Shown here one piece after another: positions 1-64,000 of a stretch of 64,000 nt of DNA; position 1 is the stretch's first letter, and each line of letters starts with the position of its first letter. Below the pieces are notes generated by a model. It was not told where the DNA came from. It did no database searches and saw only the letters and a list, made by a program, of their open reading frames with translations. The DNA is from Candidatus Zixiibacteriota bacterium (GTDB lineage: Bacteria; RBG-13-66-14; B26-G2; WVWN01). The position numbers and the translations under genes were made by a program. The stretch is taken from positions 3,367 through 67,366 of the forward strand of contig JAUWLW010000010.1 of the NCBI GenBank assembly GCA_030613505.1. The letters run 5' to 3'.

Positions 1-730
1 CCGATGCCACGCCCGCAGGTAACAGGTAAGCGGCTACGGCCGCCGCGACGGCGAGTAAAAGAAGCAAGGCCCAAATGCGCCGGCCCTTCAACGCGCCGAC
101 CAGGCCCACCCCTCCCGCGAGGGCGAGCCACGGCCCCCGGCAAAAGGTAAGTACCAGCGCCGCGAACGGCAAAGAGGCCGCGGCCGCCACCCACGCCCGG
201 GCCCGCCCGCTCGGCGAGAATACGACCCAGGCGATAAAAAGGCATAACGCCACGGCCAATATCTCGGCGAATGTCGTATATCCGCCGGCGCGCGCGACTA
301 CCCGTTCGACGTCGCCCACGGCGAAATCGACGACGCCCGCCGCCGCGGCCGCGACGGTCGCCGCCAGGAATAGGTACACCCCCGCCAGGCGGCGGGGCCG
401 CGAAAGCGCCATGTGGGCGAGCGGGTAGTAAGCCAACAGCAGCCCCGATTTCTCGAGGCCTTTCCAACTGACCGCCGGCGATACCGACGTCAGCGTCGAG
501 AGTATGCGCACGACGAGGAACGCGGCTACCGGCAAGTCCAGCGGCGTAAGCCGGAGCCGCCGCCAGCCGCCGGCCCTGACGTACAACAAGAAAAACACCG
601 TTACGATCAACAGGCCGAAATAGGCCATCGACGTCGCGAACAGCGGCGCCGGCGCGAGCGCTATAACGCCCACGAAAAATAAATCCGCGAGCCGAGGGCT
701 CGACGTATATGAGCTACTCTTTCCTTCCAT
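1..730 (-). CDS. O-antigen ligase/polymerase-like membrane protein, C-terminus cut by window edge
   Basis: The frame opens with ATG at 730 and runs leftwards off the window, so about 243 N-terminal residues are visible. They are strongly hydrophobic, with several membrane segments, the first starting at about residue 15. Near residues 190-205 there is a Phe-Cys-Arg-Gly-Pro-Trp-Leu-Ala-Leu stretch, which resembles the Ser-Arg-Gly-Ala-Trp-Leu motif of the Wzy_C/WaaL O-antigen ligase family. Members of that family join or polymerise glycans on the periplasmic face of the inner membrane. The gene lies 10 bases after the M28 peptidase gene on the same strand and may be the last gene of a dnaE-led operon. 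The family call is moderate because the large periplasmic loop is not in the window; another polytopic GT-C-like protein is possible. Confidence 0.6.
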   Translation of the reverse strand, partial: MEGKSSSYTSSPRLADLFFVGVIALAPAPLFATSMAYFGLLIVTVFFLLYVRAGGWRRLRLTPLDLPVAAFLVVRILSTLTSVSPAVSWKGLEKSGLLLAYYPLAHMALSRPRRLAGVYLFLAATVAAAAAGVVDFAVGDVERVVARAGGYTTFAEILAVALCLFIAWVVFSPSGRARAWVAAAASLPFAALVLTFCRGPWLALAGGVGLVGALKGRRIWALLLLLAVAAAVAAYLLPAGVAS

Positions 731-740
731 CGTTACGACG

Positions 741-3182
741 TTATCTAACTACCGCCACTTTTCCGAAACGCCGCTCCCCGTCGGGGCCCTCGACCACGAA
801 GAGGTAGACGCCCGAGGCCGCGGCGCCGCCTCCCGCCGTAACGAGAGGCCACTCCGCGACGCCGGACGCGTCGGCCGCCGTCGCCCATACCTTCGCACCG
901 GCGAGGTCGTAGAGCACGAGCGAGCTCCCGGCGGCCAGGTTTCCGAAGCGGACGCGGTCGTGCCCGGCCGACGGCTTCGCCGGGTTGGGGTACGCTACGA
1001 CCGCCGACGAGGGTTCGGGCCCGCCGCGGGTCCCGGCCAGCACCGCGGCCACGGCGAGATTTACCCTGGTTACGTCGGCGCCGAACGCCGGCGTGAGATA
1101 CTTCGGCAGGTCTTTCGTCGTATGGTACCAGGGGTAGAACTCTTTGCCGGCGTACTCGATAGATAGCAGCGCCGGGTAGCCGAACTCCCAGAACGGCTCG
1201 TGGTCGCTGCCGCCGCGGCCCTCCGTCGTCGGGTAAACGACGTACGTCGGCACGTACAACCGCGCCACGTCCTGATACGCCGTCAGGAGCTCTTTCGAAA
1301 AGTCGTTGTACCGAACCTCGACGTCGTGAACGGGCTGGTCGAGGTACGATATCATATCCATATTGAAGACGCCGCGGATATCCGCCCCGGCCTCGTACTC
1401 CTCGCGGGCGTACGCCCGGGAGCCCAGCAGGCCCTCTTCCTCGCCCGAAAAAGCCAGGAATTTGACCGTACTATCGAAACGGCGGTCGGCAAGGACCGCG
1501 GCCGCCTCGAGCAACGCGGCCACGCCGGAGGCGTTGTCTTCCGCGCCGGGCGCCCGGTTCCAGGGGTCTTCCGATATGGCGTCGTAGTGGCCGCACAACA
1601 CGTACACCTCGTCGGGCCGGGCAACGCCCTTTTTCACGGCCTCCACGTTGTGCCATATGACGGGCCGGGCGTTTTTTACCTCGACTTTCTTCCAATGCTC
1701 GCCGCCGTCGGTGGTGTGAAGAACGACCGACGGGCCGCCGACGATCCACGCCTCGTCGCGGCTGACGGCCGATATGCCGTTGTAGCAATGGTACTCGCCG
1801 AAAGGCGTCCGCTGGCGCTTCCAGCTCGCGCCGGCGTCGTCGGTGCGGTAAACCTTGCCGTTGTCGCCGGCGGCCCATCCCCGCGTAGCGTCGGCGAAGA
1901 CGACCTCGGTGAAGAAGGGCCACGCCGGGAAATAGCCCGATACGCGCCGCCACGTCTCGCCCGCGTCCTTCGAATAGAGGATAGTCCCCTCGTTGCCGAC
2001 CATCACGGCGTGCGTCGCGTCCGCGAACGCCATCCGCCGCATGCCGAAGCCCTCGGTCTGGGGCACGTTCACGGCCTTCCAGCTGGCGCCGCCGTCGTAC
2101 GAGCGCATCACCAACCCTTCCATCCCGAGGGCCCACCACTTATCCGCCGTCTGCGCGTATACGCCGAGGACCAACTTCTTCGTCGGCGTCGCCACCTTGC
2201 GCCACGTCGCGCCGCCGTCAACGGTGCGGTACATCGCGCCGCGGTCACCGCCGGCTACGCCCACCGTCGCGCCGAAGAAATAGACGTCGCGCAAATAGTC
2301 GGCCGGGTTCTCCAGCGGGAGCTGGGCCCAGGTCCGGCCGCCGTCGTCGGTCCGCGCCAGGAAACCTCGGCCGCCGACGACGAACCCCGTACGGTCGGTT
2401 ACGAAGTAGCCGTGGTCCAGCCGCCCTTCCGACTTATGATAGGTCCAACTCTGGCCGTAGTCGTCGGTCCGCCATACGTACCCCCACGACGAAATCAGCC
2501 ACCCCAACCTGCCGCCGGCGCGAAAGACGCAGTCCCCCAGGTAGTCGTTGGCCATCGGCTCGTACTCGTACGGCCGGCGCGCGGTTTCGTAACCCAGCTC
2601 CTTGAAATGCTCCTCGATATAAGCGGTGGCCTCGGCTATCTCGTCGGCGTGGGAATAACGCGTCGTTATAGCCGCGAGCTTTTCTATATGGCCGAAGTAG
2701 CGGTCGGCGCGGACCCGCGCGACCAGCTGCGCTACCGCCGAGTCGTACGACACCTCGGGTAGTACAAATTTCCGCGGCGCCTTAAGCGGTTCGCCGCCTA
2801 CGCGCTTGATTTCGGCGCCCAGCGTCGCCAGCTTCTCCGCCGCCGCGGCGTCGCCGCTGACGACGTACGTTTCGCCGAAGCGGGCGAGGACCGTTACGCC
2901 GACGACGCGGGGCAACTCGGCCCCCGGGCGGGGCCAGGCCAGGTAAACGGGCCCGGGCGGCGAACCCAAGTCCACGTAACTATACCGATCGAGGACGCCC
3001 AAGGTATGGGGCGCCGCGAGCGCGAGCGCGAAATCCGGCCGCGCTTCGACGACGGCGACGCCTTCGGCCAGCAGCGCGTACGCGTCCGCCGGCCGCTCGA
3101 GCTCGACGGCGACGAGGGTGGGACCGGCGAAGGCCGCGCCGGCGGCCGCCGAAATAATCGCCACGATAATCGCTCTTCGCAT
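741..3182 (-). CDS. Secreted M28 zinc aminopeptidase with embedded BNR/YCF48-like propeller and type-A sorting tail
   Basis: 813 residues. Residues 1-19 form a signal peptide. The M28 di-zinc peptidase core lies at about 505-700, with likely metal ligands His532 (Gly-His-Tyr-Asp), Asp549, Glu582/583, Asp609 and His687, and the usual Gly-Glu-Glu-Glu-Gly-Leu-Leu-Gly-Ser run. A block at about 215-500 sits between an N-terminal helical part (about 145-200) and the core. It contains seven copies of a Thr-Asp-Asp-Gly-Gly-x-x-Trp motif, near 240, 278, 320, 362, 404, 447 and 491, as in BNR/YCF48 propellers. Residues 730-813 begin Tyr-Pro-Asn-Pro and read as a FlgD-like type-A C-terminal domain used by type IX secretion. 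The family removes N-terminal amino acids from peptides outside the cell. The gene starts 10 bases after the dnaE stop. Confidence 0.88.
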   Translation of the reverse strand: MRRAIIVAIISAAAGAAFAGPTLVAVELERPADAYALLAEGVAVVEARPDFALALAAPHTLGVLDRYSYVDLGSPPGPVYLAWPRPGAELPRVVGVTVLARFGETYVVSGDAAAAEKLATLGAEIKRVGGEPLKAPRKFVLPEVSYDSAVAQLVARVRADRYFGHIEKLAAITTRYSHADEIAEATAYIEEHFKELGYETARRPYEYEPMANDYLGDCVFRAGGRLGWLISSWGYVWRTDDYGQSWTYHKSEGRLDHGYFVTDRTGFVVGGRGFLARTDDGGRTWAQLPLENPADYLRDVYFFGATVGVAGGDRGAMYRTVDGGATWRKVATPTKKLVLGVYAQTADKWWALGMEGLVMRSYDGGASWKAVNVPQTEGFGMRRMAFADATHAVMVGNEGTILYSKDAGETWRRVSGYFPAWPFFTEVVFADATRGWAAGDNGKVYRTDDAGASWKRQRTPFGEYHCYNGISAVSRDEAWIVGGPSVVLHTTDGGEHWKKVEVKNARPVIWHNVEAVKKGVARPDEVYVLCGHYDAISEDPWNRAPGAEDNASGVAALLEAAAVLADRRFDSTVKFLAFSGEEEGLLGSRAYAREEYEAGADIRGVFNMDMISYLDQPVHDVEVRYNDFSKELLTAYQDVARLYVPTYVVYPTTEGRGGSDHEPFWEFGYPALLSIEYAGKEFYPWYHTTKDLPKYLTPAFGADVTRVNLAVAAVLAGTRGGPEPSSAVVAYPNPAKPSAGHDRVRFGNLAAGSSLVLYDLAGAKVWATAADASGVAEWPLVTAGGGAAASGVYLFVVEGPDGERRFGKVAVVR

Positions 3183-3192
3183 AGCTTATCCC

Positions 3193-6100
3193 CTATTTCA
3201 ATTGGACGCGGCCGCGACCGGTGAATCGCTCGAGGGAACGTATCAGCTGCCGCGTCGGATTACAGTTGAATTCCGGCCGGGTGCGGATGACGACTTCGCG
3301 GCCGTCGCGCCGGACGTGGAAGAACACGGGACACCGGCCGACGTGGCGGCCTATTACCTTCTCCATATCCGCTAAAAGCTCGGCGTCGGCGTTATCGGGC
3401 AACGTTATGTGTATCTCCCGCGCGAACCGGTACTCCGCGTCCTCGAGCGACGTGACGTCGTCGGCGATTATTTTGTACGCCCCGTCGTCGCACCGCGCGT
3501 TCCCCTGTACGAGCACCGGCCGGTCGACGAAGATAACGAATTCCGCCTTGGCGTAGCAATCCGCGAAAGCTATGACCTCAACGGCGCCGTCGTCCTCGAG
3601 CGTAAAAAACGCCATCTCCCGGCCCTTCTTGTCCGATATGGTTTTGATGCGCCCCACCGTGCCGCCGACTTTCGCCGCCCGACCGGCGCGGCCCGCCAAA
3701 ACGTCCCCCACCGTAACGGCGCCGTGCCGGGTCAAGACGTCGCGGTAGCGGTCGAGGGGCTGACCCGAGATGCTGACGCCCAGGAGCTCCTTCTCGTAGC
3801 GGAGGAGTTCGAGGTGGTGCCACTCGCTTCCCTCGACCTCGGCCTCCCCGGCGCCGGTCTCCTCTTCCCAGGAGCCGAGGAGGCTCCCCTGTCCCAACGT
3901 CCGGTCGCGGTGGAGCCGCTTGCCGACCTCCAACGCCGCGTCCAGGCCCTCGTACAGCGGCGCCCGACCTTTCCCGAAAGGATCGAACGCGCCCACTTTG
4001 ATAAGCGATTCGATGACGGCCCGGTTGACGATGCGCAGGTCGACGCGGCTGCATAAATCGGTAAGACTACCAAAATGCCCTCGCCGGTCGCGCGCGGCCA
4101 CGATCTCGTCGATCGCGGCCCGGCCAACGTTCTTTATAGCCCCCATGCCCATACGTATGCGGTCGTCGTCCTCTACCCAGAAATTGTACCAGGAGGAGTT
4201 GAGCTCGGGCGGAAGGATCTCGAGGCCCATTTGGCGGGCGCTCCTGACGTACTGAACGATCTTGTCGGCGTTGCCCTGCTCGGAGGTGAGCAGCGCCGCC
4301 ATAAACTCGGGGGGGTAGTTGGCTTTGAGGTACGCCGTCTGGTAGGAGAGGACGGCGTAGGCCGTGGCGTGCGCCTTGTTGAAGCCGTACTCGGCGAAGG
4401 GCGCCACGGCGTCGAAAATCGCCTCCGCCTTCTCGCGGCTGTACCCGCGACGGCGCGCGCCTTCCACGAACGATTCCCGTTGCGCCTTCATCTCGCGCCG
4501 CTTCTTTTTACCCATCGCACGGCGAAGTACGTCCGCCTGGCCCAGCGAATAGCCGGCGACCTCGCTCGCGATCTTCATGACGTGCTCCTGGTACAGGATG
4601 GCGCCGTAGGCATCGTCCAGGATCGGCTCGAGCGAGGGATGGAGCGGCGGCGCCGTCGCCCGGCCTTGCTTGCGGTTGATGAACTGCTCCGTCGCGCCGG
4701 AGCCCATAGGCCCGGGCCGGAAGAGCGCCAGGATGGGGATAAGCTCTTTGAAGGTCCGGGGCGCCACGCGGCGGCACAAGTCCCGCATGCCCTCGGACTC
4801 GAGCTGGAACACGCCGTCGGTATCTGCCTGGCATAAGAGGTCGTACGTGGCTACGTCGTCGTAGCTCACGTTCTCAAAGGTGACGTCTACCCCCCGCCGA
4901 CGCTGAACGGCCTTTATGGCGTCCTCGATAACCGTTAACGTCTTCAGGCCCAGGACGTCCACCTTGAGCAGGCCCATGGCCTCGACCGCGTTCATGTCGA
5001 ACTGCGTAGTTACCTCGTTCTTCCTGCCGCGGTAGAGGCCGGTGTATTTCGTCAACTCGTCAGGGGCGATGACTACGCCGGCGGCGTGCACCGACGGGTG
5101 GCGCACCAGGCCCTCGAGCTGGAGCGCCAGGTCGATGCACTCCCGAACGCGGCGGTTATCCTCGTACTCGCGCTTGAGGACCGGGTTCTCCTTCATGGAT
5201 TCGGCGAGGGGGGCCATGGGGTTGATCTCTTTCGAGATCATGTCGGCTTCCGCGAACGGGATCTCGAGCACCCGGCCCACGTCCTTGACGGCGGCGCGCG
5301 CCGCCATGGTGCCGAAAGTTATTATCTGGGCCACGCTTTCCTGGCCGTATTTCTCCGTAATGTACGCCACGACTTCGTCGCGGCGCTGGTCGCCGAAGTC
5401 GATGTCGAAGTCCGGCATCGATATCCGCTCCGGATTCAGGAAGCGTTCGAAGACCAGGCCGTGTTCGACGGGGTCGACGCCGGTTATGCTCAAAAGATAC
5501 GCCGCCAACGACGACGCCGCGGACCCGCGCCCGGGGCCCACCATGATGCCGCGGCTGCGCGCGAACCGCACGACGTCCCACACGATGAGGTAGTACGCCT
5601 CCATCCCCATCTGCGTAATGACGCCGAGCTCGTACTCCAGCCGCTCCCGTATTTCGGGGCCGGCGTCGGGGAAGCGCCGCGCGAGCCCCTCGGACGTAAG
5701 TTCGCGGAGGAAATCGGCCGCGGCCCGGCCCTCCGGAACGTCGAAGCGCGGCAACCGGACCTGGCCGAAGGTGAGCTCCACGTTGCACCGGTCCGCGATA
5801 TTCGCCGTCTCCTCGACGGCCGCGGGGAGCTCGGCGAAAAGCGCCGCCATTTCCTCGGGCGACTTCAGGTATACCTGGTCGGTCTCGAAGCGCATCCGCC
5901 CCGGGTCGCTTAATTTCTTGCCGGTTTGAATGCAGAGCAATACGTCGTGGGCGCGCGCGTCGCCGGCGCCGACGTAATGGACGTCGTTGGTGGCGACGAG
6001 CTTGAGGTTGTGGCGGTCGGCCAGCTCATAGAGGCCGCGGTTGACGCGGTGCTGCTCCGGCAAGCCGTGGTCCTGCAGCTCGAGGAAGAAGTTCTCCGGC

Positions 6101-6603
6101 CCGAAGATATCGGCGTATTGGCCGACTACGCGGTCCGCCCTGGCCCAATCGCCCGCCAATACCGCCTGCGCCACGTCGCCCTTAAGGCAAGCGGACAGAG
6201 CGATCAGGCCGCGGCCGTACTGCCCCAGAAGCTCGGCGTCCACCCGCGGCTTGTAGTAAAAGCCCTCCAGGTAACCTTTGGTGGAAAGCGTCAGGATGTT
6301 GCGGTAGCCCTCGTCGTTTTCGGCCAGGACGACGAGGTGGCCGCCGGCTTCGCCCCGCGGCCCCGTCTTCTTCACCAATCGGCCCTCCGGCGCGACGTAG
6401 AGCTCGCAACCGATGATGGGCTTCACGCCCTCGTCGAGGGCCGCCTTATAAAAGGGGACGGCGCCGAAGAGGCCGCCGTGGTCGGTGAGCGCCAGCGCCG
6501 ACATGCCGAGCTCGCGCGCCCGGGCGGCGAGCTCGCGCGGCCGGCACATGCCGTCGAGGAACGAATATTCGCTGTGGATGTGGAGGTGGGTAAACTCGGC
6601 CAA
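3193..6603 (-). CDS. dnaE: DNA polymerase III alpha subunit
   Basis: About 1136 residues, the normal size for DnaE. It is the catalytic subunit of the replicative polymerase. The N-terminal PHP domain begins at once (His-Leu-His-Ile-His-Ser-Glu-Tyr). The polymerase active site shows Pro-Asp-Phe-Asp-Ile-Asp, and helix-hairpin-helix and OB-fold regions follow. I place the start at TTG 6603. A GGGAAGG ribosome site lies about 9 bases upstream, and the protein then starts as DnaE proteins usually do. GTG 6612 is an alternative. A further upstream TTG at 6651 is excluded because it forms part of a good -35 element (see promoter 6623-6651). The gene is followed closely by the M28 peptidase. No proofreading exonuclease domain is fused, as expected for DnaE rather than PolC. 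Confidence 0.97.
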   Translation of the reverse strand: MAEFTHLHIHSEYSFLDGMCRPRELAARARELGMSALALTDHGGLFGAVPFYKAALDEGVKPIIGCELYVAPEGRLVKKTGPRGEAGGHLVVLAENDEGYRNILTLSTKGYLEGFYYKPRVDAELLGQYGRGLIALSACLKGDVAQAVLAGDWARADRVVGQYADIFGPENFFLELQDHGLPEQHRVNRGLYELADRHNLKLVATNDVHYVGAGDARAHDVLLCIQTGKKLSDPGRMRFETDQVYLKSPEEMAALFAELPAAVEETANIADRCNVELTFGQVRLPRFDVPEGRAAADFLRELTSEGLARRFPDAGPEIRERLEYELGVITQMGMEAYYLIVWDVVRFARSRGIMVGPGRGSAASSLAAYLLSITGVDPVEHGLVFERFLNPERISMPDFDIDFGDQRRDEVVAYITEKYGQESVAQIITFGTMAARAAVKDVGRVLEIPFAEADMISKEINPMAPLAESMKENPVLKREYEDNRRVRECIDLALQLEGLVRHPSVHAAGVVIAPDELTKYTGLYRGRKNEVTTQFDMNAVEAMGLLKVDVLGLKTLTVIEDAIKAVQRRRGVDVTFENVSYDDVATYDLLCQADTDGVFQLESEGMRDLCRRVAPRTFKELIPILALFRPGPMGSGATEQFINRKQGRATAPPLHPSLEPILDDAYGAILYQEHVMKIASEVAGYSLGQADVLRRAMGKKKRREMKAQRESFVEGARRRGYSREKAEAIFDAVAPFAEYGFNKAHATAYAVLSYQTAYLKANYPPEFMAALLTSEQGNADKIVQYVRSARQMGLEILPPELNSSWYNFWVEDDDRIRMGMGAIKNVGRAAIDEIVAARDRRGHFGSLTDLCSRVDLRIVNRAVIESLIKVGAFDPFGKGRAPLYEGLDAALEVGKRLHRDRTLGQGSLLGSWEEETGAGEAEVEGSEWHHLELLRYEKELLGVSISGQPLDRYRDVLTRHGAVTVGDVLAGRAGRAAKVGGTVGRIKTISDKKGREMAFFTLEDDGAVEVIAFADCYAKAEFVIFVDRPVLVQGNARCDDGAYKIIADDVTSLEDAEYRFAREIHITLPDNADAELLADMEKVIGRHVGRCPVFFHVRRDGREVVIRTRPEFNCNPTRQLIRSLERFTGRGRVQLK

Positions 6604-6622
6604 GGCGGACACCCTTCCCGCG

Positions 6623-6651
6623 ATTATACCTAACGTCGGGGCCGACCGCAA
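6623..6651 (-). promoter_or_regulatory. Sigma-70-type promoter of dnaE
   Basis: On the minus strand the -35 TTGCGG (6646-6651) and -10 TATAAT (6623-6628) are 17 bases apart. Predicted initiation is near 6616, which leaves only a very short leader before the dnaE start at 6612 or 6603. Confidence 0.65.
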
Positions 6652-6673
6652 GGCCGCCGTCGGCGGGCCGAAA

Positions 6674-7828
6674 TTATGGCGGGAGGACTATGTCGCCGCT
6701 CGAGGTGAGCCGCCGCGCCGCGCCGTCGAGGCCGGCAAGGAAAAGGTCTCCGGTCCGGCCGGCGGCGGCGACGTAGAAGACGGCTCGCGAGCCGCGCGCG
6801 AAGCCGACCAGGCTCGCGCCGTTCGCCAAAATCTTGGATCGCTCGCACTCGAGGTCTACGGCGTAAATGGTAGGCTTGCCGAACACCTGCGGCGCACACT
6901 GGACGGCGAGGTACCGGCCGTCGGCCGAAAGGGCGGCCCGCGTCGCCGGGTCCTTCCCCTCGAGCTCCAAGGTCGGCTCGTCGCCGCCTCGCCCGCCGGC
7001 GACGACGAAGACGCCGTTTCGTACGACCTCCTGGGACTTTTCGTCGGCCTTGGCGGCTACGATTACGACGTCGCCGCCGCGAACCGCGGCCGACGGCAGC
7101 CAGCCGAGCTCGTGGGCATCCGCGCCCAGAAGCGGCTGCACGGCTCCCCCCTCGAGCTCGTAGCGCGCCACCGTCAACTTATTCTCAAGTATTAGCGCGT
7201 CGTCGCCCACAAAGCCGTAGACGGCCCGCGTCGGGCCCAGGTAACGGGGCGCGTCGCGTCCCGGCTCCAGGAGGTACGCGCCGGCGTCGAAGGCGAAATC
7301 GGTCCGGGGTTTTAACTCGCCTTTGCCGCCGGCCGCCGCCTCTTCCGTCGGGACGGGGCACTCCGTCGGCTCGACGACGAACGCCACCCGGCCTTCGGGC
7401 GAAAAGTTAATATCGCGGAAGCGCGCGCCGCACCGCCAGGCGAACGTTTTGCCGCGGCCCTTTTCGCCGGTACCCGTTTCGCGGGCGACGCCGGCCGGAA
7501 AGGAGGCGACGACGCGGTCCCCGCCGCCCGAGAATTCGTACTCGCGGAGGGCGGAATCGCGGCCGTAATAAAGGCGCCGGCCGTCGGGCGAGCTGGCGAC
7601 GTCGCTTTGGCCGTCGCAGCGGAGACCGAGCTCCTTAACGCCCCCGGTCGCGGATATTCTTACTACCTCCGCGCCCCCCTCGGCCAGCCGGGCGACGTAG
7701 ACAACGTCGTTGAGGTCGTCGGGGCCGGCCGCGGGCCACGCAACTTCGCCCGGGCGGCACGACGCGGCGAGCAGCACAGCGACTACGAGACCCGATACGT
7801 ATAGAAAGGGGAACGAACGACTACGCAT
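6674..7828 (-). CDS. Exported lipoprotein with TolB/WD40-like beta-propeller
   Basis: 384 residues. The N-terminus has a hydrophobic signal and a lipobox (Leu-Leu-Ala-Ala-Ser-Cys) with Cys24 as the lipidated residue, so the mature protein is probably membrane-anchored outside the cytoplasm. The body has repeated strands of the type Ser-Pro-Asp-Gly-Arg-x-Leu-Tyr-Tyr and Ser-Ala-Asp-Gly-Arg-Tyr-Leu, as in PD40/TolB-like propellers. No catalytic motif is visible, so a binding or scaffolding role is the most that can be inferred. It ends 70 bases before the dnaE start, and dnaE has its own promoter. About 340 bases of repeat-bearing spacer separate it from tyrS. Confidence 0.7.
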   Translation of the reverse strand: MRSRSFPFLYVSGLVVAVLLAASCRPGEVAWPAAGPDDLNDVVYVARLAEGGAEVVRISATGGVKELGLRCDGQSDVASSPDGRRLYYGRDSALREYEFSGGGDRVVASFPAGVARETGTGEKGRGKTFAWRCGARFRDINFSPEGRVAFVVEPTECPVPTEEAAAGGKGELKPRTDFAFDAGAYLLEPGRDAPRYLGPTRAVYGFVGDDALILENKLTVARYELEGGAVQPLLGADAHELGWLPSAAVRGGDVVIVAAKADEKSQEVVRNGVFVVAGGRGGDEPTLELEGKDPATRAALSADGRYLAVQCAPQVFGKPTIYAVDLECERSKILANGASLVGFARGSRAVFYVAAAGRTGDLFLAGLDGAARRLTSSGDIVLPP

Positions 7829-7980
7829 ACTACAAGTTTAACATAAACCGCTCCGCGGGCCCAACAACAGAGTGCGGAGCGGCTCGGCGCGAATACGTCC
7901 GAAATACGAACCGCGCTTCGCCCTCACAACTTACAACTCCCCGCGCGCCCGACGTTGGCGCGAAATCAACGTTAAATATC

Positions 7981-8124
7981 AGGTGGCCGCACCTGAAGGT
8001 ACGGCCCTACGTTTTGGCGGCGCGACGTCGGTTGTTTCTAGCCGAAATACCCCCGGGCCCGTTTTCGTAGGGGCCGACCTTCAGGTCGGCCCACCTTGCG
8101 GGCCGGTCTAAAGACCGGCCCCTA
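7981..8124. repeat. Dispersed palindromic repeat cluster, copy 1
   Basis: The 342-base spacer 7829-8170 holds no gene. Bases 7981-8011 begin AGGTGGCCGCACCTGAAGG and match a block at 28383-28414 almost base for base. Two perfect short palindromes follow: 8071-8092 (GGGCCGACCT, 2-base loop, AGGTCGGCCC) and 8101-8120 (GGCCGGTCT, 2-base loop, AGACCGGCC). They are bounded by GTAGGGGCC on the left and GGCCCCTAC on the right, which are inverted copies of each other. The layout resembles REP-type intergenic elements. Confidence 0.7.
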
Positions 8125-8127
8125 CGT

Positions 8128-8151
8128 AAAAAGGACGACGCGAACGTCGCC
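8128..8151 (-). terminator. Terminator after tyrS
   Basis: Minus-strand hairpin GGCGACG / TTCG loop / CGTCGTCC followed by TTTTT, about 20 bases downstream of the tyrS stop. Confidence 0.55.
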
Positions 8152-8170
8152 TCGCGGTAGGGTTTTTCGC

Positions 8171-9415
8171 TCATTCGATTACGATTCTGGCAAATCTTCG
8201 TTTTCCAACCTTAATAACGAAAGAATCCCCTTCAGCGAACGTTAACGGGATATCGCCTTCGCCTTCCTTTAATTTCCGGTCATCGATCCATACGGCTCCT
8301 TGTTTCACTAACCGCCTCGCTTCGCTTTTCGACTTAACCAATCCCGCGCCCACCATAATTTCTACGGAGGTATTCTTAACTTTTCCCCGCTTAAAAGGCA
8401 TATCCTTTGGTTCCAAGCCATTCCTGTGGACGCGCTCGAAGTGTTCCTCGGCGGCTCGAGCCGCGGCGGCGTCGTGGTAGAGCTCGACGACACGCCGCGC
8501 CAGCTCCATCTTGACCTCTTTGGGGTGGGCCCGACCGGCCGTCAATTCCTTTTTTATCTGCTTCAATTCCTCGGCCGTTTTGAGCCGGAGTATCTCTAAA
8601 TAATCCAGCATCAGCTCGTCCGAGATGGACATGAGCTTGCCGTATATTTCCTGGGGCGCCTCGTTTACGCCGACGTAGTTGCCGAGCGACTTCGACATCT
8701 TCTGTGTGCCGTCGGTGCCGACCAGCAGCGGCGTTATGACCGCGACCTCGGGCGGCTGGTCGAACTCGCGCTGGATGTCCCGCACTACCATCAGGTTGAA
8801 CTTCTGGTCGGAGCCGCCCAACTCCACGTCGGCCTCCAGCGCCACCGAGTCGTACGCCTGGGCCAGCGGGTAGAGCAGCTCGTGGAGGCTTATGGGCAAA
8901 CCCTCGGCGAGGCGCTTGGCGAAGTCGTCGCGCTCGATCATGCGGGCGACGGTGTACTTGGCGGCGAGGCGGATGACGTCGGCGAAGGACATGGGCTCGA
9001 GCCACCGGCTGTTGTAGTCGATAATCGTCTTCTCGCGGTCGAGGATTTTGAACGCTTGGTCGCAATAGGTCTCGGCGTTGGCGCGGATCTCCTCCATCGA
9101 CAGCGCGGGCCGGGTCTTGGAGCGGCCCGACGGGTCGCCGATGCTGCAGGTGAAATCGCCCACCAGGAAGACGACCTCGTGGCCGAGGTCCTGGAAATCG
9201 CGCAGCTTGTTCAAGACGACGGTGTGGCCGAGGTGGATGTCGGGCGCCGTGGGGTCGAGGCCGAGCTTAACTTTCAACGGCCTCCCCGTCTCGAGCGACG
9301 AGCGGAGCTTGGCGCGCATGTCGTCCTCGGTGAGGATTTCCAGCGCGCCCTCGCGGATGAGCGCGAGCTGTCGCTCGACTTCGGCTTCGGTCTTGGCGTC
9401 GGCTCGGGTCGCCAT
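8171..9415 (-). CDS. tyrS: Tyrosyl-tRNA synthetase
   Basis: 414 residues. It attaches tyrosine to tRNA-Tyr in the cytoplasm. The class I catalytic fold shows the HIGH motif as His61-Leu-Gly-His64 and the KMSKS loop as Lys239-Met-Ser-Lys-Ser243. The tyrosine-pocket region Gly-Gly-Ser-Asp-Gln-Lys-Phe-Asn is at about 200-207. An S4-like RNA-binding domain occupies about 345-410. The HIGH-motif sequence and length fit the TyrZ-like subgroup better than the E. coli TyrS subgroup. The gene stands alone between a terminator upstream (9451-9483) and one downstream (8128-8151). No T-box leader is visible. Confidence 0.97.
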   Translation of the reverse strand: MATRADAKTEAEVERQLALIREGALEILTEDDMRAKLRSSLETGRPLKVKLGLDPTAPDIHLGHTVVLNKLRDFQDLGHEVVFLVGDFTCSIGDPSGRSKTRPALSMEEIRANAETYCDQAFKILDREKTIIDYNSRWLEPMSFADVIRLAAKYTVARMIERDDFAKRLAEGLPISLHELLYPLAQAYDSVALEADVELGGSDQKFNLMVVRDIQREFDQPPEVAVITPLLVGTDGTQKMSKSLGNYVGVNEAPQEIYGKLMSISDELMLDYLEILRLKTAEELKQIKKELTAGRAHPKEVKMELARRVVELYHDAAAARAAEEHFERVHRNGLEPKDMPFKRGKVKNTSVEIMVGAGLVKSKSEARRLVKQGAVWIDDRKLKEGEGDIPLTFAEGDSFVIKVGKRRFARIVIE

Positions 9416-9450
9416 ATCGGTGCTTCCTCGCCGTGGGGCTCGCCGGATAT

Positions 9451-9483
9451 AAAAAAGGCATAGGACCTACAACGCCCTATGCC
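9451..9483 (-). terminator. Strong terminator after the lamin-tail gene
   Basis: Minus-strand stem GGCATAGG pairs with CCTATGCC across an 11-base loop and is followed by TTTTTT. It lies 24 bases past the stop of the lamin-tail gene. Confidence 0.85.
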
Positions 9484-9506
9484 CCACCGGCAGCGCGGCG
9501 AGGCCC

Positions 9507-10178
9507 CTATTGGTTGTAATACATCGCCTTTATTCTACCCCAGGCGTTTCCCTCGGTATTGGCGGCCGGGGATTCGCGGGGGCTGTTAATATTTTGAGGT
9601 TGAGGTTTGGCGCGTTCGCGGAAATCGGTCAGGTTATCGCCGGTGTCGTACGAGTTCCCGTTGACTTCATTGTGGGTCGGGCCGGATTTGCGCTCCAAGC
9701 CGTGGCCGGGGCTCACGCCCGGATACTGCGTGCCCTCGTAATAGGGCCAGCGCACCGGCCCCCAACCGACGGCGTCCCGTTTCTGGCCGCTGGCGTGCTC
9801 GAGTATAATGCCGCCCTCGCCCTTCATAAAATCCATCGAGAGATCACAATAGAAGTCGGGCTTATAGGAGTACTTCGACCAAGCGTCCCGGTCCTGCTCC
9901 CGGCCTATGAGGTAAAAACCGTGATTCGGGATTACGACCTTCTCCTGGCCTTTTTCCAACGCAACCCTTTCGAGGCCGCGCTTGGAAGCGATGCGTACCC
10001 GCCACTCGCTAAGGTCGACGTTGGTCTTGGCGGCGTTATAGAGCTCTATAAACGGCGGCGGCGAGCTTGCGTCGGGGTCGTACAAGACTTCGGATATAAA
10101 AATCTTGTCCGCCGGGTCGGCCGCAAAGCTAACGCCGACAAGCAGCACGCATACTAGTATGTACGCCGATACCCGCAA
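9507..10178 (-). CDS. Secreted lamin-tail-domain protein with the conserved C-terminal tag
   Basis: 223 residues. Residues 1-19 form a cleavable signal peptide. The body, from about residue 27 to 150, is a lamin-tail domain (Ile-Ser-Glu-Val-Leu-Tyr-Asp-Pro, then Phe-Ile-Glu-Leu-Tyr-Asn), an Ig-like fold common in extracellular proteins. The last residues are Trp-Gly-Arg-Ile-Lys-Ala-Met-Tyr-Tyr-Asn-Gln, a variant of the tag found on five other secreted proteins here (27326-32802). The start is TTG 10178, supported by a GGAGA ribosome site. Transcription probably starts from the promoter at 10203-10231 and ends at 9451-9483, so it is a single-gene unit. Function is unknown beyond surface or extracellular location. 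Confidence 0.8.
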   Translation of the reverse strand: MRVSAYILVCVLLVGVSFAADPADKIFISEVLYDPDASSPPPFIELYNAAKTNVDLSEWRVRIASKRGLERVALEKGQEKVVIPNHGFYLIGREQDRDAWSKYSYKPDFYCDLSMDFMKGEGGIILEHASGQKRDAVGWGPVRWPYYEGTQYPGVSPGHGLERKSGPTHNEVNGNSYDTGDNLTDFRERAKPQPQNINSPRESPAANTEGNAWGRIKAMYYNQ

Positions 10179-10202
10179 GCCACTTTTCTCCTCTCACTTA
10201 CC

Positions 10203-10231
10203 ATTATGTCAGAACAGGCCATATTTGTCAA
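10203..10231 (-). promoter_or_regulatory. Sigma-70-type promoter of the lamin-tail gene
   Basis: Minus-strand TTGACA (10226-10231), a 17-base spacer and CATAAT (10203-10208), about 25 bases upstream of the TTG start. Confidence 0.8.
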
Positions 10232-10401
10232 GCGAAAAAGAAGCTTGCTTCCTCTGCCGCAGCCGCACCCCCGCCCGAGTGGACTCGTAACCTAATATCG
10301 AGCTAAAACCCTACCCCTAATATCCGTAACGGGCGGCGCGTCCCCGTTTCAGCCCTTTTTGTAATCGTCTTGGCAACGTTTCCGGATACTCGCCGGCACA
10401 C

Positions 10402-10424
10402 AAAAAGGCGGCGTTCGAGCCGCC
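10402..10424 (-). terminator. Terminator after the zinc-ribbon pair
   Basis: Minus-strand GGCGGC / TCGAAC loop / GCCGCC followed by TTTTT, about 45 bases past the stop of the gene at 10470. The rest of the 10179-10469 spacer shows nothing else except the promoter at 10203-10231. Confidence 0.8.
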
Positions 10425-10469
10425 CCGCAGAGTTGCCACACGGTGAATTATATGGGTTCGGGCCGCCGT

Positions 10470-10664
10470 TCAGTAAGCGGCCGGTTTCGCGCGCTCGTCG
10501 TCGCGACGCGGCGTTACTACCTCTTCTCTCGCGTTATCCCAGTCGGCGTCGCCGCAACGGCAGGGCGGGAATTTATCGCCCCGGGACAGCGATACCTCGT
10601 GACCGCAATTATCGCAACGGTATACGTCCGTCAACGGCGTCGGCAATCCGGCACGGTACACCAT
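10470..10664 (-). CDS. Small zinc-ribbon protein
   Basis: 64 residues. A Tyr-Arg-Cys-Asp-Asn-Cys-Gly-His knuckle at about 15-22 pairs with Pro-Pro-Cys-Arg-Cys-Gly at about 33-38, giving a rubredoxin-like zinc ribbon. The pattern YxCxxCGxxxxxxxGxxFPPC is shared by a widespread group of small zinc-ribbon proteins of unknown role. The ribosome site GGAGGGG lies 5 bases before the ATG. It follows a second ribbon gene (10732-10872) by 67 bases, so both probably share the promoter at 10918-10946. Confidence 0.75.
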   Translation of the reverse strand: MVYRAGLPTPLTDVYRCDNCGHEVSLSRGDKFPPCRCGDADWDNAREEVVTPRRDDERAKPAAY

Positions 10665-10731
10665 AACTACCCCTCCAAATGCTCACGGCTCACGTTCACG
10701 CGCGTTCGTCCCCGACCGCCGGACGGTTCCC

Positions 10732-10872
10732 CTACCGGTATTCGGTCCCTTCACAATTCGGGCACGGCGGCAGCGCGTCGTCGGGGTCGTCGAGCCGCAC
10801 GATTTGGTCGCAGCTCGAGCACACGTATAACCCGACCCCGGGTTGTTCGCCAGTATTCGGCATTTCAACCAT
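10732..10872 (-). CDS. 46-residue rubredoxin-like zinc-ribbon microprotein
   Basis: Short gene read as 46 residues from ATG 10872; an internal ATG at 10863 is an alternative. It carries Tyr-Val-Cys-Ser-Ser-Cys and, after an Asp-rich stretch, Leu-Pro-Pro-Cys-Pro-Asn-Cys, a two-knuckle zinc ribbon like that of the next gene. The frame ends with TAG at 10732-10734. A strong promoter lies 46 bases upstream. The other minus-strand frame here (10683-10946) has no such motif. Function is unknown; such proteins may bind zinc or iron. Confidence 0.7.
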   Translation of the reverse strand: MVEMPNTGEQPGVGLYVCSSCDQIVRLDDPDDALPPCPNCEGTEYR

Positions 10873-10917
10873 CCCTTTCGCCTGCCGCGAGCCATACCCG
10901 CACGCGGGAAGCAGAAT

Positions 10918-10946
10918 ATATTAACCCAGGCCGCGTCGGTTGTCAA
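10918..10946 (-). promoter_or_regulatory. Sigma-70-type promoter of the zinc-ribbon pair
   Basis: Minus-strand TTGACA (10941-10946), a 17-base spacer and TAATAT (10918-10923). Confidence 0.8.
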
Positions 10947-11180
10947 AGGGATTTTAACCGCGGCGATGCGCCGTTTCCGCCGGAGGCCTTGGGTCCCCCG
11001 GCGGTTTCCTCTGTGGCGCTAACGCCAGGGCCCCAAATCGCGCAGGCGATGACGGCTAGTATCGCAGCTCTCCCCCGAAACGTCGTTTTCAACTCGCCCA
11101 AAAAATATAAAGGCCAACCACGGTGCGGCCGCCGAGCTGGCGAAGGGCCGGGCCCGGCGACAATCGTACCGCCATACTAC
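10947..11180. other. Non-coding spacer between divergent promoters
   Basis: About 230 bases between the zinc-ribbon promoter and the guaB promoter. I see no gene, RNA or clear repeat here, only a GC-rich imperfect inverted repeat around 10975-11005 (CCGCCGGAGG...CCCCCGGCGG). Confidence 0.5.
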
Positions 11181-11210
11181 TTGCCGGGGGTAGTTTATTT
11201 ATGCTATATT
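11181..11210 (+). promoter_or_regulatory. Probable promoter of guaB
   Basis: TTGCCG (11181-11186), an 18-base spacer and TATATT (11205-11210). The guaB ATG follows after 22 bases and has GGGAG as its ribosome site. Confidence 0.55.
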
Positions 11211-11232
11211 TAAAGTTAAAAGGGAGCAGCTC

Positions 11233-12726
11233 ATGGCCAAGTTCGACCCGAAGAAGATGGCGGTAACCTTCGACGACGTGCTGTTGAAACCCCGCTACAG
11301 CACCGTCCTCCCGCCGGACGTGGACGTCCGGACGCAATTCACGCGCCATATAAAGCTCAACGTCCCCATAGTATCCGCGGCGATGGATACCGTCACCGAG
11401 GCCGCGCTCGCCATAGCGCTCGCGCAGGAGGGCGGCATCGGCGTGATACACCGCAACATGTCGGCGGAAGAGCAGGCCGCCGAGGTCAACAAGGTCAAAC
11501 GCTACGTCTCCGGCATGATCGTCGACCCCTACACCCTCGCCCCCGACGCCCCCGTCGCCGACGCGCTCGCCATCATGGCCAACCACAAAATATCGGGCGT
11601 CCCCGTCGTCGACGCCGAGGGAGTTCTCGTAGGCATCATTACCAACCGCGACCTGCGCTTCGAGAAGCGCCGCGACATCCCGGTGGCCGAGCTGATGACG
11701 CGCGAGGGTCTGATAACCGCGCCGGTGAGGACCTCGCTCGAGAAGGCCAAAGAGCTGCTCCACAAGCACCGCATCGAAAAGTTGCCCATCGTCGACGCCA
11801 AGGGGCGCCTTAAGGGCCTCATAACCGTAAAAGACATCGCCAAAGCCATCGAGTACCCGAACGCCAGCAAGGACGGGCAAGGGCGACTGCGGGTCGCCGC
11901 GGCGGTGGGCGTGGGCGAACACGCGCTGGAGCGCGTCGAGCGGCTGCTGGAGAACGACTGCGACGTAGTCGTCGTGGACACCGCCCACGGCCACACCAAG
12001 GGCGTCATCGACGCCGTCAAGTCGATCAAGCGCAAGTTCAAGGGGGCCGAGGTGGCCGCGGGCAACGTCGGCACCGCGGAGGGGGCGGAAGCGCTTATAG
12101 CCGCGGGGGTTGACGGCGTCAAGGTGGGCATCGGGCCGAGCGCCATCTGCACCACCCGCGTCGTCGCCGGCGCCGGCGTCCCCCAGGTTACGGCCGTAAT
12201 GGAAGCGGCGCCCGCGTGCCGGAAGGCCAAGGTACCGCTGGTCGCCGACGGCGGCATCAAGTACTCCGGCGACATCACCAAGGCCGTCGCGGCCGGCGCC
12301 TCGTCGGTTATGATCGGCTCGCTCTTCGCGGGGACGGAGGAGAGCCCGGGCGAGCTTATCCTCTACGAGGGCCGCTCCTACAAATCCTACCGCGGCATGG
12401 GCAGTATGGGCGCGATGGGCGGCTCGGCGCTATCGCGCGACCGGTACGGCCAACCCGAAGACGCCGAGGCGGCGAAGCTCGTGCCGGAGGGCATCGAAGG
12501 CCGCGTCCCGTACCGGGGGCCGCTGTCGCAAGTGGTCTACCAGCTCGTCGGCGGCCTGCGCGCCGGCATGGGCTACTGCGGCGCTAAAAACGTCAAAACG
12601 CTGTGGAAGACCGCGGAGTTCTTCCGCGTTACGCCCGCCGGCCTGGCCGAGAGCCACCCCCACGACGTCCAGATAACCAAAGAGGCCCCCAACTACGGCG
12701 TCCGCACGCCGTGGGACAAGAAGTAA
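11233..12726 (+). CDS. guaB: Inosine-5'-monophosphate dehydrogenase
   Basis: 497 residues. It oxidises IMP to XMP with NAD, the committed step of GMP synthesis, in the cytoplasm. The TIM barrel is interrupted at about 95-210 by two CBS domains, as in full-length bacterial enzymes. The NAD/substrate region Asp-Thr-Ala-His-Gly-His is at about 250, the active-site loop [10 protein letters not shown] supplies the catalytic Cys at about 307, and the flap has Gly-Ser-Met-Gly-Ala-Met. The start ATG follows GGGAG. The DUF4126 gene begins 18 bases after the stop and may be co-transcribed. Confidence 0.97.
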
Positions 12727-12744
12727 GGACCCGGGAGGTAGGCC

Positions 12745-13734
12745 ATTCCCCCGGCAATCGTAATCGCCGCTCGCGCGCTCGGCATCCCGTTCCTGGCCGG
12801 GATTAATTTATACGTAACCGTCTTCGCGCTGGGCCTAATCAAAAAGCTCACCGGGACGACGGTGCTGGGGCCGGAGTTCGACGTCCTGGCGAGCTGGCCG
12901 GTACTAGTCGTCGCCGGCGTTCTCCTCGTCGTCGAGATCGTAGCCGATAAAATCCCGGCCGTGGACCATGTCTGGGACGCGGTCCACACCTTCGTACGGA
13001 CGCCGGGCGCGATGGTGGTCGTGGCGGTCATGATGCAGGGCCAGGACGTGACGTGGCAGGTTATCGCGATCCTGGTCGCGGGGGGCGTGGCGTTCGTGGC
13101 GCACGCGGGCAAGGCCACGGCTCGAGTCGCCTCCACTAAAACCACCGCGGCGACGGCCAACGCGTTCATAAGCGCCGCCGAAGACGTGTTCGTCGCCGTC
13201 GGGTCCGTGCTGGCCGCTTTCTACCCCGTCGTATTGGGCGCGCTGGTGCTGGCGGCGCTTCTCGCGGGGGCGATATTCAGCCCCAAGCTGGTCCGGGCTT
13301 TCCGCATAAGCTGGGCGGTCTCGTCGAACTACCTCCGGTACCTCTGCCGCAAGCTCCGCCGCCGGCTCGAGCCCGGTTGGCGGCCGAAGCGGAAGGCCGT
13401 CAATTTGCCGCCGCCGCTCCAGGACCTCGCGTTGGCGGAAGCGCCCCTCGGCGCGGCCCGGGTGCTGGAAGGCAAATACGGCCGGCGCCGCATGGGCTAC
13501 CTCCTGGTGTGGCGCGACCGGTTGGCGCTGTACGTTAAGCGGGTCGTGAAAGCGAAGGTCCGCGGCTACTATTACAAGGAACTTGAAGACGTTTACGTGG
13601 GCGAGGACACGTTGTTGGACCGGCTGTTCTTCGCCGCCCGCGGTCGGTCGTACGTGCTATCGTTCTTCAAAGGCCAAGAACCCGCGGCCGCCGACGTAGC
13701 GGGACTGATCGCCGCGGGTCGGGCGAAACCTTGA
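12745..13734 (+). CDS. DUF4126-family membrane protein with C-terminal PH-like region, apparent AUU start
   Basis: From 12745 the product is 329 residues. The family hallmarks run from the very N-terminus: Gly-Ile-Asn-Leu-Tyr at about 20, then Val-Glu-Ile-Val-Ala-Asp-Lys-Ile-Pro-Ala-Val-Asp at about 65. Several membrane segments follow to about residue 200. The last 110 residues are soluble, with alternating strands like a PH-type domain. The only standard start in frame is GTG 12862, which would remove the first conserved helix. ATT 12745 sits 5 bases after a perfect GGGAGGT ribosome site and right behind an in-frame TAG, so initiation at AUU is likely. A sequencing error is the alternative. 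Function of DUF4126 is not known. Confidence 0.7.
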   Translation: MPPAIVIAARALGIPFLAGINLYVTVFALGLIKKLTGTTVLGPEFDVLASWPVLVVAGVLLVVEIVADKIPAVDHVWDAVHTFVRTPGAMVVVAVMMQGQDVTWQVIAILVAGGVAFVAHAGKATARVASTKTTAATANAFISAAEDVFVAVGSVLAAFYPVVLGALVLAALLAGAIFSPKLVRAFRISWAVSSNYLRYLCRKLRRRLEPGWRPKRKAVNLPPPLQDLALAEAPLGAARVLEGKYGRRRMGYLLVWRDRLALYVKRVVKAKVRGYYYKELEDVYVGEDTLLDRLFFAARGRSYVLSFFKGQEPAAADVAGLIAAGRAKP

Positions 13735-13818
13735 CGGACGACGCGTCGAGAGCGGAAACGCCGAAACGGATAAAACCGGTGCGAAAGCCCTTAAACCGCG
13801 GCACAATAAACACACGAA

Positions 13819-15894
13819 GTGAAGAATAAGCATAAAGCGTTAGAGGTCTTGTTCGGCTTTTTAAGCGCGGCCGTGCCGTTCGCGGCTTACCTGATTACGC
13901 TGCCGACGACGATCACCTTCGAGGATTCGGGGCAAATCATCACCGCCGCGGCCAAGCTCGGCGTCTCCCACCCGTCGGGGTACCCGCTGGAGTCGCTTGT
14001 CGGCCAATTCTTCACGCTGGTCCCCTTCGGCCTCATAGCCTGGCGGGTTAACCTCGCGTCGGCGGCCGTAGCCGCGGCCTGTTGCCTCGTAATATTCTTT
14101 CTGCTCCGCCGCCTGTTCCTGGAGATCAAGGAAGACGCCCGGATAGCGGCGCCGGCTTCGGCGGCGGCCGCGGCGGCCGCTTTCGGTTTGGGCCGCGCAT
14201 TCTGGAGCCAGGCCGTCGTCGCCGAGGCGTACGCGGTAAACGCGCTAGCGCTCGCGGCCGTGTTATACGCGGCTTTCAACTTCGTCCGCACGCGCGACGC
14301 GAGGTGGGGATACCTCGCGGCCTTCCTCGGCGGCGTCGCGCTCAGCGCCCACACTTCCTCGGCCATAATATCGATACCGGTAGCGGCGTACCTGATCTGG
14401 CGGTTCCGGAGGTTGCCGAGCCTCCGCGCCTTTTCCGCGGCGCTGGCGCTCGTCTTGCTCGGGTTCATGGTGTACCTCTATTTACCGATCCGCGCCGTCC
14501 AAGGGCCGGCTATAAACTGGGGCGACCCCCGCACGCTGTCGCGCGCGTACGCCCACATTACGCGGCGGATGTACGGCGGCCCCAACCTGGTGCGGCTCCA
14601 GTTCCTGCCGTTTCATCTGCTCGAGATGGGGAAATTCCTGTGGTGGGAATTCGCGCCCCCCGCGACATTGGCCGTGGCTGCCGGGATATTCATAGGGTTG
14701 AAAAGGCGGGCCAAGCCGTGGGGCTTCCTGGCGTTGTTGTTGTTAGTAACGGGGCCGCTGGCGACGGTGGCGTTGGTCCTCCTCCTACAAGGGCACCAAA
14801 TTCCGGGTATTCAAGTTTGGTACATCCCCTTCTTTATGTTGTCGGCGCTGTTCTTGGGGCTGGCCCTCTTCAAGCTGACTACGAGGCGGAACGCCTGGGT
14901 TCGGCGCGGCGGATACGCCGCCCTCGCGCTCGCCGTGGCTTTGCCGCTGGCGTTTAATTTCTATTGGAACGACTACCGCGACTTCTACTTCGCCGAGGAC
15001 TACGGCGCCAATTTCCTCCGCACCATAGCGTACGGCGGCTTCAATATAATGTTCGAGCGCGGCTCGCTGGGAACTTTCGAGACCGCCTATTTAAAGAAAG
15101 TCGAGGGCCACCGACCGGACCACGTATTCGTCGACGCGACGGGGAGCGTGTACTCCGAGTACGGCCGGTTCGCCGCGGGCCGCCTCGACCCGCGAGACCC
15201 GGTAGCGGCGCGATTGTGGGAGCGCGCCTTCGAGCGGGATATTTTGACGTCGCCCTCCCACCAAGACGTCTACTACAGCATCGTCAGGGAAGAAGTTACG
15301 TCGTACGGCTTCGCCCTCGAGCCCGCCGGGATGTTGTTCCGCGTCGCGACGCCGCCGCTCGAGCGGCGGCCCGTATCGCCCGTTTGGAGCCGTTACGCCA
15401 TGCGGGGCGTCGCCGACGTCGAGGCCGACCCCGCCTCCCCGCGCTACCTGGCCGAAGAGTGGACCCGCGACGGCATTAGTAAATATAAGCTGATGTTGGC
15501 GAGAGATTATTACCTGGCGGGCGAGACCGACAGAGCGCTCGCCACACTCGCCGAGGCGGCGCCCATCGCCAACGATATGACGGAATCTTTGCTCGAGCTG
15601 GCCAATATCTACGCTTTGTACGGCTACTATGAAGAATCCATACCCTACTACGACCAGGCTCTCGAGGCTTTCCCGCGCAAAGGCGTAGGCGACGCGAGCT
15701 TCCGACTCCACTACGCTCAAATCCTGGCCAACAAAGCGATCGCGTACCTGCATATCGGCGACGTCGACGCCGCGGAGGAGGCCTTCCTCCAGTCGCTGGA
15801 AATCTACCCGGACAATCCCGACATCCGTCGCGTGGCGCGTCGCGAAAATCTCGAAGCGGCCGCTCGATTGTTCGCCGGCGGAAGCCAACCGTAA
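13819..15894 (+). CDS. DUF2723-family GT-C membrane glycosyltransferase with TPR tail
   Basis: 691 residues, GTG start. The N-terminus has the DUF2723 signature: Glu-Asp-Ser-Gly-Gln at about 34-38, followed by Gly-Val-Ser-His-Pro-Ser-Gly-Tyr-Pro-Leu. In this family the acidic residue in the first outer loop is the likely catalytic base of a lipid-linked sugar transferase, often compared with protein O-mannosyltransferases. About ten membrane segments follow to residue 385, then a soluble part. The last 130 residues contain TPR-like helices (Leu-Ala-Asn-Ile-Tyr-Ala-Leu-Tyr-Gly-Tyr-Tyr-Glu-Glu-Ser). It is followed by a second GT-C protein 123 bases later. Sugar and acceptor are unknown. Confidence 0.8.
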   Translation: MKNKHKALEVLFGFLSAAVPFAAYLITLPTTITFEDSGQIITAAAKLGVSHPSGYPLESLVGQFFTLVPFGLIAWRVNLASAAVAAACCLVIFFLLRRLFLEIKEDARIAAPASAAAAAAAFGLGRAFWSQAVVAEAYAVNALALAAVLYAAFNFVRTRDARWGYLAAFLGGVALSAHTSSAIISIPVAAYLIWRFRRLPSLRAFSAALALVLLGFMVYLYLPIRAVQGPAINWGDPRTLSRAYAHITRRMYGGPNLVRLQFLPFHLLEMGKFLWWEFAPPATLAVAAGIFIGLKRRAKPWGFLALLLLVTGPLATVALVLLLQGHQIPGIQVWYIPFFMLSALFLGLALFKLTTRRNAWVRRGGYAALALAVALPLAFNFYWNDYRDFYFAEDYGANFLRTIAYGGFNIMFERGSLGTFETAYLKKVEGHRPDHVFVDATGSVYSEYGRFAAGRLDPRDPVAARLWERAFERDILTSPSHQDVYYSIVREEVTSYGFALEPAGMLFRVATPPLERRPVSPVWSRYAMRGVADVEADPASPRYLAEEWTRDGISKYKLMLARDYYLAGETDRALATLAEAAPIANDMTESLLELANIYALYGYYEESIPYYDQALEAFPRKGVGDASFRLHYAQILANKAIAYLHIGDVDAAEEAFLQSLEIYPDNPDIRRVARRENLEAAARLFAGGSQP

Positions 15895-16017
15895 GCTTTC
15901 TCTAACGGCCCGCCGTTCGTCGAAGCGAGGCTGAGATAGTCAGTCGGATACCGGCCGGCGGAGCCGGGCGCCGAATGAACCACCACCCCCAACCGGACTT
16001 CAACCCAAACGCCGCTT

Positions 16018-17637
16018 ATGAGTAATATATTTAAAAATCCAAAGTTGCCGTTAGCCGTCACGCTATCCTTGGCGGTGCTAGCGCCCGCCGTCTGGCTCGC
16101 GACCGTGATCCCCGTCGAGGGGTTAAACTTGCCCTCGGACGACGCCTGGATCCATCAGGTCTTCGCCCGCAACCTGGCCCGCGAGGGGCGGTTCGAGTAC
16201 AACCCGGGAGAGCGCTCCGCCGGCGTCACGGGCCCGATTTGGACCATGCTCTTGAGCGAGACCTATTTCTTCCACCTCCCGCCGCGCGTCGCGGCTCTGG
16301 TACTGACCGTGGCGAGCCACATGTTGTGGGTGGGGGCGATATACTGGCTCTGCCGGGGCCTCTGGCCGGATCGGTCGCGTTGGTGGCCCGCGGCCGCGGC
16401 GTGCCTATTTACTCTCTTCGGACCGGCGGTGTGGTTCTCGGTATCCGGCATGGAGACGTCGCTGTTCTTCGGCCTGGCGACGGTGGCCGCCGCGGCCTTC
16501 GGCCGGCGCCGCCACGCCGTCGCCGGTTTCGCGGCCGCGGCCGCGGTACCGGTTCGACCCGAGGGAGGCATACTGGTCGCCATGCTGTTCGCGTGGTGGG
16601 TCTTCACGTTGGTCCGTGAGAAGCGGCGGCCGAACGCGGGCGAGCTGGTCGGCTACGTATTAATGCCGCTCCTGTTCGATACGCCGTTCGTCGTCCACAA
16701 TTGGATTGCGGCGGGCGTTCCTTTCCCCTCGACGTATTTCGGCCGGCACTGGCTTTATTTGGGGAACGTGGACCCGGACAAACGCATCGTATGGAACGGC
16801 CCACCCATTCTGGCGTTCTACTGGTACCGCTACCTTCAAGTCTGGATGCTGGGGCAAAACGACCTGTCCAACGCCATGAAGATCTTCACGGAACCCGCAG
16901 TGCTCAGCCAACTCGGCCTGTGGGCCGCGGTCATCCAGCTCGTTCGCCGCCGCCTGCAATCGGGTTTCGGGTTCTTCATAATCTGGGTGCTGCTCCACAA
17001 CCTCGTCTACGCCTTCCTTTTGCCCAACTTCGGGACCGCGGGCAGATACGAGGGCTGCAACTTCGCGCTATTTGCCATCGCTATACCGTACGGCGCCCTG
17101 TTCTTGCTGGGTCGGGTTAAGGACAGGGCTTTCAAGATAATCCCGTACGTCTTCGTCGCCGCGGCTTTCGTCTCGGCCGCGGGCTCGTATTTACACTGGC
17201 GGATGATGTACGCCGATAACATCCACCACATCACCACCGTCCACGAGAGGGCCGGCAAATGGGTGGCCCAAAACCTCCCGAAGGAAGCACGTATAGCGGC
17301 CTTCGACATCGGCGTGTTCGGTTACTACGCGGACCATTACATCATCGACCTGGGCGGCCTCCTCGACCGCGAGGCCGACGAATATCTCCGAACCAAAACC
17401 ATGAGCCGGTACCTAAAAAAGAAGGATGCCGACTACGTCGCTATGATGGAGATCGAAACGCCGGATATCATACCGTTACCCGAACGGCTCGGCTTCTATC
17501 GCGACGAGGGCAAGGTCTTCCGCACCGAATACCTTAAATCGTGGACGCTCAATATCAGCCGGCGACGATGGATAAACGTAACCGCGATAGCGTACCCGCG
17601 GCTTGGCCTTTACAAAATTAAGTTTCTAAGCGACTAA
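16018..17637 (+). CDS. GT-C-type membrane glycosyltransferase (PMT-like)
   Basis: 539 residues with about nine membrane segments. The first outer loop carries the acidic motif Leu-Pro-Ser-Asp-Asp-Ala-Trp-Ile at about 38-45, then Gly-Arg-Phe-Glu-Tyr-Asn-Pro-Gly-Glu. This fits polyprenyl-phosphate-sugar-using GT-C enzymes, which act on the periplasmic face. The C-terminal 170 residues are soluble and include Ala-Phe-Asp-Ile-Gly-Val-Phe-Gly-Tyr-Tyr, a stretch often seen in this group. It stands between the DUF2723 protein and the sigma-factor operon, with only 15 bases to the latter, so transcription may continue into it. The acceptor cannot be read from sequence. Confidence 0.75.
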   Translation: MSNIFKNPKLPLAVTLSLAVLAPAVWLATVIPVEGLNLPSDDAWIHQVFARNLAREGRFEYNPGERSAGVTGPIWTMLLSETYFFHLPPRVAALVLTVASHMLWVGAIYWLCRGLWPDRSRWWPAAAACLFTLFGPAVWFSVSGMETSLFFGLATVAAAAFGRRRHAVAGFAAAAAVPVRPEGGILVAMLFAWWVFTLVREKRRPNAGELVGYVLMPLLFDTPFVVHNWIAAGVPFPSTYFGRHWLYLGNVDPDKRIVWNGPPILAFYWYRYLQVWMLGQNDLSNAMKIFTEPAVLSQLGLWAAVIQLVRRRLQSGFGFFIIWVLLHNLVYAFLLPNFGTAGRYEGCNFALFAIAIPYGALFLLGRVKDRAFKIIPYVFVAAAFVSAAGSYLHWRMMYADNIHHITTVHERAGKWVAQNLPKEARIAAFDIGVFGYYADHYIIDLGGLLDREADEYLRTKTMSRYLKKKDADYVAMMEIETPDIIPLPERLGFYRDEGKVFRTEYLKSWTLNISRRRWINVTAIAYPRLGLYKIKFLSD

Positions 17638-17652
17638 ACTTCCCAGCGCCTT

Positions 17653-18234
17653 ATGGCGTCCAATACTAGCGGTGGAGAAAGAAAAAAGGCCGTCGTATCC
17701 CGGGAAATGGTGGACCGGGCCCGCGACGGCGACGACGAGGCGTTCGGCATCATCGTCGAGACCTACCGCGACCGGCTTTTCGGCTTGGCCTTGGGCATCG
17801 TGCGCAACAGGGATACGGCGGAAGACGTCGTACAAGAGGCGTTTATAAAGGCCTATAAAAACCTCAAACGCTTTCGCGGCGACGCCAGTATATATACTTG
17901 GTTGTACCGGATTGCGGTCAACACGGCGCATAACCACCTGAGGAAAGCGAAGCGGGCGGCGGAAGTTGACTTCGACGACGTGGCGCCTTTTATCGAAGCG
18001 CGCGGCCTCAACCCGGCCGAAAGCGCCGCCAACGTGGAACTGGGGGAGGCCATCGACGGCGCCGTCCGCCAGCTGCCGCCGCGCCAACAGGAGGTCTTTA
18101 TACTGCACTACTTCGAACAGATGACTCATCGCGAGATAGCGGAGACGCTGGGCGTAACGGAAGGGGCGGTGAAAGCCAATTTCTTCCACGCCGTACAAAA
18201 ACTCAAAGGGGCGTTAAGACCGTACGTAACGTAA
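17653..18234 (+). CDS. ECF-type RNA polymerase sigma factor
   Basis: 193 residues, RpoE-like. Region 2 (about 25-90) has Asp-Glu-Ala-Phe-Gly-Ile-Ile-Val and Asp-Val-Val-Gln-Glu-Ala-Phe-Ile-Lys-Ala. Region 4 (about 135-190) has Leu-Pro-Pro-Arg-Gln-Gln-Glu-Val-Phe and a helix-turn-helix at His-Arg-Glu-Ile-Ala-Glu-Thr-Leu-Gly-Val. It directs RNA polymerase to stress or envelope promoters. The next gene, 13 bases away, encodes its probable zinc anti-sigma factor, and a Spy-like protein follows, a common three-gene layout. No autoregulatory promoter could be confirmed upstream because the gene lies only 15 bases after the GT-C gene. Confidence 0.95.
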   Translation: MASNTSGGERKKAVVSREMVDRARDGDDEAFGIIVETYRDRLFGLALGIVRNRDTAEDVVQEAFIKAYKNLKRFRGDASIYTWLYRIAVNTAHNHLRKAKRAAEVDFDDVAPFIEARGLNPAESAANVELGEAIDGAVRQLPPRQQEVFILHYFEQMTHREIAETLGVTEGAVKANFFHAVQKLKGALRPYVT

Positions 18235-18247
18235 ACAGGTAACGAAC

Positions 18248-19453
18248 ATGGAAAGCGAAGCCAAAAAAAGCGCGTGCCGTAAATGGCAAATTATCCTCGG
18301 CGAATACGTCCTGGGGACCGTCGACGAGCGCGACCGCGTACGTCTCGAGCGGCACCTCGCCCGGTGCGAGCGCTGCCGGCGCGAGCTCGCCGAGACGGAA
18401 AAAATGTACCGACTCCTGGGCGACTTCGAGCTCGCGAAACCGGGGCCGTTCTTCGCCGCGAAAGTGGCGCGCGCCGTCCGCGGCGGGGCCGAAGCCGTCG
18501 CGCCGGGGCCGGCAGAAGAAAGACCCCTCGCCGGGTTCGGGCGTTGGATGCGCCGGCCGGCGGTAGCGTCGGCGGTAGCGGCCGCGTCTCTCGCCGTAGT
18601 GGCGGCAGTATTGTACGTTAATATATGGCTGCCGCGCGCGCCGCAAGAGCTCGTAACACCCACGGCCGGCGAAGTCGCGCCGGCGGCCGGAAAATTAGCC
18701 GCGGCGCCGGCTCGAGAAAAAGAGACCCCGCCCCCGGAAGAAAAACGGGGCGTAGAGCCGTGGAGGGCTCGAGCCGGCGCCGGCACGCCGCGCGAGGTCG
18801 CTCTTCCGTCGCCCGCGACGTCCGTAACCGGGGAAGCGACGGCCGACGAATTAGCGGCGGCGGCCGGTAAACCGGCTGAAGTGCCGGCTCGAGACGAAGA
18901 CGCCGTCCCCGCGGAAGGACGGTCGGGAATGGCGTCGCGAGGACCTCGGGCGGGAGCAGGTGCGGCCGGCGAAGCCGCCCCTCGCCGCTTTGACCTCGCC
19001 GCGACTGAGGAAAAGTCGGCCCGGACGCTCGTGGCTAAAGAAGCAGCCCGGGCGGAAGCACCTTATCCGGTAACGGCTTCGCCCGAAACTTACGAAACGG
19101 CGCCGGCGCCGTTCGCGGCCTGGACCCGCACCACCGACAGCGCTTCGGACTACGCCCGGCGCGCCGGAGCTTCTACGTTCGGACGCCTGGCCGACGACGA
19201 CGGACCGCCGGCGTTGGCCGAAGACGAGGTCTTGACCGCGGCCGACGTCGAAGTCTTGATGGACGCGCGCTTCGAAGCCGACGTCGAGCGGCTCACCGGC
19301 GACGGCGCCGCGTTGGTGGACTACGTCACGCCCAACGGCCTGCTCATGACGTACATCTACGAACTGCCGGTGGAAGAGCAAAGAATGCTGTTGAGTCGCC
19401 TGCGGCGGAAAGCGGAGGCCGCGACCGCCGCGGAGTTGTTGCTTTCGCACTGA
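18248..19453 (+). CDS. Membrane-anchored zf-HC2 anti-sigma factor
   Basis: 401 residues. The N-terminal zinc anti-sigma domain has the His36-x3-Cys40-x2-Cys43 pattern with an earlier Cys10. It would bind and hold the adjacent sigma factor in the cytoplasm. One membrane segment lies at about 100-125 (rich in Ala and Val, ending Tyr-Val-Asn-Ile-Trp-Leu). The outer part is long, low in complexity and rich in Ala, Pro and Glu, with a repeated Glu-Val/Ala-Pro-Ala-Arg-like pattern at about 145-225. A more ordered C-terminal region follows. Such Pro/Ala linkers probably span the periplasm. The target signal is unknown. Confidence 0.88.
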   Translation: MESEAKKSACRKWQIILGEYVLGTVDERDRVRLERHLARCERCRRELAETEKMYRLLGDFELAKPGPFFAAKVARAVRGGAEAVAPGPAEERPLAGFGRWMRRPAVASAVAAASLAVVAAVLYVNIWLPRAPQELVTPTAGEVAPAAGKLAAAPAREKETPPPEEKRGVEPWRARAGAGTPREVALPSPATSVTGEATADELAAAAGKPAEVPARDEDAVPAEGRSGMASRGPRAGAGAAGEAAPRRFDLAATEEKSARTLVAKEAARAEAPYPVTASPETYETAPAPFAAWTRTTDSASDYARRAGASTFGRLADDDGPPALAEDEVLTAADVEVLMDARFEADVERLTGDGAALVDYVTPNGLLMTYIYELPVEEQRMLLSRLRRKAEAATAAELLLSH

Positions 19454-19479
19454 TCCCACAGGTTACCGGGGGTATTGCG

Positions 19480-19992
19480 ATGAAGACGATCGTAACGCGC
19501 GCTTTCGCCAAGGCTTGCCTTGCGGCGGCCTTCCTCGTCGCGGCGTCCTACGCCCAGCAACCGCCGGAGGACGCGCCGCCGGAACGCGAGGCCGTCCGGG
19601 CAGCGATCAACGCCATCAAACAGAAAAAGGTGGTCGACGTCCTCGAGCTGGAAGACGGCGAGGAAGAAACCTTCCTGGGCGTCTATAATCGCTGGGAGGA
19701 AGTACGTTGGCGGTACCGCGAGCGGCGCGACGCCCTGATGGAGGAGGTCCGGCTGGTAATGGCGGGAATCGACGGTAGGCCCCTGGCCGAAATACTCGAC
19801 GACGTCGACGCCGTGGACGCGGAGAACCGGGGTTCCGAAGACCGCCTACGGTCCGAGTTCCGGTCGTTGTTGTCCGAAGAACAATACGCCAAGCTATTAC
19901 TGTTTGAGCACAACTTCAACCGTACGCTCCGCCGCCTGGTCCAGGAACAGCAGCGCCCCGCGCCGCCGGGGCCCGCGACGTCGGAGCCGTAA
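19480..19992 (+). CDS. Periplasmic Spy/CpxP-like helical protein
   Basis: 170 residues. A signal peptide covers about 1-25 (ending Ala-Ala-Ser-Tyr-Ala). The mature protein is nearly all charged helix, with Leu-Ser-Glu-Glu-Gln-Tyr-Ala-Lys-Leu-Leu-Leu-Phe near residue 130, like the helical hairpins of Spy/CpxP envelope-stress proteins. The canonical Leu-Thr-x-x-Gln motifs are absent. Placement just behind a sigma / anti-sigma pair suggests it is the output or feedback sensor of that circuit. It ends at a good terminator. Confidence 0.6.
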   Translation: MKTIVTRAFAKACLAAAFLVAASYAQQPPEDAPPEREAVRAAINAIKQKKVVDVLELEDGEEETFLGVYNRWEEVRWRYRERRDALMEEVRLVMAGIDGRPLAEILDDVDAVDAENRGSEDRLRSEFRSLLSEEQYAKLLLFEHNFNRTLRRLVQEQQRPAPPGPATSEP

Positions 19993-20013
19993 AGCCATCT
20001 CCGCGAAAATATA

Positions 20014-20039
20014 ACGCCCGGGTGCGCCGGGCGTTTTTT
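20014..20039 (+). terminator. Terminator of the sigma-factor operon
   Basis: ACGCCCGG / 5-base loop / CCGGGCGT followed by TTTTT, 22 bases after the stop at 19992. Confidence 0.88.
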
Positions 20040-20071
20040 ATTGCGCGCTTCCGTGATCGTCGGCGCGCCCC

Positions 20072-20236
20072 TCAATCGCGCTCCGCCTCCTCGACCAGCA
20101 TTACGGGAATGCCGTCGCGGACGGGATATTTAAGGCCGCACTTACAGCATATTATCTTCTGGTTCTCCTCGTCGTACTCGACGTCGCCCTTGCAATCCGG
20201 GCAAGCCAAGATCTCCAAGAGTTCCTTGTCTATCAT
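20072..20236 (-). CDS. Trm112/YcaR-like zinc protein
   Basis: 54 residues. It begins Met-Ile-Asp-Lys-Glu-Leu-Leu-Glu-Ile-Leu-Ala-Cys-Pro-Asp-Cys, has a second Cys-Cys-Lys-Cys pair at about 30-33, and ends with Tyr-Pro-Val-Arg-Asp-Gly-Ile-Pro-Val-Met-Leu. This is the Trm112p-like fold, in which bacterial members are small zinc-containing proteins that activate or accompany methyltransferases or lipid A kinase loci. The ribosome site GGGAG is 8 bases before ATG 20236. It lies 18 bases after tamB on the same strand, so it is probably the last gene of the tamA-tamB operon. Confidence 0.85.
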   Translation of the reverse strand: MIDKELLEILACPDCKGDVEYDEENQKIICCKCGLKYPVRDGIPVMLVEEAERD

Positions 20237-20254
20237 GAGCACTGCTCCCGTCTG

Positions 20255-23200
20255 TTAGTATTTGCGAATAAAACGGAGGCCGAGGCCGTAACGCTGACTC
20301 CCCTCGTCTTCGAACGTGCTGCCGACGAGGTAGAAGTCCCGCCGCAGCTCGTAGTCCACCTCCGCGGCGTGCTCCAGCTCGCGGCCGCCGGAAACGTCCT
20401 CGCTGTACCTGCCAGTATAAGAGACGAAGAGGTCGTGGGTCAAGTGTTGTCCGACCGTGAATTCGGCGTGCGGGTTCTCCTGCTCCCCCCGGAAGACGTT
20501 GGCGTCGAATTCGAAGACGTCGACCCCCACCTCGCGGCGCACGGCGCGCGCTACCTCCGCCTCGGCGTAGTGGCGCACGTAGTCGCTCGAGCCCTTGGAG
20601 GCCAGCTCGCCCGAGCTGAGGTCGTTGTAGTCTTCCCACGTAACGTCCAGCGCCAATACCTTCATGATTTCGTCCTGCGCCAACCCCACCGTTTGACCCG
20701 AGCTGAGTTCGTAGCTGAGCGTGACCTCGGGCTCCTCCAGCGTCCCGGTGACGTCGACGTAAACGACGGCGTCGGCGTTCCCCTGGCGCACGGCGCGTAT
20801 CACGCGCTTGGCCCGCAGTTTGATGACCGGGTTCAACTCCTCGGTACCGGTCAATATTATGTCGGCCTGCTCGACCGTGAAATCGCGCTTGAGGAAGTAG
20901 TAGTAACCCCGGCGGGAGTGCAACTCGCCGGCATAAAAAGTCGCGGCGCCGGTTTTGCGGAAAGTCACGTCGGCTTCGAACTCGATCTCGGCGTCCTTAT
21001 TCCTAAGCCATAGATTCCCCGGCGCCAGGACGTGGACTTCGTAGTCCAAGCCCCCGGCGGAAGGGCCCCCGGCCGCCGACTCCTCGCCGAAATCTATGGT
21101 AATAAGGCCACTCGATAGTTCGACTTCCGCCTGGGCTCGGAGTCGGCCCACCGGACCGCTGACGTTGGCCTCGACGTCTCCCAGCACCTGCACCCCCCGC
21201 ACGGCGCGTATAACGTAATCTTCCAGCGAGACCGATAAATCCAGCTCCACCGGCCGCAGACCTTCGAACGATACGCTCCCCCAGGCGAGCCCGCTGCCCT
21301 CGTCGAGGCCGAACGTCACCGGGGCTTCGGCCGTGACGACGACGCTGTTCCCCCGGGCTTCGACGACTCCCGAGAGGTTCGAAAAGGACGAGCGTAAGGG
21401 GCGAGCTACCCCCTCGCCCTCCAAGACCTCGACCCGGCCCCCGAAGACGGGGTCGCGGTAAGTACCACCCAACTCCAGTAAGCCCCGGACTTCCCCGCCC
21501 GTAATCAACACTTCGTCCGTAAAGGGATTGAGCGCGCGAAGGTCGAGGTCGATAAAATCGACTCTAAGCTCGAGCTCGCCCGGCGGCGCCGATTCTGCGT
21601 CCCCACCCAGGGCCAGGGGCAACTTACCCGTAACCACGACGTTGGGAAGCGTCTTCTCGGAGAGCGATATTTCGCGGATGGCGACGACGCCGTCGCGGTA
21701 CGTGAAGTCGGCGCGCCCCTTGGCGAAGTACACCCCTCCCCAACGCGCTTCGCTCAATAGGAAGTTGCCGCGTACGATGGGGGAGGACGCGGTTCCGGTG
21801 GCCGTGATAACGCCGTCGACGAACCCGCCTTCGACTATGCCTTCCTTATACAACGAGGTAAGGGCATCCAACTTGAACTTGGAAAACCTCACCGTGACGT
21901 CCAAGGGCTCGTCGCCCTCGCCGGCCAGAGCGGAGAGCGGCAGGTAGGCCGCGGCGCGGAGCGTCCCGCCGGCCAAACCCGCGACCAAACCGGGGACGAT
22001 CAATCGGTTCCGCTCGTACGAAACCTCTCCCTCTATATAATCGATCGGTTGGCCGTTGACGAAGACGTTGGAGGCGGCGAGGCTGGCGTAGAAAACGGGA
22101 GCATCCGTCGTGCCCTTTATATCCAAACGAACGTTATCCAACTTCCCGCCCAGGCTCGGCCCCACGCCCGCCGGTAATAACTCGTCGAGCGGAACGCCGC
22201 GGCCTTCGACCACCAGGGCCAATCCCCCGCCGTCTAAGCCCGCCGAGCCGGTCAAAGCGAGCTCGCCGCCGCGGAACTTCAAAACGCCGCCGCTCAGGGC
22301 GCTCCGGTCCTTTTCGCGGCTGACGACCAGCGGCTGCGTCAGCTCAGCTTCCGTTTCCCCCAAGTCCAGCTTGAAACTGTTCACTTCCATGCGCCCGGAG
22401 CGACTATCGTAAGTTAAATCAAAACGTGCGTTATCGCCGTCCTGGCGCTCCACGTACCCGTTCCGAAAGACGTATACGCCGTCCTCGGCGTCGAGGTCGG
22501 CATAAGCGCGGGTAAGGGCGAGGGGGCCGAGCGATATGTCCCATACCATAACGCGAACTTCGGCGCGGTCGTCGGCGCCGATGTTATTCCAGTACCCCTC
22601 CACCCGGGCGACGCCGCACTTAACCCGGTCGTAGACGAGGTCCTTGAACACGACGCCGCCCTCGAAAGACGGGTGTTCGTATGAACCGAAGATGCGGCCG
22701 TCGACCGATACCGCGCCCCTCAACGCGCGCCACTCCCCCTCCGCGACGAACCGCTCGACCGGGACCAGGCGGGCTTGGATTTCCAAATCCAACGCCTCCG
22801 GGTCGGCGTCGCCCTTCACGAAGAAGTCCCCTCCGCCCCCCAAGCGCAGGAACAAGCCGGAGATGTATACCCGAGACGGCGCGCAGCGGACGTCCGCGTT
22901 TCCGCCGTCGATTAATATCGGCCCCAGCCGGCCGGGGCCCAAATACAACGAAACGTCGACGGCGAAGTCGTCGGGGCTCGCGCCGGAGCCCGCGAACTGC
23001 AGCCGGACGTCGAGGTCGGTCTCGAGAAAGCTGCTTTGAACGTAGTCGGCGAGGTTCACGCGCAGCAAGTGGCCCTCGCCCCAATATACCGGCCTATCGT
23101 TCGAGAAATCGAGCGTCATCTTGACGTAGGCGGGCGTTTCGTTGATGCGGCCTTCGAAACCACCCAGGCGGAGCCGGCGCGCCGCGATGTCGAAGTCGTA

Positions 23201-24211
23201 GAAGGCGAAGGCGTCGCGCACGTCGTAGCCGTACATGTACGCGTCGTATACCGTAAGGGTTCCTTTTTGCACCAACCGGTCGGTCGTCCCCGTCAACGCC
23301 CCGGAATAACGGCCTTCCCCGAAAACCTCCGGCGGGTCGCCGAAAACGCCTTGCAGCACTTCGCCGAAATCCAAGGGGTCCGCTTCGAACTCGAGACCGA
23401 GATGAACTTCGGGTTTAAACTTAATCGTCCCGTTAGTCCTAATCCGCGTCCTGAGGGAAGCGGCGTCCACGCTGGAGAAGTGCATACGGCGCTCGTTAAT
23501 GGCGAGCGAACCCGAACCGAAGTGGGAAATGCGCTGGCCGTACTCCGGCAGGAAACAGCTGCAGTGCCGTAAATCGATGAAGACGGCGCCGCGGGCTTTG
23601 GTGAAAGTGCATTCGATATCGGCGTCCGCGAACTCGCTCAGGGGGCTGCCCACCAGCATCCTGAAATAGGCGTCCTCCAAGTAGACGTTCGTGATCTCGA
23701 AATACACGCCTTTACCTTCGGGCGGCCCCTTGGGGCCGAAGATGCGGTCGAGGTTTACCCTGCCGTCCGGGTCCTCCTTGAGCAACAGCCGCGGTCGGAC
23801 ACAGTGCACGCGGTCGATTATGGCGTCGCGGCGGATAAAATGGAGGGGATTATAGCGGACGTGGATTTCGTCAATAACGAGGGCGGCTCCGTCGCGCTCC
23901 AGCGACGGGCCGTCGGCGAGGGCGAAGTCGTATATGTCCATGCCCGTCAGGAGCGTGCCCTCCACTCTCCCAACGCGGCACTCGGTCTTGGTATAACCGC
24001 TCGTGTAATTCTCGATAGCGAAGTCCACCAGCGAGTGAAAATAACCGGCGCCGTACAGCGCGAAAGCCAGCACGAACGCGGCGACCAAAACTACCAAGGT
24101 CGCTACGCCGAGGACGCGAACGAAGGTAAGCGCGAGGCGGAGCAGAATCCACGACGCGTCCCGCAGAACCAATAGCGCTCTTTTGAAAAACCCGGCCAAA
24201 CCCAACTCCAA
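20255..24211 (-). CDS. tamB: TamB-like inner-membrane-anchored translocation/assembly protein
   Basis: 1318 residues. A single signal-anchor lies at about 20-50. The rest is repetitive beta strand of the AsmA/DUF490 type, which forms a long hydrophobic groove across the periplasm. The TamB domain occupies the last 350 residues, with Asn-Pro-Val-Ile-Lys-Leu-Arg-Ala near residue 1120 and the end Tyr-Gly-Leu-Gly-Leu-Arg-Phe. Such proteins move phospholipid between membranes and help outer-membrane protein assembly with TamA. The gene starts 5 bases after the Omp85 gene, which makes a TamA-TamB pair almost certain. Confidence 0.92.
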   Translation of the reverse strand: MELGLAGFFKRALLVLRDASWILLRLALTFVRVLGVATLVVLVAAFVLAFALYGAGYFHSLVDFAIENYTSGYTKTECRVGRVEGTLLTGMDIYDFALADGPSLERDGAALVIDEIHVRYNPLHFIRRDAIIDRVHCVRPRLLLKEDPDGRVNLDRIFGPKGPPEGKGVYFEITNVYLEDAYFRMLVGSPLSEFADADIECTFTKARGAVFIDLRHCSCFLPEYGQRISHFGSGSLAINERRMHFSSVDAASLRTRIRTNGTIKFKPEVHLGLEFEADPLDFGEVLQGVFGDPPEVFGEGRYSGALTGTTDRLVQKGTLTVYDAYMYGYDVRDAFAFYDFDIAARRLRLGGFEGRINETPAYVKMTLDFSNDRPVYWGEGHLLRVNLADYVQSSFLETDLDVRLQFAGSGASPDDFAVDVSLYLGPGRLGPILIDGGNADVRCAPSRVYISGLFLRLGGGGDFFVKGDADPEALDLEIQARLVPVERFVAEGEWRALRGAVSVDGRIFGSYEHPSFEGGVVFKDLVYDRVKCGVARVEGYWNNIGADDRAEVRVMVWDISLGPLALTRAYADLDAEDGVYVFRNGYVERQDGDNARFDLTYDSRSGRMEVNSFKLDLGETEAELTQPLVVSREKDRSALSGGVLKFRGGELALTGSAGLDGGGLALVVEGRGVPLDELLPAGVGPSLGGKLDNVRLDIKGTTDAPVFYASLAASNVFVNGQPIDYIEGEVSYERNRLIVPGLVAGLAGGTLRAAAYLPLSALAGEGDEPLDVTVRFSKFKLDALTSLYKEGIVEGGFVDGVITATGTASSPIVRGNFLLSEARWGGVYFAKGRADFTYRDGVVAIREISLSEKTLPNVVVTGKLPLALGGDAESAPPGELELRVDFIDLDLRALNPFTDEVLITGGEVRGLLELGGTYRDPVFGGRVEVLEGEGVARPLRSSFSNLSGVVEARGNSVVVTAEAPVTFGLDEGSGLAWGSVSFEGLRPVELDLSVSLEDYVIRAVRGVQVLGDVEANVSGPVGRLRAQAEVELSSGLITIDFGEESAAGGPSAGGLDYEVHVLAPGNLWLRNKDAEIEFEADVTFRKTGAATFYAGELHSRRGYYYFLKRDFTVEQADIILTGTEELNPVIKLRAKRVIRAVRQGNADAVVYVDVTGTLEEPEVTLSYELSSGQTVGLAQDEIMKVLALDVTWEDYNDLSSGELASKGSSDYVRHYAEAEVARAVRREVGVDVFEFDANVFRGEQENPHAEFTVGQHLTHDLFVSYTGRYSEDVSGGRELEHAAEVDYELRRDFYLVGSTFEDEGSQRYGLGLRFIRKY

Positions 24212-24216
24212 TTCGG

Positions 24217-26109
24217 TCAGAAGACGTGGCCGAAGGCCAAATAGAAGCGCCCCGACCTCCCCGCGGCGCCCCGCTTGAGAATCGGTTCGCCGTAATCGAA
24301 GCGTATCGGCCCCACGGGAGTATTATAACGGAGGCCGACGCCGGCCCCGTAAACCAGGCCCACTTTTTCAGTCTCGGCCCAATCGCTCCATACGTTTCCG
24401 CCGTCGAGGAACAGGCCGGCCCACGTATTTCCGAGGTTAAGGCCAATGCCCGGTACGCGCTTCCCGGCCGTAAACGGAAGCTGGAAACGGAACTCGACGT
24501 TCGCGACAAACAGGAAGTTGCCGCCCAGAGGATAATTTCGGCCTTCGACCATGACCGAAGGCCCGACGTCGCGCTCGCCGTAGCCGCGGATGGAGTACGC
24601 GCCGCCGGCGAAGAACTTCTCCGAGTACGGGACGTCCTTCGTCTGGCCGTACGCGCGGGCGTATCCGCCGCGGACGTGACCGGCCACCGTGGCGGCCCGC
24701 GCGACGCTGATATATCGGCGCCCGTCGCCTATCACGCGCCAAAAATCGGCCCCGGTGATGAAACCGCCCGCCGTTTCCTCCGAACCGTATAAATAGACAC
24801 CCCGCAACGGGTTAAAGATGTCGTCGCGGGTGCTGTACGTGGACGAGAAGATAATGCTGACTATGTTTTGCAGGCCCCCCCTACCGATGAACCTCTCGGC
24901 CGGTCCGCCTTCTCCCGCGGGCCAGGGAACGGAGGGTGAGTCCTCTTCCGCCCCGAATACCGTCTTCGACTTCCTGAGCTTGAATCCGCCGGTAACTTCC
25001 AGGTCTTCGGTAATCTCGCGCGTAACGTCCGGCTCCAGGCCGACCTCCCATTGGCGCAGGTCGGCGCGCAACTCCCGAGCGTAGTACAACTTCGCCGAAC
25101 CGATATACCGGTAGCCGAAGAGCCAGGGCTCGGTATACGTAACGTTCGCGCCGAACTCCGACTCATCGTTCCCGAAGCCGTACGCCGCCGAAACCTCCGT
25201 CGACAAACGTTGGTTATTCCCGAACACGTTATTGTGACCCCACCCTAAGGTGACCGTCGCGCGGTCCGGCGACTGGTAACCGGGTTCGAGCTTATACCAC
25301 CTGAATTTATCTTCCCGCACGATGACGAGGATGTCTACCAAATCCGGCGACCGGGGCGAATCGGTGGTCTCCACCTTCAGGTCGCGGTACAGGCCGGTGC
25401 GGTAGATATTGGCGCGGCTCTCGTCAATCTTAGACGCCCGCCACAGGCGGTCCGGTTTAATCTTGTAGTTAATTTCGCGGGTAACTATTTTGGGCCTCGT
25501 CTTTTCGTTGCCGGCGACGAATATGTCGCCGACGTGGTACACGCGGCCTTCGTCGACCGTAAAAGTAACGGCGCCGGTGTCGCGGTCTATCTCGAGCTTG
25601 GCGCTGGCGCGGGCGTAACCGCGCTCGCCGTAATACCGGCCTATCTTCAACGCCGCCTCGTTGAGGAGGTTGGCCGAGAGCGGCGAGCCGACGTCGACGC
25701 CGAGGTTCTCGCGTACCGCGAGATAGTGTTCGGTGCCGACGCCGTTAAGCAGGATATCCGTAATCTCGGCCCGCGGCCCCTCGTCCACCCGCAACTGGAG
25801 CTTCCGTTTGTCTCCCTTGACGTCGCGGAAAGCCCACAAGACGTTGACCTCGGGGAACCCCGCTGCGAAATAAGCTTTTTCTATCGCGTCGACGCCGCGC
25901 TCCAGCATATAATCGAAGAGGTACCTCTCGTAACGCTGGCCTTTCTCGATGGCCAGGAGGTCCTTGACGCGGTCGTCCTTGAAATATTCGTTGCCGTCCA
26001 CGGCCACCTTACTAATTACGAACGCGCCCTCGCCGCCCTCCTCCTGGGCGGCCGCGGCGCACGTCGCCGCTAACGCTGCAGCAAATAAAAAGGCGGCCTT
26101 AAACTTCAT
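24217..26109 (-). CDS. tamA: Omp85-family outer-membrane protein (TamA/BamA type)
   Basis: 630 residues. Signal peptide 1-20. POTRA-like repeats cover about 25-310 (for example Val-Asp-Glu-Gly-Pro-Arg-Ala and Val-Asp-Glu-Gly-Arg-Val). The C-terminal 16-strand barrel covers about 315-630, with the Omp85 strand motif Ile-Arg-Gly-Tyr-Gly-Glu-Arg-Asp at about 507 and a terminal Phe. The size and the tamB neighbour favour TamA over BamA. It inserts or assembles outer-membrane proteins. An archease terminator lies just upstream, so the operon probably has its own promoter in 26110-26165, where only a weak TTGCGC/TAGTAT pair is visible. Confidence 0.9.
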   Translation of the reverse strand: MKFKAAFLFAAALAATCAAAAQEEGGEGAFVISKVAVDGNEYFKDDRVKDLLAIEKGQRYERYLFDYMLERGVDAIEKAYFAAGFPEVNVLWAFRDVKGDKRKLQLRVDEGPRAEITDILLNGVGTEHYLAVRENLGVDVGSPLSANLLNEAALKIGRYYGERGYARASAKLEIDRDTGAVTFTVDEGRVYHVGDIFVAGNEKTRPKIVTREINYKIKPDRLWRASKIDESRANIYRTGLYRDLKVETTDSPRSPDLVDILVIVREDKFRWYKLEPGYQSPDRATVTLGWGHNNVFGNNQRLSTEVSAAYGFGNDESEFGANVTYTEPWLFGYRYIGSAKLYYARELRADLRQWEVGLEPDVTREITEDLEVTGGFKLRKSKTVFGAEEDSPSVPWPAGEGGPAERFIGRGGLQNIVSIIFSSTYSTRDDIFNPLRGVYLYGSEETAGGFITGADFWRVIGDGRRYISVARAATVAGHVRGGYARAYGQTKDVPYSEKFFAGGAYSIRGYGERDVGPSVMVEGRNYPLGGNFLFVANVEFRFQLPFTAGKRVPGIGLNLGNTWAGLFLDGGNVWSDWAETEKVGLVYGAGVGLRYNTPVGPIRFDYGEPILKRGAAGRSGRFYLAFGHVF

Positions 26110-26164
26110 GACGAAATACTATCACACAACTCAAGACGCGCGCAACATCGCGCCCCGAGTTGCT

Positions 26165-26186
26165 AAAAAGCCGCCCGGCGGGCGGC
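26165..26186 (-). terminator. Terminator after archease
   Basis: Minus-strand GCCGCCC / short loop / GGGCGGC followed by TTTTT, 22 bases past the archease stop. Confidence 0.8.
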
Positions 26187-26208
26187 AAACGCTCGTGCCG
26201 ACGCGGCC

Positions 26209-26631
26209 CTACAAGTCGAAAATTACGCGCGCGAGGTACGTGCCGTCGTCCTTCTGTTCGACGGCGAAGTCCCCGTAAGTTACGTTTTTAATCTCGCCGT
26301 GAGGCTTATGGCGGTCGAAGTCGAGCTCCTCGCCCCACAGCGTAACCGCGAGCTTGGTATCGCCGTCGCGGAAGTCGAAGCTGAACTTCTTAAAGGCCAG
26401 CTCCTGCGCGTCGAGCAGGTACAATAGCTCCGCCAGCCACTCGTGAAAGAGCTCGGCCAGGTCGGGGGCCGCGAGCTCGAGCCGCCGTTTAACCTCGGCC
26501 TCGACGGCGTCGTAGTCGAGCGCCAGTTGATACAAAGCCCGCGCCCCCAGGACGAAGAGTTCCTCCCGGGAAGCGGCGGTAATCTCGACGCCGGCGTCGG
26601 CGGTATGGTCTATATATCTTATGCTGCCCAT
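26209..26631 (-). CDS. Archease
   Basis: 140 residues, full family length. The start Tyr-Ile-Asp-His-Thr-Ala-Asp-Ala-Gly-Val-Glu-Ile holds the conserved metal-site Asp/His residues, and the C-terminus ends Val-Ile-Phe-Asp-Leu, with acidic residues that complete the site in known archeases. Archease speeds multiple turnover of the RNA ligase RtcB in RNA repair or tRNA splicing. RtcB is not in this window. It follows ispF by 28 bases and shares its promoter. The other candidate reading frames here are antisense. Confidence 0.92.
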   Translation of the reverse strand: MGSIRYIDHTADAGVEITAASREELFVLGARALYQLALDYDAVEAEVKRRLELAAPDLAELFHEWLAELLYLLDAQELAFKKFSFDFRDGDTKLAVTLWGEELDFDRHKPHGEIKNVTYGDFAVEQKDDGTYLARVIFDL

Positions 26632-26659
26632 TTCGGCGACGAGAGAGCCCCGGACCCTT

Positions 26660-27142
26660 TTACCCCTCGAACGGTACGAGCAACACCGTCGCCCACGCCG
26701 CTATGGCCTCCCCTTCGCCGATGTAGCCGAAGCCCTCGTTCGTCTTGGCCTTGACGCCCACCGCCGCCACGCCCACGCCCAGGAGTTCCGCGACGCGGGC
26801 GCGCACCCGGTCGACGTACTTGGCGAGGCGGGGGCGCTCGACGATTACCACGCAGTCGACGTTGCCGACCCTCAAACCCTCGGCCTCGACCATGGTCCGC
26901 ACTTCGGCCAGGAGTTTCGCGCTGTCCGCGCCCTTGAAGCGAACGTCGGTATCCGGGAATTGGTGGCCGATGTCCTTGAGCGCGGCGGCGCCCAACATCG
27001 CGTCCATAATGGCGTGCAGCAGGACGTCGCCGTCGGAGTGGCCCGCCAGGCCCCGCTCGTAGGGGACCTCCACGCCGCCCAGCATCAGAGGCCCGTCGTT
27101 CCTGAAGCCGTGCACGTCGTACCCTATGCCTATTCTGGTCAT
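26660..27142 (-). CDS. ispF: 2-C-methyl-D-erythritol 2,4-cyclodiphosphate synthase
   Basis: 160 residues. It forms the cyclic diphosphate in the MEP isoprenoid pathway. Zinc-site residues are seen in Gly-Tyr-Asp-Val-His-Gly-Phe (Asp8, His10) and Gly-His-Ser-Asp-Gly-Asp-Val (His about 35). The conserved Asp-Ile-Gly-His-Gln-Phe-Pro-Asp-Thr-Asp run is at about 57-66, and Lys-Thr-Asn-Glu-Gly near 131. It is not fused to IspD. A clear promoter lies 13 bases upstream, and archease follows. Confidence 0.97.
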   Translation of the reverse strand: MTRIGIGYDVHGFRNDGPLMLGGVEVPYERGLAGHSDGDVLLHAIMDAMLGAAALKDIGHQFPDTDVRFKGADSAKLLAEVRTMVEAEGLRVGNVDCVVIVERPRLAKYVDRVRARVAELLGVGVAAVGVKAKTNEGFGYIGEGEAIAAWATVLLVPFEG

Positions 27143-27154
27143 ATTCCGACGGCC

Positions 27155-27183
27155 ATTATAACAACGTATCGGCTCGGCGGCAA
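27155..27183 (-). promoter_or_regulatory. Sigma-70-type promoter of ispF-archease
   Basis: Minus-strand TTGCCG (27178-27183), a 17-base spacer and TATAAT (27155-27160). Confidence 0.75.
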
Positions 27184-27280
27184 CGGCTTAAATATCCGCC
27201 TTTTTCCGCGCCGCGGGAATTATAGCCCGCCGCCCTAAATGCCACAAAAGTGCACCTTAAAATGGCACGGAGTTCTTTAG

Positions 27281-27308
27281 TAAAAACGCCCGGCGCGCGC
27301 CGGGCGTT
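27281..27308 (-). terminator. Terminator after the propeller-like secreted gene
   Basis: Palindrome ACGCCCGGCGC / GCGCCGGGCGT with TTTTTA on the minus strand, 18 bases past the stop at 27326. The plus side has only TTTCTT. Confidence 0.8.
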
Positions 27309-27325
27309 TCTTAGGGGGTACGCTC

Positions 27326-28063
27326 TTACCTAAACAACGCCTTCACGCGGCCGAGGGAGGCGGGGAAAACGGCGGTATCTGAACGCCAATAGAAGTAATA
27401 ATGGTCCGTCGCGTCGTCCACGATGTATAAGTGCCAATCGTAAGGCGGCAACGTACCCCATGTATAACTTAACCCCACCGGCGTTTGGAGGCCGGTGATG
27501 ACCGGAACGCCGTCCTCATATACCGTACGGGTCCCGGAATCCGAAACGTAAAAATGGGCGTAGCCGCCGCAACCGACAGGCCGCCGCCCCGGGCCGGCGT
27601 ACGTACCGATAAGGGACCCCGTCGTATAGTTTAAAACGGCGACAATATTCCGGTCCGGAATCGCGACTATGAAACCGGGCCACGCGAATTCGCAATCGGC
27701 AGGTCCGGTAAAGGGGCAGCGGAAAGAATTAACTACCGACCCTTGGGTCGTCGTTTCGTATATCCACGACGTCCGGTTGTTGGTAACGAAAAAACCGCCG
27801 CCCGGTTCTTTTGCTATCCCCCACGCCCCCGGCCCGCCAGGCGCCGGGAAACTAGAAAGGATAGAGCTCTCCTCCCACCAATAATGATAAATGCGCGGAT
27901 TAGCGCCATCCATAACGATATAACCTGCGGCGGGACCGCCGCCCCAATAGCCCCGCGGATTAGGGCCGGGCGTGGGGTACGAGGCGATCAACTTCCACTC
28001 ATCTGCGATAGCCGCGACCCCAGTATAAAAAATTACCGACGCCAGTATAAATAACCTCTTCAT
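27326..28063 (-). CDS. Secreted propeller-like protein with the conserved C-terminal tag
   Basis: 245 residues. Signal peptide about 1-20 (Met-Lys-Arg-Leu-Phe, hydrophobic core, Ala-Ile-Ala). The middle has repeating strands with Gly-Pro-Gly-Ala-Trp-Gly-Ile-Ala and Gly-Gly-Phe-Phe-Val-Thr-Asn, like an NHL-type or lactonase-like propeller, but no family hallmark is firm. It ends Pro-Ala-Ser-Leu-Gly-Arg-Val-Lys-Ala-Leu-Phe-Arg, the tag shared with five other exported proteins in this window. A 73-residue exported protein is encoded 4 bases upstream, and the two look translationally coupled. Function unknown. Confidence 0.7.
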   Translation of the reverse strand: MKRLFILASVIFYTGVAAIADEWKLIASYPTPGPNPRGYWGGGPAAGYIVMDGANPRIYHYWWEESSILSSFPAPGGPGAWGIAKEPGGGFFVTNNRTSWIYETTTQGSVVNSFRCPFTGPADCEFAWPGFIVAIPDRNIVAVLNYTTGSLIGTYAGPGRRPVGCGGYAHFYVSDSGTRTVYEDGVPVITGLQTPVGLSYTWGTLPPYDWHLYIVDDATDHYYFYWRSDTAVFPASLGRVKALFR

Positions 28064-28067
28064 CGGT

Positions 28068-28289
28068 TTAATCGCCGCCTATGGCTACGTTATCCTTGGT
28101 GGCCGGCTTGTAGTCATGCTTGGTGGCCGTGAGTTTGCCGTCGGAGAAGTCGTGCAAGAGGTCCTTAAATTTCAGTTTGCCATTGTAGCTGTCGCGGGAG
28201 CCCCAATGGCCCTCATAGACCCAATCGCCGAAGACATAAACGGCCGCCAGCGCCAGCGCCGCGGCCGCAATCGTCGTTACCTTCTTCAT
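28068..28289 (-). CDS. Small exported protein of unknown function
   Basis: 73 residues. Met-Lys-Lys-Val-Thr-Thr then an Ala-rich hydrophobic run to about residue 21 gives a signal peptide or anchor. The mature part has Trp-Gly-Ser-Arg-Asp-Ser-Tyr-Asn-Gly-Lys-Leu-Lys-Phe and is rich in Lys and Asp. A GGAGG ribosome site precedes ATG 28289. The tagged propeller-like gene follows 4 bases after its stop. No known domain was recognised, and it lacks the C-terminal tag. Confidence 0.6.
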   Translation of the reverse strand: MKKVTTIAAAALALAAVYVFGDWVYEGHWGSRDSYNGKLKFKDLLHDFSDGKLTATKHDYKPATKDNVAIGGD

Positions 28290-28382
28290 TTCGCCAGACC
28301 TCCTCTGCTATTATCCCTTACCCTAAACTATAGCACGGCGCTTTTCACAACTCCACTAAAAAGGACATATCTTTAAACGGCT

Positions 28383-28487
28383 AAGGTGGGCGCACCTAAA
28401 GGTACGGCCCTACGACAAGGGGCGTTAACCGGCGGTTTTAACCGCCGGGTTGCCCCTTGCCCAAGCCGGGCGACTAGCCAGTCGCCC
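28383..28487. repeat. Dispersed palindromic repeat cluster, copy 2
   Basis: Bases 28383-28414 match the block at 7981-8011 closely (AGGTG..CGCACCT.AAGGTACGG, then CCCTACG). Two palindromes follow: 28431-28446 (GGCGGTTT / AACCGCC type) and 28468-28487 (GGGCGACT / AGCC / AGTCGCCC). The element abuts the stop codon of the HAD gene at 28488. No gene is seen in 28290-28487. Confidence 0.7.
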
Positions 28488-29210
28488 CTACTTAAAGGCG
28501 CTTCCGACCAACGGCACCACGTCACGCACGTCGGCCACCTCGTAGTCGGCCTCGGCCTCGGCGGCCCACCGCGCCACCTCCGGGCCGTCCCGCCGGACCC
28601 ATACGGTCCTGAGTCCCGCTTTACGCGCGGTGATGACGTCCTCCACCGGCGAGTCGCCCACGTACAGGACCCGGGCCGGCGGAAGGCCCGCCGTCGCGCA
28701 TATCTTCTCGTAGATAGCGACGTCCGGCTTGAAGACGCCCATCTCCTCGGCGACCGCGACCCATCGGAAGTACTTCTCCCAGCCCAGCCGGGCGATCTTG
28801 GGCCGCTGGATGTCGGTGAAGCCGTTGGTGAGGAGGCCGAGGGGGAGGAGCGGCTCGAGCGCCGCGAGCGTCTCCTCGGCTCCCGGCAGCGGGTAGCTGA
28901 GGGTCAAGTAGATATCGAGATATTCGCGCCCCAAGGCCGCGGCGTCGGCCGGCGGCGCCGCACCCACCAGCGCGAAGAGCTCGGCGAACCGCCGCCCGCG
29001 GAGGCTCGTCACGTCGATCTCGCCGGTGGCGAGCTTCAGCCACATACGCTGGTTGACGTCGAAGAAGAGGCGGGCGAATTCGTCGACCGTCGTCCCGGTA
29101 TCGGCCACGCGGTGGCGCCGGTATACCTCCGCCAGCGCCTCGCGCGCGGCGCGGCGATGGTCGTACAGCGTATTGTCGAGGTCGAAGAAAACCGCCGCGG
29201 GCTTCTCCAA
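28488..29210 (-). CDS. HAD-superfamily hydrolase (subfamily IA)
   Basis: About 240 residues from TTG 29210, chosen because AAAGGA lies 7 bases upstream; a longer frame opens at 29255. Motif I is Phe-Phe-Asp-Leu-Asp-Asn-Thr-Leu, motif II Leu-Leu-Thr-Asn-Gly-Phe, motif III Lys in Arg-Pro-Lys-Ile-Ala, and motif IV Val-Gly-Asp-Ser-Pro-Val-Glu-Asp. The helical cap is of the YjjG / HAD-IA kind. Such enzymes remove phosphate from small metabolites such as nucleotides or sugar phosphates. The substrate cannot be read from sequence. It lies 51 bases after the stop of the tagged secreted trio on the same strand. Confidence 0.88.
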   Translation of the reverse strand: MEKPAAVFFDLDNTLYDHRRAAREALAEVYRRHRVADTGTTVDEFARLFFDVNQRMWLKLATGEIDVTSLRGRRFAELFALVGAAPPADAAALGREYLDIYLTLSYPLPGAEETLAALEPLLPLGLLTNGFTDIQRPKIARLGWEKYFRWVAVAEEMGVFKPDVAIYEKICATAGLPPARVLYVGDSPVEDVITARKAGLRTVWVRRDGPEVARWAAEAEADYEVADVRDVVPLVGSAFK

Positions 29211-29261
29211 AGAGTAATTCCTTTCGCGCCGGCCGGCTGCGGCCGGAGGTCGCAACCGGAC

Positions 29262-29912
29262 CTAGCGATATAGCGCCTTGACGCGCCCGAAGGACGCCGG
29301 CGTTACGGCCGGGTAGAAGCCGAAACTGATCCGCGCGTTGTATCCCCACTCGCCCACCGTTCCCGTCGCGGCCCGGTAGTCGTACGCGACGCAATGGTGC
29401 GCCGATAGTTTGCCCGTCAAAACGAGGACTTTACCTCCCGTCCCCGACTCCCACGTTATTTCCAAAATCAAGTTCTCGCGGTTGTTGTACTCGAACGTCT
29501 CCGCCATCGGGATGGGATAGACGCCCTGGATTTCCGGTAATTCGTAGCTCGAGAAGCTCGCGACCAGCTTGGGCGTATTGCCGCCGTAGTTGGAGGCGAA
29601 ATCCGCGGTCAAGGCCGCGAGCGGCGTATGGCAAAGGTAAAATTTGACGTTCCGGAAGGTGGCCGTCGTCTCGTTCTTCTCCAGCTCGAACTCGTTAATA
29701 GTCCCCGCGTAATCTATGCGGCTCTGGTCGAACAGCATCTGCATCCGCAACGCCGGCCGCCACGCCACCCAGGGATGGTCGCTCGGCTCGCCGCCGACGT
29801 GAACGTAGACCTGTTTGCCCGTCGCGGCCGCCGCGGCAACGACGGCCAAAGACGCGACGACGCCGAAGAAAACAGCTCGCCTTACCATCCCGACCTCCTC
29901 GGTCAAAGTCAC
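29262..29912 (-). CDS. Secreted beta-sandwich-like protein with the conserved tag, paralogue 3 of 3
   Basis: 216 residues with a signal peptide at about 8-28. The family signature is shared with the next two genes: Arg-x-Gln-Met-Leu-Phe-Asp, then Ile-Asp-Tyr-Ala-Gly-Thr-Ile, then Phe-Tyr-Leu-Cys-His-Thr, then Asn-Tyr-Gly-Gly-Asn-Thr-Pro-Lys-Leu-Val, then Tyr-Pro-Ile-Pro-Met-Ala-Glu-Thr-Phe-Glu-Tyr-Asn-Asn. Comparable strand-rich secreted domains occur widely in FCB-type bacteria, without known function. It ends Pro-Ala-Ser-Phe-Gly-Arg-Val-Lys-Ala-Leu-Tyr-Arg. This is the last member of a three-gene tandem array. Confidence 0.75.
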   Translation of the reverse strand: MTLTEEVGMVRRAVFFGVVASLAVVAAAAATGKQVYVHVGGEPSDHPWVAWRPALRMQMLFDQSRIDYAGTINEFELEKNETTATFRNVKFYLCHTPLAALTADFASNYGGNTPKLVASFSSYELPEIQGVYPIPMAETFEYNNRENLILEITWESGTGGKVLVLTGKLSAHHCVAYDYRAATGTVGEWGYNARISFGFYPAVTPASFGRVKALYR

Positions 29913-29923
29913 GGTACGTCGGC

Positions 29924-30544
29924 TCAGCGGTAGAGCGCCTTGACGCGGCCGAAGGACGCCGGCTCAATCCCCTTGTAGGTGTCGAAGGAAATGCGGGCGT
30001 TTAATCCCACGTTCGCGACGGTCCCGATCGTAGCCTTCGCGTCGTGAGCGTAACAGACGTGCGCCGTTACCGTACCCGATAACAACGTCACCTTTTGCCG
30101 GCCGCCCGTCTCCCACGTTACCTCTAAAATGAGATTATCGCGGTTGTTGTAATCGAACGTCTCCGCCATCGGGATGGGATAAACGCCCTCGACCGCGGGC
30201 AACTTGTAGGTCGAAAAGCTCGCCACCAGTTTGGGCGTATTGCCGCCGTAGTTGGCGTTGAAATCCGTTACCAGCGCCGAGAGCGGCGTGTGACACAGGT
30301 AGAACTTGACGTTGCCGTACTCGCCCACGTAGACTTGTTTCTCCAATTCGAACTCGGTGATCGTCCCGGCGTAGTCGATCTTGTCCCGGTCGAACAGCAT
30401 CTGACACCGCATGCCTTCGTTGGGAGAGTACCAAGGGTAGATGGAACCCGAGCTGCCGTTTAAGATATAAACGGCGTGGCCCGTGGCGAAAGCCGAACCC
30501 GCGCAAAGCGCCGCGGCCGCAAACGATAAAATTATCGTTCTCAT
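29924..30544 (-). CDS. Secreted beta-sandwich-like protein with the conserved tag, paralogue 2 of 3
   Basis: 206 residues. Signal peptide about 1-21. It shares most of its length with both neighbours, most closely with the gene at 29262. The Phe-Tyr-Leu-Cys-His-Thr and Tyr-Pro-Ile-Pro-Met-Ala-Glu-Thr-Phe-Asp-Tyr-Asn-Asn blocks are intact. Its last residues are Pro-Ala-Ser-Phe-Gly-Arg-Val-Lys-Ala-Leu-Tyr-Arg. The downstream paralogue begins 11 bases after it ends. Together with the gene upstream it is probably expressed from the promoter at 31292-31320. Confidence 0.75.
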   Translation of the reverse strand: MRTIILSFAAAALCAGSAFATGHAVYILNGSSGSIYPWYSPNEGMRCQMLFDRDKIDYAGTITEFELEKQVYVGEYGNVKFYLCHTPLSALVTDFNANYGGNTPKLVASFSTYKLPAVEGVYPIPMAETFDYNNRDNLILEVTWETGGRQKVTLLSGTVTAHVCYAHDAKATIGTVANVGLNARISFDTYKGIEPASFGRVKALYR

Positions 30545-30578
30545 GCGCGAACCTCCTCTCTCGAAAAAGCGCTCCCTG

Positions 30579-31223
30579 CTACCGAAACAAAGCCTTAAGG
30601 CGGCCGAACGACGCCGGCGCGACGCCCGGGTACTTGTCGAAGACGATCAAGCCGTTATAGGCGAGCTTGCTCACCTGGCCGGTCGTGGCCCGGTAGTCCC
30701 AGGCGAAGCACCGATGGCCGTCGATGGGCCCGCTCCTTAAGCGGCACATCGTGTTGCTGAGGTCCGACGATTCCCACGTGACCTCGAAGAGGAGGTTGTC
30801 GACGTTGTTGTAAGCGAACGTCTCGGCCATCGGAATAGGGTACGGCCCCACCACCGCCGGCAACGTGTAGCTCGCGAAGCTGGCTACCATCTTGGGCGTA
30901 TTATTGTCGTAGTTGGCCTGGAAGCTCGTCGTAAACGACGAAAGGCCCGTGTGACACAGGTAGAACTTAACGTTCTTAAACGTTGACGAAACGGCGTCGG
31001 ACTTCTCCAACTTGAACTCGGTGACGGTCCCGGCGTAGGCGATGTATGCCTGGTCGAAAAGCATCTGGCAACGCGTGCTGAGTAGCGTGGGATGCGCCCA
31101 CCACGGGATGGCGTTCATACCCTCGCCGTACTTGACGTAAACCTCGTGGCCGGTGGCGAACGCGGCCGGCGCCCAAGCAAGACAAACCGCTAACGCGGCC
31201 ACCTTCACAACGTAGATCCTCAT
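30579..31223 (-). CDS. Secreted beta-sandwich-like protein with the conserved tag, paralogue 1 of 3
   Basis: 214 residues, first of the tandem trio. Signal peptide about 1-24 (ending Ala-Ala-Phe-Ala). Same domain as the two genes downstream, with Cys-Gln-Met-Leu-Phe-Asp, Phe-Tyr-Leu-Cys-His-Thr and Pro-Ile-Pro-Met-Ala-Glu-Thr-Phe-Ala-Tyr-Asn. It is somewhat more diverged, with Asn-Tyr-Asp-Asn-Asn-Thr-Pro in place of the Gly-Gly form. The C-terminus is Pro-Ala-Ser-Phe-Gly-Arg-Leu-Lys-Ala-Leu-Phe-Arg. A strong promoter lies about 70 bases upstream. Confidence 0.75.
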   Translation of the reverse strand: MRIYVVKVAALAVCLAWAPAAFATGHEVYVKYGEGMNAIPWWAHPTLLSTRCQMLFDQAYIAYAGTVTEFKLEKSDAVSSTFKNVKFYLCHTGLSSFTTSFQANYDNNTPKMVASFASYTLPAVVGPYPIPMAETFAYNNVDNLLFEVTWESSDLSNTMCRLRSGPIDGHRCFAWDYRATTGQVSKLAYNGLIVFDKYPGVAPASFGRLKALFR

Positions 31224-31291
31224 ACCTCACCTCCGTTCTCCTGTTAGCGCTCGTCGGCGGCGATTGCCGCAACGCGAACCCGAACCATCTC

Positions 31292-31320
31292 AATATATCA
31301 GAGCCGCCGCCCTAAGTCAA
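31292..31320 (-). promoter_or_regulatory. Sigma-70-type promoter of the secreted trio
   Basis: Minus-strand TTGACT (31315-31320), a 17-base spacer and TATATT (31292-31297). Confidence 0.78.
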
Positions 31321-31378
31321 ATTCCTTAGACATGGGCCGACGGCGCCGCTCGGGACCCCACACGGCCCGAGTAGCTTT

Positions 31379-31407
31379 TTGACGAAACGACGTTTTAATG
31401 TCATAAT
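31379..31407 (+). promoter_or_regulatory. Sigma-70-type promoter of a short unit
   Basis: TTGACG (31379-31384), a 17-base spacer and CATAAT (31402-31407). It points right, divergent from the secreted trio promoter, towards a terminator at 31621-31650. Confidence 0.7.
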
Positions 31408-31413
31408 CATATA

Positions 31414-31650
31414 GGAGTTTGCGAGAGCCGACGTTAAACGATTCCGGCCCGAGCAGCGACTAAATAATGATGAAAGAGAACAATACGCGACGGAGCCCGG
31501 CCAGGTCTCCGTGATAAAATTGGCCGGCCGCGTACGGCGCCTGACGGTGGTGGAAGACAGCGCGGACGCCGCAAAACGCGAAACCGGCCAATCGGTTTAA
31601 TCAACTTCTTAGCGTACCCGCGGGCCCCTTCCGGGGCCCGTTTCTTTTTT
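31414..31650 (+). ncRNA. Candidate small RNA or leader-sized transcript of about 235 bases
   Basis: The unit is bounded by the promoter at 31379-31407 and the terminator at 31621-31650. No start codon with a ribosome site gives a convincing protein. The frame from about 31414 to 31600 is open for roughly 62 codons but lacks ATG, GTG or TTG in its first half; a GTG inside it would give only 29 residues. A hairpin AAACCG / GCCAAT / CGGTTT lies near 31580-31598, just before the terminator. It does not look like 6S, tmRNA, SRP or RNase P RNA to me. Confidence 0.4.
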
Positions 31651-32337
31651 CCGGAGTTCGGCCAGCAACCCCCTAATTTCGCGAAGGGTAGTAAAAATAT
31701 GCGTCGGCGACACCGTCGAGCGGCCGTGTTCCCGCGGCAGGTGCCGCACGCCGCGCTCGAGCACCGATACGCCGGCGCGCTTGAGCTTTACCATAAGTTC
31801 CGTGTCTATGAAAAATTTATCCGAATGGAGCGCCAGCGCCTGGAGCTCGCGCCGCGGGAGGAATTTGAACGAGCAGTCGACGTCGCGGACCTTCAGGCCG
31901 AAGAGAACGCGGACCAGCAAATTATAGCCCCGGGAGACGAAGCGGCGAAGGGCGCCCTCCGCGCGGCCCACGCGGTACCCGACGACCGCGTTTCCGCCGT
32001 CGAGCAAAGGCAAAAAGGCGAGCATCTCGCCGAGGTCGAATTGGCCGTCGGCGTCGGTGTAGAAGACGTAATCCTCGGCCGCGGCGGCGAAGGCGTCGCG
32101 CAGGCTCTTGCCGTAGCCTTCGTTGTTTCGGTGCGTCACGACGCGGAGGGACGCTATTTCGCCGCCGAGGCGCTCGAGGAACTGCGGCGTTTCGTCGCTC
32201 GAGCCGTCGTCGACGATAATTATCTCGTGGTCGACGCCGGCGCTCCCGAGCGTCTCGTCGAACGCGCGGACGACGCCCTCGATATTCCCGGCTTCGTTGA
32301 ACGCCGGCGCGCAGACGCTAATGGAGTAGGCCGCCAC
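31609..32337 (-). CDS. GT2 glycosyltransferase (polyprenyl-phosphate sugar synthase type)
   Basis: 242 residues. GT-A fold with Val-Cys-Ala-Pro-Ala-Phe-Asn-Glu at the start, the nucleotide-site Ile-Val-Asp-Asp-Gly-Ser-Ser-Asp at about 40-47, and the metal-binding Thr-Asp-Ala-Asp-Gly-Gln-Phe at about 94-100. No membrane segments follow, which fits soluble or peripheral DPM1-like enzymes that make polyprenyl-phosphate mannose or glucose. Such a product is the usual donor for GT-C enzymes like those at 13819-17637. Its last codons overlap a plus-strand terminator hairpin (31621-31650). Confidence 0.88.
   Translation of the reverse strand: MAAYSISVCAPAFNEAGNIEGVVRAFDETLGSAGVDHEIIIVDDGSSDETPQFLERLGGEIASLRVVTHRNNEGYGKSLRDAFAAAAEDYVFYTDADGQFDLGEMLAFLPLLDGGNAVVGYRVGRAEGALRRFVSRGYNLLVRVLFGLKVRDVDCSFKFLPRRELQALALHSDKFFIDTELMVKLKRAGVSVLERGVRHLPREHGRSTVSPTHIFTTLREIRGLLAELRKKETGPGRGPRVR
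31621..31650 (+). terminator. Plus-strand terminator inside the 3' end of the GT2 gene
   Basis: CGGGCCCC / TTCC / GGGGCCCG followed by TTTCTTTTTT. It has the U-tract on the plus strand only, so it serves the short unit starting at 31379, not the GT2 gene. Confidence 0.8.
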
Positions 32338-32395
32338 GCCGCCACTATAAGAATAAACGCGGCCGGCCGCAACCCCAAACGCCGGGCACCGCGGC

Positions 32396-32424
32396 TTGAC
32401 TTATTATGATATTTCGGCTAATAT
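32396..32424 (+). promoter_or_regulatory. Sigma-70-type promoter of the cupredoxin gene
   Basis: TTGACT (32396-32401), a 17-base spacer and TAATAT (32419-32424). The ribosome site AAAGGAGG and ATG 32446 follow. Confidence 0.85.
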
Positions 32425-32445
32425 ATAGATAAAGGAGGTTAGATT

Positions 32446-32802
32446 ATGAAAAGGTGCGTGTTTTTAACGGCGGCCTTACTGGCGTGCGGCGTAGCGGCGC
32501 TCGCGCTAACCGAAATCAAAATACAGAATTTCGCCTTCGTACCCCAAAACGTAGTAGTCCAGAAGGGCGAAATGGTCCAGTGGACCAACCTCGACGCGGT
32601 GGTCCATACGTCGACTTCCAACACGCTCGTCTGGGACTCCGGCGACATCAAACCGAACGAGTCCTACAAGCGCAAATTCAACAAGACCGGTTTCTTCCCC
32701 TACTATTGCAAATACCACACGCAAATGAAGGGGACGGTGCGCGTAACGGAGACGGCCGTAGCGCCGACTTCTTTCGGCCGCGTCAGAGCGCTGTTCCGGT
32801 AA
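32446..32802 (+). CDS. Secreted plastocyanin-like cupredoxin with the conserved C-terminal tag
   Basis: 118 residues. Signal peptide about 1-21. The single cupredoxin domain has the type-1 copper ligands His54, Cys88, His91 and Met94 (Tyr-Tyr-Cys-Lys-Tyr-His-Thr-Gln-Met). This is a small blue-copper electron carrier, expected in the periplasm or on the surface. After the domain come about twelve residues ending Ala-Pro-Thr-Ser-Phe-Gly-Arg-Val-Arg-Ala-Leu-Phe-Arg, which are not part of the copper fold and match the tag on the other secreted proteins. It is a single-gene unit with its own promoter and terminator. Confidence 0.93.
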   Translation: MKRCVFLTAALLACGVAALALTEIKIQNFAFVPQNVVVQKGEMVQWTNLDAVVHTSTSNTLVWDSGDIKPNESYKRKFNKTGFFPYYCKYHTQMKGTVRVTETAVAPTSFGRVRALFR

Positions 32803-32826
32803 AGAGAAATATCGAGGTGAGATAGA

Positions 32827-32855
32827 AAAAGCCGTCCTTAGGGACGGTTTTTTTT
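32827..32855 (+). terminator. Terminator of the cupredoxin gene
   Basis: CCGTCC / TTAG / GGACGG followed by eight T, 30 bases past the stop. Confidence 0.9.
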
Positions 32856-32939
32856 GGAATAAAAAACCGGTCGCTATCCGCCGGCGTCCAGTCCGACGCA
32901 GCCGAAGAGGCTCGCCCCGGCGTACGCTGCTAAATCACC

Positions 32940-32968
32940 TTGACACGGGCACCCTTCTTTTTTAAATT
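32940..32968 (+). promoter_or_regulatory. Probable promoter of the DUF3343 gene
   Basis: TTGACA (32940-32945), a 17-base spacer and TAAATT (32963-32968). The predicted initiation point is only about 10 bases before ATG 32985, so the mRNA would be nearly leaderless. Confidence 0.6.
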
Positions 32969-32984
32969 TGCATAAGTCGTTCAT

Positions 32985-33251
32985 ATGGTCTCTGGATCTG
33001 AAAAACGACCGCCACGGCTACGCGCCGTTAGCGGAAAATACGCCGTCCTAGGCTTCCGGTCGACCCACGACACCATCCTGGCCGAAAGCCGCGCGACGCA
33101 ACGGGGTTGCGTCGCGGAGGTCATCCCGCAGCCCCCGGGCCGCACGGGCCGGTGCGGCGTCGCGCTGCGGATAGACGCAGCCGACCTGAATGAGTTAACG
33201 GAGATATTCGTCCGCGGAGGACTGGCGGGCTTCGACGTTACGCAAGGCTGA
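32985..33251 (+). CDS. DUF3343-family protein
   Basis: 88 residues. From residue 18 on it follows the DUF3343 pattern: Lys-Tyr-Ala-Val-Leu-Gly-Phe-Arg-Ser-Thr-His-Asp-Thr-Ile, then Val-Ile-Pro-Gln-Pro-Pro-Gly, then Arg-Cys-Gly-Val-Ala-Leu-Arg-Ile. These small proteins often accompany YedF/SirA-like sulfur or selenium proteins, and the conserved Cys may carry a sulfur group. No YedF partner is visible here. A 79-residue helical protein follows 7 bases later. The first 15 residues are basic and may be over-called. Confidence 0.75.
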   Translation: MVSGSEKRPPRLRAVSGKYAVLGFRSTHDTILAESRATQRGCVAEVIPQPPGRTGRCGVALRIDAADLNELTEIFVRGGLAGFDVTQG

Positions 33252-33258
33252 TTAGATT

Positions 33259-33498
33259 ATGCCGATCGAAGACGAAAAAGAAGCGGCCGAACTCGCCGAC
33301 GAGTTCGCCCGGGAGATGGTGGCGTCGCTGGACGCCGACATGCTGAGCGAAGCCAAAGCCGTGGGGATGGCGACCTCGGTCTTCGCCGCTCAAATCGAAA
33401 CTTGCCGGGCGAGATTCAACGAACGGGTGTCGGCCGAAATAGCCGAGAAGGACCTCTTCGGCGTCGCCGCGTCGCGGCTTTTAATCGAAAAGGAATAA
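33259..33498 (+). CDS. Small helical protein of unknown function
   Basis: 79 residues, acidic and fully helical by composition, with one Cys in Ile-Glu-Thr-Cys-Arg-Ala-Arg-Phe. No signal peptide or membrane segment. It starts 7 bases after the DUF3343 gene, so the two probably act together or are at least co-expressed. I recognise no family. Convergent with the CbiM-like gene, 40 bases away. Confidence 0.6.
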   Translation: MPIEDEKEAAELADEFAREMVASLDADMLSEAKAVGMATSVFAAQIETCRARFNERVSAEIAEKDLFGVAASRLLIEKE

Positions 33499-33538
33499 CC
33501 CGGGCGTACGCGCGTAACCGGGGCCGGCGTAGCGGGTA

Positions 33539-34432
33539 TCACGCGCCGGTTTCTTTATACCTGAAAAGTACCCGCGTCAATTTGTGCGCGCCGAAGAGTA
33601 AGGAGACCAAGGCCGCGGCCGCGGCCACCGTCGCCAAACCCAAAACGGCGCGTGAAGCGTACGAATGCCCCGCGGCGCGGGCCAGCGCCGGCGTCGGCCC
33701 CAACACGCCGCCGTAGGACGGCACCCAAGGCGCGACGCCCGCGGCGAGGACTACCGCCGTGACGGCTAACAAAAAGCCGCCGCGCCACGACCGCGGCGCC
33801 CAACGCTCGAGCCGGCCGTCGCCGCGGTAGCGCCGACTCAAGGCCAAGGTGTATCCCCAAGCCGCCAACACCCCTTCGGCCGCCGCCAGCGCCAAACCGG
33901 CCGTGATTACGCGCCACGCGACGTCCGTCGCGACCGGCCCGCAGGCCGGTAAAACCGCCAAATACGTCAACGCGACGACGAGCGCGCCGGCGCCGCCGAC
34001 GGCGAAGGTTAAAACGTAACCCGCGGCCTCGGAGACGAAGACGCGCTTCAACCTCGAGTACAACCACCAGACCAGCCAGGGCGCCACTGCGGCGTGCGCC
34101 AATAGATTCGCGCCCAACGCGGCCCAATCTACGTAGGGCGCGACCAGGCCGAGGGCGAGCGTCGCCGCGCAAAGACAGCAGACGGCCACCTCCACGCCGA
34201 AGACGATTACGACCAGGCCGACGGCGACGACGGTGCCGCCGAAGAGCGCTTCGCCGTGCAGCGGAAACTCCAACAGCCGCAACGCCGCAACCAACGCCGC
34301 GGCACCGACGAACGCCGACAAACCAACGTCGGAACGGCGCAGGCGAACGAGCGCCGCAGCCAACGACGCCGCCACGGCAAGCCAACCGACGGCGCCGAGC
34401 CAGGCCGGAACTGTTCCTATCGATAAATACAT
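33539..34432 (-). CDS. Polytopic membrane protein, distantly CbiM-like
   Basis: 297 residues with about eight membrane segments. The stretch Leu-Glu-Phe-Pro-Leu-His-Gly-Glu-Ala-Leu-Phe-Gly-Gly near 53-65, followed by Leu-Gly-Ala-Asn-Leu-Leu-Ala-His-Ala-Ala-Val-Ala-Pro at about 105-117, mirrors the CbiM order Asn-Phe-Pro-Val-x-Gly...Gly-His-Leu-x-Gly-Gly and Leu-Gly-Ala-Asn-x-x-Asn-Met. CbiM is the substrate-binding subunit of cobalt/nickel ECF transporters. The metal-binding N-terminus Met-His-Ile-Pro-Asp is replaced by Met-Tyr-Leu-Ser-Ile, so metal transport is doubtful. Its ATG directly follows the TAA of the heptosyltransferase gene. Confidence 0.5.
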   Translation of the reverse strand: MYLSIGTVPAWLGAVGWLAVAASLAAALVRLRRSDVGLSAFVGAAALVAALRLLEFPLHGEALFGGTVVAVGLVVIVFGVEVAVCCLCAATLALGLVAPYVDWAALGANLLAHAAVAPWLVWWLYSRLKRVFVSEAAGYVLTFAVGGAGALVVALTYLAVLPACGPVATDVAWRVITAGLALAAAEGVLAAWGYTLALSRRYRGDGRLERWAPRSWRGGFLLAVTAVVLAAGVAPWVPSYGGVLGPTPALARAAGHSYASRAVLGLATVAAAAALVSLLFGAHKLTRVLFRYKETGA

Positions 34433-35626
34433 TTACGAGTCTACGCCTTCCAAAAGCTCCGCCGCGGCCTTGACGACCGCCCCGGGCGTTATGGCCTCCA
34501 TACAATAATGCCGGTCCTGGAAGCACCGGGCCGATTTGCAGCCGCGGCAGGGCGCGTCGCCGACAACCGCCCGGTGCGGCACGCCGAGCGGCGCCCACAT
34601 CGCCGCATCGCCCGGGCCGTAAAGGGCGACGACCGGCGTACCCATGGTGGAGGCTATGTGGACCGGCGCGGTATCGAGCGTGACGACCAAATCCGCCGCC
34701 GCTACCAACGCGCACGTCTCGAGCAGCGAGAGCCCTACGGCCGAGGCCGCGACGTTGGACCCGATCTCTCGGGCGACGGCCGCGGCCTCCTCCCCCTCGC
34801 CCGGGCCGCCCGTGATGCCTATGGCCTTTACTCCCCGCCTTGCCAGCTCGCGGCCTACTTCGAGCCAGTTTTCGCGCCGCCATAGATACGACGGATTGGC
34901 GGCGCCGGGGTGCACAAGGACGAACGGCTCCGGCCGCTCCGCCCACGCGTCGCGTACGAAGGCCGCGGCGGCTTCGCGCGCCGCCGCGCCGGGCTCAAGC
35001 GGCGGATACGACCGGGGCGCGGCCGCTTCCGGTTCGACCAGGCGGAGCCATATGGCCGCGGCGTGTATCTCGGGAGTCGCGGCGTCGTACGAGAACGCCG
35101 GGACGTTGGCCCTGGGCGGCGGGGCCCGACGGTCCGTCAGCGCCGTCCCCCGCGCGGCGTAGTCGTAACCGACTATTTCCCCGGCGCCGGCGAGCCACGC
35201 CAGGTACGGCGACCACCGGTCCGGGACGAGGACGTACCCGCGCGCCGCGCCGAACCCCCTCGCCTCGCGGGCGGCTCGACGGAAGGCCGACAAGCCGGCC
35301 CCCGCGACGACGACGCGGTCCACCAGGGGGTCGGACTCGCACAGCGGAGCGAGCGCGGGTTGGCACACCACCGCCAGCTCGGCGTCGGGGAATTCATTTC
35401 GGATGGCGGCGAGCGCGGGCCTGGCGACGAGCGTATCGCCGATGCGCAGAATACGCTCCACCGCCAAGACGCGGCCTTCGCGCGCGGCGCGGTTGCGAGG
35501 CCACGGCCGCGCCAACGCGAACAACGGCCGGAACGCGCGCCACGCAACGCCTTCGACGGCGCGGCGGGCGTTGAACCTTCTGGTGTATCGCGCTATGCGG
35601 GAGGAAAGACTCGGCGGCGGCGTCAT
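34433..35626 (-). CDS. GT9-family (ADP-heptose-type) glycosyltransferase
   Basis: 397 residues. GT-B fold: the N-terminal half starts Arg-Ile-Leu-Arg-Ile-Gly-Asp-Thr-Leu-Val-Ala-Arg-Pro-Ala-Leu, like the Gly-Asp motif of WaaC/WaaF. The C-terminal half has Val-His-Pro-Gly-Ala and Thr-Leu-Asp-Thr-Ala-Pro-Val-His-Ile-Ala-Ser, then Tyr-Gly-Pro-Gly-Asp. Heptosyltransferases add sugars to the inner core of lipopolysaccharide at the cytoplasmic face. A Cys-Arg-Gly-Cys-Lys-Ser-Ala-Arg-Cys cluster near residue 358 is typical of the family end. It is coupled without a gap to the CbiM-like gene. Confidence 0.9.
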   Translation of the reverse strand: MTPPPSLSSRIARYTRRFNARRAVEGVAWRAFRPLFALARPWPRNRAAREGRVLAVERILRIGDTLVARPALAAIRNEFPDAELAVVCQPALAPLCESDPLVDRVVVAGAGLSAFRRAAREARGFGAARGYVLVPDRWSPYLAWLAGAGEIVGYDYAARGTALTDRRAPPPRANVPAFSYDAATPEIHAAAIWLRLVEPEAAAPRSYPPLEPGAAAREAAAAFVRDAWAERPEPFVLVHPGAANPSYLWRRENWLEVGRELARRGVKAIGITGGPGEGEEAAAVAREIGSNVAASAVGLSLLETCALVAAADLVVTLDTAPVHIASTMGTPVVALYGPGDAAMWAPLGVPHRAVVGDAPCRGCKSARCFQDRHYCMEAITPGAVVKAAAELLEGVDS

Positions 35627-35746
35627 TTGCCTTGGCGCGGACGATGAAATCTACCCGTTAAAGAGCGGCCTTGCGGCACGCGGGGGGGACCGAGCACCAA
35701 GGCTCGTATCCCTTAAAACCGATACCGCGACTGCGTCGGGGCCGAC

Positions 35747-36238
35747 TTACTCCAGGATGTACCCGGCGCGCTCCAAAGCCGACTCGAGCTCGGTGAAGCC
35801 GGAATCGAGGAAAGTGCCCGCGGCGTTGTAGTCCTGTACGCCGCCGTTGAAGGTCTTGACGTAGTTGCGTTGGATGCCGGAGCCGCAGCGGCTCAGCGCC
35901 GTCATGTAAAGGTTGAACGCGCCGGCGATAAGTTTGTGCGATCCGTCGAAGCCCTCGGGGACCGCCATGGCGCCCATCTCATCCGCCAGGTTGCCCAAAT
36001 CGTTGATTATCACCTCGAGCTTCCAGGAGAGTTTATCGCGTTCATCCTGGTCGAGGTCGCTGCCGGGCCAGACTACGTAAGGTTGCGCTTCGACGAGTTT
36101 GGCGTTGAACCGGGCGGTGATATCCTGGACGGTGTCCGAATAAGCCAGTACGGGGTCGTCGCCCGTTTGGCCTACCGCGGCGCCCGCGGCGAGCGCCGCG
36201 CCTGCGAGAATCAAAAAAGGACTACGTAACATATCCAC
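35747..36238 (-). CDS. Exported helical protein of unknown function
   Basis: 163 residues. Signal peptide about 1-23 (ending Ala-Ala-Val-Gly-Gln). The mature part is mostly helical and acidic, with one Cys near residue 118. No family is recognised. A plausible promoter (36273-36301) precedes it, divergent from the DNA glycosylase. No terminator was seen between it and the heptosyltransferase gene. Confidence 0.65.
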   Translation of the reverse strand: MDMLRSPFLILAGAALAAGAAVGQTGDDPVLAYSDTVQDITARFNAKLVEAQPYVVWPGSDLDQDERDKLSWKLEVIINDLGNLADEMGAMAVPEGFDGSHKLIAGAFNLYMTALSRCGSGIQRNYVKTFNGGVQDYNAAGTFLDSGFTELESALERAGYILE

Positions 36239-36272
36239 CTACCCCTCGGAAACTTGTCGCGTCCACGCCCTG

Positions 36273-36301
36273 ATTTTACTTGATATCGGACGCGAGAGCA
36301 A
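36273..36301 (-). promoter_or_regulatory. Probable promoter of the exported helical protein gene
   Basis: Minus-strand TTGCTC (36296-36301), a 17-base spacer and TAAAAT (36273-36278). Confidence 0.5.
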
Positions 36302-36342
36302 GGATAATCCTCGCCGTAACGATTTACGCGTTTAAAAGGAAC

Positions 36343-37023
36343 TTGGCCGATACCGGAGAGATTTTACGGGAGATATTCGGCGCGCTCGACGCCGCGTACG
36401 GCGACCAGCGTTGGTGGCCCGGCGATACGCCCTTCGAGGTCGCGGTAGGCGCCATCCTCACGCAGAACACCGCGTGGGCTAACGTCGAGAAGGCGATCGC
36501 CAACCTCAAACGCGCCGGCCTGCTCGAGCCGGCGGCACTCGCCCGTCTGTCGGCATCCGAAATCGCGCCGTTGATAAAACCGGCCGGTTATTATAACGTC
36601 AAGGCCCGACGGTTGCGCGCTTTCCTCGACTTCCTCGGCCGCGAATACGAGGGCGACGTCGCGGCTATGGCCCGAGAGGAATTGCCGACGGTTCGGCCCA
36701 AATTGCTCGCGGTGCGCGGCGTAGGGCCGGAGACGGCCGACTCCATCCTGCTCTACGCCTGCGGCCTGCCGACATTCGTGGTGGACGCTTATACCCACCG
36801 AATACTCCACCGCCACGGCCTGGCCGACGAGGCCGCCACCTACGACGAGTTGAAAGAGCTGTTCGAGGCCAACGTCGAGGCCGACGTCGCGTCATATAAA
36901 CAGTACCACGCGCTGTTGGTGCGCGTAGGCCGCGAACGGTGCCGCCGCGGAGAACCGCACTGCGACGGTTGCCCGTTGGAAGGTTTGAACGCACCGTACG
37001 GGGGAACGGGCGGTTTTTCGTAA
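36343..37023 (+). CDS. MagIII-like DNA glycosylase (endonuclease III superfamily)
   Basis: About 226 residues from TTG 36343; a longer frame opens at 36280, but it overlaps the divergent promoter and adds no conserved sequence. The HhH-GPD fold shows Ile-Leu-Thr-Gln-Asn-Thr-Ala-Trp-Ala-Asn-Val and the hairpin Val-Arg-Gly-Val-Gly-Pro-Glu-Thr-Ala-Asp. The catalytic Asp is kept (Val-Val-Asp-Ala-Tyr-Thr-His), but the lyase Lys of endonuclease III is Glu here. This suggests a monofunctional glycosylase for alkylated bases. The C-terminal iron-sulfur motif reads Cys-x6-Cys-x2-Cys and lacks the fourth Cys. It acts in base excision repair. Confidence 0.85.
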   Translation: MADTGEILREIFGALDAAYGDQRWWPGDTPFEVAVGAILTQNTAWANVEKAIANLKRAGLLEPAALARLSASEIAPLIKPAGYYNVKARRLRAFLDFLGREYEGDVAAMAREELPTVRPKLLAVRGVGPETADSILLYACGLPTFVVDAYTHRILHRHGLADEAATYDELKELFEANVEADVASYKQYHALLVRVGRERCRRGEPHCDGCPLEGLNAPYGGTGGFS

Positions 37024-37039
37024 GGAGGCGACGCGGGCC

Positions 37040-37993
37040 TTAAGCGTCCGCGGAATATATAACGCGACGGCCGCCGGCGTCGTCCTCCACGACCAGGGCG
37101 CCGTCGTCGGTCAAATCGACCGCGGTCCCGGCGACGCCGGTGCCGGCGATGCGGATGCGGCGGCCCAACGTAACGTTGCGGTCGCGCCATGCCTCCACGA
37201 CGACGCCCGGGCCCGCTTCGAGCCAGCGCTCGAGCCATCGATCCAAAGCATTCAGCACGGCGGCCGCCAACGCATTTCGGTCGGTGCTCGTGGCGCCCGC
37301 CATGACGAGGGACGTCGCGGGATAAAGGACGCGGGGAGGAAAATCGTAAGGGCATTGAAAGACGTTTAGGCCGACGCCCAAAACGACAACGTCCGGTTCG
37401 CCGTACGATTCGGCCAGGATGCCGGCCAGCTTCGCGCCCTCCCAAACGAGGTCGTTGGGCCACTTCAGCTCGACGGCCAATCCGGCGACGGTCGTTATCG
37501 CGTCGGCGACGGCGACGCCGGCCGTCAGCGGTAAAAGCGCAAACGCGGGCGGGAGTTGCTTTTTTTCGAGGATAATCGACGCGTAAAGGCCGAGGCGGAG
37601 CGGCGACGCCCAGCGGCGGCCGTACCTGCCGCGCCCGGCGATCTGCTCCTCGGCTATCGCCGCGACGCCGTGGCCTCCGCCTTCGCCGGCGAGCTCCCGC
37701 GCCTTCGCCATCGTGCTCGTAACGGCGTCGAAAACGAATAGCGCGCTCCCCACCCGGCCTTCGACCCGGGCGGTTATGGCGCCCGCGTCCAACGGCGGCG
37801 GCAGCTCGCGGCGGTAACCGCTCCGCGCGTCGCCCGAAACCATAGCGCCCGAGGCTCTGAGCGCCTCGACCGCGGCGACCACGTCGTCGGCCTCGAGGGA
37901 CGAGGCCGCGGCGAGTTCGGCGGCGGAAGCCGGCGCCGCAGTCGGTAAAATGTCGTAAAGAAGGCGGAGCTTCTCGTGCGTCTCGCCAACCAC
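37040..37993 (-). CDS. birA: Bifunctional biotin-protein ligase / transcriptional repressor BirA
   Basis: 317 residues. An N-terminal winged helix at about 5-60 precedes the ligase domain, as in class II BirA proteins that also repress biotin genes. The biotinyl-AMP loop Gly-Arg-Gly-Arg-Tyr-Gly-Arg-Arg-Trp is at about 145, followed by Leu-Lys-Trp-Pro-Asn-Asp-Leu-Val near 198 and the small C-terminal SH3-like domain. It joins biotin to carboxylase carrier proteins, for which the carrier at 61666-62181 in this window is a natural substrate. Divergent from mazG across about 45 bases. Confidence 0.95.
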   Translation of the reverse strand: MVGETHEKLRLLYDILPTAAPASAAELAAASSLEADDVVAAVEALRASGAMVSGDARSGYRRELPPPLDAGAITARVEGRVGSALFVFDAVTSTMAKARELAGEGGGHGVAAIAEEQIAGRGRYGRRWASPLRLGLYASIILEKKQLPPAFALLPLTAGVAVADAITTVAGLAVELKWPNDLVWEGAKLAGILAESYGEPDVVVLGVGLNVFQCPYDFPPRVLYPATSLVMAGATSTDRNALAAAVLNALDRWLERWLEAGPGVVVEAWRDRNVTLGRRIRIAGTGVAGTAVDLTDDGALVVEDDAGGRRVIYSADA

Positions 37994-38039
37994 GTTGGAA
38001 TACTAAGCTAAAACGGCTGCCCCGTCAAGGCGGTGGATT

Positions 38040-38798
38040 ATGGAAGATAAGCTGAAGGAATTGTGGGAGGTCGTCGTGCGGTTGCGGTCCGAGTGCCCCT
38101 GGGACCGCGAGCAAACGCACGAATCGATGCGCCGCTTCCTCATCGAGGAGGCGTACGAAGCCGTAGAGGCGATCTCGGAAAAGGACGACCGGGCGCTCAA
38201 AGAAGAGCTCGGCGACATATTGCTACACGTCTTCTTCCACGCTCGCATGGCCGAGGAGCGCGGCGCCTTCGGCGTCGAGGCCGTCGCCGACCACATCATC
38301 GAGAAGTTGACGCGCCGCCATCCCCACGTCTTCGGCGACGCGGAGGTCTCAGGCGCGGCGGAAGTAGTCACGAATTGGGAAACGATAAAGGGTCGCGAGG
38401 AAAGCGGCCGGCGGCTCCTCGACGGCATTCCGAAAAGCCTTCCCGCTTTGCTCCGCGCGTGGCGCATCCAGGACCGCGCACGCTCGGTGGGTTTCGAGTG
38501 GGAGGACGCGCGGGGCGTGTTGGATAAAATCGAAGAAGAGGTGGCGGAGTTGAAACGGGAACTCGGGCGCCGCGACCGCGAACGCCTGCGCGCCGAGATG
38601 GGCGACCTCTTCTTCTCGCTGATTAACCTATGCCGCTATTTAGACCTCGACCCGGGCGAAGCCCTGAACGTGACGAACAACGAGTTCGTGAGGCGCTTCC
38701 ACGCCGTGCAGGCCGCGTTGGCCGACGAGGGGCTCGAGCTGGCGGACGCCACGCTCCAGCAGATGGAGGAGAAGTGGCAGGCGGCTAAACGGAATTAG
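38040..38798 (+). CDS. mazG: Nucleoside triphosphate pyrophosphohydrolase MazG
   Basis: 252 residues with two MazG units, as in the E. coli-type enzyme. Unit 1 (about 8-110) begins Cys-Pro-Trp-Asp-Arg-Glu-Gln-Thr-His and has the metal site Glu-Glu-Ala-Tyr-Glu. Unit 2 (about 150-245) has Glu-Glu-Val-Ala-Glu-Leu and Glu-Met-Gly-Asp-Leu. It cleaves noncanonical NTPs and (p)ppGpp-related pools to monophosphates. ATG 38040 is divergent from birA. Confidence 0.95.
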   Translation: MEDKLKELWEVVVRLRSECPWDREQTHESMRRFLIEEAYEAVEAISEKDDRALKEELGDILLHVFFHARMAEERGAFGVEAVADHIIEKLTRRHPHVFGDAEVSGAAEVVTNWETIKGREESGRRLLDGIPKSLPALLRAWRIQDRARSVGFEWEDARGVLDKIEEEVAELKRELGRRDRERLRAEMGDLFFSLINLCRYLDLDPGEALNVTNNEFVRRFHAVQAALADEGLELADATLQQMEEKWQAAKRN

Positions 38799-38823
38799 GA
38801 GCCGCGCAAAAAGTTACGGTCGG

Positions 38824-38848
38824 TAACCCCCCGGAAGGCGGGTTTTTT
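38824..38848 (+). terminator. Probable terminator of mazG
   Basis: CCCCCCG / GAAG loop / GCGGG with mismatch, followed by TTTTTT, about 30 bases past the stop. Confidence 0.55.
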
Positions 38849-38864
38849 CGCGGGGGCGCCCTGA

Positions 38865-39524
38865 CTAGTCCTCGACGGTAGCCGGCGCTTCCCCCGAGCC
38901 GCCGACCGTAAGGACCCGGACGCGCTCGATGACGTCGCCCTGTTCGATGGCGTCGACGACGTCCATACCGGTCACGACGACGCCGAAGACGCAGAAGTCG
39001 GGGTCGAGGCGAAGCGCATCCGATTTCAGAATAAAGAACTGCGTCGGGCTCGTATCGCCGTAAATCATTTCACCCGTGTTCTCGTCGCGCTTCGCCAGCC
39101 GGGCCATAGACACCGCGCCGCGCACGCATTTGCGTACGTCGGGTTCTGTCTCAAGGGATATGTCCGGGTTCTCCCGGCCCACCAGCGTCGCGTCGCCGGC
39201 CTGAACGACGAAGTCCGGAACGACGCGGTGGAAGACGATGCCGTCGTAAAAACCATCCTCGACGAGGGCGATGAAGTTACCCGCCGTCTTGGGCGTCTCG
39301 TCCACCAGGAGTTGTACCTCGACGGCCCCGCCGTCGGTTAGCTCCATCACGGCGACCTTCGTCCCGGCCGGAAGCTCCCGCGCCGCGGCGGAGAGCTCGA
39401 GCGGCATCTCTTCCTCCTCGAATCGCACGGCCACGGCGTCTTCGCCGTACACTTCGACCGCAGCGAACGCCAGGGCGGGCGCAAGCACGGCAGCCGCCGC
39501 GCCCAGATAAAAAAGAATTCTCAT
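38865..39524 (-). CDS. Exported cyclophilin-type peptidyl-prolyl isomerase
   Basis: 219 residues from ATG 39524, chosen because AAGGAG lies 6 bases upstream; a longer frame begins at 39542. Signal peptide about 1-21. The cyclophilin domain has Thr-Ala-Gly-Asn-Phe-Ile-Ala-Leu-Val, Tyr-Asp-Gly-Ile-Val-Phe-His-Arg-Val, Phe-Val-Val-Gln-Ala-Gly-Asp and Ser-Pro-Thr-Gln-Phe-Phe-Ile, including the catalytic Arg after Phe-His. It would speed proline isomerisation of proteins in the periplasm. A paralogue sits 128 bases upstream on the same strand. Confidence 0.92.
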   Translation of the reverse strand: MRILFYLGAAAAVLAPALAFAAVEVYGEDAVAVRFEEEEMPLELSAAARELPAGTKVAVMELTDGGAVEVQLLVDETPKTAGNFIALVEDGFYDGIVFHRVVPDFVVQAGDATLVGRENPDISLETEPDVRKCVRGAVSMARLAKRDENTGEMIYGDTSPTQFFILKSDALRLDPDFCVFGVVVTGMDVVDAIEQGDVIERVRVLTVGGSGEAPATVED

Positions 39525-39652
39525 CGTCTTACTCCTTACCATTTAGGATGCGTTTTTTACGAAAACAACACAATCCCAAAAAGGGTGCCTTGCCCACCGT
39601 CGAATTCGAAACCCGCCTCGCAGCGGGTTCGGCATTAGGCCGGCGCGGCCGC

Positions 39653-40324
39653 CTATTCCGTCTCGGCCGCGGCCTCCTCGGCGGGTAGTCCCTCGCCGAC
39701 CTTCAATACGCGTATGCGCTTTATCACGTCGTCCTTCTGGGTATTATCCACGACGTCCATACCGGTAACCACTATGCCGAAGACGCAGAAGTCCGGGTCG
39801 AGGTGGAGCGAGTCGCCGGTGAGGATGAAGAACTGCGTCGGGCTCGTAGCGCCGTACTCCGTCGAGCCTGGAACTGCGGCGCGGGCCATAGATACCGCGC
39901 CCCGTATACACTTACGCTTGTCGGGCTCGGCCGAGATCACTATCTCCGGGTTCTCACGCCCCACGAGCGTCGCGTCGCCCGCTTGCGCCACGAAACCGCG
40001 TTCGACGCGGTGGAAGGGAATGCCGTCGTAGAACCGGTCTTCGACCAGCTTGATGAAGTTGCCCGCCGTCTTGGGGGTCTCTTTGGTCAGAAGCTCGATC
40101 TCGATTACGCCTTCCTCGGTCTCTATCACCGCCACCTCCGCCCCGGGCGGGAGCTTCTGCGCTTCCGCGGACAACGTGAGGGGCGTTTCCGGCGCTTCGA
40201 CGGCCGCGACGGTCTCGGCGGTCTCGGCCGTCGCCGGCTCCTCGACTTTCTTCCGACATCCCGCAAAAGCCGCCGCCAACACTATAACAATCGCGGCCAA
40301 GACAACGTAGTTAAAATACTTCAT
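39653..40324 (-). CDS. Lipoprotein cyclophilin-type peptidyl-prolyl isomerase
   Basis: 223 residues. The signal ends in a lipobox (Ala-Phe-Ala-Gly-Cys, Cys23), then a Glu/Ala-rich linker to about residue 50. The cyclophilin domain matches the downstream paralogue closely, with Phe-His-Arg-Val-Glu and Gln-Ala-Gly-Asp-Ala-Thr-Leu-Val-Gly-Arg-Glu-Asn-Pro intact. The pair arose by tandem duplication, one copy soluble and one lipid-anchored. A weak hairpin (about 39612-39632, ACCCGC/GCGGGT) lies between them. Confidence 0.92.
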   Translation of the reverse strand: MKYFNYVVLAAIVIVLAAAFAGCRKKVEEPATAETAETVAAVEAPETPLTLSAEAQKLPPGAEVAVIETEEGVIEIELLTKETPKTAGNFIKLVEDRFYDGIPFHRVERGFVAQAGDATLVGRENPEIVISAEPDKRKCIRGAVSMARAAVPGSTEYGATSPTQFFILTGDSLHLDPDFCVFGIVVTGMDVVDNTQKDDVIKRIRVLKVGEGLPAEEAAAETE

Positions 40325-40369
40325 AATAATAACCTCCTGTTTGGGAAACCCTTTCCGTCTGTGACTAAG

Positions 40370-40398
40370 AATATATATAAAGACCCCCGTTTTGTCCA
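40370..40398 (-). promoter_or_regulatory. Promoter of the lipoprotein cyclophilin gene
   Basis: Minus-strand TGGACA (40393-40398), a 17-base spacer and TATATT (40370-40375). AGGAGG precedes ATG 40324. Confidence 0.65.
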
Positions 40399-40500
40399 GT
40401 TTGAAAAATTCGAATACTATAAATTCGCTTGACGCCGGGGAACAATTATAATAAAGATAATCAAACGTAATAACCCCTCGAACGGGTACGTGAGGCCGAA

Positions 40501-41364
40501 TTGGCGATTAGTAAAAAATATCAGGCGATTCTCTTCGCCCTCGCGATAATGGCCGCCGCCACTTTCCTGAGCTGGCGTTGGCCGCTACCGGTACCGCGCC
40601 TCCTGTTGGCCGGGCCGGCGGTCGCGCTCGTTTGGTTATCGTTCGCCTCCGGGTACGTAGACTCGAGTTTGGGAATGGGCTACGGCGTCACTCTCACTCC
40701 TATACTACTTATCCTCGGTTACCATCCGCTCGACGTCATCCCCGCGGTCTTAGTTTCCCAAATCGGCAACAACCTCGTCGCCTCCGTAGCACACCACACC
40801 ATAGGCAACGTGGACCTAAGGCCCGGCGGCCGGGCGTTTTGGATTACCGTCGCTATCGGGATTTCTTCGACGATCGGTACCGTAGGCGCGGCGTTTCTCG
40901 CGCTCCGGCTGCCCGAAAATATCCTCGAGGCCTGGATCGGCATCCTGGTTTTCTTCATAGGCGTCATCACACTGGCATCCTACGGCAGGCATCTTAAGTT
41001 CACTTGGGCGAAGATGGTATCCCTCGGCGCTTTCGCGGGCTTCAACAAGGGGACTACGGGCGGCGGCTACGGGCCGGTCGTAACAGGCGGCCAGTTACTC
41101 TGCGGCGTACCCGCCGCCAACGCCGTCGCGATAACGCAACTCGCGGAAACGTTCGCTTGTTTTGGCGGCGCGGCGACGTTCTTCCTGGTGAGCACCGCTT
41201 TTAGCTGGCGGCTCGCGCCGTTTATGGCCGTGGGCGCCCTGGCCGCGGTGCCCTTCTCGGCTTTGACGGTCCGCGTCCTGAAACCCGTCCAGCTCAAAAT
41301 CTCGGTCGGCGTGCTGACGTCGGCCTTAGGTATGCTCCTGCTGCTAAAATTGTTCGTGTACTAA
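40501..41364 (+). CDS. TauE/SafE-family permease, copy 1
   Basis: 287 residues, TTG start, eight or so membrane segments. Family marks are Ser-Ser-Leu-Gly-Met-Gly-Tyr-Gly-Val-Thr-Leu-Thr-Pro near 57-68 and Gly-Gly-Tyr-Gly-Pro-Val-Val-Thr-Gly-Gly-Gln near 188-198. TauE/SafE proteins export sulfite, sulfoacetate or other organosulfur anions. It resembles the protein at 47661-48542 over its whole length, and the two flank the ferritin-like / two-component block. The cyclophilin pair lies divergent to the left. Confidence 0.88.
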   Translation: MAISKKYQAILFALAIMAAATFLSWRWPLPVPRLLLAGPAVALVWLSFASGYVDSSLGMGYGVTLTPILLILGYHPLDVIPAVLVSQIGNNLVASVAHHTIGNVDLRPGGRAFWITVAIGISSTIGTVGAAFLALRLPENILEAWIGILVFFIGVITLASYGRHLKFTWAKMVSLGAFAGFNKGTTGGGYGPVVTGGQLLCGVPAANAVAITQLAETFACFGGAATFFLVSTAFSWRLAPFMAVGALAAVPFSALTVRVLKPVQLKISVGVLTSALGMLLLLKLFVY

Positions 41365-41510
41365 AAAACTTCCGGGGTGAACTTTACGCTTGTTTTTCGG
41401 GGGAGGCGGGTCGAGGACGGTTCTATTTAGGCGGCTCCGCGCCTTAATAGGTAGGCGTAAAAAAGGAGAACCCTCGAAAGCCGAAGTTTGGATCGCAGGC
41501 CGGCGCGAAG

Positions 41511-41621
41511 TTAAGGGCGCCACCTGCCCTTATGCCGTCTCGTCGACTTCGCGACTTCCTTTGAGATAACCAAAACCAACGAAGTCACGCAAAGCATTAT
41601 TACCGTCATCACGCAAGCCAT
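41511..41621 (-). CDS. Possible 36-residue single-span membrane protein
   Basis: ATG 41621 is preceded at 5 bases by GAGGGG. The product has one hydrophobic helix at about 4-19 (Met-Thr-Val-Ile-Met-Leu-Cys-Val-Thr-Ser-Leu-Val) and a basic tail ending Arg-Arg-His-Lys-Gly-Arg-Trp-Arg-Pro. It lies 74 bases beyond the third ferritin-like gene on the same strand and could be the last gene of that operon. Evidence is limited to the ribosome site and composition. The rest of the 41365-41695 spacer shows nothing else. Confidence 0.4.
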   Translation of the reverse strand: MACVMTVIMLCVTSLVLVISKEVAKSTRRHKGRWRP

Positions 41622-41695
41622 CTTAACCCCTCGCAAGAAGGTACGCGTTAAACTGTCGCGGTATGAACTATGCCCGCGAGGAGCTTATTTCAGCC

Positions 41696-42229
41696 TTAAT
41701 CCAGGGTTAAAGCGCGGTCTTCGCGTTCCGTTTCAATTTTCAACTTTTGTATCGCGTCTTCCACTGCCAAACTCCGGAATACCACCCTTAGGTTAGGGTT
41801 GGCGGTTTTGGCCGCGAGGTCCAAGTACAACCGTTGTGAAGCCTCCTTAGCCTTGATAGCAATAGCCAACGCTTCGCGGGCATCCAGGTTGTCGCGGAGG
41901 AGCACTTCCGCCGTCACGTACTCGGTAATCTTCGGGTCCGGAACCTTTTCCAATACGGGAGGCACGTACCCGGCGCGCTTCATCCGAATCAACCGCTTCC
42001 GTTGTTTGAGCTCTTCCCGGGCCAACCTCTCGAAAGCCTTCCTCGTCCACGGGTGCTTCATCCTCTTCGCCACCCTCGCGTAAAAATCGCAAGCTTTCTT
42101 CTCCTCGCCGATGGCGAATTCCAGGATTCTTTCGAACCTCTCGAGATTTTTTATTTCGTTTTGTATCCGTTCCCTCTGTTCTCGCGTGAAGGAAGGCGGT
42201 GTTTTTTCCTTAGTGACTCCCGCAACCAT
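41696..42229 (-). CDS. Ferritin-like protein with altered metal ligands, paralogue 3
   Basis: 177 residues in a rubrerythrin-like four-helix layout. Helix 1 (about 30-50) has Glu-Glu-Lys-Lys-Ala-Cys-Asp-Phe-Tyr, helix 2 Arg-Glu-Glu-Leu-Lys-Gln, helix 3 Ala-Ile-Lys-Ala-Lys-Glu-Ala-Ser-Gln-Arg-Leu-Tyr, and helix 4 Leu-Ala-Val-Glu-Asp-Ala-Ile-Gln. In diiron rubrerythrins helices 2 and 4 carry Glu-x-x-His; here both His positions are Gln or another residue. The iron-binding activity is therefore uncertain. It is the third of three related genes under one probable sigma-54 promoter. Confidence 0.7.
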   Translation of the reverse strand: MVAGVTKEKTPPSFTREQRERIQNEIKNLERFERILEFAIGEEKKACDFYARVAKRMKHPWTRKAFERLAREELKQRKRLIRMKRAGYVPPVLEKVPDPKITEYVTAEVLLRDNLDAREALAIAIKAKEASQRLYLDLAAKTANPNLRVVFRSLAVEDAIQKLKIETEREDRALTLD

Positions 42230-42283
42230 ATCCTACTCCCTTCCGGTACCATCGTAGGTACTCGGTTATTTCTTCCCGCACCT

Positions 42284-42961
42284 TTAGTCTTGCGCGAAGA
42301 CGTAGTCATCGTATTCGGTTTCGAGCTTGAGCTTCAGCTCGGCCTCCTCCTGGGCCAACGCCCCAAAGAGGGTTTGGATCTTCGGGTCGGCCGCTTGGTT
42401 CGCGAGGTCCGAATACAAGTTCTGGGTCACGGAAGCGGTCTTTATGGCCAAGACCAACGCCTCGCGGGTGTCCATTTCGGCGTGGGGCGTAACTCCCTTG
42501 GTCACGTACGTCGTGATCTTCAAGCCCTGGATGTTTTTGGGTGCGATCGTCATATCTCCGTTACGCTTCAACTTAAGCAAGCGCTTCCGGTGCTTTAGGC
42601 TCCGCTTGGCGAGAGTCTTAAACGCCTTTCGCGTCGAGGGCTTACCGGTGTTCTCAGCCATTTTAAGGTAGAAGGTAGCGGCCTTTTCCTCCTTCTCGAG
42701 GGCGAAATCCAAAATTTCTTCGAAGTTTTTAAACGCCCTCGCCGGGATCAGCGGCCCGGGGTCATGGCTGGCACAAGACATGATGATCTCGCCGCTTTTA
42801 CGTTTGCGACAGATCTCGCGGTTAGCACAATTCTTGCAAAGACCTTTATACTCGGCCGAAGTTTCCCCGGCTAATGCTACCGAGCGAAGTAGTTCTTCCC
42901 GGCGAAGGTCTTTTACGCCGGTACGTTCTTTCCTCTCTCGTACTTCAGCGGCGCTCGACAT
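42284..42961 (-). CDS. Ferritin-like protein with N-terminal Cys motif, paralogue 2
   Basis: 225 residues. Before the four-helix domain, at about 40-68, lies a Cys-Lys-Asn-Cys-Ala-Asn-Arg-Glu-Ile-Cys motif plus a later Ser-Cys-Ala-Ser-His, a likely zinc or iron-sulfur site seen in some ferritin-like proteins of anaerobes. The domain itself (about 80-225) has Lys-Glu-Glu-Lys-Ala-Ala-Thr-Phe-Tyr in helix 1. In helix 2 the acidic ligand is lost (Lys-Arg-Ser-Leu-Lys-His), and in helix 3 the Glu is lost. It ends Tyr-Asp-Asp-Tyr-Val-Phe-Ala-Gln-Asp, matching paralogue 1. SD GGAGG lies before ATG 42961. Confidence 0.72.
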   Translation of the reverse strand: MSSAAEVRERKERTGVKDLRREELLRSVALAGETSAEYKGLCKNCANREICRKRKSGEIIMSCASHDPGPLIPARAFKNFEEILDFALEKEEKAATFYLKMAENTGKPSTRKAFKTLAKRSLKHRKRLLKLKRNGDMTIAPKNIQGLKITTYVTKGVTPHAEMDTREALVLAIKTASVTQNLYSDLANQAADPKIQTLFGALAQEEAELKLKLETEYDDYVFAQD

Positions 42962-42996
42962 AACTTCCTCCTATCCAGGAACGTTATTCCCTGATT

Positions 42997-43608
42997 CTAA
43001 TATTGCGCGAAGACGTAGCGTTCGTATTCCGTTTCGAGCTTGAGCAGGAATCTGGCCTGTTCCTGACCGAGAGAGAGGAAAGCCGCCTGGGTCTCCGCGT
43101 TGCGAGCGTTATCCGCGAGGTCGGTGTACAACCGGAGAGCGTCCCTTTCTACCCGGATGGCGAAAATAAACGCCTCCCGCGTATTCATATCCTCGCGAGG
43201 GAGAACCTCTGCCGTTACGTAATCGGCGATCTTCAAACTCGGAACGTTTTCCGGTACGTATTTCAGGTACCAATCGGGTTTTACCCTAAGCAGATGTTCT
43301 TTCTGTTTAAACTTTTCCGCGGCTACTATCTGGAACGCTTTCTTCGTCGAGGGAAGCGCCGTCGTCTGGGCCATTCCTCTATAGAAATCGCACACCGTCG
43401 TCTTTTCCTCGAGCCCGAAATCCAGAACGTCGGCAAACGTTTCGAATTCTTGCGTAGGTGTAGGCAAGAGTCCCTTCGGTCGCGGTTCGCCGACAAATAT
43501 CTCTTCCCGTCCTACGGTCGCGGTCTTCATTATTCCTCCTTTACCGTATTTATTTGCGCTTCGCCTTACCGAAACGCTATCTTCCTTTTGTAAGTTCGCC
43601 GTTGTCAT
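42997..43608 (-). CDS. Ferritin-like protein with altered metal ligands, paralogue 1
   Basis: First gene of the trio. Two in-frame starts have strong ribosome sites: ATG 43608 (AAGGAGG, 5 bases) and ATG 43530 (AAAGGAGG). I use 43608, giving 203 residues; the frame is open to 43659. Helix 1 has Leu-Glu-Glu-Lys-Thr-Thr-Val-Cys-Asp-Phe-Tyr, helix 2 Ala-Ala-Glu-Lys-Phe-Lys-Gln-Lys, helix 3 Ile-Arg-Val-Glu-Arg-Asp-Ala-Leu-Arg-Leu-Tyr, helix 4 Leu-Gly-Gln-Glu-Gln-Ala-Arg-Phe. The diiron His residues are missing. It ends Tyr-Glu-Arg-Tyr-Val-Phe-Ala-Gln-Tyr. Confidence 0.72.
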   Translation of the reverse strand: MTTANLQKEDSVSVRRSANKYGKGGIMKTATVGREEIFVGEPRPKGLLPTPTQEFETFADVLDFGLEEKTTVCDFYRGMAQTTALPSTKKAFQIVAAEKFKQKEHLLRVKPDWYLKYVPENVPSLKIADYVTAEVLPREDMNTREAFIFAIRVERDALRLYTDLADNARNAETQAAFLSLGQEQARFLLKLETEYERYVFAQY

Positions 43609-43677
43609 TTTTTCCTCCTTGGGATTTCCGACTAACGTCGTTGTGTTTTTCGTTCTCATCGCTCCAAGGTATATATG

Positions 43678-43693
43678 TGCGAAAACCGTGCCA
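43678..43693 (-). promoter_or_regulatory. Sigma-54 promoter of the ferritin-like operon
   Basis: Minus-strand TGGCACGGTTTTCGCA. The -24 GG and -12 GC are 10 bases apart, and eight or more flanking bases match TGGCACG-N4-TTGC; the only core change is TTGC to TCGC. It points at ATG 43608, about 60 bases away. Two direct copies of TACGGCCT (43701-43708 and 43719-43726) lie just upstream. The NtrC-type activator gene is next to it. Confidence 0.75.
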
Positions 43694-43777
43694 GAGACGG
43701 TACGGCCTTCTCCCTCGCTACGGCCTGGACGTAAGTCCTTATAATTAAATGATTAACGGGTCCCGCGGATCGCACAA

Positions 43778-43802
43778 GAAAAAAGCCGCGCCTTCGCGCG
43801 GC
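43778..43802 (-). terminator. Terminator of the kinase-regulator operon
   Basis: Minus-strand GCCGCGC / GAAG / GCGCGGC followed by TTTTTTC, about 70 bases past the regulator stop and before the sigma-54 promoter. Confidence 0.85.
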
Positions 43803-43872
43803 TTCAACGCCCCACTTCCTCTTTAGGGAGTTTCCGACTACAAGGGAATTTTTCCCTACCAGGGGGCGATAA

Positions 43873-45219
43873 TTATTCGCCCGTTCGTCTCTTCAATTTT
43901 TCGCGCAACGTTTTTACGTCGATATCCAATATTTTAGCCGCCCGCGACTTGTTGCCGCCTACGCTCTCGAGGACGTTCACAACGTGCTCGACCTCGACTT
44001 CCTTCAGCGTCCGGTTCAGGCCGGCGCCCGCGCGGAGGTGGAACCTCATCTGGGAGGGAAGATCTTGTAAATCGATGACGTCGCCCTCAACCATAGTTAC
44101 TAAACGGAGTACCGCGTTTTCCAACTCGCGGACGTTTCCGGGCCAATCGTACTCCTCGAAAGCCTCGATCACCCCGTCCGTGAAATGAGGCGCCGGCCTA
44201 CCGAGCTCGGCCGCGTACTTGGCGAGAAAATGGCCGGCCAATAATAAGACGTCGTCCCCTCTCTCCCGGAGGGGCGGCATCTCAATCCTAATAACGTCCA
44301 CCCGGTAATAGAGGTCCTCGCGGAACGCTTCCTTTTCGACGAGGCTCGTTAAATCCTTATTCGTTGCGACGACGACGCGCACGTTAACTTTCTCCGGTCT
44401 CCGCGAACCCACCATCGTAACCTCTTTGTCCTGCAGCACCCGAAGCAACCGGACTTGCATCGCGGCACTCGTCTCGCTGATTTCGTCGAGGAATATCGTC
44501 CCCCCGTTCGCCGTCTGGAAAAAACCGGGTCGCGTGGCCGTAGCGCCGGTGAACGCACCTTTAACGTGGCCGAATAGCTCGCTCTCGATAAGGTCCTTCG
44601 GAATCCCGCCGCAATTGACCGCGACGAAAGGCGCCGAAGCGCGCGGGCTCACATAGTGGACCGTCCGGGCCACCAGCTCCTTGCCGGTTCCGCTTTCCCC
44701 GGTTATGAGTACCGTCGCCTCCGTCGCCGCGGCCTTGTCGATCTTTCCGTAGAGCGTCTGCATAACCTCCGATTCGCCGATTAGGCCGTGATAGGCCGAC
44801 CGGACCTCGGCCATTTCGCGGTCGGCACACCGCCTCGCCTGAAGCCTATCCAAAACTCGCCGTACGGCGGCGTAGAGTTCCTTGTCGGTGAACGGTTTGG
44901 AGAGGTATTCCTCAGCGCCGGTCTTCACCGCCTCCACGGCACCGTTCACGGAGGCGTAGCCCGTGATCGTCATGATCCCAGTATCGGGCAGGTTCTCGCG
45001 GACGTGCCGAATCAGCTTCAAGCCGGATACTTCCGGCATCCTCATATCGGTGATAACCAGGTCCACGGCGGCGCGGTCCAAAAGCCTCAACGCGTCGGCT
45101 ACGCTCGCGGCCGTAAAGACTTTATAACCCTCGGCCGTTAAGCTTCGCTGTAACAGCTCCAACGTGTCGGGAGCGTCGTCCACTACCAATATCTTTTCCT
45201 CTTCCTTAGCCTCAAGCAT
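43873..45219 (-). CDS. NtrC-family sigma-54-dependent response regulator
   Basis: 448 residues in the standard three-part layout. The receiver (about 8-125) has the phospho-acceptor Asp58 (Val-Ile-Thr-Asp-Met-Arg-Met-Pro). The AAA+ domain (about 145-385) has Walker A Gly-Glu-Ser-Gly-Thr-Gly-Lys-Glu and the sigma-54 contact loop Gly-Ala-Phe-Thr-Gly-Ala. A Fis-type helix-turn-helix is at the C-terminus (Asn-Lys-Ser-Arg-Ala-Ala-Lys-Ile-Leu). It activates sigma-54 polymerase after phosphorylation by the overlapping kinase gene. The likely target is the promoter at 43678-43693. Confidence 0.96.
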   Translation of the reverse strand: MLEAKEEEKILVVDDAPDTLELLQRSLTAEGYKVFTAASVADALRLLDRAAVDLVITDMRMPEVSGLKLIRHVRENLPDTGIMTITGYASVNGAVEAVKTGAEEYLSKPFTDKELYAAVRRVLDRLQARRCADREMAEVRSAYHGLIGESEVMQTLYGKIDKAAATEATVLITGESGTGKELVARTVHYVSPRASAPFVAVNCGGIPKDLIESELFGHVKGAFTGATATRPGFFQTANGGTIFLDEISETSAAMQVRLLRVLQDKEVTMVGSRRPEKVNVRVVVATNKDLTSLVEKEAFREDLYYRVDVIRIEMPPLRERGDDVLLLAGHFLAKYAAELGRPAPHFTDGVIEAFEEYDWPGNVRELENAVLRLVTMVEGDVIDLQDLPSQMRFHLRAGAGLNRTLKEVEVEHVVNVLESVGGNKSRAAKILDIDVKTLREKLKRRTGE

Positions 45220-46960
45220 TTCCTCGGCCTTCCGGCTTCTCCTCTTCCGGGTAGATAGGAAGGATGACGACGAACCGGGACCCTCGACCGACTTCGCTCC
45301 GGACGCCGATCGTCCCGCCGTGGGCTTTAACGATCCCGTGGACTACGGCCAGGCCAAGCCCGGTTCCATGGCCTATATCCTTGGTGGTAAAAAACGGTAA
45401 GAATATTTGTTCCTGAACCTCCTCGCCCATGCCGCATCCGGTATCTTCGACGGTAAGGTACAGGTATTCGCCGTCGGCTTCGGTCGAGACCGTAACTTTC
45501 CCGCCGCGCGGCGTCGCCTGGATAGCGTTGACGACGAGATTCACTACGACCTGATGGAGTTGTGCCGGGTCGGCGGCGAACGGCCGAAGTTTCGGGTTAA
45601 GGTTGAGAACACACTCAATATTTTCGTCCGCGAACCGCGACCCTAACCACGAAAACGCCTCGTCTACGACGTCGTTTAAATTAACGGCCGTCTTCCGGGT
45701 TTCCACCTGACGCGCGAAGATAAGCAGCTTCTTCACTATCTCCCGCGCGTGCAGCGAAGCCGCCGAAACCTTATCGAGGTCGGCCGTCGCCTCCTTCGGC
45801 AAATCGGCGTTCTTCTTTACAAGCTCCGTATACCCGAGGACGGCAAGAAGCGGTTCGTTGAGCTCGTGGGCGATGCCCGCGGCCAGTTGGCCAATCGTCG
45901 CTAATCGGTCGGCGTGCCGCAGCTGTTCCTCCATCCGCGCCTTTTCCTCAACCGCCCGACGTCGTTCCGCAATAAGCGAAAACTGCTTAGCTACGGCGTC
46001 GAGTAAATTGCGCTCTTCCGGTGCGAACACAAAACCTTCCACGTAGCCTTTGGCTTCGGTATACCCAACTTCCAAGCTCCCCCGAGTCTCGCCGTCCAAG
46101 GTAACGTCGGAGGCGATCTTCTTTATTACTTTCCCGAACCCTGGAGTTTCGTACCCTTGGCTCCCCAACGTCACCTTCGCCTCCGCGACCTCCGGAAACT
46201 GGAACGCCCGGCGGAGGAGTTCGGCTACCCGTTGCAAGACCTCCTCCAGCGTCGCCTCGGGCTTAGCGGCTGCTTGGCAGATCCCGTACAAACAAGCTAT
46301 CTCCTTAACCCTTTCGCGAAGGTCGCGCTGGGCGCGACGGTCCGCGACCATTACGCCGATCGCCTGAGCTACGGTCTCTAAAAAGCCGACGTCCTCGTCC
46401 TGAAAATAGTCTCGCTCTCGGCTCAAGAGCTCCAACAGACCTGCGTTCTTACCGTCGATCTCGAAACGGGCAATCAAGATCGACCGGTAGTCGCCGCCTA
46501 CCACCAGCTCCCTCCGGCCGCCGTCTGCCTCGAGGACGACAGGCCGCGAGACATCGTTAGTCCAAAAGCTCCCAACCTCCGTAAAAAAAGGAGAGGCGGC
46601 CTCGGCCCGGCCCTCGAAAACTGCGGTCCTAATCTCGGCCAAAGCCGGATCACTCCCCCCGGTTAAAAAGCCTTCGCCTTCCGCCGGCGATTTATAATAA
46701 TTCATCTCGAACCGGAGCTCGCCTCGCGGCCCCGCCTCCGCGTACCACCGATAGCTGAGGTCGCCGTCGGTGGTCCTGATCGCGACGGCGTCGCAACCGG
46801 TCCCCTCCACCAAGTGTTTCGATAGCACCCGCAGGAAAAGGTTCCTCGGCGCGGCGACGTTGGCGTAGACAAGTAGTCGCCGCGTTAAGCCGGCGAAATC
46901 CTTCTCCGGCTTAGAGCGAACACGTTCGGACTTAATTCTTACAGTCTCCTTCTTAGACAT
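45212..46960 (-). CDS. Soluble GAF-domain sensor histidine kinase
   Basis: 582 residues with no membrane segment, so the signal is sensed in the cytoplasm. Two GAF-like regions lie at about 30-195 and 215-340, joined by helical linkers. The dimerisation helix has the phospho-acceptor His in Gly-Ile-Ala-His-Glu-Leu-Asn-Glu-Pro near residue 360. The ATPase domain shows Asn-Ala-Ile-Gln-Ala, Asp-Thr-Gly-Cys-Gly-Met and Gly-Thr-Gly-Leu-Gly-Leu. It is an NtrB-like orthodox kinase. Its stop overlaps the regulator start by 8 bases, the mark of a cognate pair. Ligand unknown. Confidence 0.93.
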   Translation of the reverse strand: MSKKETVRIKSERVRSKPEKDFAGLTRRLLVYANVAAPRNLFLRVLSKHLVEGTGCDAVAIRTTDGDLSYRWYAEAGPRGELRFEMNYYKSPAEGEGFLTGGSDPALAEIRTAVFEGRAEAASPFFTEVGSFWTNDVSRPVVLEADGGRRELVVGGDYRSILIARFEIDGKNAGLLELLSRERDYFQDEDVGFLETVAQAIGVMVADRRAQRDLRERVKEIACLYGICQAAAKPEATLEEVLQRVAELLRRAFQFPEVAEAKVTLGSQGYETPGFGKVIKKIASDVTLDGETRGSLEVGYTEAKGYVEGFVFAPEERNLLDAVAKQFSLIAERRRAVEEKARMEEQLRHADRLATIGQLAAGIAHELNEPLLAVLGYTELVKKNADLPKEATADLDKVSAASLHAREIVKKLLIFARQVETRKTAVNLNDVVDEAFSWLGSRFADENIECVLNLNPKLRPFAADPAQLHQVVVNLVVNAIQATPRGGKVTVSTEADGEYLYLTVEDTGCGMGEEVQEQIFLPFFTTKDIGHGTGLGLAVVHGIVKAHGGTIGVRSEVGRGSRFVVILPIYPEEEKPEGRGNA

Positions 46961-47113
46961 CGACGACTTAGCGGTGGAAACCGGCGGTTCTACCGCTGGG
47001 AATAAGGCCTTTTTCGTACGCTAAAAAAATCCTTGCGTATAAACTACTAATATGATATACTAAATCTGTTTAATCGGTAAAGTGTGGTATTTCAACCGCT
47101 GGAACCGTGTCGT

Positions 47114-47515
47114 TCAATACACATCCGCTAAGGTTGTTGTCTCGAGCTTCTTGGCGGCGTAATCGCGAACGTCTTTGAACAGCGCAACGAGCTTCTTTTC
47201 CTTCTCCACCGGCGTGGATTCGTAGAAGTGTTCGCTAACGGAGTCGGTGGGCGCGAGCGCGCCGTCGAAGAGCCGCACGATCTCGGCCAGCGTTATGGCC
47301 TCGGGGGGTTTCGCCAGCTTGTAGCCGCCGTGCTGCCCCTTGGAGCTCCGCACAAACCGCGCGCGCTTCAGCGCCAGCATTATTTGCTCGAGGTACTTAC
47401 GGGGTATGTATTGCGCCGAGGCTATGGTTTCGACCGTGTTGTACTCCTCGGAGTAATGCCGTGCCAAATACAGCAACGCCAGGAGAGCGTACTCGCTGCG
47501 GGTAGTAAGTTTCAT
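47114..47515 (-). CDS. Rrf2-family transcriptional regulator without cysteines
   Basis: 133 residues. The N-terminal winged helix (Ser-Glu-Tyr-Ala-Leu-Leu-Ala-Leu-Leu-Tyr-Leu-Ala) and the Ile-Pro-Arg-Lys-Tyr-Leu-Glu-Gln-Ile helix are typical of Rrf2. There is no Cys in the whole protein, so it cannot hold the iron-sulfur cluster of IscR or NsrR and is closer in type to CymR, the cysteine-metabolism repressor. It is divergent from the second TauE/SafE gene, which it may control, together with itself. Confidence 0.9.
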   Translation of the reverse strand: MKLTTRSEYALLALLYLARHYSEEYNTVETIASAQYIPRKYLEQIMLALKRARFVRSSKGQHGGYKLAKPPEAITLAEIVRLFDGALAPTDSVSEHFYESTPVEKEKKLVALFKDVRDYAAKKLETTTLADVY

Positions 47516-47550
47516 AGGGCCGTCTCCTTTAATAGAGTTTTCCCATAGGT

Positions 47551-47579
47551 ATAATAAAATATATTGGACTCCACGTCAA
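47551..47579 (-). promoter_or_regulatory. Promoter of the Rrf2 gene, overlapping a possible divergent -10
   Basis: Minus-strand TTGACG (47574-47579), a 17-base spacer and TATTAT (47551-47556). The same bases read TATAAT on the plus strand (47550-47555), towards the TauE/SafE gene, so one bound regulator could cover both. Confidence 0.75.
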
Positions 47580-47660
47580 GGCGCCAAGAAGCCATCGACA
47601 TAACCGGAACCTTACTCGGGATAAGGCCCGCCTCCCGTAAGCCGCCGCAAGGAGAACTAT

Positions 47661-48542
47661 ATGAAGAAGGCTGCGGTCGTCTGGTTCTTATTCGTAGCCG
47701 TTTTTATAGGCGTAGTCGCCGTACACGCCGCCGTAGCCAAAGGCGAAGCGCCCGAGGGCGGCCGGGCAATTGAGCTCATTTCCTGGGGAGCGCTGGGTAT
47801 CGTACTGGTCGCCTTCGGGTGCGAATTCGTGGACTCCACGCTCGGGATGGGATACGGAACGACGCTCACGCCGCTGCTCCTCGTCTTCGGCTTCGCGCCG
47901 CTTCAGATCGTACCGGCGGTTCTCGCTTCGGAGCTCGTCACGGGAATATCGGCGGCGTTCGCGCACCACCGCGCCCGCAACGTCGACTTGAGGCCCGGCA
48001 CTCGCGCCTTCAAAGTAGCGATGGTGCTGGCCGGCTGTTCCGTCGTCGGCACCCTCGCCGCGGTTCTGATAGCCGTCAGCATTCCGGAAATAGTGCTGAA
48101 GACGTGGATCGGCGTGTTGGTCCTGGCCGTCGGCATTTTAATATTGGTAACGATTGCGCGTCGGGCCGCGGTGCGGTTTTCGTGGGCCAAGGTTTTGGGC
48201 GTGGGTACGTTGGCCTCCTTCAATAAGGGGATGAGCGGCGGCGGCTACGGCCCGCTCGTTTGCGGCGGCCAGCTCCTCTCGGGGATGGAAAGCAAAAACG
48301 CCATCGCCATTACGTCGCTGGCCGAAGGGCTGACTTGCGTGGTGGGCGTTATAGTATACTTAGTAATTAGGGAGGCGTTCCCGTGGGGACTGGTGCTGCC
48401 GCTGGCCGTCGGCGCGCTGTGTTCCGTACCGTTGTCGGCTTTCGCGGTGAAGAAGATAAAGGCCCGGCCGTTGACCATAGCCATCGGCGTCCTGACGACG
48501 TTTCTCGGCATCTTTACCCTCCTCAAGACGTACGTCTTCTGA
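47661..48542 (+). CDS. TauE/SafE-family permease, copy 2
   Basis: 293 residues. Begins with a hydrophobic segment and then Ser-Thr-Leu-Gly-Met-Gly-Tyr-Gly-Thr-Thr-Leu-Thr-Pro near 59-71; Gly-Gly-Gly-Tyr-Gly-Pro-Leu-Val-Cys-Gly-Gly-Gln lies near 193-204. It is collinear with the copy at 40501 and likely exports sulfite or a related sulfur anion. GGAG precedes ATG 47661. The divergent Rrf2 gene and a terminator just after the stop make it a one-gene unit. Confidence 0.88.
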   Translation: MKKAAVVWFLFVAVFIGVVAVHAAVAKGEAPEGGRAIELISWGALGIVLVAFGCEFVDSTLGMGYGTTLTPLLLVFGFAPLQIVPAVLASELVTGISAAFAHHRARNVDLRPGTRAFKVAMVLAGCSVVGTLAAVLIAVSIPEIVLKTWIGVLVLAVGILILVTIARRAAVRFSWAKVLGVGTLASFNKGMSGGGYGPLVCGGQLLSGMESKNAIAITSLAEGLTCVVGVIVYLVIREAFPWGLVLPLAVGALCSVPLSAFAVKKIKARPLTIAIGVLTTFLGIFTLLKTYVF

Positions 48543-48560
48543 GCTCCTTATCTCCACTCA

Positions 48561-48587
48561 GGCCGGGCCTCGCGCCCGGCCTTTTTT
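48561..48587 (+). terminator. Terminator of TauE/SafE copy 2
   Basis: GGCCGGGC / CTCGC / GCCCGGCC followed by TTTTTT, 19 bases past the stop. Confidence 0.9.
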
Positions 48588-48654
48588 GTAACTTTTTGCG
48601 TCCGGCCGGCGTATTACATAACGATATTTGGGAAAATACCGAGGAGGTAACGGG

Positions 48655-48876
48655 ATGTACAAACCGTACGTAATAAACCTGTTGGGGGTATTCGCCGCGC
48701 TGGCATTATCTTTCCTTATCTTGGCGCGCGCCGCTACGCCGACCGCGGAAACCGCCGCGGCCGAAGCCGCCGCGGCCGAAGCGACGCCCGGTATCCCCCG
48801 CCAACTCACCGACCGGGTAATCATCAGGTCCTTCCCAGCCGACGCCGTCGTAATCGAGGCGTTGCCGGCCGAATAG
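48655..48876 (+). CDS. Small single-span membrane protein, duplicate A
   Basis: 73 residues from ATG 48655, preceded by GAGGAGGT. One hydrophobic segment at about 6-25 (Val-Ile-Asn-Leu-Leu-Gly-Val-Phe-Ala-Ala-Leu-Ala-Leu-Ser-Phe-Leu) is followed by an Ala/Glu-rich stretch and the end Pro-Ala-Asp-Ala-Val-Val-Ile-Glu-Ala-Leu-Pro-Ala-Glu. The next gene encodes a shorter relative with the same start and end motifs. Function unknown; I recognise no family. Confidence 0.65.
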   Translation: MYKPYVINLLGVFAALALSFLILARAATPTAETAAAEAAAAEATPGIPRQLTDRVIIRSFPADAVVIEALPAE

Positions 48877-48905
48877 AAAAACGCCCCCATCGCTATCATC
48901 CCCAG

Positions 48906-48928
48906 CCCGCCCCGGAGGCGGGTTTCTT
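48906..48928 (+). terminator. Terminator after duplicate A
   Basis: CCCGCC / CCGGA / GGCGGG followed by TTTCTTT, about 30 bases past the stop. Confidence 0.75.
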
Positions 48929-48996
48929 TGCAACCTTTTCGGCAGCCGCGTCGTATTACACGATGAAGCCGACGAGGTAAACACGGAGGAACTGAA

Positions 48997-49200
48997 ATGC
49001 TTAAAAACAACGCGATAAATCTCTTAGGGACCTTTACCATTTTGGCGTTATCTTTCCTTTTTCTGGCCCGCGCCGCGGCGCCGGCGGGAACGGAACCGCC
49101 AACCGCACCCGGCTACGAGGGCGGCCCGGCCGACGCCGTCGTAATCCAAGCGCTGCCCGCGGACGCCATAATAATCGAAGCCCTACCCGCGAACGACTAA
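48997..49200 (+). CDS. Small single-span membrane protein, duplicate B
   Basis: 67 residues. Ala-Ile-Asn-Leu-Leu-Gly-Thr-Phe-Thr-Ile-Leu-Ala-Leu-Ser-Phe-Leu matches the membrane segment of the gene before it. The C-terminus repeats the motif twice: Pro-Ala-Asp-Ala-Val-Val-Ile-Gln-Ala-Leu, then Pro-Ala-Asp-Ala-Ile-Ile-Ile-Glu-Ala-Leu. Upstream bases of both genes also align (TTG-AAC-TTTT, then CGTATTACA), so the whole unit was duplicated. GGAGG precedes the ATG. Confidence 0.65.
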   Translation: MLKNNAINLLGTFTILALSFLFLARAAAPAGTEPPTAPGYEGGPADAVVIQALPADAIIIEALPAND

Positions 49201-49228
49201 TTAGACCACTCTCCTCTCCTAGCGCGAA

Positions 49229-49253
49229 GCCCGCCCTTCGGGGCGGGCTTTCT
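49229..49253 (+). terminator. Terminator after duplicate B
   Basis: GCCCGCCC / TTCG / GGGCGGGC followed by TTTCT, 28 bases past the stop. Confidence 0.82.
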
Positions 49254-49412
49254 GCGCCTCCGCCGCGTTAAGGCCCTTTTCCCATAACGACGCCGAAACC
49301 CGGACCGAAAGGGCCGCTTTCGGACGGCCCCTTGGGTTATATGGTTTGACATATATTCTTAGATAGCTTATAATTGACGTTCGGGAAGGCCGGGCAACGG
49401 CCCCCTACGATT

Positions 49413-50696
49413 ATGGGACTCTTCGGCAAAAAAAATCGTCGCGCCGTCGTCGTGGGCCTGGACGGCGTACCCCATTCGCTGGTAGAAAAACTAACGACCG
49501 ACGGCGCAACGCCCCACCTGGCCGAGCTCGGCCAAGCGAGCCCGTTCGCGCGGATGACGGTGACGCTGCCCGAAATCTCGGCCGTATCGTGGCCTTCGTT
49601 CGCCACCGGCCTGAACCCGGGAGGCCACGGCGTCTTCGGCTTTACCGAGCTCAAGGCGGGCACGTACGACGTCCGCTTCACGAGCTCGGCGGACGTCAAG
49701 GCGCCCACTATTTGGGACCGCCTGGGCCGCGTCCGCAAGCGCGCCGTAGTAATTAACCAACCGTCGACGTACCCGGCCGACGCGATAAACGGCTCCCTCG
49801 TCGCCGGCTTCGTAGCGGTGGATTTCGACCGCGCTATAATGCCGCCGCCGCTCAGGGCGAAACTCCGCGCGCTGGGCTACGAAATCGACGTCGACACCGT
49901 GAAGTGCCGCGAAGACCACGACCTCCTGCAGAAGCAGCTGTTGTCGACGCTCGCCGGCCGCCGCAAGGCCGCGGAGCACCTTTGGGAAAACGAGGAGTGG
50001 GACTACTTCGAAGTGGTCGTCACCGGCACCGACCGCCTGCACCACTACTTGTGGGACGCGCTGGCCGAGGAGACGCACCCGCGCCACGCCTTCTGCCTCG
50101 AGTATTACGCCGAGGTAGACCGCTTCGTCGGCGAAATGTTCGCCCGCGCCCGCGACGCGGGAGCGGCGTTCTACCTGCTGTCCGACCACGGCTTCTGCGG
50201 CGTCGAACGCGAGGCGTACCTGAACACCTGGCTCGAGCAGGAGGGCTTCCTCGCCTTCGACGGCGGCAAGAACGACTCCCTGGCGGCGCTGGCGGCCGGG
50301 ACGCGCGCCTTCGCCCTCGACCCCAACCGCATCTACGTCAACGTCGCCGGTAAATACCCCCGCGGCACGGTGCGCCCCGGCGACGTCGCCGCCGTGCTGG
50401 CCGAAATAAAACAGGGCCTGCTGGCGCTGAGTCACAACGGGCGTCCCGTCGTAAGGAAAATATTCCACCGCGACGAGATTTACGACGGCCCGTACGCCGC
50501 GAACGGCCCGGACCTGGTCGTGGTAGCGCACCCCGGTTTCGACTTGAAGGCCCACCTCGGCAAGGCCGAGGTCTTCGCCGAGACCAACCTGACCGGGATG
50601 CACACCTACGACGACGCCGTCTTCTGGTCGGCCGAGCCGCCGCCGGCCGACGTCGAAATTACGGACCTGGCGGACCTCGTATTGGCTAATTATTAA
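49413..50696 (+). CDS. Alkaline-phosphatase-superfamily phosphodiesterase, predicted cytoplasmic
   Basis: About 427 residues from ATG 49413, with no signal peptide; the frame is open upstream to a TTG at 49374. It resembles type I phosphodiesterases. Metal ligands are in Gly-Leu-Asp-Gly and Leu-Ser-Asp-His-Gly-Phe. The nucleophile position is Ser in Ile-Ser-Ala-Val-Ser-Trp, followed by Phe-Ala-Thr-Gly-Leu-Asn-Pro-Gly-Gly-His-Gly-Val-Phe. Such proteins hydrolyse phosphate di- or monoesters or transfer phospho-groups; the substrate is unknown. It is first of three related genes in tandem. Confidence 0.85.
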   Translation: MGLFGKKNRRAVVVGLDGVPHSLVEKLTTDGATPHLAELGQASPFARMTVTLPEISAVSWPSFATGLNPGGHGVFGFTELKAGTYDVRFTSSADVKAPTIWDRLGRVRKRAVVINQPSTYPADAINGSLVAGFVAVDFDRAIMPPPLRAKLRALGYEIDVDTVKCREDHDLLQKQLLSTLAGRRKAAEHLWENEEWDYFEVVVTGTDRLHHYLWDALAEETHPRHAFCLEYYAEVDRFVGEMFARARDAGAAFYLLSDHGFCGVEREAYLNTWLEQEGFLAFDGGKNDSLAALAAGTRAFALDPNRIYVNVAGKYPRGTVRPGDVAAVLAEIKQGLLALSHNGRPVVRKIFHRDEIYDGPYAANGPDLVVVAHPGFDLKAHLGKAEVFAETNLTGMHTYDDAVFWSAEPPPADVEITDLADLVLANY

Positions 50697-50705
50697 TCCT
50701 CACGG

Positions 50706-52818
<2,113 letters not shown>

Positions 52819-52832
<14 letters not shown>

Positions 52833-54801
52833 TTTTTTGAAAGCAACCGGGACCGGCGCCGCGGTTGCCGCGGCGGGAGGCCTCGCGCCGCTGCTCGAGG
52901 CTTGCGCCGGCAAACCCAAGCCGATAGGCCGCAAGGTCATCGTTCTCGCCATCGACGGTATGGACCCTCGCCTCGTGCGCCGCTTCGTCGCCAAGGGCGG
53001 GATGCCCACCTTCGCGAAGTTTATCGAGAACAATACCTTTATGCCTTTGGGAACGAGCTTACCGCCGCAAAGCCCGGTGGCGTGGTCGGACTTCATAACC
53101 GGCGCGGGCCCGGGGGTCCACGGCATCTTCGACTTCATCCACCGCGACCCGCATACCCTCTACCCCTTTCTCTCGATATCCCGCTCGCTCCCGCCTTCCA
53201 AAACGATAAAACTGGGCAGCCTGGTAATCCCGCTCTCGGGGGGCAAGGTCGAAAACCTGCGCCGCGGCCCGTGCTTGTGGGAGATCCTCGGCCGCCACGA
53301 CGTACCGGCCACGGTCTTCAAGTGCCCGTCCAACTTTCCGCCCGTAAAGACCGACGCGCGCACCGTATCGGGGCTGGGGACCCCCGACCTCCGCGGGACG
53401 TACGGGACCTTCTCGTACTATACCGACGACCCGCCCGCCAACGCCGACGAGTTCACCGGCGGCGAATGCTATCCCGTCAGGCTGTGGGATAACACCTTCA
53501 CCGCGGACCTGGTCGGCCCGCCCAACACCTTTCGCGAGGGCTCGCCGGCGGCGAAACTGCGCTTCACTGTCCACCGCGACCCGGCGCGCGACGTCGCGAA
53601 GATAGCGTGGGACGGCGACGAGGTCATCCTCCAACAAGGCGAGTGGAGCGGCTGGCGTCGGGTGCGCTTCAAGCTCGCCGGGCCGCTGGCGGCCGCCGTG
53701 GGCATGGTCCGATTTTACCTAAAAGAGGTTCGACCGCATTTCAAGCTCTACGTCTCGCCGGTGAACCTCGACCCGCTCGAGCCGGCGCTGCCCATAAGTA
53801 CGCCGGGCGACTACGCGGCCCAAATCGCCCGCCGCGCCGGCCGCTACTACACGCAGGGGTTCCCGGAAGAGACCAAAGCTTTGTCGCACGGCGTCTTCGA
53901 AGAGGAGGAGTACCTGGCGCAAGCCGGGATCGTCCTCGACGAGCGGCTCGCCTGCCTCGACGAAACGTTGGCCGACTTCGACGACGGCTTCTTCTTCTTC
54001 TACATCTCGACCATCGACCAGAATACCCACATGATGTGGCGGACGATGGACCCCGAACATCCGCTGTACCAGCCCGACGCGCCGCCCGAGGTCAAAGGGG
54101 CCGTCGAGCACTTCTACCGCGAAATGGACGGCGCGCTGACGCGCGTCCTAGCCGAAGTCGACGACAAGACGACGTTCTTCATTATTTCGGACCACGGCTT
54201 CGCGCCGTTCTACCGCGAGTTCAACCTCAACACCTGGCTGCTGGATAACGGCTACCTGGCGTTGGCGGACCCGACGCGGCGCGCCGAGACGGAGTTCCTG
54301 GACAACATCGACTGGGCCCGCACCGTCGCGTACGGCTTCGGCCTGAACGCCCTGTACGTCAATCTCCGCGGCCGCGAGCCGCACGGCATCGTCGAGCCCG
54401 GCGACGCCGATGCCCTCGCCGGCGAGCTGGCCGCCAAACTAGAGGCCTATATCGACGAAGAGGCCGACGAGCGCGCCATCGTCAAAGCTTATAAAAGCCG
54501 CGAGTCGTACCGCGGGCCGGCCGCGGCCTCGGCGCCGGAACTCATCCTCGGCTTCGCGCCCGGGTACCGCCTGGCGGACGGCTCCGCCGTGGCCGAGTTC
54601 CCGGAACGCGTCTGCAAGGTGCGGGAGGACAAGTGGGCCGCGGACCACTGCATCGACCCGAGCCACGTCCCCGGCGTGTTGTTCAGCAACAAGCCGGTGG
54701 CGGCCGAAGCGCCCGCGCTCAAGGACCTCGCGCCCACCATATTGAAAGAGTTCGGCCTCGCGCCGCCGCCGGAAATGACCGGGCGGCCGATATTAGAATA
54801 G
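52819..54801 (+). CDS. Tat-exported alkaline-phosphatase-superfamily lipoprotein
   Basis: 660 residues. The N-terminus has a twin-arginine motif (Arg-Arg-Asn-Phe-Leu-Lys-Ala) and then Leu-Leu-Glu-Ala-Cys, so the folded protein is probably exported and lipid-anchored. The domain is the same as in the gene before: Ile-Asp-Gly-Met-Asp, Gln-Ser-Pro-Val-Ala-Trp-Ser-Asp-Phe-Ile-Thr-Gly, and Ile-Ser-Asp-His-Gly-Phe. It overlaps the upstream gene by 14 bases and is followed by a 62-residue gene after 15 bases. Substrate unknown. Confidence 0.87.
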
Positions 54802-54816
54802 GAGGCACCGGGAATT

Positions 54817-55005
54817 ATGGCAAAGGTCAAAATCGACGGCGAGCTGTGGGACCGAGTCAAGAAGGTAGCCGAGGCCGCGGGCTACGCGTCGCCCGAGGAG
54901 TTCGTGACCCACGTACTCGAGAAGGAGATGTCGGCGCTCGAGGGCGGCGCCGAAGACGAGGAAGAGATAAAGAAGAGGCTCCAGGGGTTGGGGTACATCT
55001 CGTAA
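54817..55005 (+). CDS. 62-residue helical protein ending in a Leu-Gly-Tyr tail
   Basis: ATG 54817 has GGAGG upstream. The first 35 residues (Val-Lys-Ile-Asp-Gly-Glu-Leu-Trp-Asp-Arg-Val, then Ser-Pro-Glu-Glu-Phe-Val-Thr-His-Val-Leu) resemble a short ribbon-helix-helix module. The tail is Glu-Glu-Ile-Lys-Lys-Arg-Leu-Gln-Gly-Leu-Gly-Tyr-Ile-Ser. Nearly the same tail ends the APS kinase at 58640-59248, and in many genomes it ends sulfatase-like proteins. It lies in the phosphodiesterase operon, 4 bases before the next gene. A role as a partner of those enzymes is inference. Confidence 0.7.
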   Translation: MAKVKIDGELWDRVKKVAEAAGYASPEEFVTHVLEKEMSALEGGAEDEEEIKKRLQGLGYIS

Positions 55006-55009
55006 TCCG

Positions 55010-55816
55010 ATGTGGTACTTTAACCTGGCGTTAACGCGGCTCTTCGACGCGCTGGCCTGGCCGTTCCAACGGTGGCCCGCGGGCGGCCTGCTATTGATAT
55101 CGGCGCTGACCGGCGTCGCGATGCTGCTCGTCTTCAAGGCGACGTCTAACCAACGCGCCATCCGCCGCACCCGCGACCTCATCCGGGCGCACCTGCTCGC
55201 TATGCGGTTGTTCCGGGACGACGCCCGCGTGGTCGTCGAGAGCCAGAAGAAGGTGCTGCGCACCAACCTGACCTACCTCCGTTACGCCGTCGTACCCATC
55301 GTCTTCATCCTCCCGATAGTCGTGCTCATAATGGTCCAGCTCGACCTGCGTTACGGCCCGGCGCCGGCGCAGCCGGGCGAGGCCGTGGTCGTGAAGGCGA
55401 TATTTAACGGCGCCGTCGACGACGACGTGACGCTCGCCGCGCCGCCGGGTATAGTCGTCGAGACGCCCGCGCTGCGCATCCCGTACAAGCACGAGGCCGA
55501 TTGGCGCGTGCGGCCAGCGAAGGCCGGTAGGTTCGAACTATCGTTAAAATCGAAAGGTGCGACGTACGGCAAGGAGTTGGTGGCGGGCGAGGCGGGCGTG
55601 GGCCGCGTCAGCTCGCGGCGCGTCTCGGGAATCTGGTCGCAGCTGACGAACCCGGGCGAGCGGCCGCTCTCGGGCGATTTGGTGGCGATCGAAGTGAAGT
55701 ACCCGAGCCGCCAAAATAAGCTCTTCGGCCTCGGCGTCCACTGGGTGCTAACGTTCTTCGTCGTCTCGCTCGTGGCCGCGTTCGCGCTGAAGGGTGTTCT
55801 GAAGACCGAGGTTTAA
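55010..55816 (+). CDS. Three-span membrane protein with Oxa1-superfamily-like layout
   Basis: 268 residues. Membrane helix 1 at about 25-43; a basic helical stretch at about 45-92 (Asn-Gln-Arg-Ala-Ile-Arg-Arg-Thr-Arg-Asp, then Glu-Ser-Gln-Lys-Lys-Val-Leu-Arg-Thr-Asn); helix 2 at about 94-113; a strand-rich outer domain at about 115-240; helix 3 at about 244-262. Helix, cytoplasmic coiled coil, helix and later helix is the plan of the EMC3/Get1/DUF106 branch of the Oxa1 superfamily, but the outer domain is unusual and I cannot call homology. Last gene of the phosphodiesterase operon. Confidence 0.6.
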   Translation: MWYFNLALTRLFDALAWPFQRWPAGGLLLISALTGVAMLLVFKATSNQRAIRRTRDLIRAHLLAMRLFRDDARVVVESQKKVLRTNLTYLRYAVVPIVFILPIVVLIMVQLDLRYGPAPAQPGEAVVVKAIFNGAVDDDVTLAAPPGIVVETPALRIPYKHEADWRVRPAKAGRFELSLKSKGATYGKELVAGEAGVGRVSSRRVSGIWSQLTNPGERPLSGDLVAIEVKYPSRQNKLFGLGVHWVLTFFVVSLVAAFALKGVLKTEV

Positions 55817-55828
55817 CGTCGATTATTT

Positions 55829-55858
55829 TTGACAGCGGCTTAACGGGAATATTATAAT
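55829..55858 (+). promoter_or_regulatory. Consensus promoter of the zinc-ribbon tail-anchored gene pair
   Basis: TTGACA (55829-55834), an 18-base spacer and TATAAT (55853-55858). Confidence 0.85.
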
Positions 55859-55861
55859 GCC

Positions 55862-55889
55862 GGCGGCCTGAGTTCGGGCCGCCCTTTTC
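55862..55889 (+). terminator. Hairpin overlapping the transcription start region
   Basis: GGCGGCC / 8-base loop / GGCCGCC followed by CTTTT. It lies 46 bases past the end of the phosphodiesterase operon and just after the -10 of the next promoter, so it most likely ends the upstream operon. Confidence 0.6.
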
Positions 55890-55919
55890 GTATCGCTCTC
55901 GCCAAGGAGATGCGAGCCT

Positions 55920-56780
55920 ATGCCGAAAGATAAAGACGCAACCTCCGCGGGTCAGCCTCCGCCCCTGACTTGTCCCAAATGCGGCGGCGAGCTCGAGCCG
56001 CCGACGGAAGATAAGGTCACGTGCCGGTACTGCGGCGCCTCGTTCGACGCCGACGGCCTCGGCGAGGAGACGCCGGCCGACCCGATAGCGGAACTGTACG
56101 AGCGCGGCCGGGCCGCGTTCGCGCGGCTGGACTACGCCGCGGCTTACGAAAGCTTCGACCGGATAACGGATAATTACCCCAACGAATACGAGGCCCGGCT
56201 CGAGAAGGGGGTCGCGGGGGCCTACAAAGAGCTGATGGAGGAAGGACGCGTCGACGCCTACGAGCTGCTGCTGCGGCTCGAGAAGGCGCTCGAGCTCTAC
56301 CGGGGCGACGACCGCGAGGCGTTCGAGCGGAGGGCCGCGGACCGCCTGGGCGCGGTCGCCCTCGACCTCTACGATAACGCCGTCCAAAGGGGCGCCGACG
56401 GCGAGGCCAACGTCAAAGGCCTGCTCGACCTGCTATTCTTCTGGGAAACCTCCGGCTCGGACGAGGTCGCCGCCTGGAACGGCATCGTCAGGTTGGCCGA
56501 GGAAACGGCCACGCCGGAGGGGAAACGGCCGTTCGCCCACGTCGCCGAAAAATATAGAAAAAAGCTCCGCGAAAAAGTTGAAGCGGAGGCCAAAGCGGCA
56601 GCCGAAGCCAAAGCCAAGGCGGAGGCCGAAGCGAAGGGCGAAGTGCCCGAAGAAAAAGCCGCCGCGCCGCGCCGCAAATCGCGCCGCGCCGTTTGGACCG
56701 TGATCGCAATCGTAGGCGGTATCGCGGTCCTCTGCGTCCTGTGCTTCGTGGCCCTGGTAATAATCGGCTCGGTGAGTTAA
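55920..56780 (+). CDS. Tail-anchored zinc-ribbon/TPR-like protein, copy 1
   Basis: 286 residues. A zinc ribbon at about 18-42 (Cys-Pro-Lys-Cys-Gly-Gly, Cys-Arg-Tyr-Cys-Gly-Ala-Ser-Phe) is followed by TPR-like helices (Glu-Arg-Gly-Arg-Ala-Ala-Phe-Ala-Arg-Leu-Asp-Tyr-Ala-Ala-Ala-Tyr-Glu). An Ala/Glu/Lys-rich linker at about 220-250 leads to one hydrophobic helix at about 258-283, only a few residues from the end. No signal peptide is present, so the bulk faces the cytoplasm. Paralogous to the next gene. Function unknown. Confidence 0.7.
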   Translation: MPKDKDATSAGQPPPLTCPKCGGELEPPTEDKVTCRYCGASFDADGLGEETPADPIAELYERGRAAFARLDYAAAYESFDRITDNYPNEYEARLEKGVAGAYKELMEEGRVDAYELLLRLEKALELYRGDDREAFERRAADRLGAVALDLYDNAVQRGADGEANVKGLLDLLFFWETSGSDEVAAWNGIVRLAEETATPEGKRPFAHVAEKYRKKLREKVEAEAKAAAEAKAKAEAEAKGEVPEEKAAAPRRKSRRAVWTVIAIVGGIAVLCVLCFVALVIIGSVS

Positions 56781-56833
56781 TTAGCCAATAACCGTCGGAA
56801 CCCCGAAACGTCGGATGTACACGGTGAACGCGT

Positions 56834-57706
56834 ATGGTTAAAGGTACCAACTTTAGGCCGGAGGAGTTATTGGCCGCGTCCCGCTGCCCCAAATGCGGCG
56901 GCGCGCTCGGCGCGCCGGAGCAAGGGAAGTATACGTGTGAATATTGCGGTACGGCTTTCCTGCCTCGGGAGCTCGTCGGCGGAAAATCGATCGACCTCCG
57001 CGAGTTTTACGGGCAAGCTCTCGCGGCGGTGGAGGAGGGCAACTACGGCCAGGCGTACGAGTACTTCAACCGCATAATAGAAACCGACGCCGCCGAATAC
57101 CAAGCGTGGGTCGGGAAGGGCATCGCCGGCGCGTACGCCAAGCTGAGCGACGACCGGCAGTTCGAACCGGGCGAAATCTTTTCGTGCGTCGACATGGCGT
57201 TGGCGTATTATGACGCCGAGGATAAAGAGCTTTTCGGGAAGTCGCTCGCCGACCGCCTGGGCGCGTTGGCCGTCGACCTCTTCGACCGCGTTATGGAGGA
57301 ACAGGTAAACGACCAAAAGAACCTCAGCGGGCTTCTGGACTTACTATATTACTGGGAGGGGAAAGGGACGGAGGAGTTGGAGAGCTGGATCGCGATCGTC
57401 GCCGTGGCCGAGAAACCGGCGATCCCGCCGAAGGCGAAGCGTAAACCCGGCGTTACGTACCTAACCTTTGACTATCCGTTTAAGAACGTCGCGAAAAAAT
57501 ATACCCGGAAGATCCGCGCCAAGTACGATCCGGAATTCACCAACGTCTTCGAGCGAGGCGCCGACGCGCAAGCAGCGATCGTCAAGGGCTTCAAAACGGC
57601 CGGAAAGATTCTAATCATCGTAGCAGGCGTCGCCGTCGGCCTCGCCGCGTTGTTTATCCTAACGTTGATCATCCTCGCCGCTTTAGGTTATACGTATTTT
57701 ACGTAA
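56834..57706 (+). CDS. Tail-anchored zinc-ribbon/TPR-like protein, copy 2
   Basis: 290 residues. Zinc ribbon Cys-Pro-Lys-Cys-Gly-Gly and Cys-Glu-Tyr-Cys-Gly-Thr-Ala-Phe at about 17-40, then the same helical core as copy 1 (Gln-Ala-Tyr-Glu-Tyr-Phe-Asn-Arg-Ile-Ile) without the Ala-rich linker. The only membrane helix is at about 255-285, ending Tyr-Thr-Tyr-Phe-Thr at the very C-terminus. The pair is a tandem duplication under one promoter. Confidence 0.7.
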   Translation: MVKGTNFRPEELLAASRCPKCGGALGAPEQGKYTCEYCGTAFLPRELVGGKSIDLREFYGQALAAVEEGNYGQAYEYFNRIIETDAAEYQAWVGKGIAGAYAKLSDDRQFEPGEIFSCVDMALAYYDAEDKELFGKSLADRLGALAVDLFDRVMEEQVNDQKNLSGLLDLLYYWEGKGTEELESWIAIVAVAEKPAIPPKAKRKPGVTYLTFDYPFKNVAKKYTRKIRAKYDPEFTNVFERGADAQAAIVKGFKTAGKILIIVAGVAVGLAALFILTLIILAALGYTYFT

Positions 57707-57732
57707 GGCCCTGGGCTGCGAATTTACGCAAG

Positions 57733-57756
57733 AAAAAAGCCGGCCCGCGGGCCGGC
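57733..57756 (-). terminator. Terminator of the PHP-led minus-strand operon
   Basis: Palindrome GCCGGCCCGCGGGCCGGC with TTTTTT on the minus strand, just past the PHP stop at 57762. On the plus side it is followed by a weaker T-rich stretch and may also end the zinc-ribbon pair. Confidence 0.8.
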
Positions 57757-57761
57757 TGTCA

Positions 57762-58640
57762 TTATTTTATCGCAGCGCGTCTTTCCCGGACGCCGAGGCG
57801 CGCCTTCATCCGCGCCACGAGCTCGTACGGGATCTTGAGGTCGCCGCGGCCTATGCCGAGCTCTACGCCGGGCTTGGCCGCGCCGTGGAAGTCGGTGCCG
57901 CCGCTGGCCAGCAGGTCGTACTCGTCGACTAGGCGCCTCAGGAACGCGGTGTCGGTCGGCAGGTTATCGGAGTAGTAAACTTCGACGCCGTCGAGGCCGG
58001 CGCGGGCGAGCTTGAAGACCATACTCTCCAAAATGCGGGGCGGGAGCGCGTAGACGCCGGGGTGCGCCAGGAAGGCCAAGCCGCCGGCGCCGTGGATCAG
58101 CGCGACGCCCTCCTCGGCGGCGATGCGCCGCCGGCCTACGTACGCCGGCTTGTTGTGGGCGAGGTACTTTTCGAACGCCTCCTGGAAATCGGCGACGTAT
58201 CCCTTCTCCACCATCACTTCCGCGATATGGGGCCTGCCCACGGTTTTGCCGCCGGCTTTGGCCGCAACCTCTTCGATCTCGAGGGAAATCCCGAGCTCGG
58301 CGAGCTTCGCCAGTATCTTGGGATTGCGGCGCTTGCGGTATTCCCGCACGTCGGCCAGCGCCTCCACCAACCCGTCGTTCGTTGGGTCGATGAAAAGGCC
58401 CACGATGTGGACGTTGGTGGGCGTGAAATCGCAGCTTATCTCGACGCCCGGGATAACCTCCAGGCCCTGTTGGGCGCCCTCGGCGAAGGCCTCGGCGTTG
58501 CCGTCCACGCCGTCGTGGTCGGTAACGGCGATCGCCGCCAGGCCGACGTCGACGGCCTCCCATACGACTTCGGCGGGCTTCAACGAACCGTCCGAAAACG
58601 TGGTGTGGACGTGGAGGTCGACGTATTCGCAATCGGCCAT
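57762..58640 (-). CDS. PHP-domain phosphoesterase (nucleoside bisphosphate phosphatase / RNase AM type)
   Basis: 292 residues. The PHP trinuclear metal site begins Asp-Leu-His-Val-His-Thr-Thr-Phe-Ser-Asp-Gly, then Val-Thr-Asp-His-Asp-Gly-Val, Pro-Gly-Val-Glu-Ile-Ser-Cys, a later Leu-Ala-His-Pro-Gly-Val, and Gly-Gly-Thr-Asp-Phe-His-Gly. This is the YciV/RNase AM group, which removes phosphate from 3',5'-bisphosphates and trims RNA 5' ends. 3'-phosphoadenosine 5'-phosphate from sulfate metabolism is a known type of substrate. Its ATG overlaps the TGA of the APS kinase gene, which makes that link attractive. Confidence 0.9.
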   Translation of the reverse strand: MADCEYVDLHVHTTFSDGSLKPAEVVWEAVDVGLAAIAVTDHDGVDGNAEAFAEGAQQGLEVIPGVEISCDFTPTNVHIVGLFIDPTNDGLVEALADVREYRKRRNPKILAKLAELGISLEIEEVAAKAGGKTVGRPHIAEVMVEKGYVADFQEAFEKYLAHNKPAYVGRRRIAAEEGVALIHGAGGLAFLAHPGVYALPPRILESMVFKLARAGLDGVEVYYSDNLPTDTAFLRRLVDEYDLLASGGTDFHGAAKPGVELGIGRGDLKIPYELVARMKARLGVRERRAAIK

Positions 58641-59248
58641 CACATGTAGCCAAGCGCCTCCAGGCGCTTGCGCACTTTCTCCTCCTCTTCTTCGGAGTAA
58701 ACACCCTCCGTACCCGGCGCCGCGAGGTAGCCGAGCTCTTCCAGTTTCGCGACCACCTTGGCCGCGCTCTCCTCGGGCGTTTCGACGTCTGTATTACACA
58801 CGACCTCCGGCGCCGTCGGTTCCTCGTACGGGTCCGAGACGCCGGTGAAGTTCTTGATCTCGCCCGCCAGCGCTTTCTTGTACAATCCCTTCACGTCGCG
58901 CTCCAACAGTACCTCGAGCGGGCATTTGCAGAAAACTTCGACGAAGTCGCCGACCAGTTTGCGGTTTTCGCCGCGTATCTCGCGGTAGGGCGAGATGGCC
59001 GCGGCCACGGCGACGACGCCGTTGCGGCTGAGGAGGTGGCACACGAAGCCGATGCGGCGTATGTTGATGTCGCGATCTTCCTTGGAGAAGCCCAGGCCCT
59101 TGGAGAGGTTGGTGCGCACGACGTCGCCGTCGAGCACTTCCACCTTACGGCCGCGACGCCGGATTTCCTCTTCGACCAGCTTCGAGACGGTGGTTTTGCC
59201 CGAACCCGACAGGCCGGTGAACCAGACCGTGAATCCTTTCTCTTCCAT
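58640..59248 (-). CDS. cysC: Adenylyl-sulfate kinase with appended Leu-Gly-Tyr tail
   Basis: 202 residues. It phosphorylates APS to PAPS. P-loop Gly-Leu-Ser-Gly-Ser-Gly-Lys-Thr-Thr is at about 11-19, with Asp-Gly-Asp-Val-Val-Arg near 39 and Ser-Pro-Tyr-Arg-Glu near 89. The normal enzyme end is Lys-Leu-Glu-Glu-Leu-Gly-Tyr-Leu at about 172-179. Here about 23 more residues follow, ending [13 protein letters not shown], like the tail of the 62-residue protein at 54817. No ATP sulfurylase is in the window, so PAPS may serve sulfation rather than assimilation. Start codon overlap couples it to the PHP gene. Confidence 0.93.
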
Positions 59249-59320
59249 CCAATACTCCTGTGTATATTATAGCATAAACACTGTCGCCGGCGCAATCGCT
59301 TAACCGCGCCGGCGCGACGG

Positions 59321-60478
59321 TTACTTCTTCTTGAGCTGTAATATATTCCGGCTTATGACTATCTTTTGGATCTCGCTCGTCCCCTCGCCTATCTCGTCGA
59401 GCTTGACGTCGCGGTAGATGCGCTCCAGGGGATAGGATTTATCGTACCCCAGGCCACCGTGGACCTGTATGGCGTCGTAGGCGACCTCGCGGCCCACCTG
59501 CGCGGCGTAGTACTTCGCCATCGCCGCCTCGGTAGTGTACGGCAGGTCCGCGTCTTTGAGGGCACCGGCCGAATAGACCAAGAAACGCGCCGCCCGGATT
59601 TTAGTCGCCATCTCGGCGATCTTCCACTGTATGGCCTGCTTGGTACCGATGGGCTTGCCGAACTGGACGCGCGTCTCGGCGTGCTTGACGGCGAGATCGA
59701 GCGCGGCCTGGCCCAGCCCCAGCGCCATAGCGCCGATGCTGATGCGGCCCGCGTCGAGCGCCACCATGAACAATTTAAAACCTTCGTTGAGCTCGCCGAG
59801 CAGGTTCTGTTTGGGGACGCGGCAGTTCTCGAAAAATATCTCGCTGGTGTCCGAACCGCGCAGCCCCATCTTATTCTCCTTGCGGCCGTAGTTGAAACCG
59901 GGCGCATCCGGCGGGACGATTATGGAGCTCACGCCGCGGACCCCCTTGGACTTTTCGGGGTCGGTCCGCACCGTCGCGAAGCAAACGCAGGGCCAGTCGC
60001 GCTTGGTGTTCGTTATGAAGCACTTCTGGCCGTTGATAACCCACTCGTCGCCGTCGAGGACGGCGGTGGTCTTGGTGTTGCCGGCGTCGGAGCCGGCGCC
60101 CGGTTCGGTTAAGCCGAAGGAACCCAACAGCTCGCCCGAGGCGAACTTGGGCATGTATTCATTTATCTGCTCCTCCGTACCGTACTTCTGCAGCGGATAA
60201 GTAATAAGCGAACCTTGAACCGCGAGCAAGACGCCCACTGACCCGGACGCGCGCGATACCTCCTCCACCAAAACGGCGTAACGCACGGTATCCCAGCCGA
60301 GGCCGCCGTATTCGACCGGCGCGGTGGCGCCGAACCAGCCTAACTCGCCGACGGCCTTCATAACGTCGTTGGGGATATGGTCGTCGGCGTCGACGGCGGC
60401 GGCATGGGGCGCGACTATCTCGTCAACTTTCGCCCTCACCTCGGCCCGAAAATCCTCGTATTCGATATAGTCCAACAC
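59321..60478 (-). CDS. Acyl-CoA dehydrogenase, copy 2
   Basis: 385 residues, the usual length. FAD enzyme that forms a 2,3-double bond in acyl-CoA. Motifs include Phe-Gly-Leu-Thr-Glu-Pro-Gly-Ala-Gly-Ser-Asp near 120 and Arg-Val-Gln-Phe-Gly-Lys-Pro-Ile near 268. The catalytic Glu is in Ile-Gly-Glu-Gly-Thr-Ser-Glu-Ile-Gln near 366, as in short-chain or branched-chain members. It begins 4 bases after the stop of the next dehydrogenase, so the two are co-translated. The substrate chain length is not decided by these motifs. Confidence 0.93.
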   Translation of the reverse strand: MLDYIEYEDFRAEVRAKVDEIVAPHAAAVDADDHIPNDVMKAVGELGWFGATAPVEYGGLGWDTVRYAVLVEEVSRASGSVGVLLAVQGSLITYPLQKYGTEEQINEYMPKFASGELLGSFGLTEPGAGSDAGNTKTTAVLDGDEWVINGQKCFITNTKRDWPCVCFATVRTDPEKSKGVRGVSSIIVPPDAPGFNYGRKENKMGLRGSDTSEIFFENCRVPKQNLLGELNEGFKLFMVALDAGRISIGAMALGLGQAALDLAVKHAETRVQFGKPIGTKQAIQWKIAEMATKIRAARFLVYSAGALKDADLPYTTEAAMAKYYAAQVGREVAYDAIQVHGGLGYDKSYPLERIYRDVKLDEIGEGTSEIQKIVISRNILQLKKK

Positions 60479-60482
60479 GGAT

Positions 60483-61625
60483 TTATCCTCTCAAAAGTTT
60501 GCCGGCTATAACCAACTTTTGTATCTCCGAGGTCCCTTCGTAAATTTCGGTTACGCGCGCGTCGCGGAAGAAACGTTCGACGGCGTAGTCCTTCATATAG
60601 CCGTAGCCGCCGTGGATCTGGACGCCGAGGTTGGCGCAGAAGTTGGCGGCCTCGGAGGCATAGAGCTTCGCCATCGCGGCCTCGGCGGAAAACGGCTCGC
60701 CGGCGTCCGCCTTCGTCGCGGCCCGGAGCGTCAGGAGGCGCGCGGCGTCGAGGCGCGTCGCCATCTCGACCAGGTAGAACTGTATGGCTTGGAAGCTTAG
60801 GATGGGCCGGCCGAATTGCTCGCGTTCGCCGGCGTACCTCCTGGCCTCGTTGAAGGCCTGCTGGCCTATGCCGACCGCCTGCGCCGCGACGCCGATGCGG
60901 CTGCCGTCCAGGCTGGCGAGCGCGATCTTAAGGCCTTCGCCTTCGGCGCCCAAGAGAGCGTCGGGGGGGACCTCGCAATTCTCGAACTCGAGGCGGCGGA
61001 CATCCAACGCGCACATACCCATCCCGTCGAAGCGCTCGCCGACGGTGAAGCCGGGCGTATCGCGTTCCATTAAAAAGCAGGATAGGCCTTTACCGCCGGC
61101 CTCCGGGGAGGTACGAGCGACGACGAGGAAAAGGCCCGCCAGGCCGGCGTTGGTGACGTAGAGTTTATGGCCGTTGAAGACGTACCGGCCGTCTTTCTTC
61201 GCCGCGGTCGTCTGGACGTTCGCCGCGTCCGAGCCGGCATCCTCCTCTGTCAACGCAAATGCGCCGATGAGCTCGCCGGAGGCCGCGCGGGCCAGATACT
61301 TTTCCTTCTGCTCGTCGGTGCCGTACATCAGGATCGGTTTGCCCACGAGCGCGTTCTGCACCGATACCACCAGCGCGACCGCGGCCGAGCCGCGCGAGAA
61401 CTCCTCGATCGTCAGCGCGTACGTGACGAAGTCGACCTCGGCGCCGCCGTACTGCTCGGGGAGGAACATGCCGAAATACCCCTGCTCGGCGAGGAAGCGG
61501 AGGAGGTCGGCGGGGATCTCGCGCCTCTCCTCCATCTCCTCGGCCTTGGGCGCAAACCGCTCGTCCGCGATCTCCGCGGCCACCCGGCGCATCATCTTTT
61601 GCTCGTCGTTTAAATTAAAATCCAT
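60483..61625 (-). CDS. Acyl-CoA dehydrogenase, copy 1
   Basis: 380 residues. Phe-Ala-Leu-Thr-Glu-Glu-Asp-Ala-Gly-Ser-Asp replaces the usual Pro-Gly by Glu-Asp, a variant seen in some branched-chain or glutaryl-type enzymes. Arg-Glu-Gln-Phe-Gly-Arg-Pro-Ile and the catalytic Ile-Tyr-Glu-Gly-Thr-Ser-Glu-Ile-Gln are intact. It follows the biotin carrier gene by 40 bases. With that gene and the biotin carboxylase it suggests breakdown of a branched-chain acid or odd-chain acyl-CoA; the carboxyltransferase subunit is outside the window. Confidence 0.93.
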   Translation of the reverse strand: MDFNLNDEQKMMRRVAAEIADERFAPKAEEMEERREIPADLLRFLAEQGYFGMFLPEQYGGAEVDFVTYALTIEEFSRGSAAVALVVSVQNALVGKPILMYGTDEQKEKYLARAASGELIGAFALTEEDAGSDAANVQTTAAKKDGRYVFNGHKLYVTNAGLAGLFLVVARTSPEAGGKGLSCFLMERDTPGFTVGERFDGMGMCALDVRRLEFENCEVPPDALLGAEGEGLKIALASLDGSRIGVAAQAVGIGQQAFNEARRYAGEREQFGRPILSFQAIQFYLVEMATRLDAARLLTLRAATKADAGEPFSAEAAMAKLYASEAANFCANLGVQIHGGYGYMKDYAVERFFRDARVTEIYEGTSEIQKLVIAGKLLRG

Positions 61626-61665
61626 TCTCGCCCTCTCTTAAATAACGCATACAAACGAAACCGAA

Positions 61666-62181
61666 CTAGCCGCCCTCGACCTCCACCTCGGCCAACGGCT
61701 GGTCGGCGTCGACGTTTTGCCCTTCCTGGCACGTAATCTTTTTTACGGTCCCAGTCCCCGCGGCGACGAGGCGGTGCTCCATCTTCATAGCCTCGACCAC
61801 CACCACCGTCCGGCCTTTCTCGACGACGTCACCCTCCGCGGCGGCGATTTTGACGACTTTCCCGGGCATCGGCGCCCGAATAGTCTGGATACCCGCGACG
61901 ACGTCTTCCGCCGCGGCCGCGGCCCCCTGCCCCTCGCCGCCCCCCTCCTCGAGCGTCAAGGAGTACCCCTCCAGAGCGACATAGCGCCTCGAGCCGTCGC
62001 GCACGACGACGACATCCGTCGCCTCGCCGTCCGCCACGAACGAATAACAACCCGGCTCCGCGGCGACGAGGTCGACCTCCATCGCCCGGCCGTCGACCGT
62101 GACGCGGAAGCCGTTACCGCTCTTCTCGACCGTGACCGCGTATTTACCGTCGCCGGATTGGAATTCGTACTCCATCGCCAT
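61666..62181 (-). CDS. Biotin carboxyl carrier protein
   Basis: 171 residues from ATG 62181; a second ATG at 62175 is also possible. The frame is open further upstream through the biotin carboxylase gene, but that part is antisense-like and lacks conserved sequence. The C-terminal biotinyl domain has the acceptor Lys in Glu-Ala-Met-Lys-Met-Glu-His near 138. The N-terminal half is a strand-rich region typical of the carrier arm of acyl-CoA carboxylases. It would be biotinylated by BirA (37040). Starts 5 bases after the carboxylase stop. Confidence 0.9.
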   Translation of the reverse strand: MAMEYEFQSGDGKYAVTVEKSGNGFRVTVDGRAMEVDLVAAEPGCYSFVADGEATDVVVVRDGSRRYVALEGYSLTLEEGGGEGQGAAAAAEDVVAGIQTIRAPMPGKVVKIAAAEGDVVEKGRTVVVVEAMKMEHRLVAAGTGTVKKITCQEGQNVDADQPLAEVEVEGG

Positions 62182-62186
62182 ATCGG

Positions 62187-63692
62187 TCAGGCGCCCCGGC
62201 CTACCTCCCAGGGCCCCACGGTCTGCCAGGGCGTGGGCGCCGCGGCCCCATCCGCATCCACGTGGACTTTCGCGGGCCCCGCGGCCATCTCCGCGACCGC
62301 GGCTGCCGCCAGCGCTTTCTCCATCAAACCCTCGGGCACTTCTTCCCGCCAACCGTCGAAATAGTCGGCTATGAAACCGGTGTTGGTTTCGCCGGCGACG
62401 TAGGCCGGGTGTCCGATCACGTCGAGCAAGAACGGTATCGTCGTTCCAATCCCGATAATAACATATTCCCGCAGCGCTTCGGCCATACGCCGTCGCGCCT
62501 CTTCCCGGCTCGAGCCCCACGTTATCAGCTTGGCGAGTATGGGGTCGTAGTGGACCGGGACGTCGTAGCCGGCGTAGATGCCGCCGTCCAACCGGACCCC
62601 CGGGCCCCGCGGCTCTCGCAGGAACAGGATCTTACCGGCGGACGGTAGGAAGTCCGCCGCCGGGTCCTCGGCGTAGATGCGGCACTCGACGGCGTGGCCG
62701 CGCTGGCTCAAGTCCTTTTGCGCGAAGGGCAGTTTTTCGCCCGCGGCCAGAGCGAGCTGCGTCTTTACTATATCCACCCCTGTGACGATTTCCGTCACCG
62801 GGTGTTCGACCTGGACGCGGGCGTTTACCTCGAGGAAGTAGAAATTCTTATCCTCGTCCAGCAGGAACTCGATGGTGCCGGCGTTGGTATAACCGACCGC
62901 ACGGGCCACCGCTATAGCCGCCTCGCCCATCTTCTTACGCAGCTTCGCGTCCAGAGCCGGCGACGGCGACTCCTCGACGATCTTCTGATGGCGCCGCTGG
63001 ATGGAGCACTCGCGTTCGAAGAGGTGGACTACGTTGCCGTGGCCGTCGGCCAGGATCTGGAACTCGACGTGGCGCGGCCTTTCGAGGTACTTCTCGAGGT
63101 AGACGGTGTCGTCGCCGAAAGCGCCGAGGGCCTCGCGGCGCGCCGCCTCCAGGCACTCCGCAAGCTCGCCCTCGTCGCGAACGATACGCATCCCCTTACC
63201 GCCGCCGCCCCCCGCGGCCTTGACGATTACCGGGTAACCTAATTTCTCGGCTTCGGCCGGAACGTCCTCGGCGTCGCCCGCGGCGGCCGACATACCCGGG
63301 ATGATGGAGATCCCCGCGGCGGCCATGGTCCGGCGCGCGCCGAGCTTGTCGCCGGCCAGGCGGAGGGTATCACCGCTCGGGCCGACGAAGACGAGGTCCG
63401 CCTCGGCGCAGGCGTCGGCGAAGGCCGCGTTCTCGGCCAGGAAGCCATAGCCGGGGTGGACCGCTTCGCACCCTGCTTGCTTCGCCGTCTCGATTAACTT
63501 GTCGATATTGAGGTAGGACTCGAGCGGCGGCGCGGGGCCGATGCAGTACGCCTCGTCCGCCCGGGCGACGTGGAGGGCGGCGCGGTCCGCCTCGGAGTAG
63601 ACGGCCACGGCGCGGACGCCCAGCTCGCGGCAGGCGCGTATCACGCGGCAGGCTATCTCGCCGCGGTTCGCGATGAGGAGTTTGGTGAACAT
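62187..63692 (-). CDS. accC: Biotin carboxylase subunit of an acyl-CoA carboxylase
   Basis: 501 residues. ATP-grasp enzyme that carboxylates carrier-bound biotin. Marks: Leu-Ile-Ala-Asn-Arg-Gly-Glu-Ile-Ala near the start, the Gly-rich loop Gly-Gly-Gly-Gly-Gly-Lys-Gly-Met near 162-169, and Glu-Val-Asn-Ala-Arg-Val-Gln-Val-Glu-His-Pro-Val-Thr-Glu near 290. It is longer by about 50 residues than E. coli AccC, which fits propionyl- or methylcrotonyl-CoA carboxylase alpha-type subunits split from their carrier domain. ATG 63692 directly follows the TGA of the nuclease-like gene. Confidence 0.93.
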   Translation of the reverse strand: MFTKLLIANRGEIACRVIRACRELGVRAVAVYSEADRAALHVARADEAYCIGPAPPLESYLNIDKLIETAKQAGCEAVHPGYGFLAENAAFADACAEADLVFVGPSGDTLRLAGDKLGARRTMAAAGISIIPGMSAAAGDAEDVPAEAEKLGYPVIVKAAGGGGGKGMRIVRDEGELAECLEAARREALGAFGDDTVYLEKYLERPRHVEFQILADGHGNVVHLFERECSIQRRHQKIVEESPSPALDAKLRKKMGEAAIAVARAVGYTNAGTIEFLLDEDKNFYFLEVNARVQVEHPVTEIVTGVDIVKTQLALAAGEKLPFAQKDLSQRGHAVECRIYAEDPAADFLPSAGKILFLREPRGPGVRLDGGIYAGYDVPVHYDPILAKLITWGSSREEARRRMAEALREYVIIGIGTTIPFLLDVIGHPAYVAGETNTGFIADYFDGWREEVPEGLMEKALAAAAVAEMAAGPAKVHVDADGAAAPTPWQTVGPWEVGRGA

Positions 63693-64000
63693 TCAGTTTA
63701 TTGTGCTAGTTCGAAGACATTTGATCATATACTGGCTAGCGAATTCTTTTATCTCGGGCGATATAAACGGCGCTACCAATACAGCTTCTACTAAGTCAGA
63801 GTCGAGCGGCTCGCGTAATTTAGCGCATAATAAAGCTTTATATTTAACCATTTGGAAAACGGCAACCCGGGCGTCCACCATTTCAACTTCTACAATAGAA
63901 TAGCGCCCGCCTTTACAACGGAATACGATATCCGCACGGTCGCCAGAGGGGAATTCGTATTCGATTATTGCTTCGTCCACGGCATTTATACCTATGAGCG
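63693..64000 (-). CDS. PD-(D/E)XK-like nuclease family protein, N-terminus beyond window edge
   Basis: About 101 C-terminal residues are visible and the frame is open to the right edge. Glu-Tyr-Glu-Phe-Pro-Ser-Gly-Asp-Arg-Ala-Asp-Ile-Val-Phe, then Ile-Val-Glu-Val-Glu-Met, fits the D...ExK-like core of a nuclease fold (Asp in the first strand, Glu-x-Glu in the second), although the usual Lys is replaced. Base composition is more AT-rich than in the neighbours. A helix with Ala-Val-Phe-Gln-Met-Val-Lys-Tyr-Lys-Ala-Leu follows, seen in archaeal NucS-like and related proteins. The catalytic activity is uncertain. Confidence 0.55.
   Translation of the reverse strand, partial: LIGINAVDEAIIEYEFPSGDRADIVFRCKGGRYSIVEVEMVDARVAVFQMVKYKALLCAKLREPLDSDLVEAVLVAPFISPEIKEFASQYMIKCLRTSTIN

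Follow-up and report, generated by a model that had tools for sequence, protein, structure and literature searches.

The type-A C-terminal domain of the type IX secretion system (PF18962 / TIGR04183) is a 70-80-residue Ig-like beta domain which, like the tag analysed here, stands at the C-terminus of Sec-exported proteins of many folds and ends in a basic residue, whereas the tag, of about 14-17 residues, contains no such domain. Both signals occur in the same genomes and even in the same domain families, and the PorU, PorV and SprA proteins of the type-A route are present here. Known type IX signals are beta-structured, comprise at least 43 residues and contain motifs B, D and E (PMC11969387). 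Prevotella intermedia has short type IX domains, which at 43-55 residues consist of three beta strands and contain all three of these motifs (PMC11969387). They resemble the tag in being a shortened signal beside a long one in one organism, but the tag is shorter still (~17 residues), forms a predicted C-terminal helix or disordered tail, and has no motifs B, D or E. In the HBP35 domain, the final 22 residues are required and are reported to support GFP secretion, according to the account cited in PMC11969387. As far as that account goes, this end is made up of two beta strands, contains motifs D and E and is unlike the tag in sequence; by analogy, it suggests that a tag-sized peptide can drive type IX export. 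PEP-CTERM, GlyGly-CTERM and LPXTG signals are likewise short C-terminal regions found on unrelated exported proteins, many per genome, but they combine a hydrophobic transmembrane helix with a basic end and a protease or transpeptidase motif. The tails studied here have no C-terminal hydrophobic transmembrane helix in their composition, and no NCBIfam model for PEP-CTERM, GlyGly-CTERM or LPXTG was found on them. Encapsulin cargo-loading peptides are short, C-terminal, hydrophobic and basic, and lie at the end of a flexible tail, but their cargo is cytoplasmic, whereas the tagged cargo described below has signal peptides. Cargoes of type I secretion lack Sec signal peptides, and this route was rejected because the tagged proteins have them; an autotransporter-type C-terminus was rejected as well, since there is no beta barrel. 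The tag is distinct from PEP-CTERM, LPXTG and the type-A domain, as the original prediction had held, and was absent from the libraries and literature searched. No NCBIfam (release June 2026) or Pfam model matched the tail, although speed filters may lose short models, PF18962 gave no match in the tagged proteins scanned, and the tag is not described in the literature searched on its sequence and on type IX secretion in these phyla.

The window, i.e., the whole stretch of DNA that was analysed (64 kb), contains the following tagged genes and one gene used for comparison:

9507..10178, - strand: exported lamin-tail-domain (LTD) protein, W-form tag AWGRIKAMYYNQ at the C-terminus (codons 9507-9542)
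27326..28063, - strand: exported propeller-like protein, tag ...PASLGRVKALFR (core and stop 27326-27355)
29262..29888, - strand: exported beta-sandwich protein, paralogue 1, tag ...PASFGRVKALYR
29924..30544, - strand: exported beta-sandwich protein, paralogue 2, tag ...PASFGRVKALYR
30579..31223, - strand: exported beta-sandwich protein, paralogue 3, tag ...PASFGRLKALFR
32446..32802, + strand: exported cupredoxin, tag ...PTSFGRVRALFR beyond the copper domain (residues 101-118)
741..3182, - strand: comparison protein, M28 peptidase with BNR propeller and a type IX type-A-like C-terminal domain, no tag

All six tails were recovered where the original prediction had placed them: SLGRVKALFR at 27326, SFGRVKALYR at 29262 and 29924, SFGRLKALFR at 30579, SFGRVRALFR at 32446 and the W form, with three additional residues, at 9507, the product of which matches the Pfam LTD model (E 4e-12). 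The prediction had described six unrelated proteins. The shared tail was confirmed, but the unrelatedness fails for 29262, 29924 and 30579, which are tandem paralogues, about 54-55% identical, of a family with ~20 tagged members; the window therefore holds four families, not six. The reading frame of 29262 opens at 29912, and its likely start is at 29888. The propeller-like family of 27326 has ~22 tagged members in the sampled part of the genome. The copper domain of the cupredoxin, as delimited by Pfam, stops at residue 100 of 118, in agreement with the claim that the tag lies outside it. In the structure models the folded domain does not include the tag, which forms a C-terminal helix in the model of the FnIII protein and, in that of 30579, lies on a low-confidence flexible tail (residues 198-214) that is disordered with a short helix. 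The best that a fold search with the domain of 30579 returned was weak similarity to beta-sandwich and lectin- or CBM-like structures, with TM below 0.5.

A loose regular expression for the core, run over all six frames of the window, matched these six tails and nothing else, each 1-3 residues before the stop. Tag copy numbers were obtained by pattern searches of the whole genome, in which a stop-anchored pattern with 2 mismatches gave 129 matches versus 1 for the reversed pattern, and a second one with 1 mismatch gave 146 versus 0; the reversed controls were near zero in all scans. Gene and signal-peptide counts refer to 740 kb of stretches picked around tag and type IX matches, plus the window. 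In this home-genome sample, the strict core was C-terminal 65 times and internal 0 times. The core had been recognised correctly, but the tag is longer than originally stated, with V-x-P-[AT]-S preceding the core in the home genus, and its consensus is [VT]-x-[P/E]-x-[ST]-[WLFV]-G-x-[VI]-K-[AS]-[LM]-[FY]-[RK]-COOH. Home-genus tails carry P at -12 (91/93), S at -10 (92/93), an invariant G, and K or R at -5, and in the FnIII family 8 of the 11 invariant columns fall within the last 9 residues. The third codon positions of the tag vary freely (1.18 bits versus 0.51 and 0.31), and the tag is conserved at the protein level, i.e., by protein-level selection.

Tagged proteins are predominantly exported. 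A predicted signal peptide, called by a home-made simple rule, was found in 70 of the 87 tagged versus 170 of the 497 untagged proteins of the 740-kb sample (p 6e-16), and in other phyla in 39/48 versus 67/415 (p 7e-20). The 17 tagged home reading frames lacking such a peptide are partly due to misplaced starts. Moreover, the tagged proteins fall into at least 14 unrelated clusters in the sampled part of the home genome and, among the matches listed for other phyla, into ~42 unrelated clusters among 80 proteins, with several families expanded in arrays. They are small (median 257 aa), whereas type-A cargo is large (median 646 aa). Thus a C-terminal excess coupled to export, and carriage by many independent families rather than one recently duplicated 3' end, are both supported by the counts, and neither of the outcomes that the original prediction had named as refuting it was observed.

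The FnIII-like tagged protein has its homologue (down to 5e-7) in an FnIII-like domain of home type IX cargo, where this domain precedes the type-A domain, and the BNR propeller was found in three forms: tagged, with a type-A domain, and as a lipoprotein. Elsewhere in the genome, a tagged protein (L054:11478-12437) shares homology with the propeller of the comparison protein at 741..3182. Among NHL propellers, 5 of the 7 intact untagged copies are lipoproteins, versus at most 2 of the 35 tagged ones (p 5e-4), and relative to the lipoprotein homologues the tagged proteins continue for only ~17 residues past the last propeller blade. A lipobox cysteine was predicted in 2 of 70 tagged home proteins, both doubtful, and the tag and the type-A domain were not seen together on one protein. 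In these comparisons the tag stands in, within families, for the 70-80-residue type IX domain or for an N-terminal lipid anchor.

The genomes in which the tag occurs carry parts of the type IX machinery, with one weak SprA case. PorU, PorV and SprA are present in 14/14 genomes of the home phylum. Outside it, the tag occurs in 11 of the 22 genomes with PorU above the curated cut-off versus 1 of the 109 others (p 2e-9), and this lone genome (G082) has a PorU homologue at 8e-69; in the single-tag genome G116, the SprA match is weak. Apart from one match judged spurious, no tag was found in a genome lacking a PorU homologue, and 167 genomes of another phylum, taken as a negative control, gave 0 matches. 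The co-occurrence may reflect only the relatedness of the phyla: some PorU-positive phyla have no tag, and one large phylum carries PorU in 80/80 genomes, which leaves no PorU-less group for comparison. PorV-family genes near tagged genes showed a weak trend that is biased by short loci.

The best explanation, to which a probability of about 0.5 is given, is a minimal C-terminal sorting tag by which exported proteins reach or cross the outer membrane, most likely with the help of type IX. That the tag serves in sorting is well supported; type IX as the machine, a PorV-like shuttle as the receptor and a helical bound form are what we infer. The exported domains in front of the tag would be self-contained and connected to it by a short flexible linker, and a Sec signal peptide would carry the protein over the inner membrane. 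The tail, folding as a short basic amphipathic helix, would then be read either in the periplasm or at the outer membrane itself and would send the protein to or across this membrane, most likely by the type IX translocon and a PorV-family shuttle, as a short alternative to the type-A domain. The original prediction had proposed an undescribed export or anchoring route; a common tag on unrelated Sec-exported proteins stands, but a route separate from type IX does not follow, as the genomes with the tag carry PorU, PorV and SprA. Since, in addition, the tag occupies the position of the type IX domain, it is no less likely to be an alternative type IX signal than to mark an independent route.

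An undescribed system for export or anchoring, separate from type IX, equipped with a receptor of its own and sharing phyla with type IX by chance, would fit the length of the tag, far below that of type IX signals (43-55 residues, PMC11969387), and its predicted helical, not beta, structure. The coexistence of the tag with ordinary type-A domains, of which the home genome has more than 30, the size difference between the two cargoes, as if two machines split the load, and the many PorU-positive phyla without the tag also speak for such a system. It is nevertheless considered unlikely, because no candidate machine was seen, the tag keeps to genomes with a PorU homologue save for the spurious match, and it takes the place of the type-A domain in homologous architectures. 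Quite improbable is a retention or anchoring peptide, in which a basic amphipathic helix binds the outer membrane, lipopolysaccharide, peptidoglycan or a periplasmic scaffold and gives no translocation signal. The tag is basic, predicted to be helical and borne on a flexible tether, and its near-exclusive relation with the lipid anchor in NHL proteins would be expected if both anchor; however, the conservation of the serine, the glycine and the basic residue at -5 goes far beyond the needs of membrane binding, and such strict single-position conservation suggests a protein receptor. The swap with the type-A domain would also be left unexplained.

Short C-terminal tags whose carboxyl end is fixed also suit a peptide-binding receptor, as in a mark for a periplasmic chaperone or protease engaged in quality control or degradation. 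This is very improbable for a sequence that more than 100 genes append to secreted domains of stable appearance, and that most lipoprotein homologues and the type-A cargo lack. Copying of 3' ends by duplication or by a mobile DNA repeat can hardly be credited at all, although the window has three tandem paralogues and several families lie in arrays, because the tag is common to many unrelated families and conserved across phyla, and its synonymous positions vary freely. A DNA-repeat origin was rejected on the freedom of the third codon positions, and the view that recently duplicated 3' ends alone account for the tag was rejected on the 14 home clusters and 42 clusters elsewhere.

Under the type IX reading, no other signal of that system known to us would be as short as the tag, and what the translocon recognises would be separable from the usual Ig-like domain; if type IX is not the machine, these bacteria would possess an unknown outer-membrane route. 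In either case, the tag provides a sequence signature for the surface or secreted proteome of several phyla from which hardly any member has been cultured, and adds a class of sorting signal missed by standard annotation, with more than 100 tagged proteins in the genome of the window alone. Among the matches listed, the tag recurs in Eisenbacteria, Krumholzibacteria, Ignavibacteria, Calditrichota, Thermochlorobacter and others, and outside the home phylum the first residue of the core is usually W. A small FnIII-like protein ending in WGSIKA[LM]FR is present once per genome in 10 of the 13 genomes of one phylum, and a named strain, Stygiobacter electus, has the FnIII tag protein as well (L177). 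A more far-reaching and tentative proposal, on balance unlikely, is that diderms from many phyla in the neighbourhood of Fibrobacteres, Chlorobi and Bacteroidetes would share a new pathway for export and display that relies on two signals. In it, a C-terminal helix of 9-14 residues with its own receptor would replace the whole secretion domain, and the small FnIII-like protein would be an ancestral component or a universal client. The FnIII-like protein with the same ending is conserved across several other phyla, and no constant neighbour gene accompanies the single-copy form except Maf, which lies near it in four loci labelled Ignavibacteria/Chlorobiota.

All six tagged C-termini named in the original prediction were found at their positions in the window, and a permissive regular expression built on the core, applied to the six frames, matched those six alone, each at most three residues from the stop. 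The shared tail of these proteins was thus confirmed, while their mutual unrelatedness was not. The genes at 29262, 29924 and 30579 are tandem paralogues with about 54-55% identity, from a family whose tagged members number about 20 in the sampled genome, and therefore the window holds four tagged families: lamin-tail, propeller-like, beta-sandwich and cupredoxin. Adjoining the tagged gene at 27326, a 73-residue remnant of a secreted NHL-propeller protein (28068-28289, minus strand) retains the signal peptide and the beginning of the first repeat; it is a truncated copy from the genome's largest tagged family.

The stop-anchored DNA pattern detected 129 copies of the tag in the 2.86-Mb home genome versus 1 for the reversed pattern, and a second pattern gave 146 versus 0. 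Gene-level and signal-peptide counts at home refer to sampled stretches (740 kb and the window), not to the whole genome, and signal peptides were called throughout by a simple home-made rule. The expected excess at C-termini over other positions was clear in this sample, with the strict core occurring 65 times terminally and never internally. The expected enrichment with signal peptides was also observed (70/87 tagged versus 170/497 untagged, p = 6e-16). Origin from one recent duplication is not what the tagged proteins indicate, as they form 14 unrelated clusters once signal peptide and tail are stripped. The conserved tail reaches upstream of the core, with V at -14 (83/93), P at -12 (91/93) and S at -10 (92/93), and within the core G at -8 and K or R at -5 are found in 93/93. 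Third codon positions vary most (1.18 bits, against 0.51 for first and 0.31 for second), which indicates that the constraint acts on protein and not on DNA. Degenerate tags (SLGRGKALFR, SLGRVKVLFR, SVGRIKALMR) in L040:3238-4173, L042:5267-5770 and L054:11478-12437, where L numbers denote sequence stretches, are possibly decaying or tolerated variants.

A survey of 145 genomes, 14 from the home phylum and the others scattered over the domain, revealed the form with W as first core residue in 12 genomes outside the home phylum (1-35 copies each), along with one match judged spurious; the reversed control gave 2 matches in total. In a scan of named genomes the tag occurred in at least 117 stretches, and the matches listed included Eisenbacteria, Krumholzibacteria, Gemmatimonadota-labelled bins, Ignavibacteria, Thermochlorobacter, Caldithrix and the named strain Stygiobacter electus. 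The search pattern left the residue preceding W free, and the occurrence of S or T there in 78/82 cases is an independent sign that the matches are real. Among the matches listed from other phyla, 80 longer tagged proteins form 42 unrelated clusters, and Pfam assigned tagged proteins there to beta-helix, NHL, CHRD, CBM_20 and other families. When all genes at these loci were treated alike, a signal peptide was called in 39/48 tagged and 67/415 untagged ones (p = 7e-20). One phylum has the tag in 65/80 genomes (reversed pattern, 0 matches), another has exactly one copy in 10/13, and in a third it was found in 0/167. In a distant family of the home phylum (contigs G008:C133, G009:C330, G010:C329) the last residue of the tag seems to be Glu (WGEIKALYE), and the copy numbers obtained for that family are therefore probably too low.

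The single-copy tags sit on a secreted FnIII-like protein, about 130 residues long, whose C-terminus reads WGSIKALFR or WGSIKAMFR. An alignment of 22 members drawn from several phyla has 11 invariant columns, 8 of them within the last nine residues, and the rest of the protein is poorly conserved. It usually occurs once per genome, and its gene adjoins maf in four Ignavibacteria/Chlorobiota-labelled loci.

Loci of the small FnIII-like secreted protein
L177:4234-4629
L130, L125, L136, L143, L154, L174, L176
L280, L281, L283-L285, L090, L288-L296

The tag appears to be exchanged with other C-terminal or anchoring elements. The type-A domain has 33 matches in the home genome and was not present in the tagged proteins examined there; in the home genome sample, median length is 257 aa for tagged proteins versus 646 aa for type-A cargo. 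The small FnIII proteins share homology with the FnIII-like domain that precedes type-A in home proteins (E values across the set reach 5e-7), and related propellers carry different ends.

Proteins with exchanged ends
L268:9751-10962, home protein with FnIII-like domain before type-A domain (example)
L054:11478-12437, BNR propeller with tag
Window 741-3182, BNR propeller with M28 peptidase and type-A domain
L059:393-1451, BNR propeller in predicted lipoprotein
L077:3357-5368, L060:12613-13545, L047:13892-14995, L047:18184-19158, untagged NHL-propeller lipoproteins homologous to tagged propellers

A lipobox was found in at most 2/35 tagged NHL propellers versus 5/7 intact untagged ones (p = 5e-4). 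The NHL lipoproteins stop at the last blade, and the tagged propellers run about 17 residues further. Two Eisenbacteria proteins, L138:1196-1831 and L145:1363-2550, combine a lipobox-like signal peptide with the W tag, and are exceptions to the exclusivity found at home.

In the model of the FnIII-like protein, a beta sandwich is followed by a linker and a C-terminal helix at residues 120-129 (pLDDT about 55-61), and the model of 30579 has a confident domain and a low-confidence tail (198-214) with a short helix. In both models the tag is set apart from the folded domain, which makes it a loosely tethered element, and its helix is predicted with modest confidence.

Because the peptide is strictly terminal, receptor-like, located on exported proteins and exchangeable for a type IX domain or a lipid anchor, it is best read as a sorting tag that would act after Sec. 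Type IX secretion is the known diderm two-signal route whose parts are always present here (SprA is weak in genome G116). PorU, PorV-family and SprA matches occur in all 14 home-phylum genomes. Outside the home phylum the tag occurs in 11/22 genomes with PorU above the curated cut-off versus 1/109 others (p = 2e-9, relatedness of phyla ignored). The sole tagged genome below the cut-off, G082, still matches PorU at 8e-69, and SprA matches are strong in 11/12 of these tagged genomes. About a dozen genomes have PorV-family proteins and no full PorU, and these lack the tag. In a large phylum, PorU matches were found in all 80 genomes, tagged or not, and therefore type IX may be a requirement for the tag but is not enough by itself. 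Type-A domains are shuttled by PorV and type B by PorP/SprF-like proteins, and the shuttle partly decides the destination (PMC12618676). Since tagged genomes have several PorV-family members, a shuttle of this family would be the natural receptor of the tag.

A separate machine serving the tag remains a serious alternative, because the shortest described type IX signals found have three beta strands and a length of 43-55 residues (PMC11969387); however, PMC11969387 also cites that no more of HBP35 than its final 22 residues was absolutely required for GFP export. The tag falls among C-terminal sorting signals, a known kind, and is probably new among them; that it represents a categorically new route we regard as rather unlikely. 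The tag sequence appeared in no relevant paper of the literature searched, which left out most subscription papers and preprints, so an earlier description is possible, and no NCBIfam or Pfam model covering it was seen. PorV-family genes lie 0.3-2 kb from tagged genes in L281, L280, L077, L178, L103 and L129 (short loci, a biased sample), and these may be shuttle-cargo pairs.
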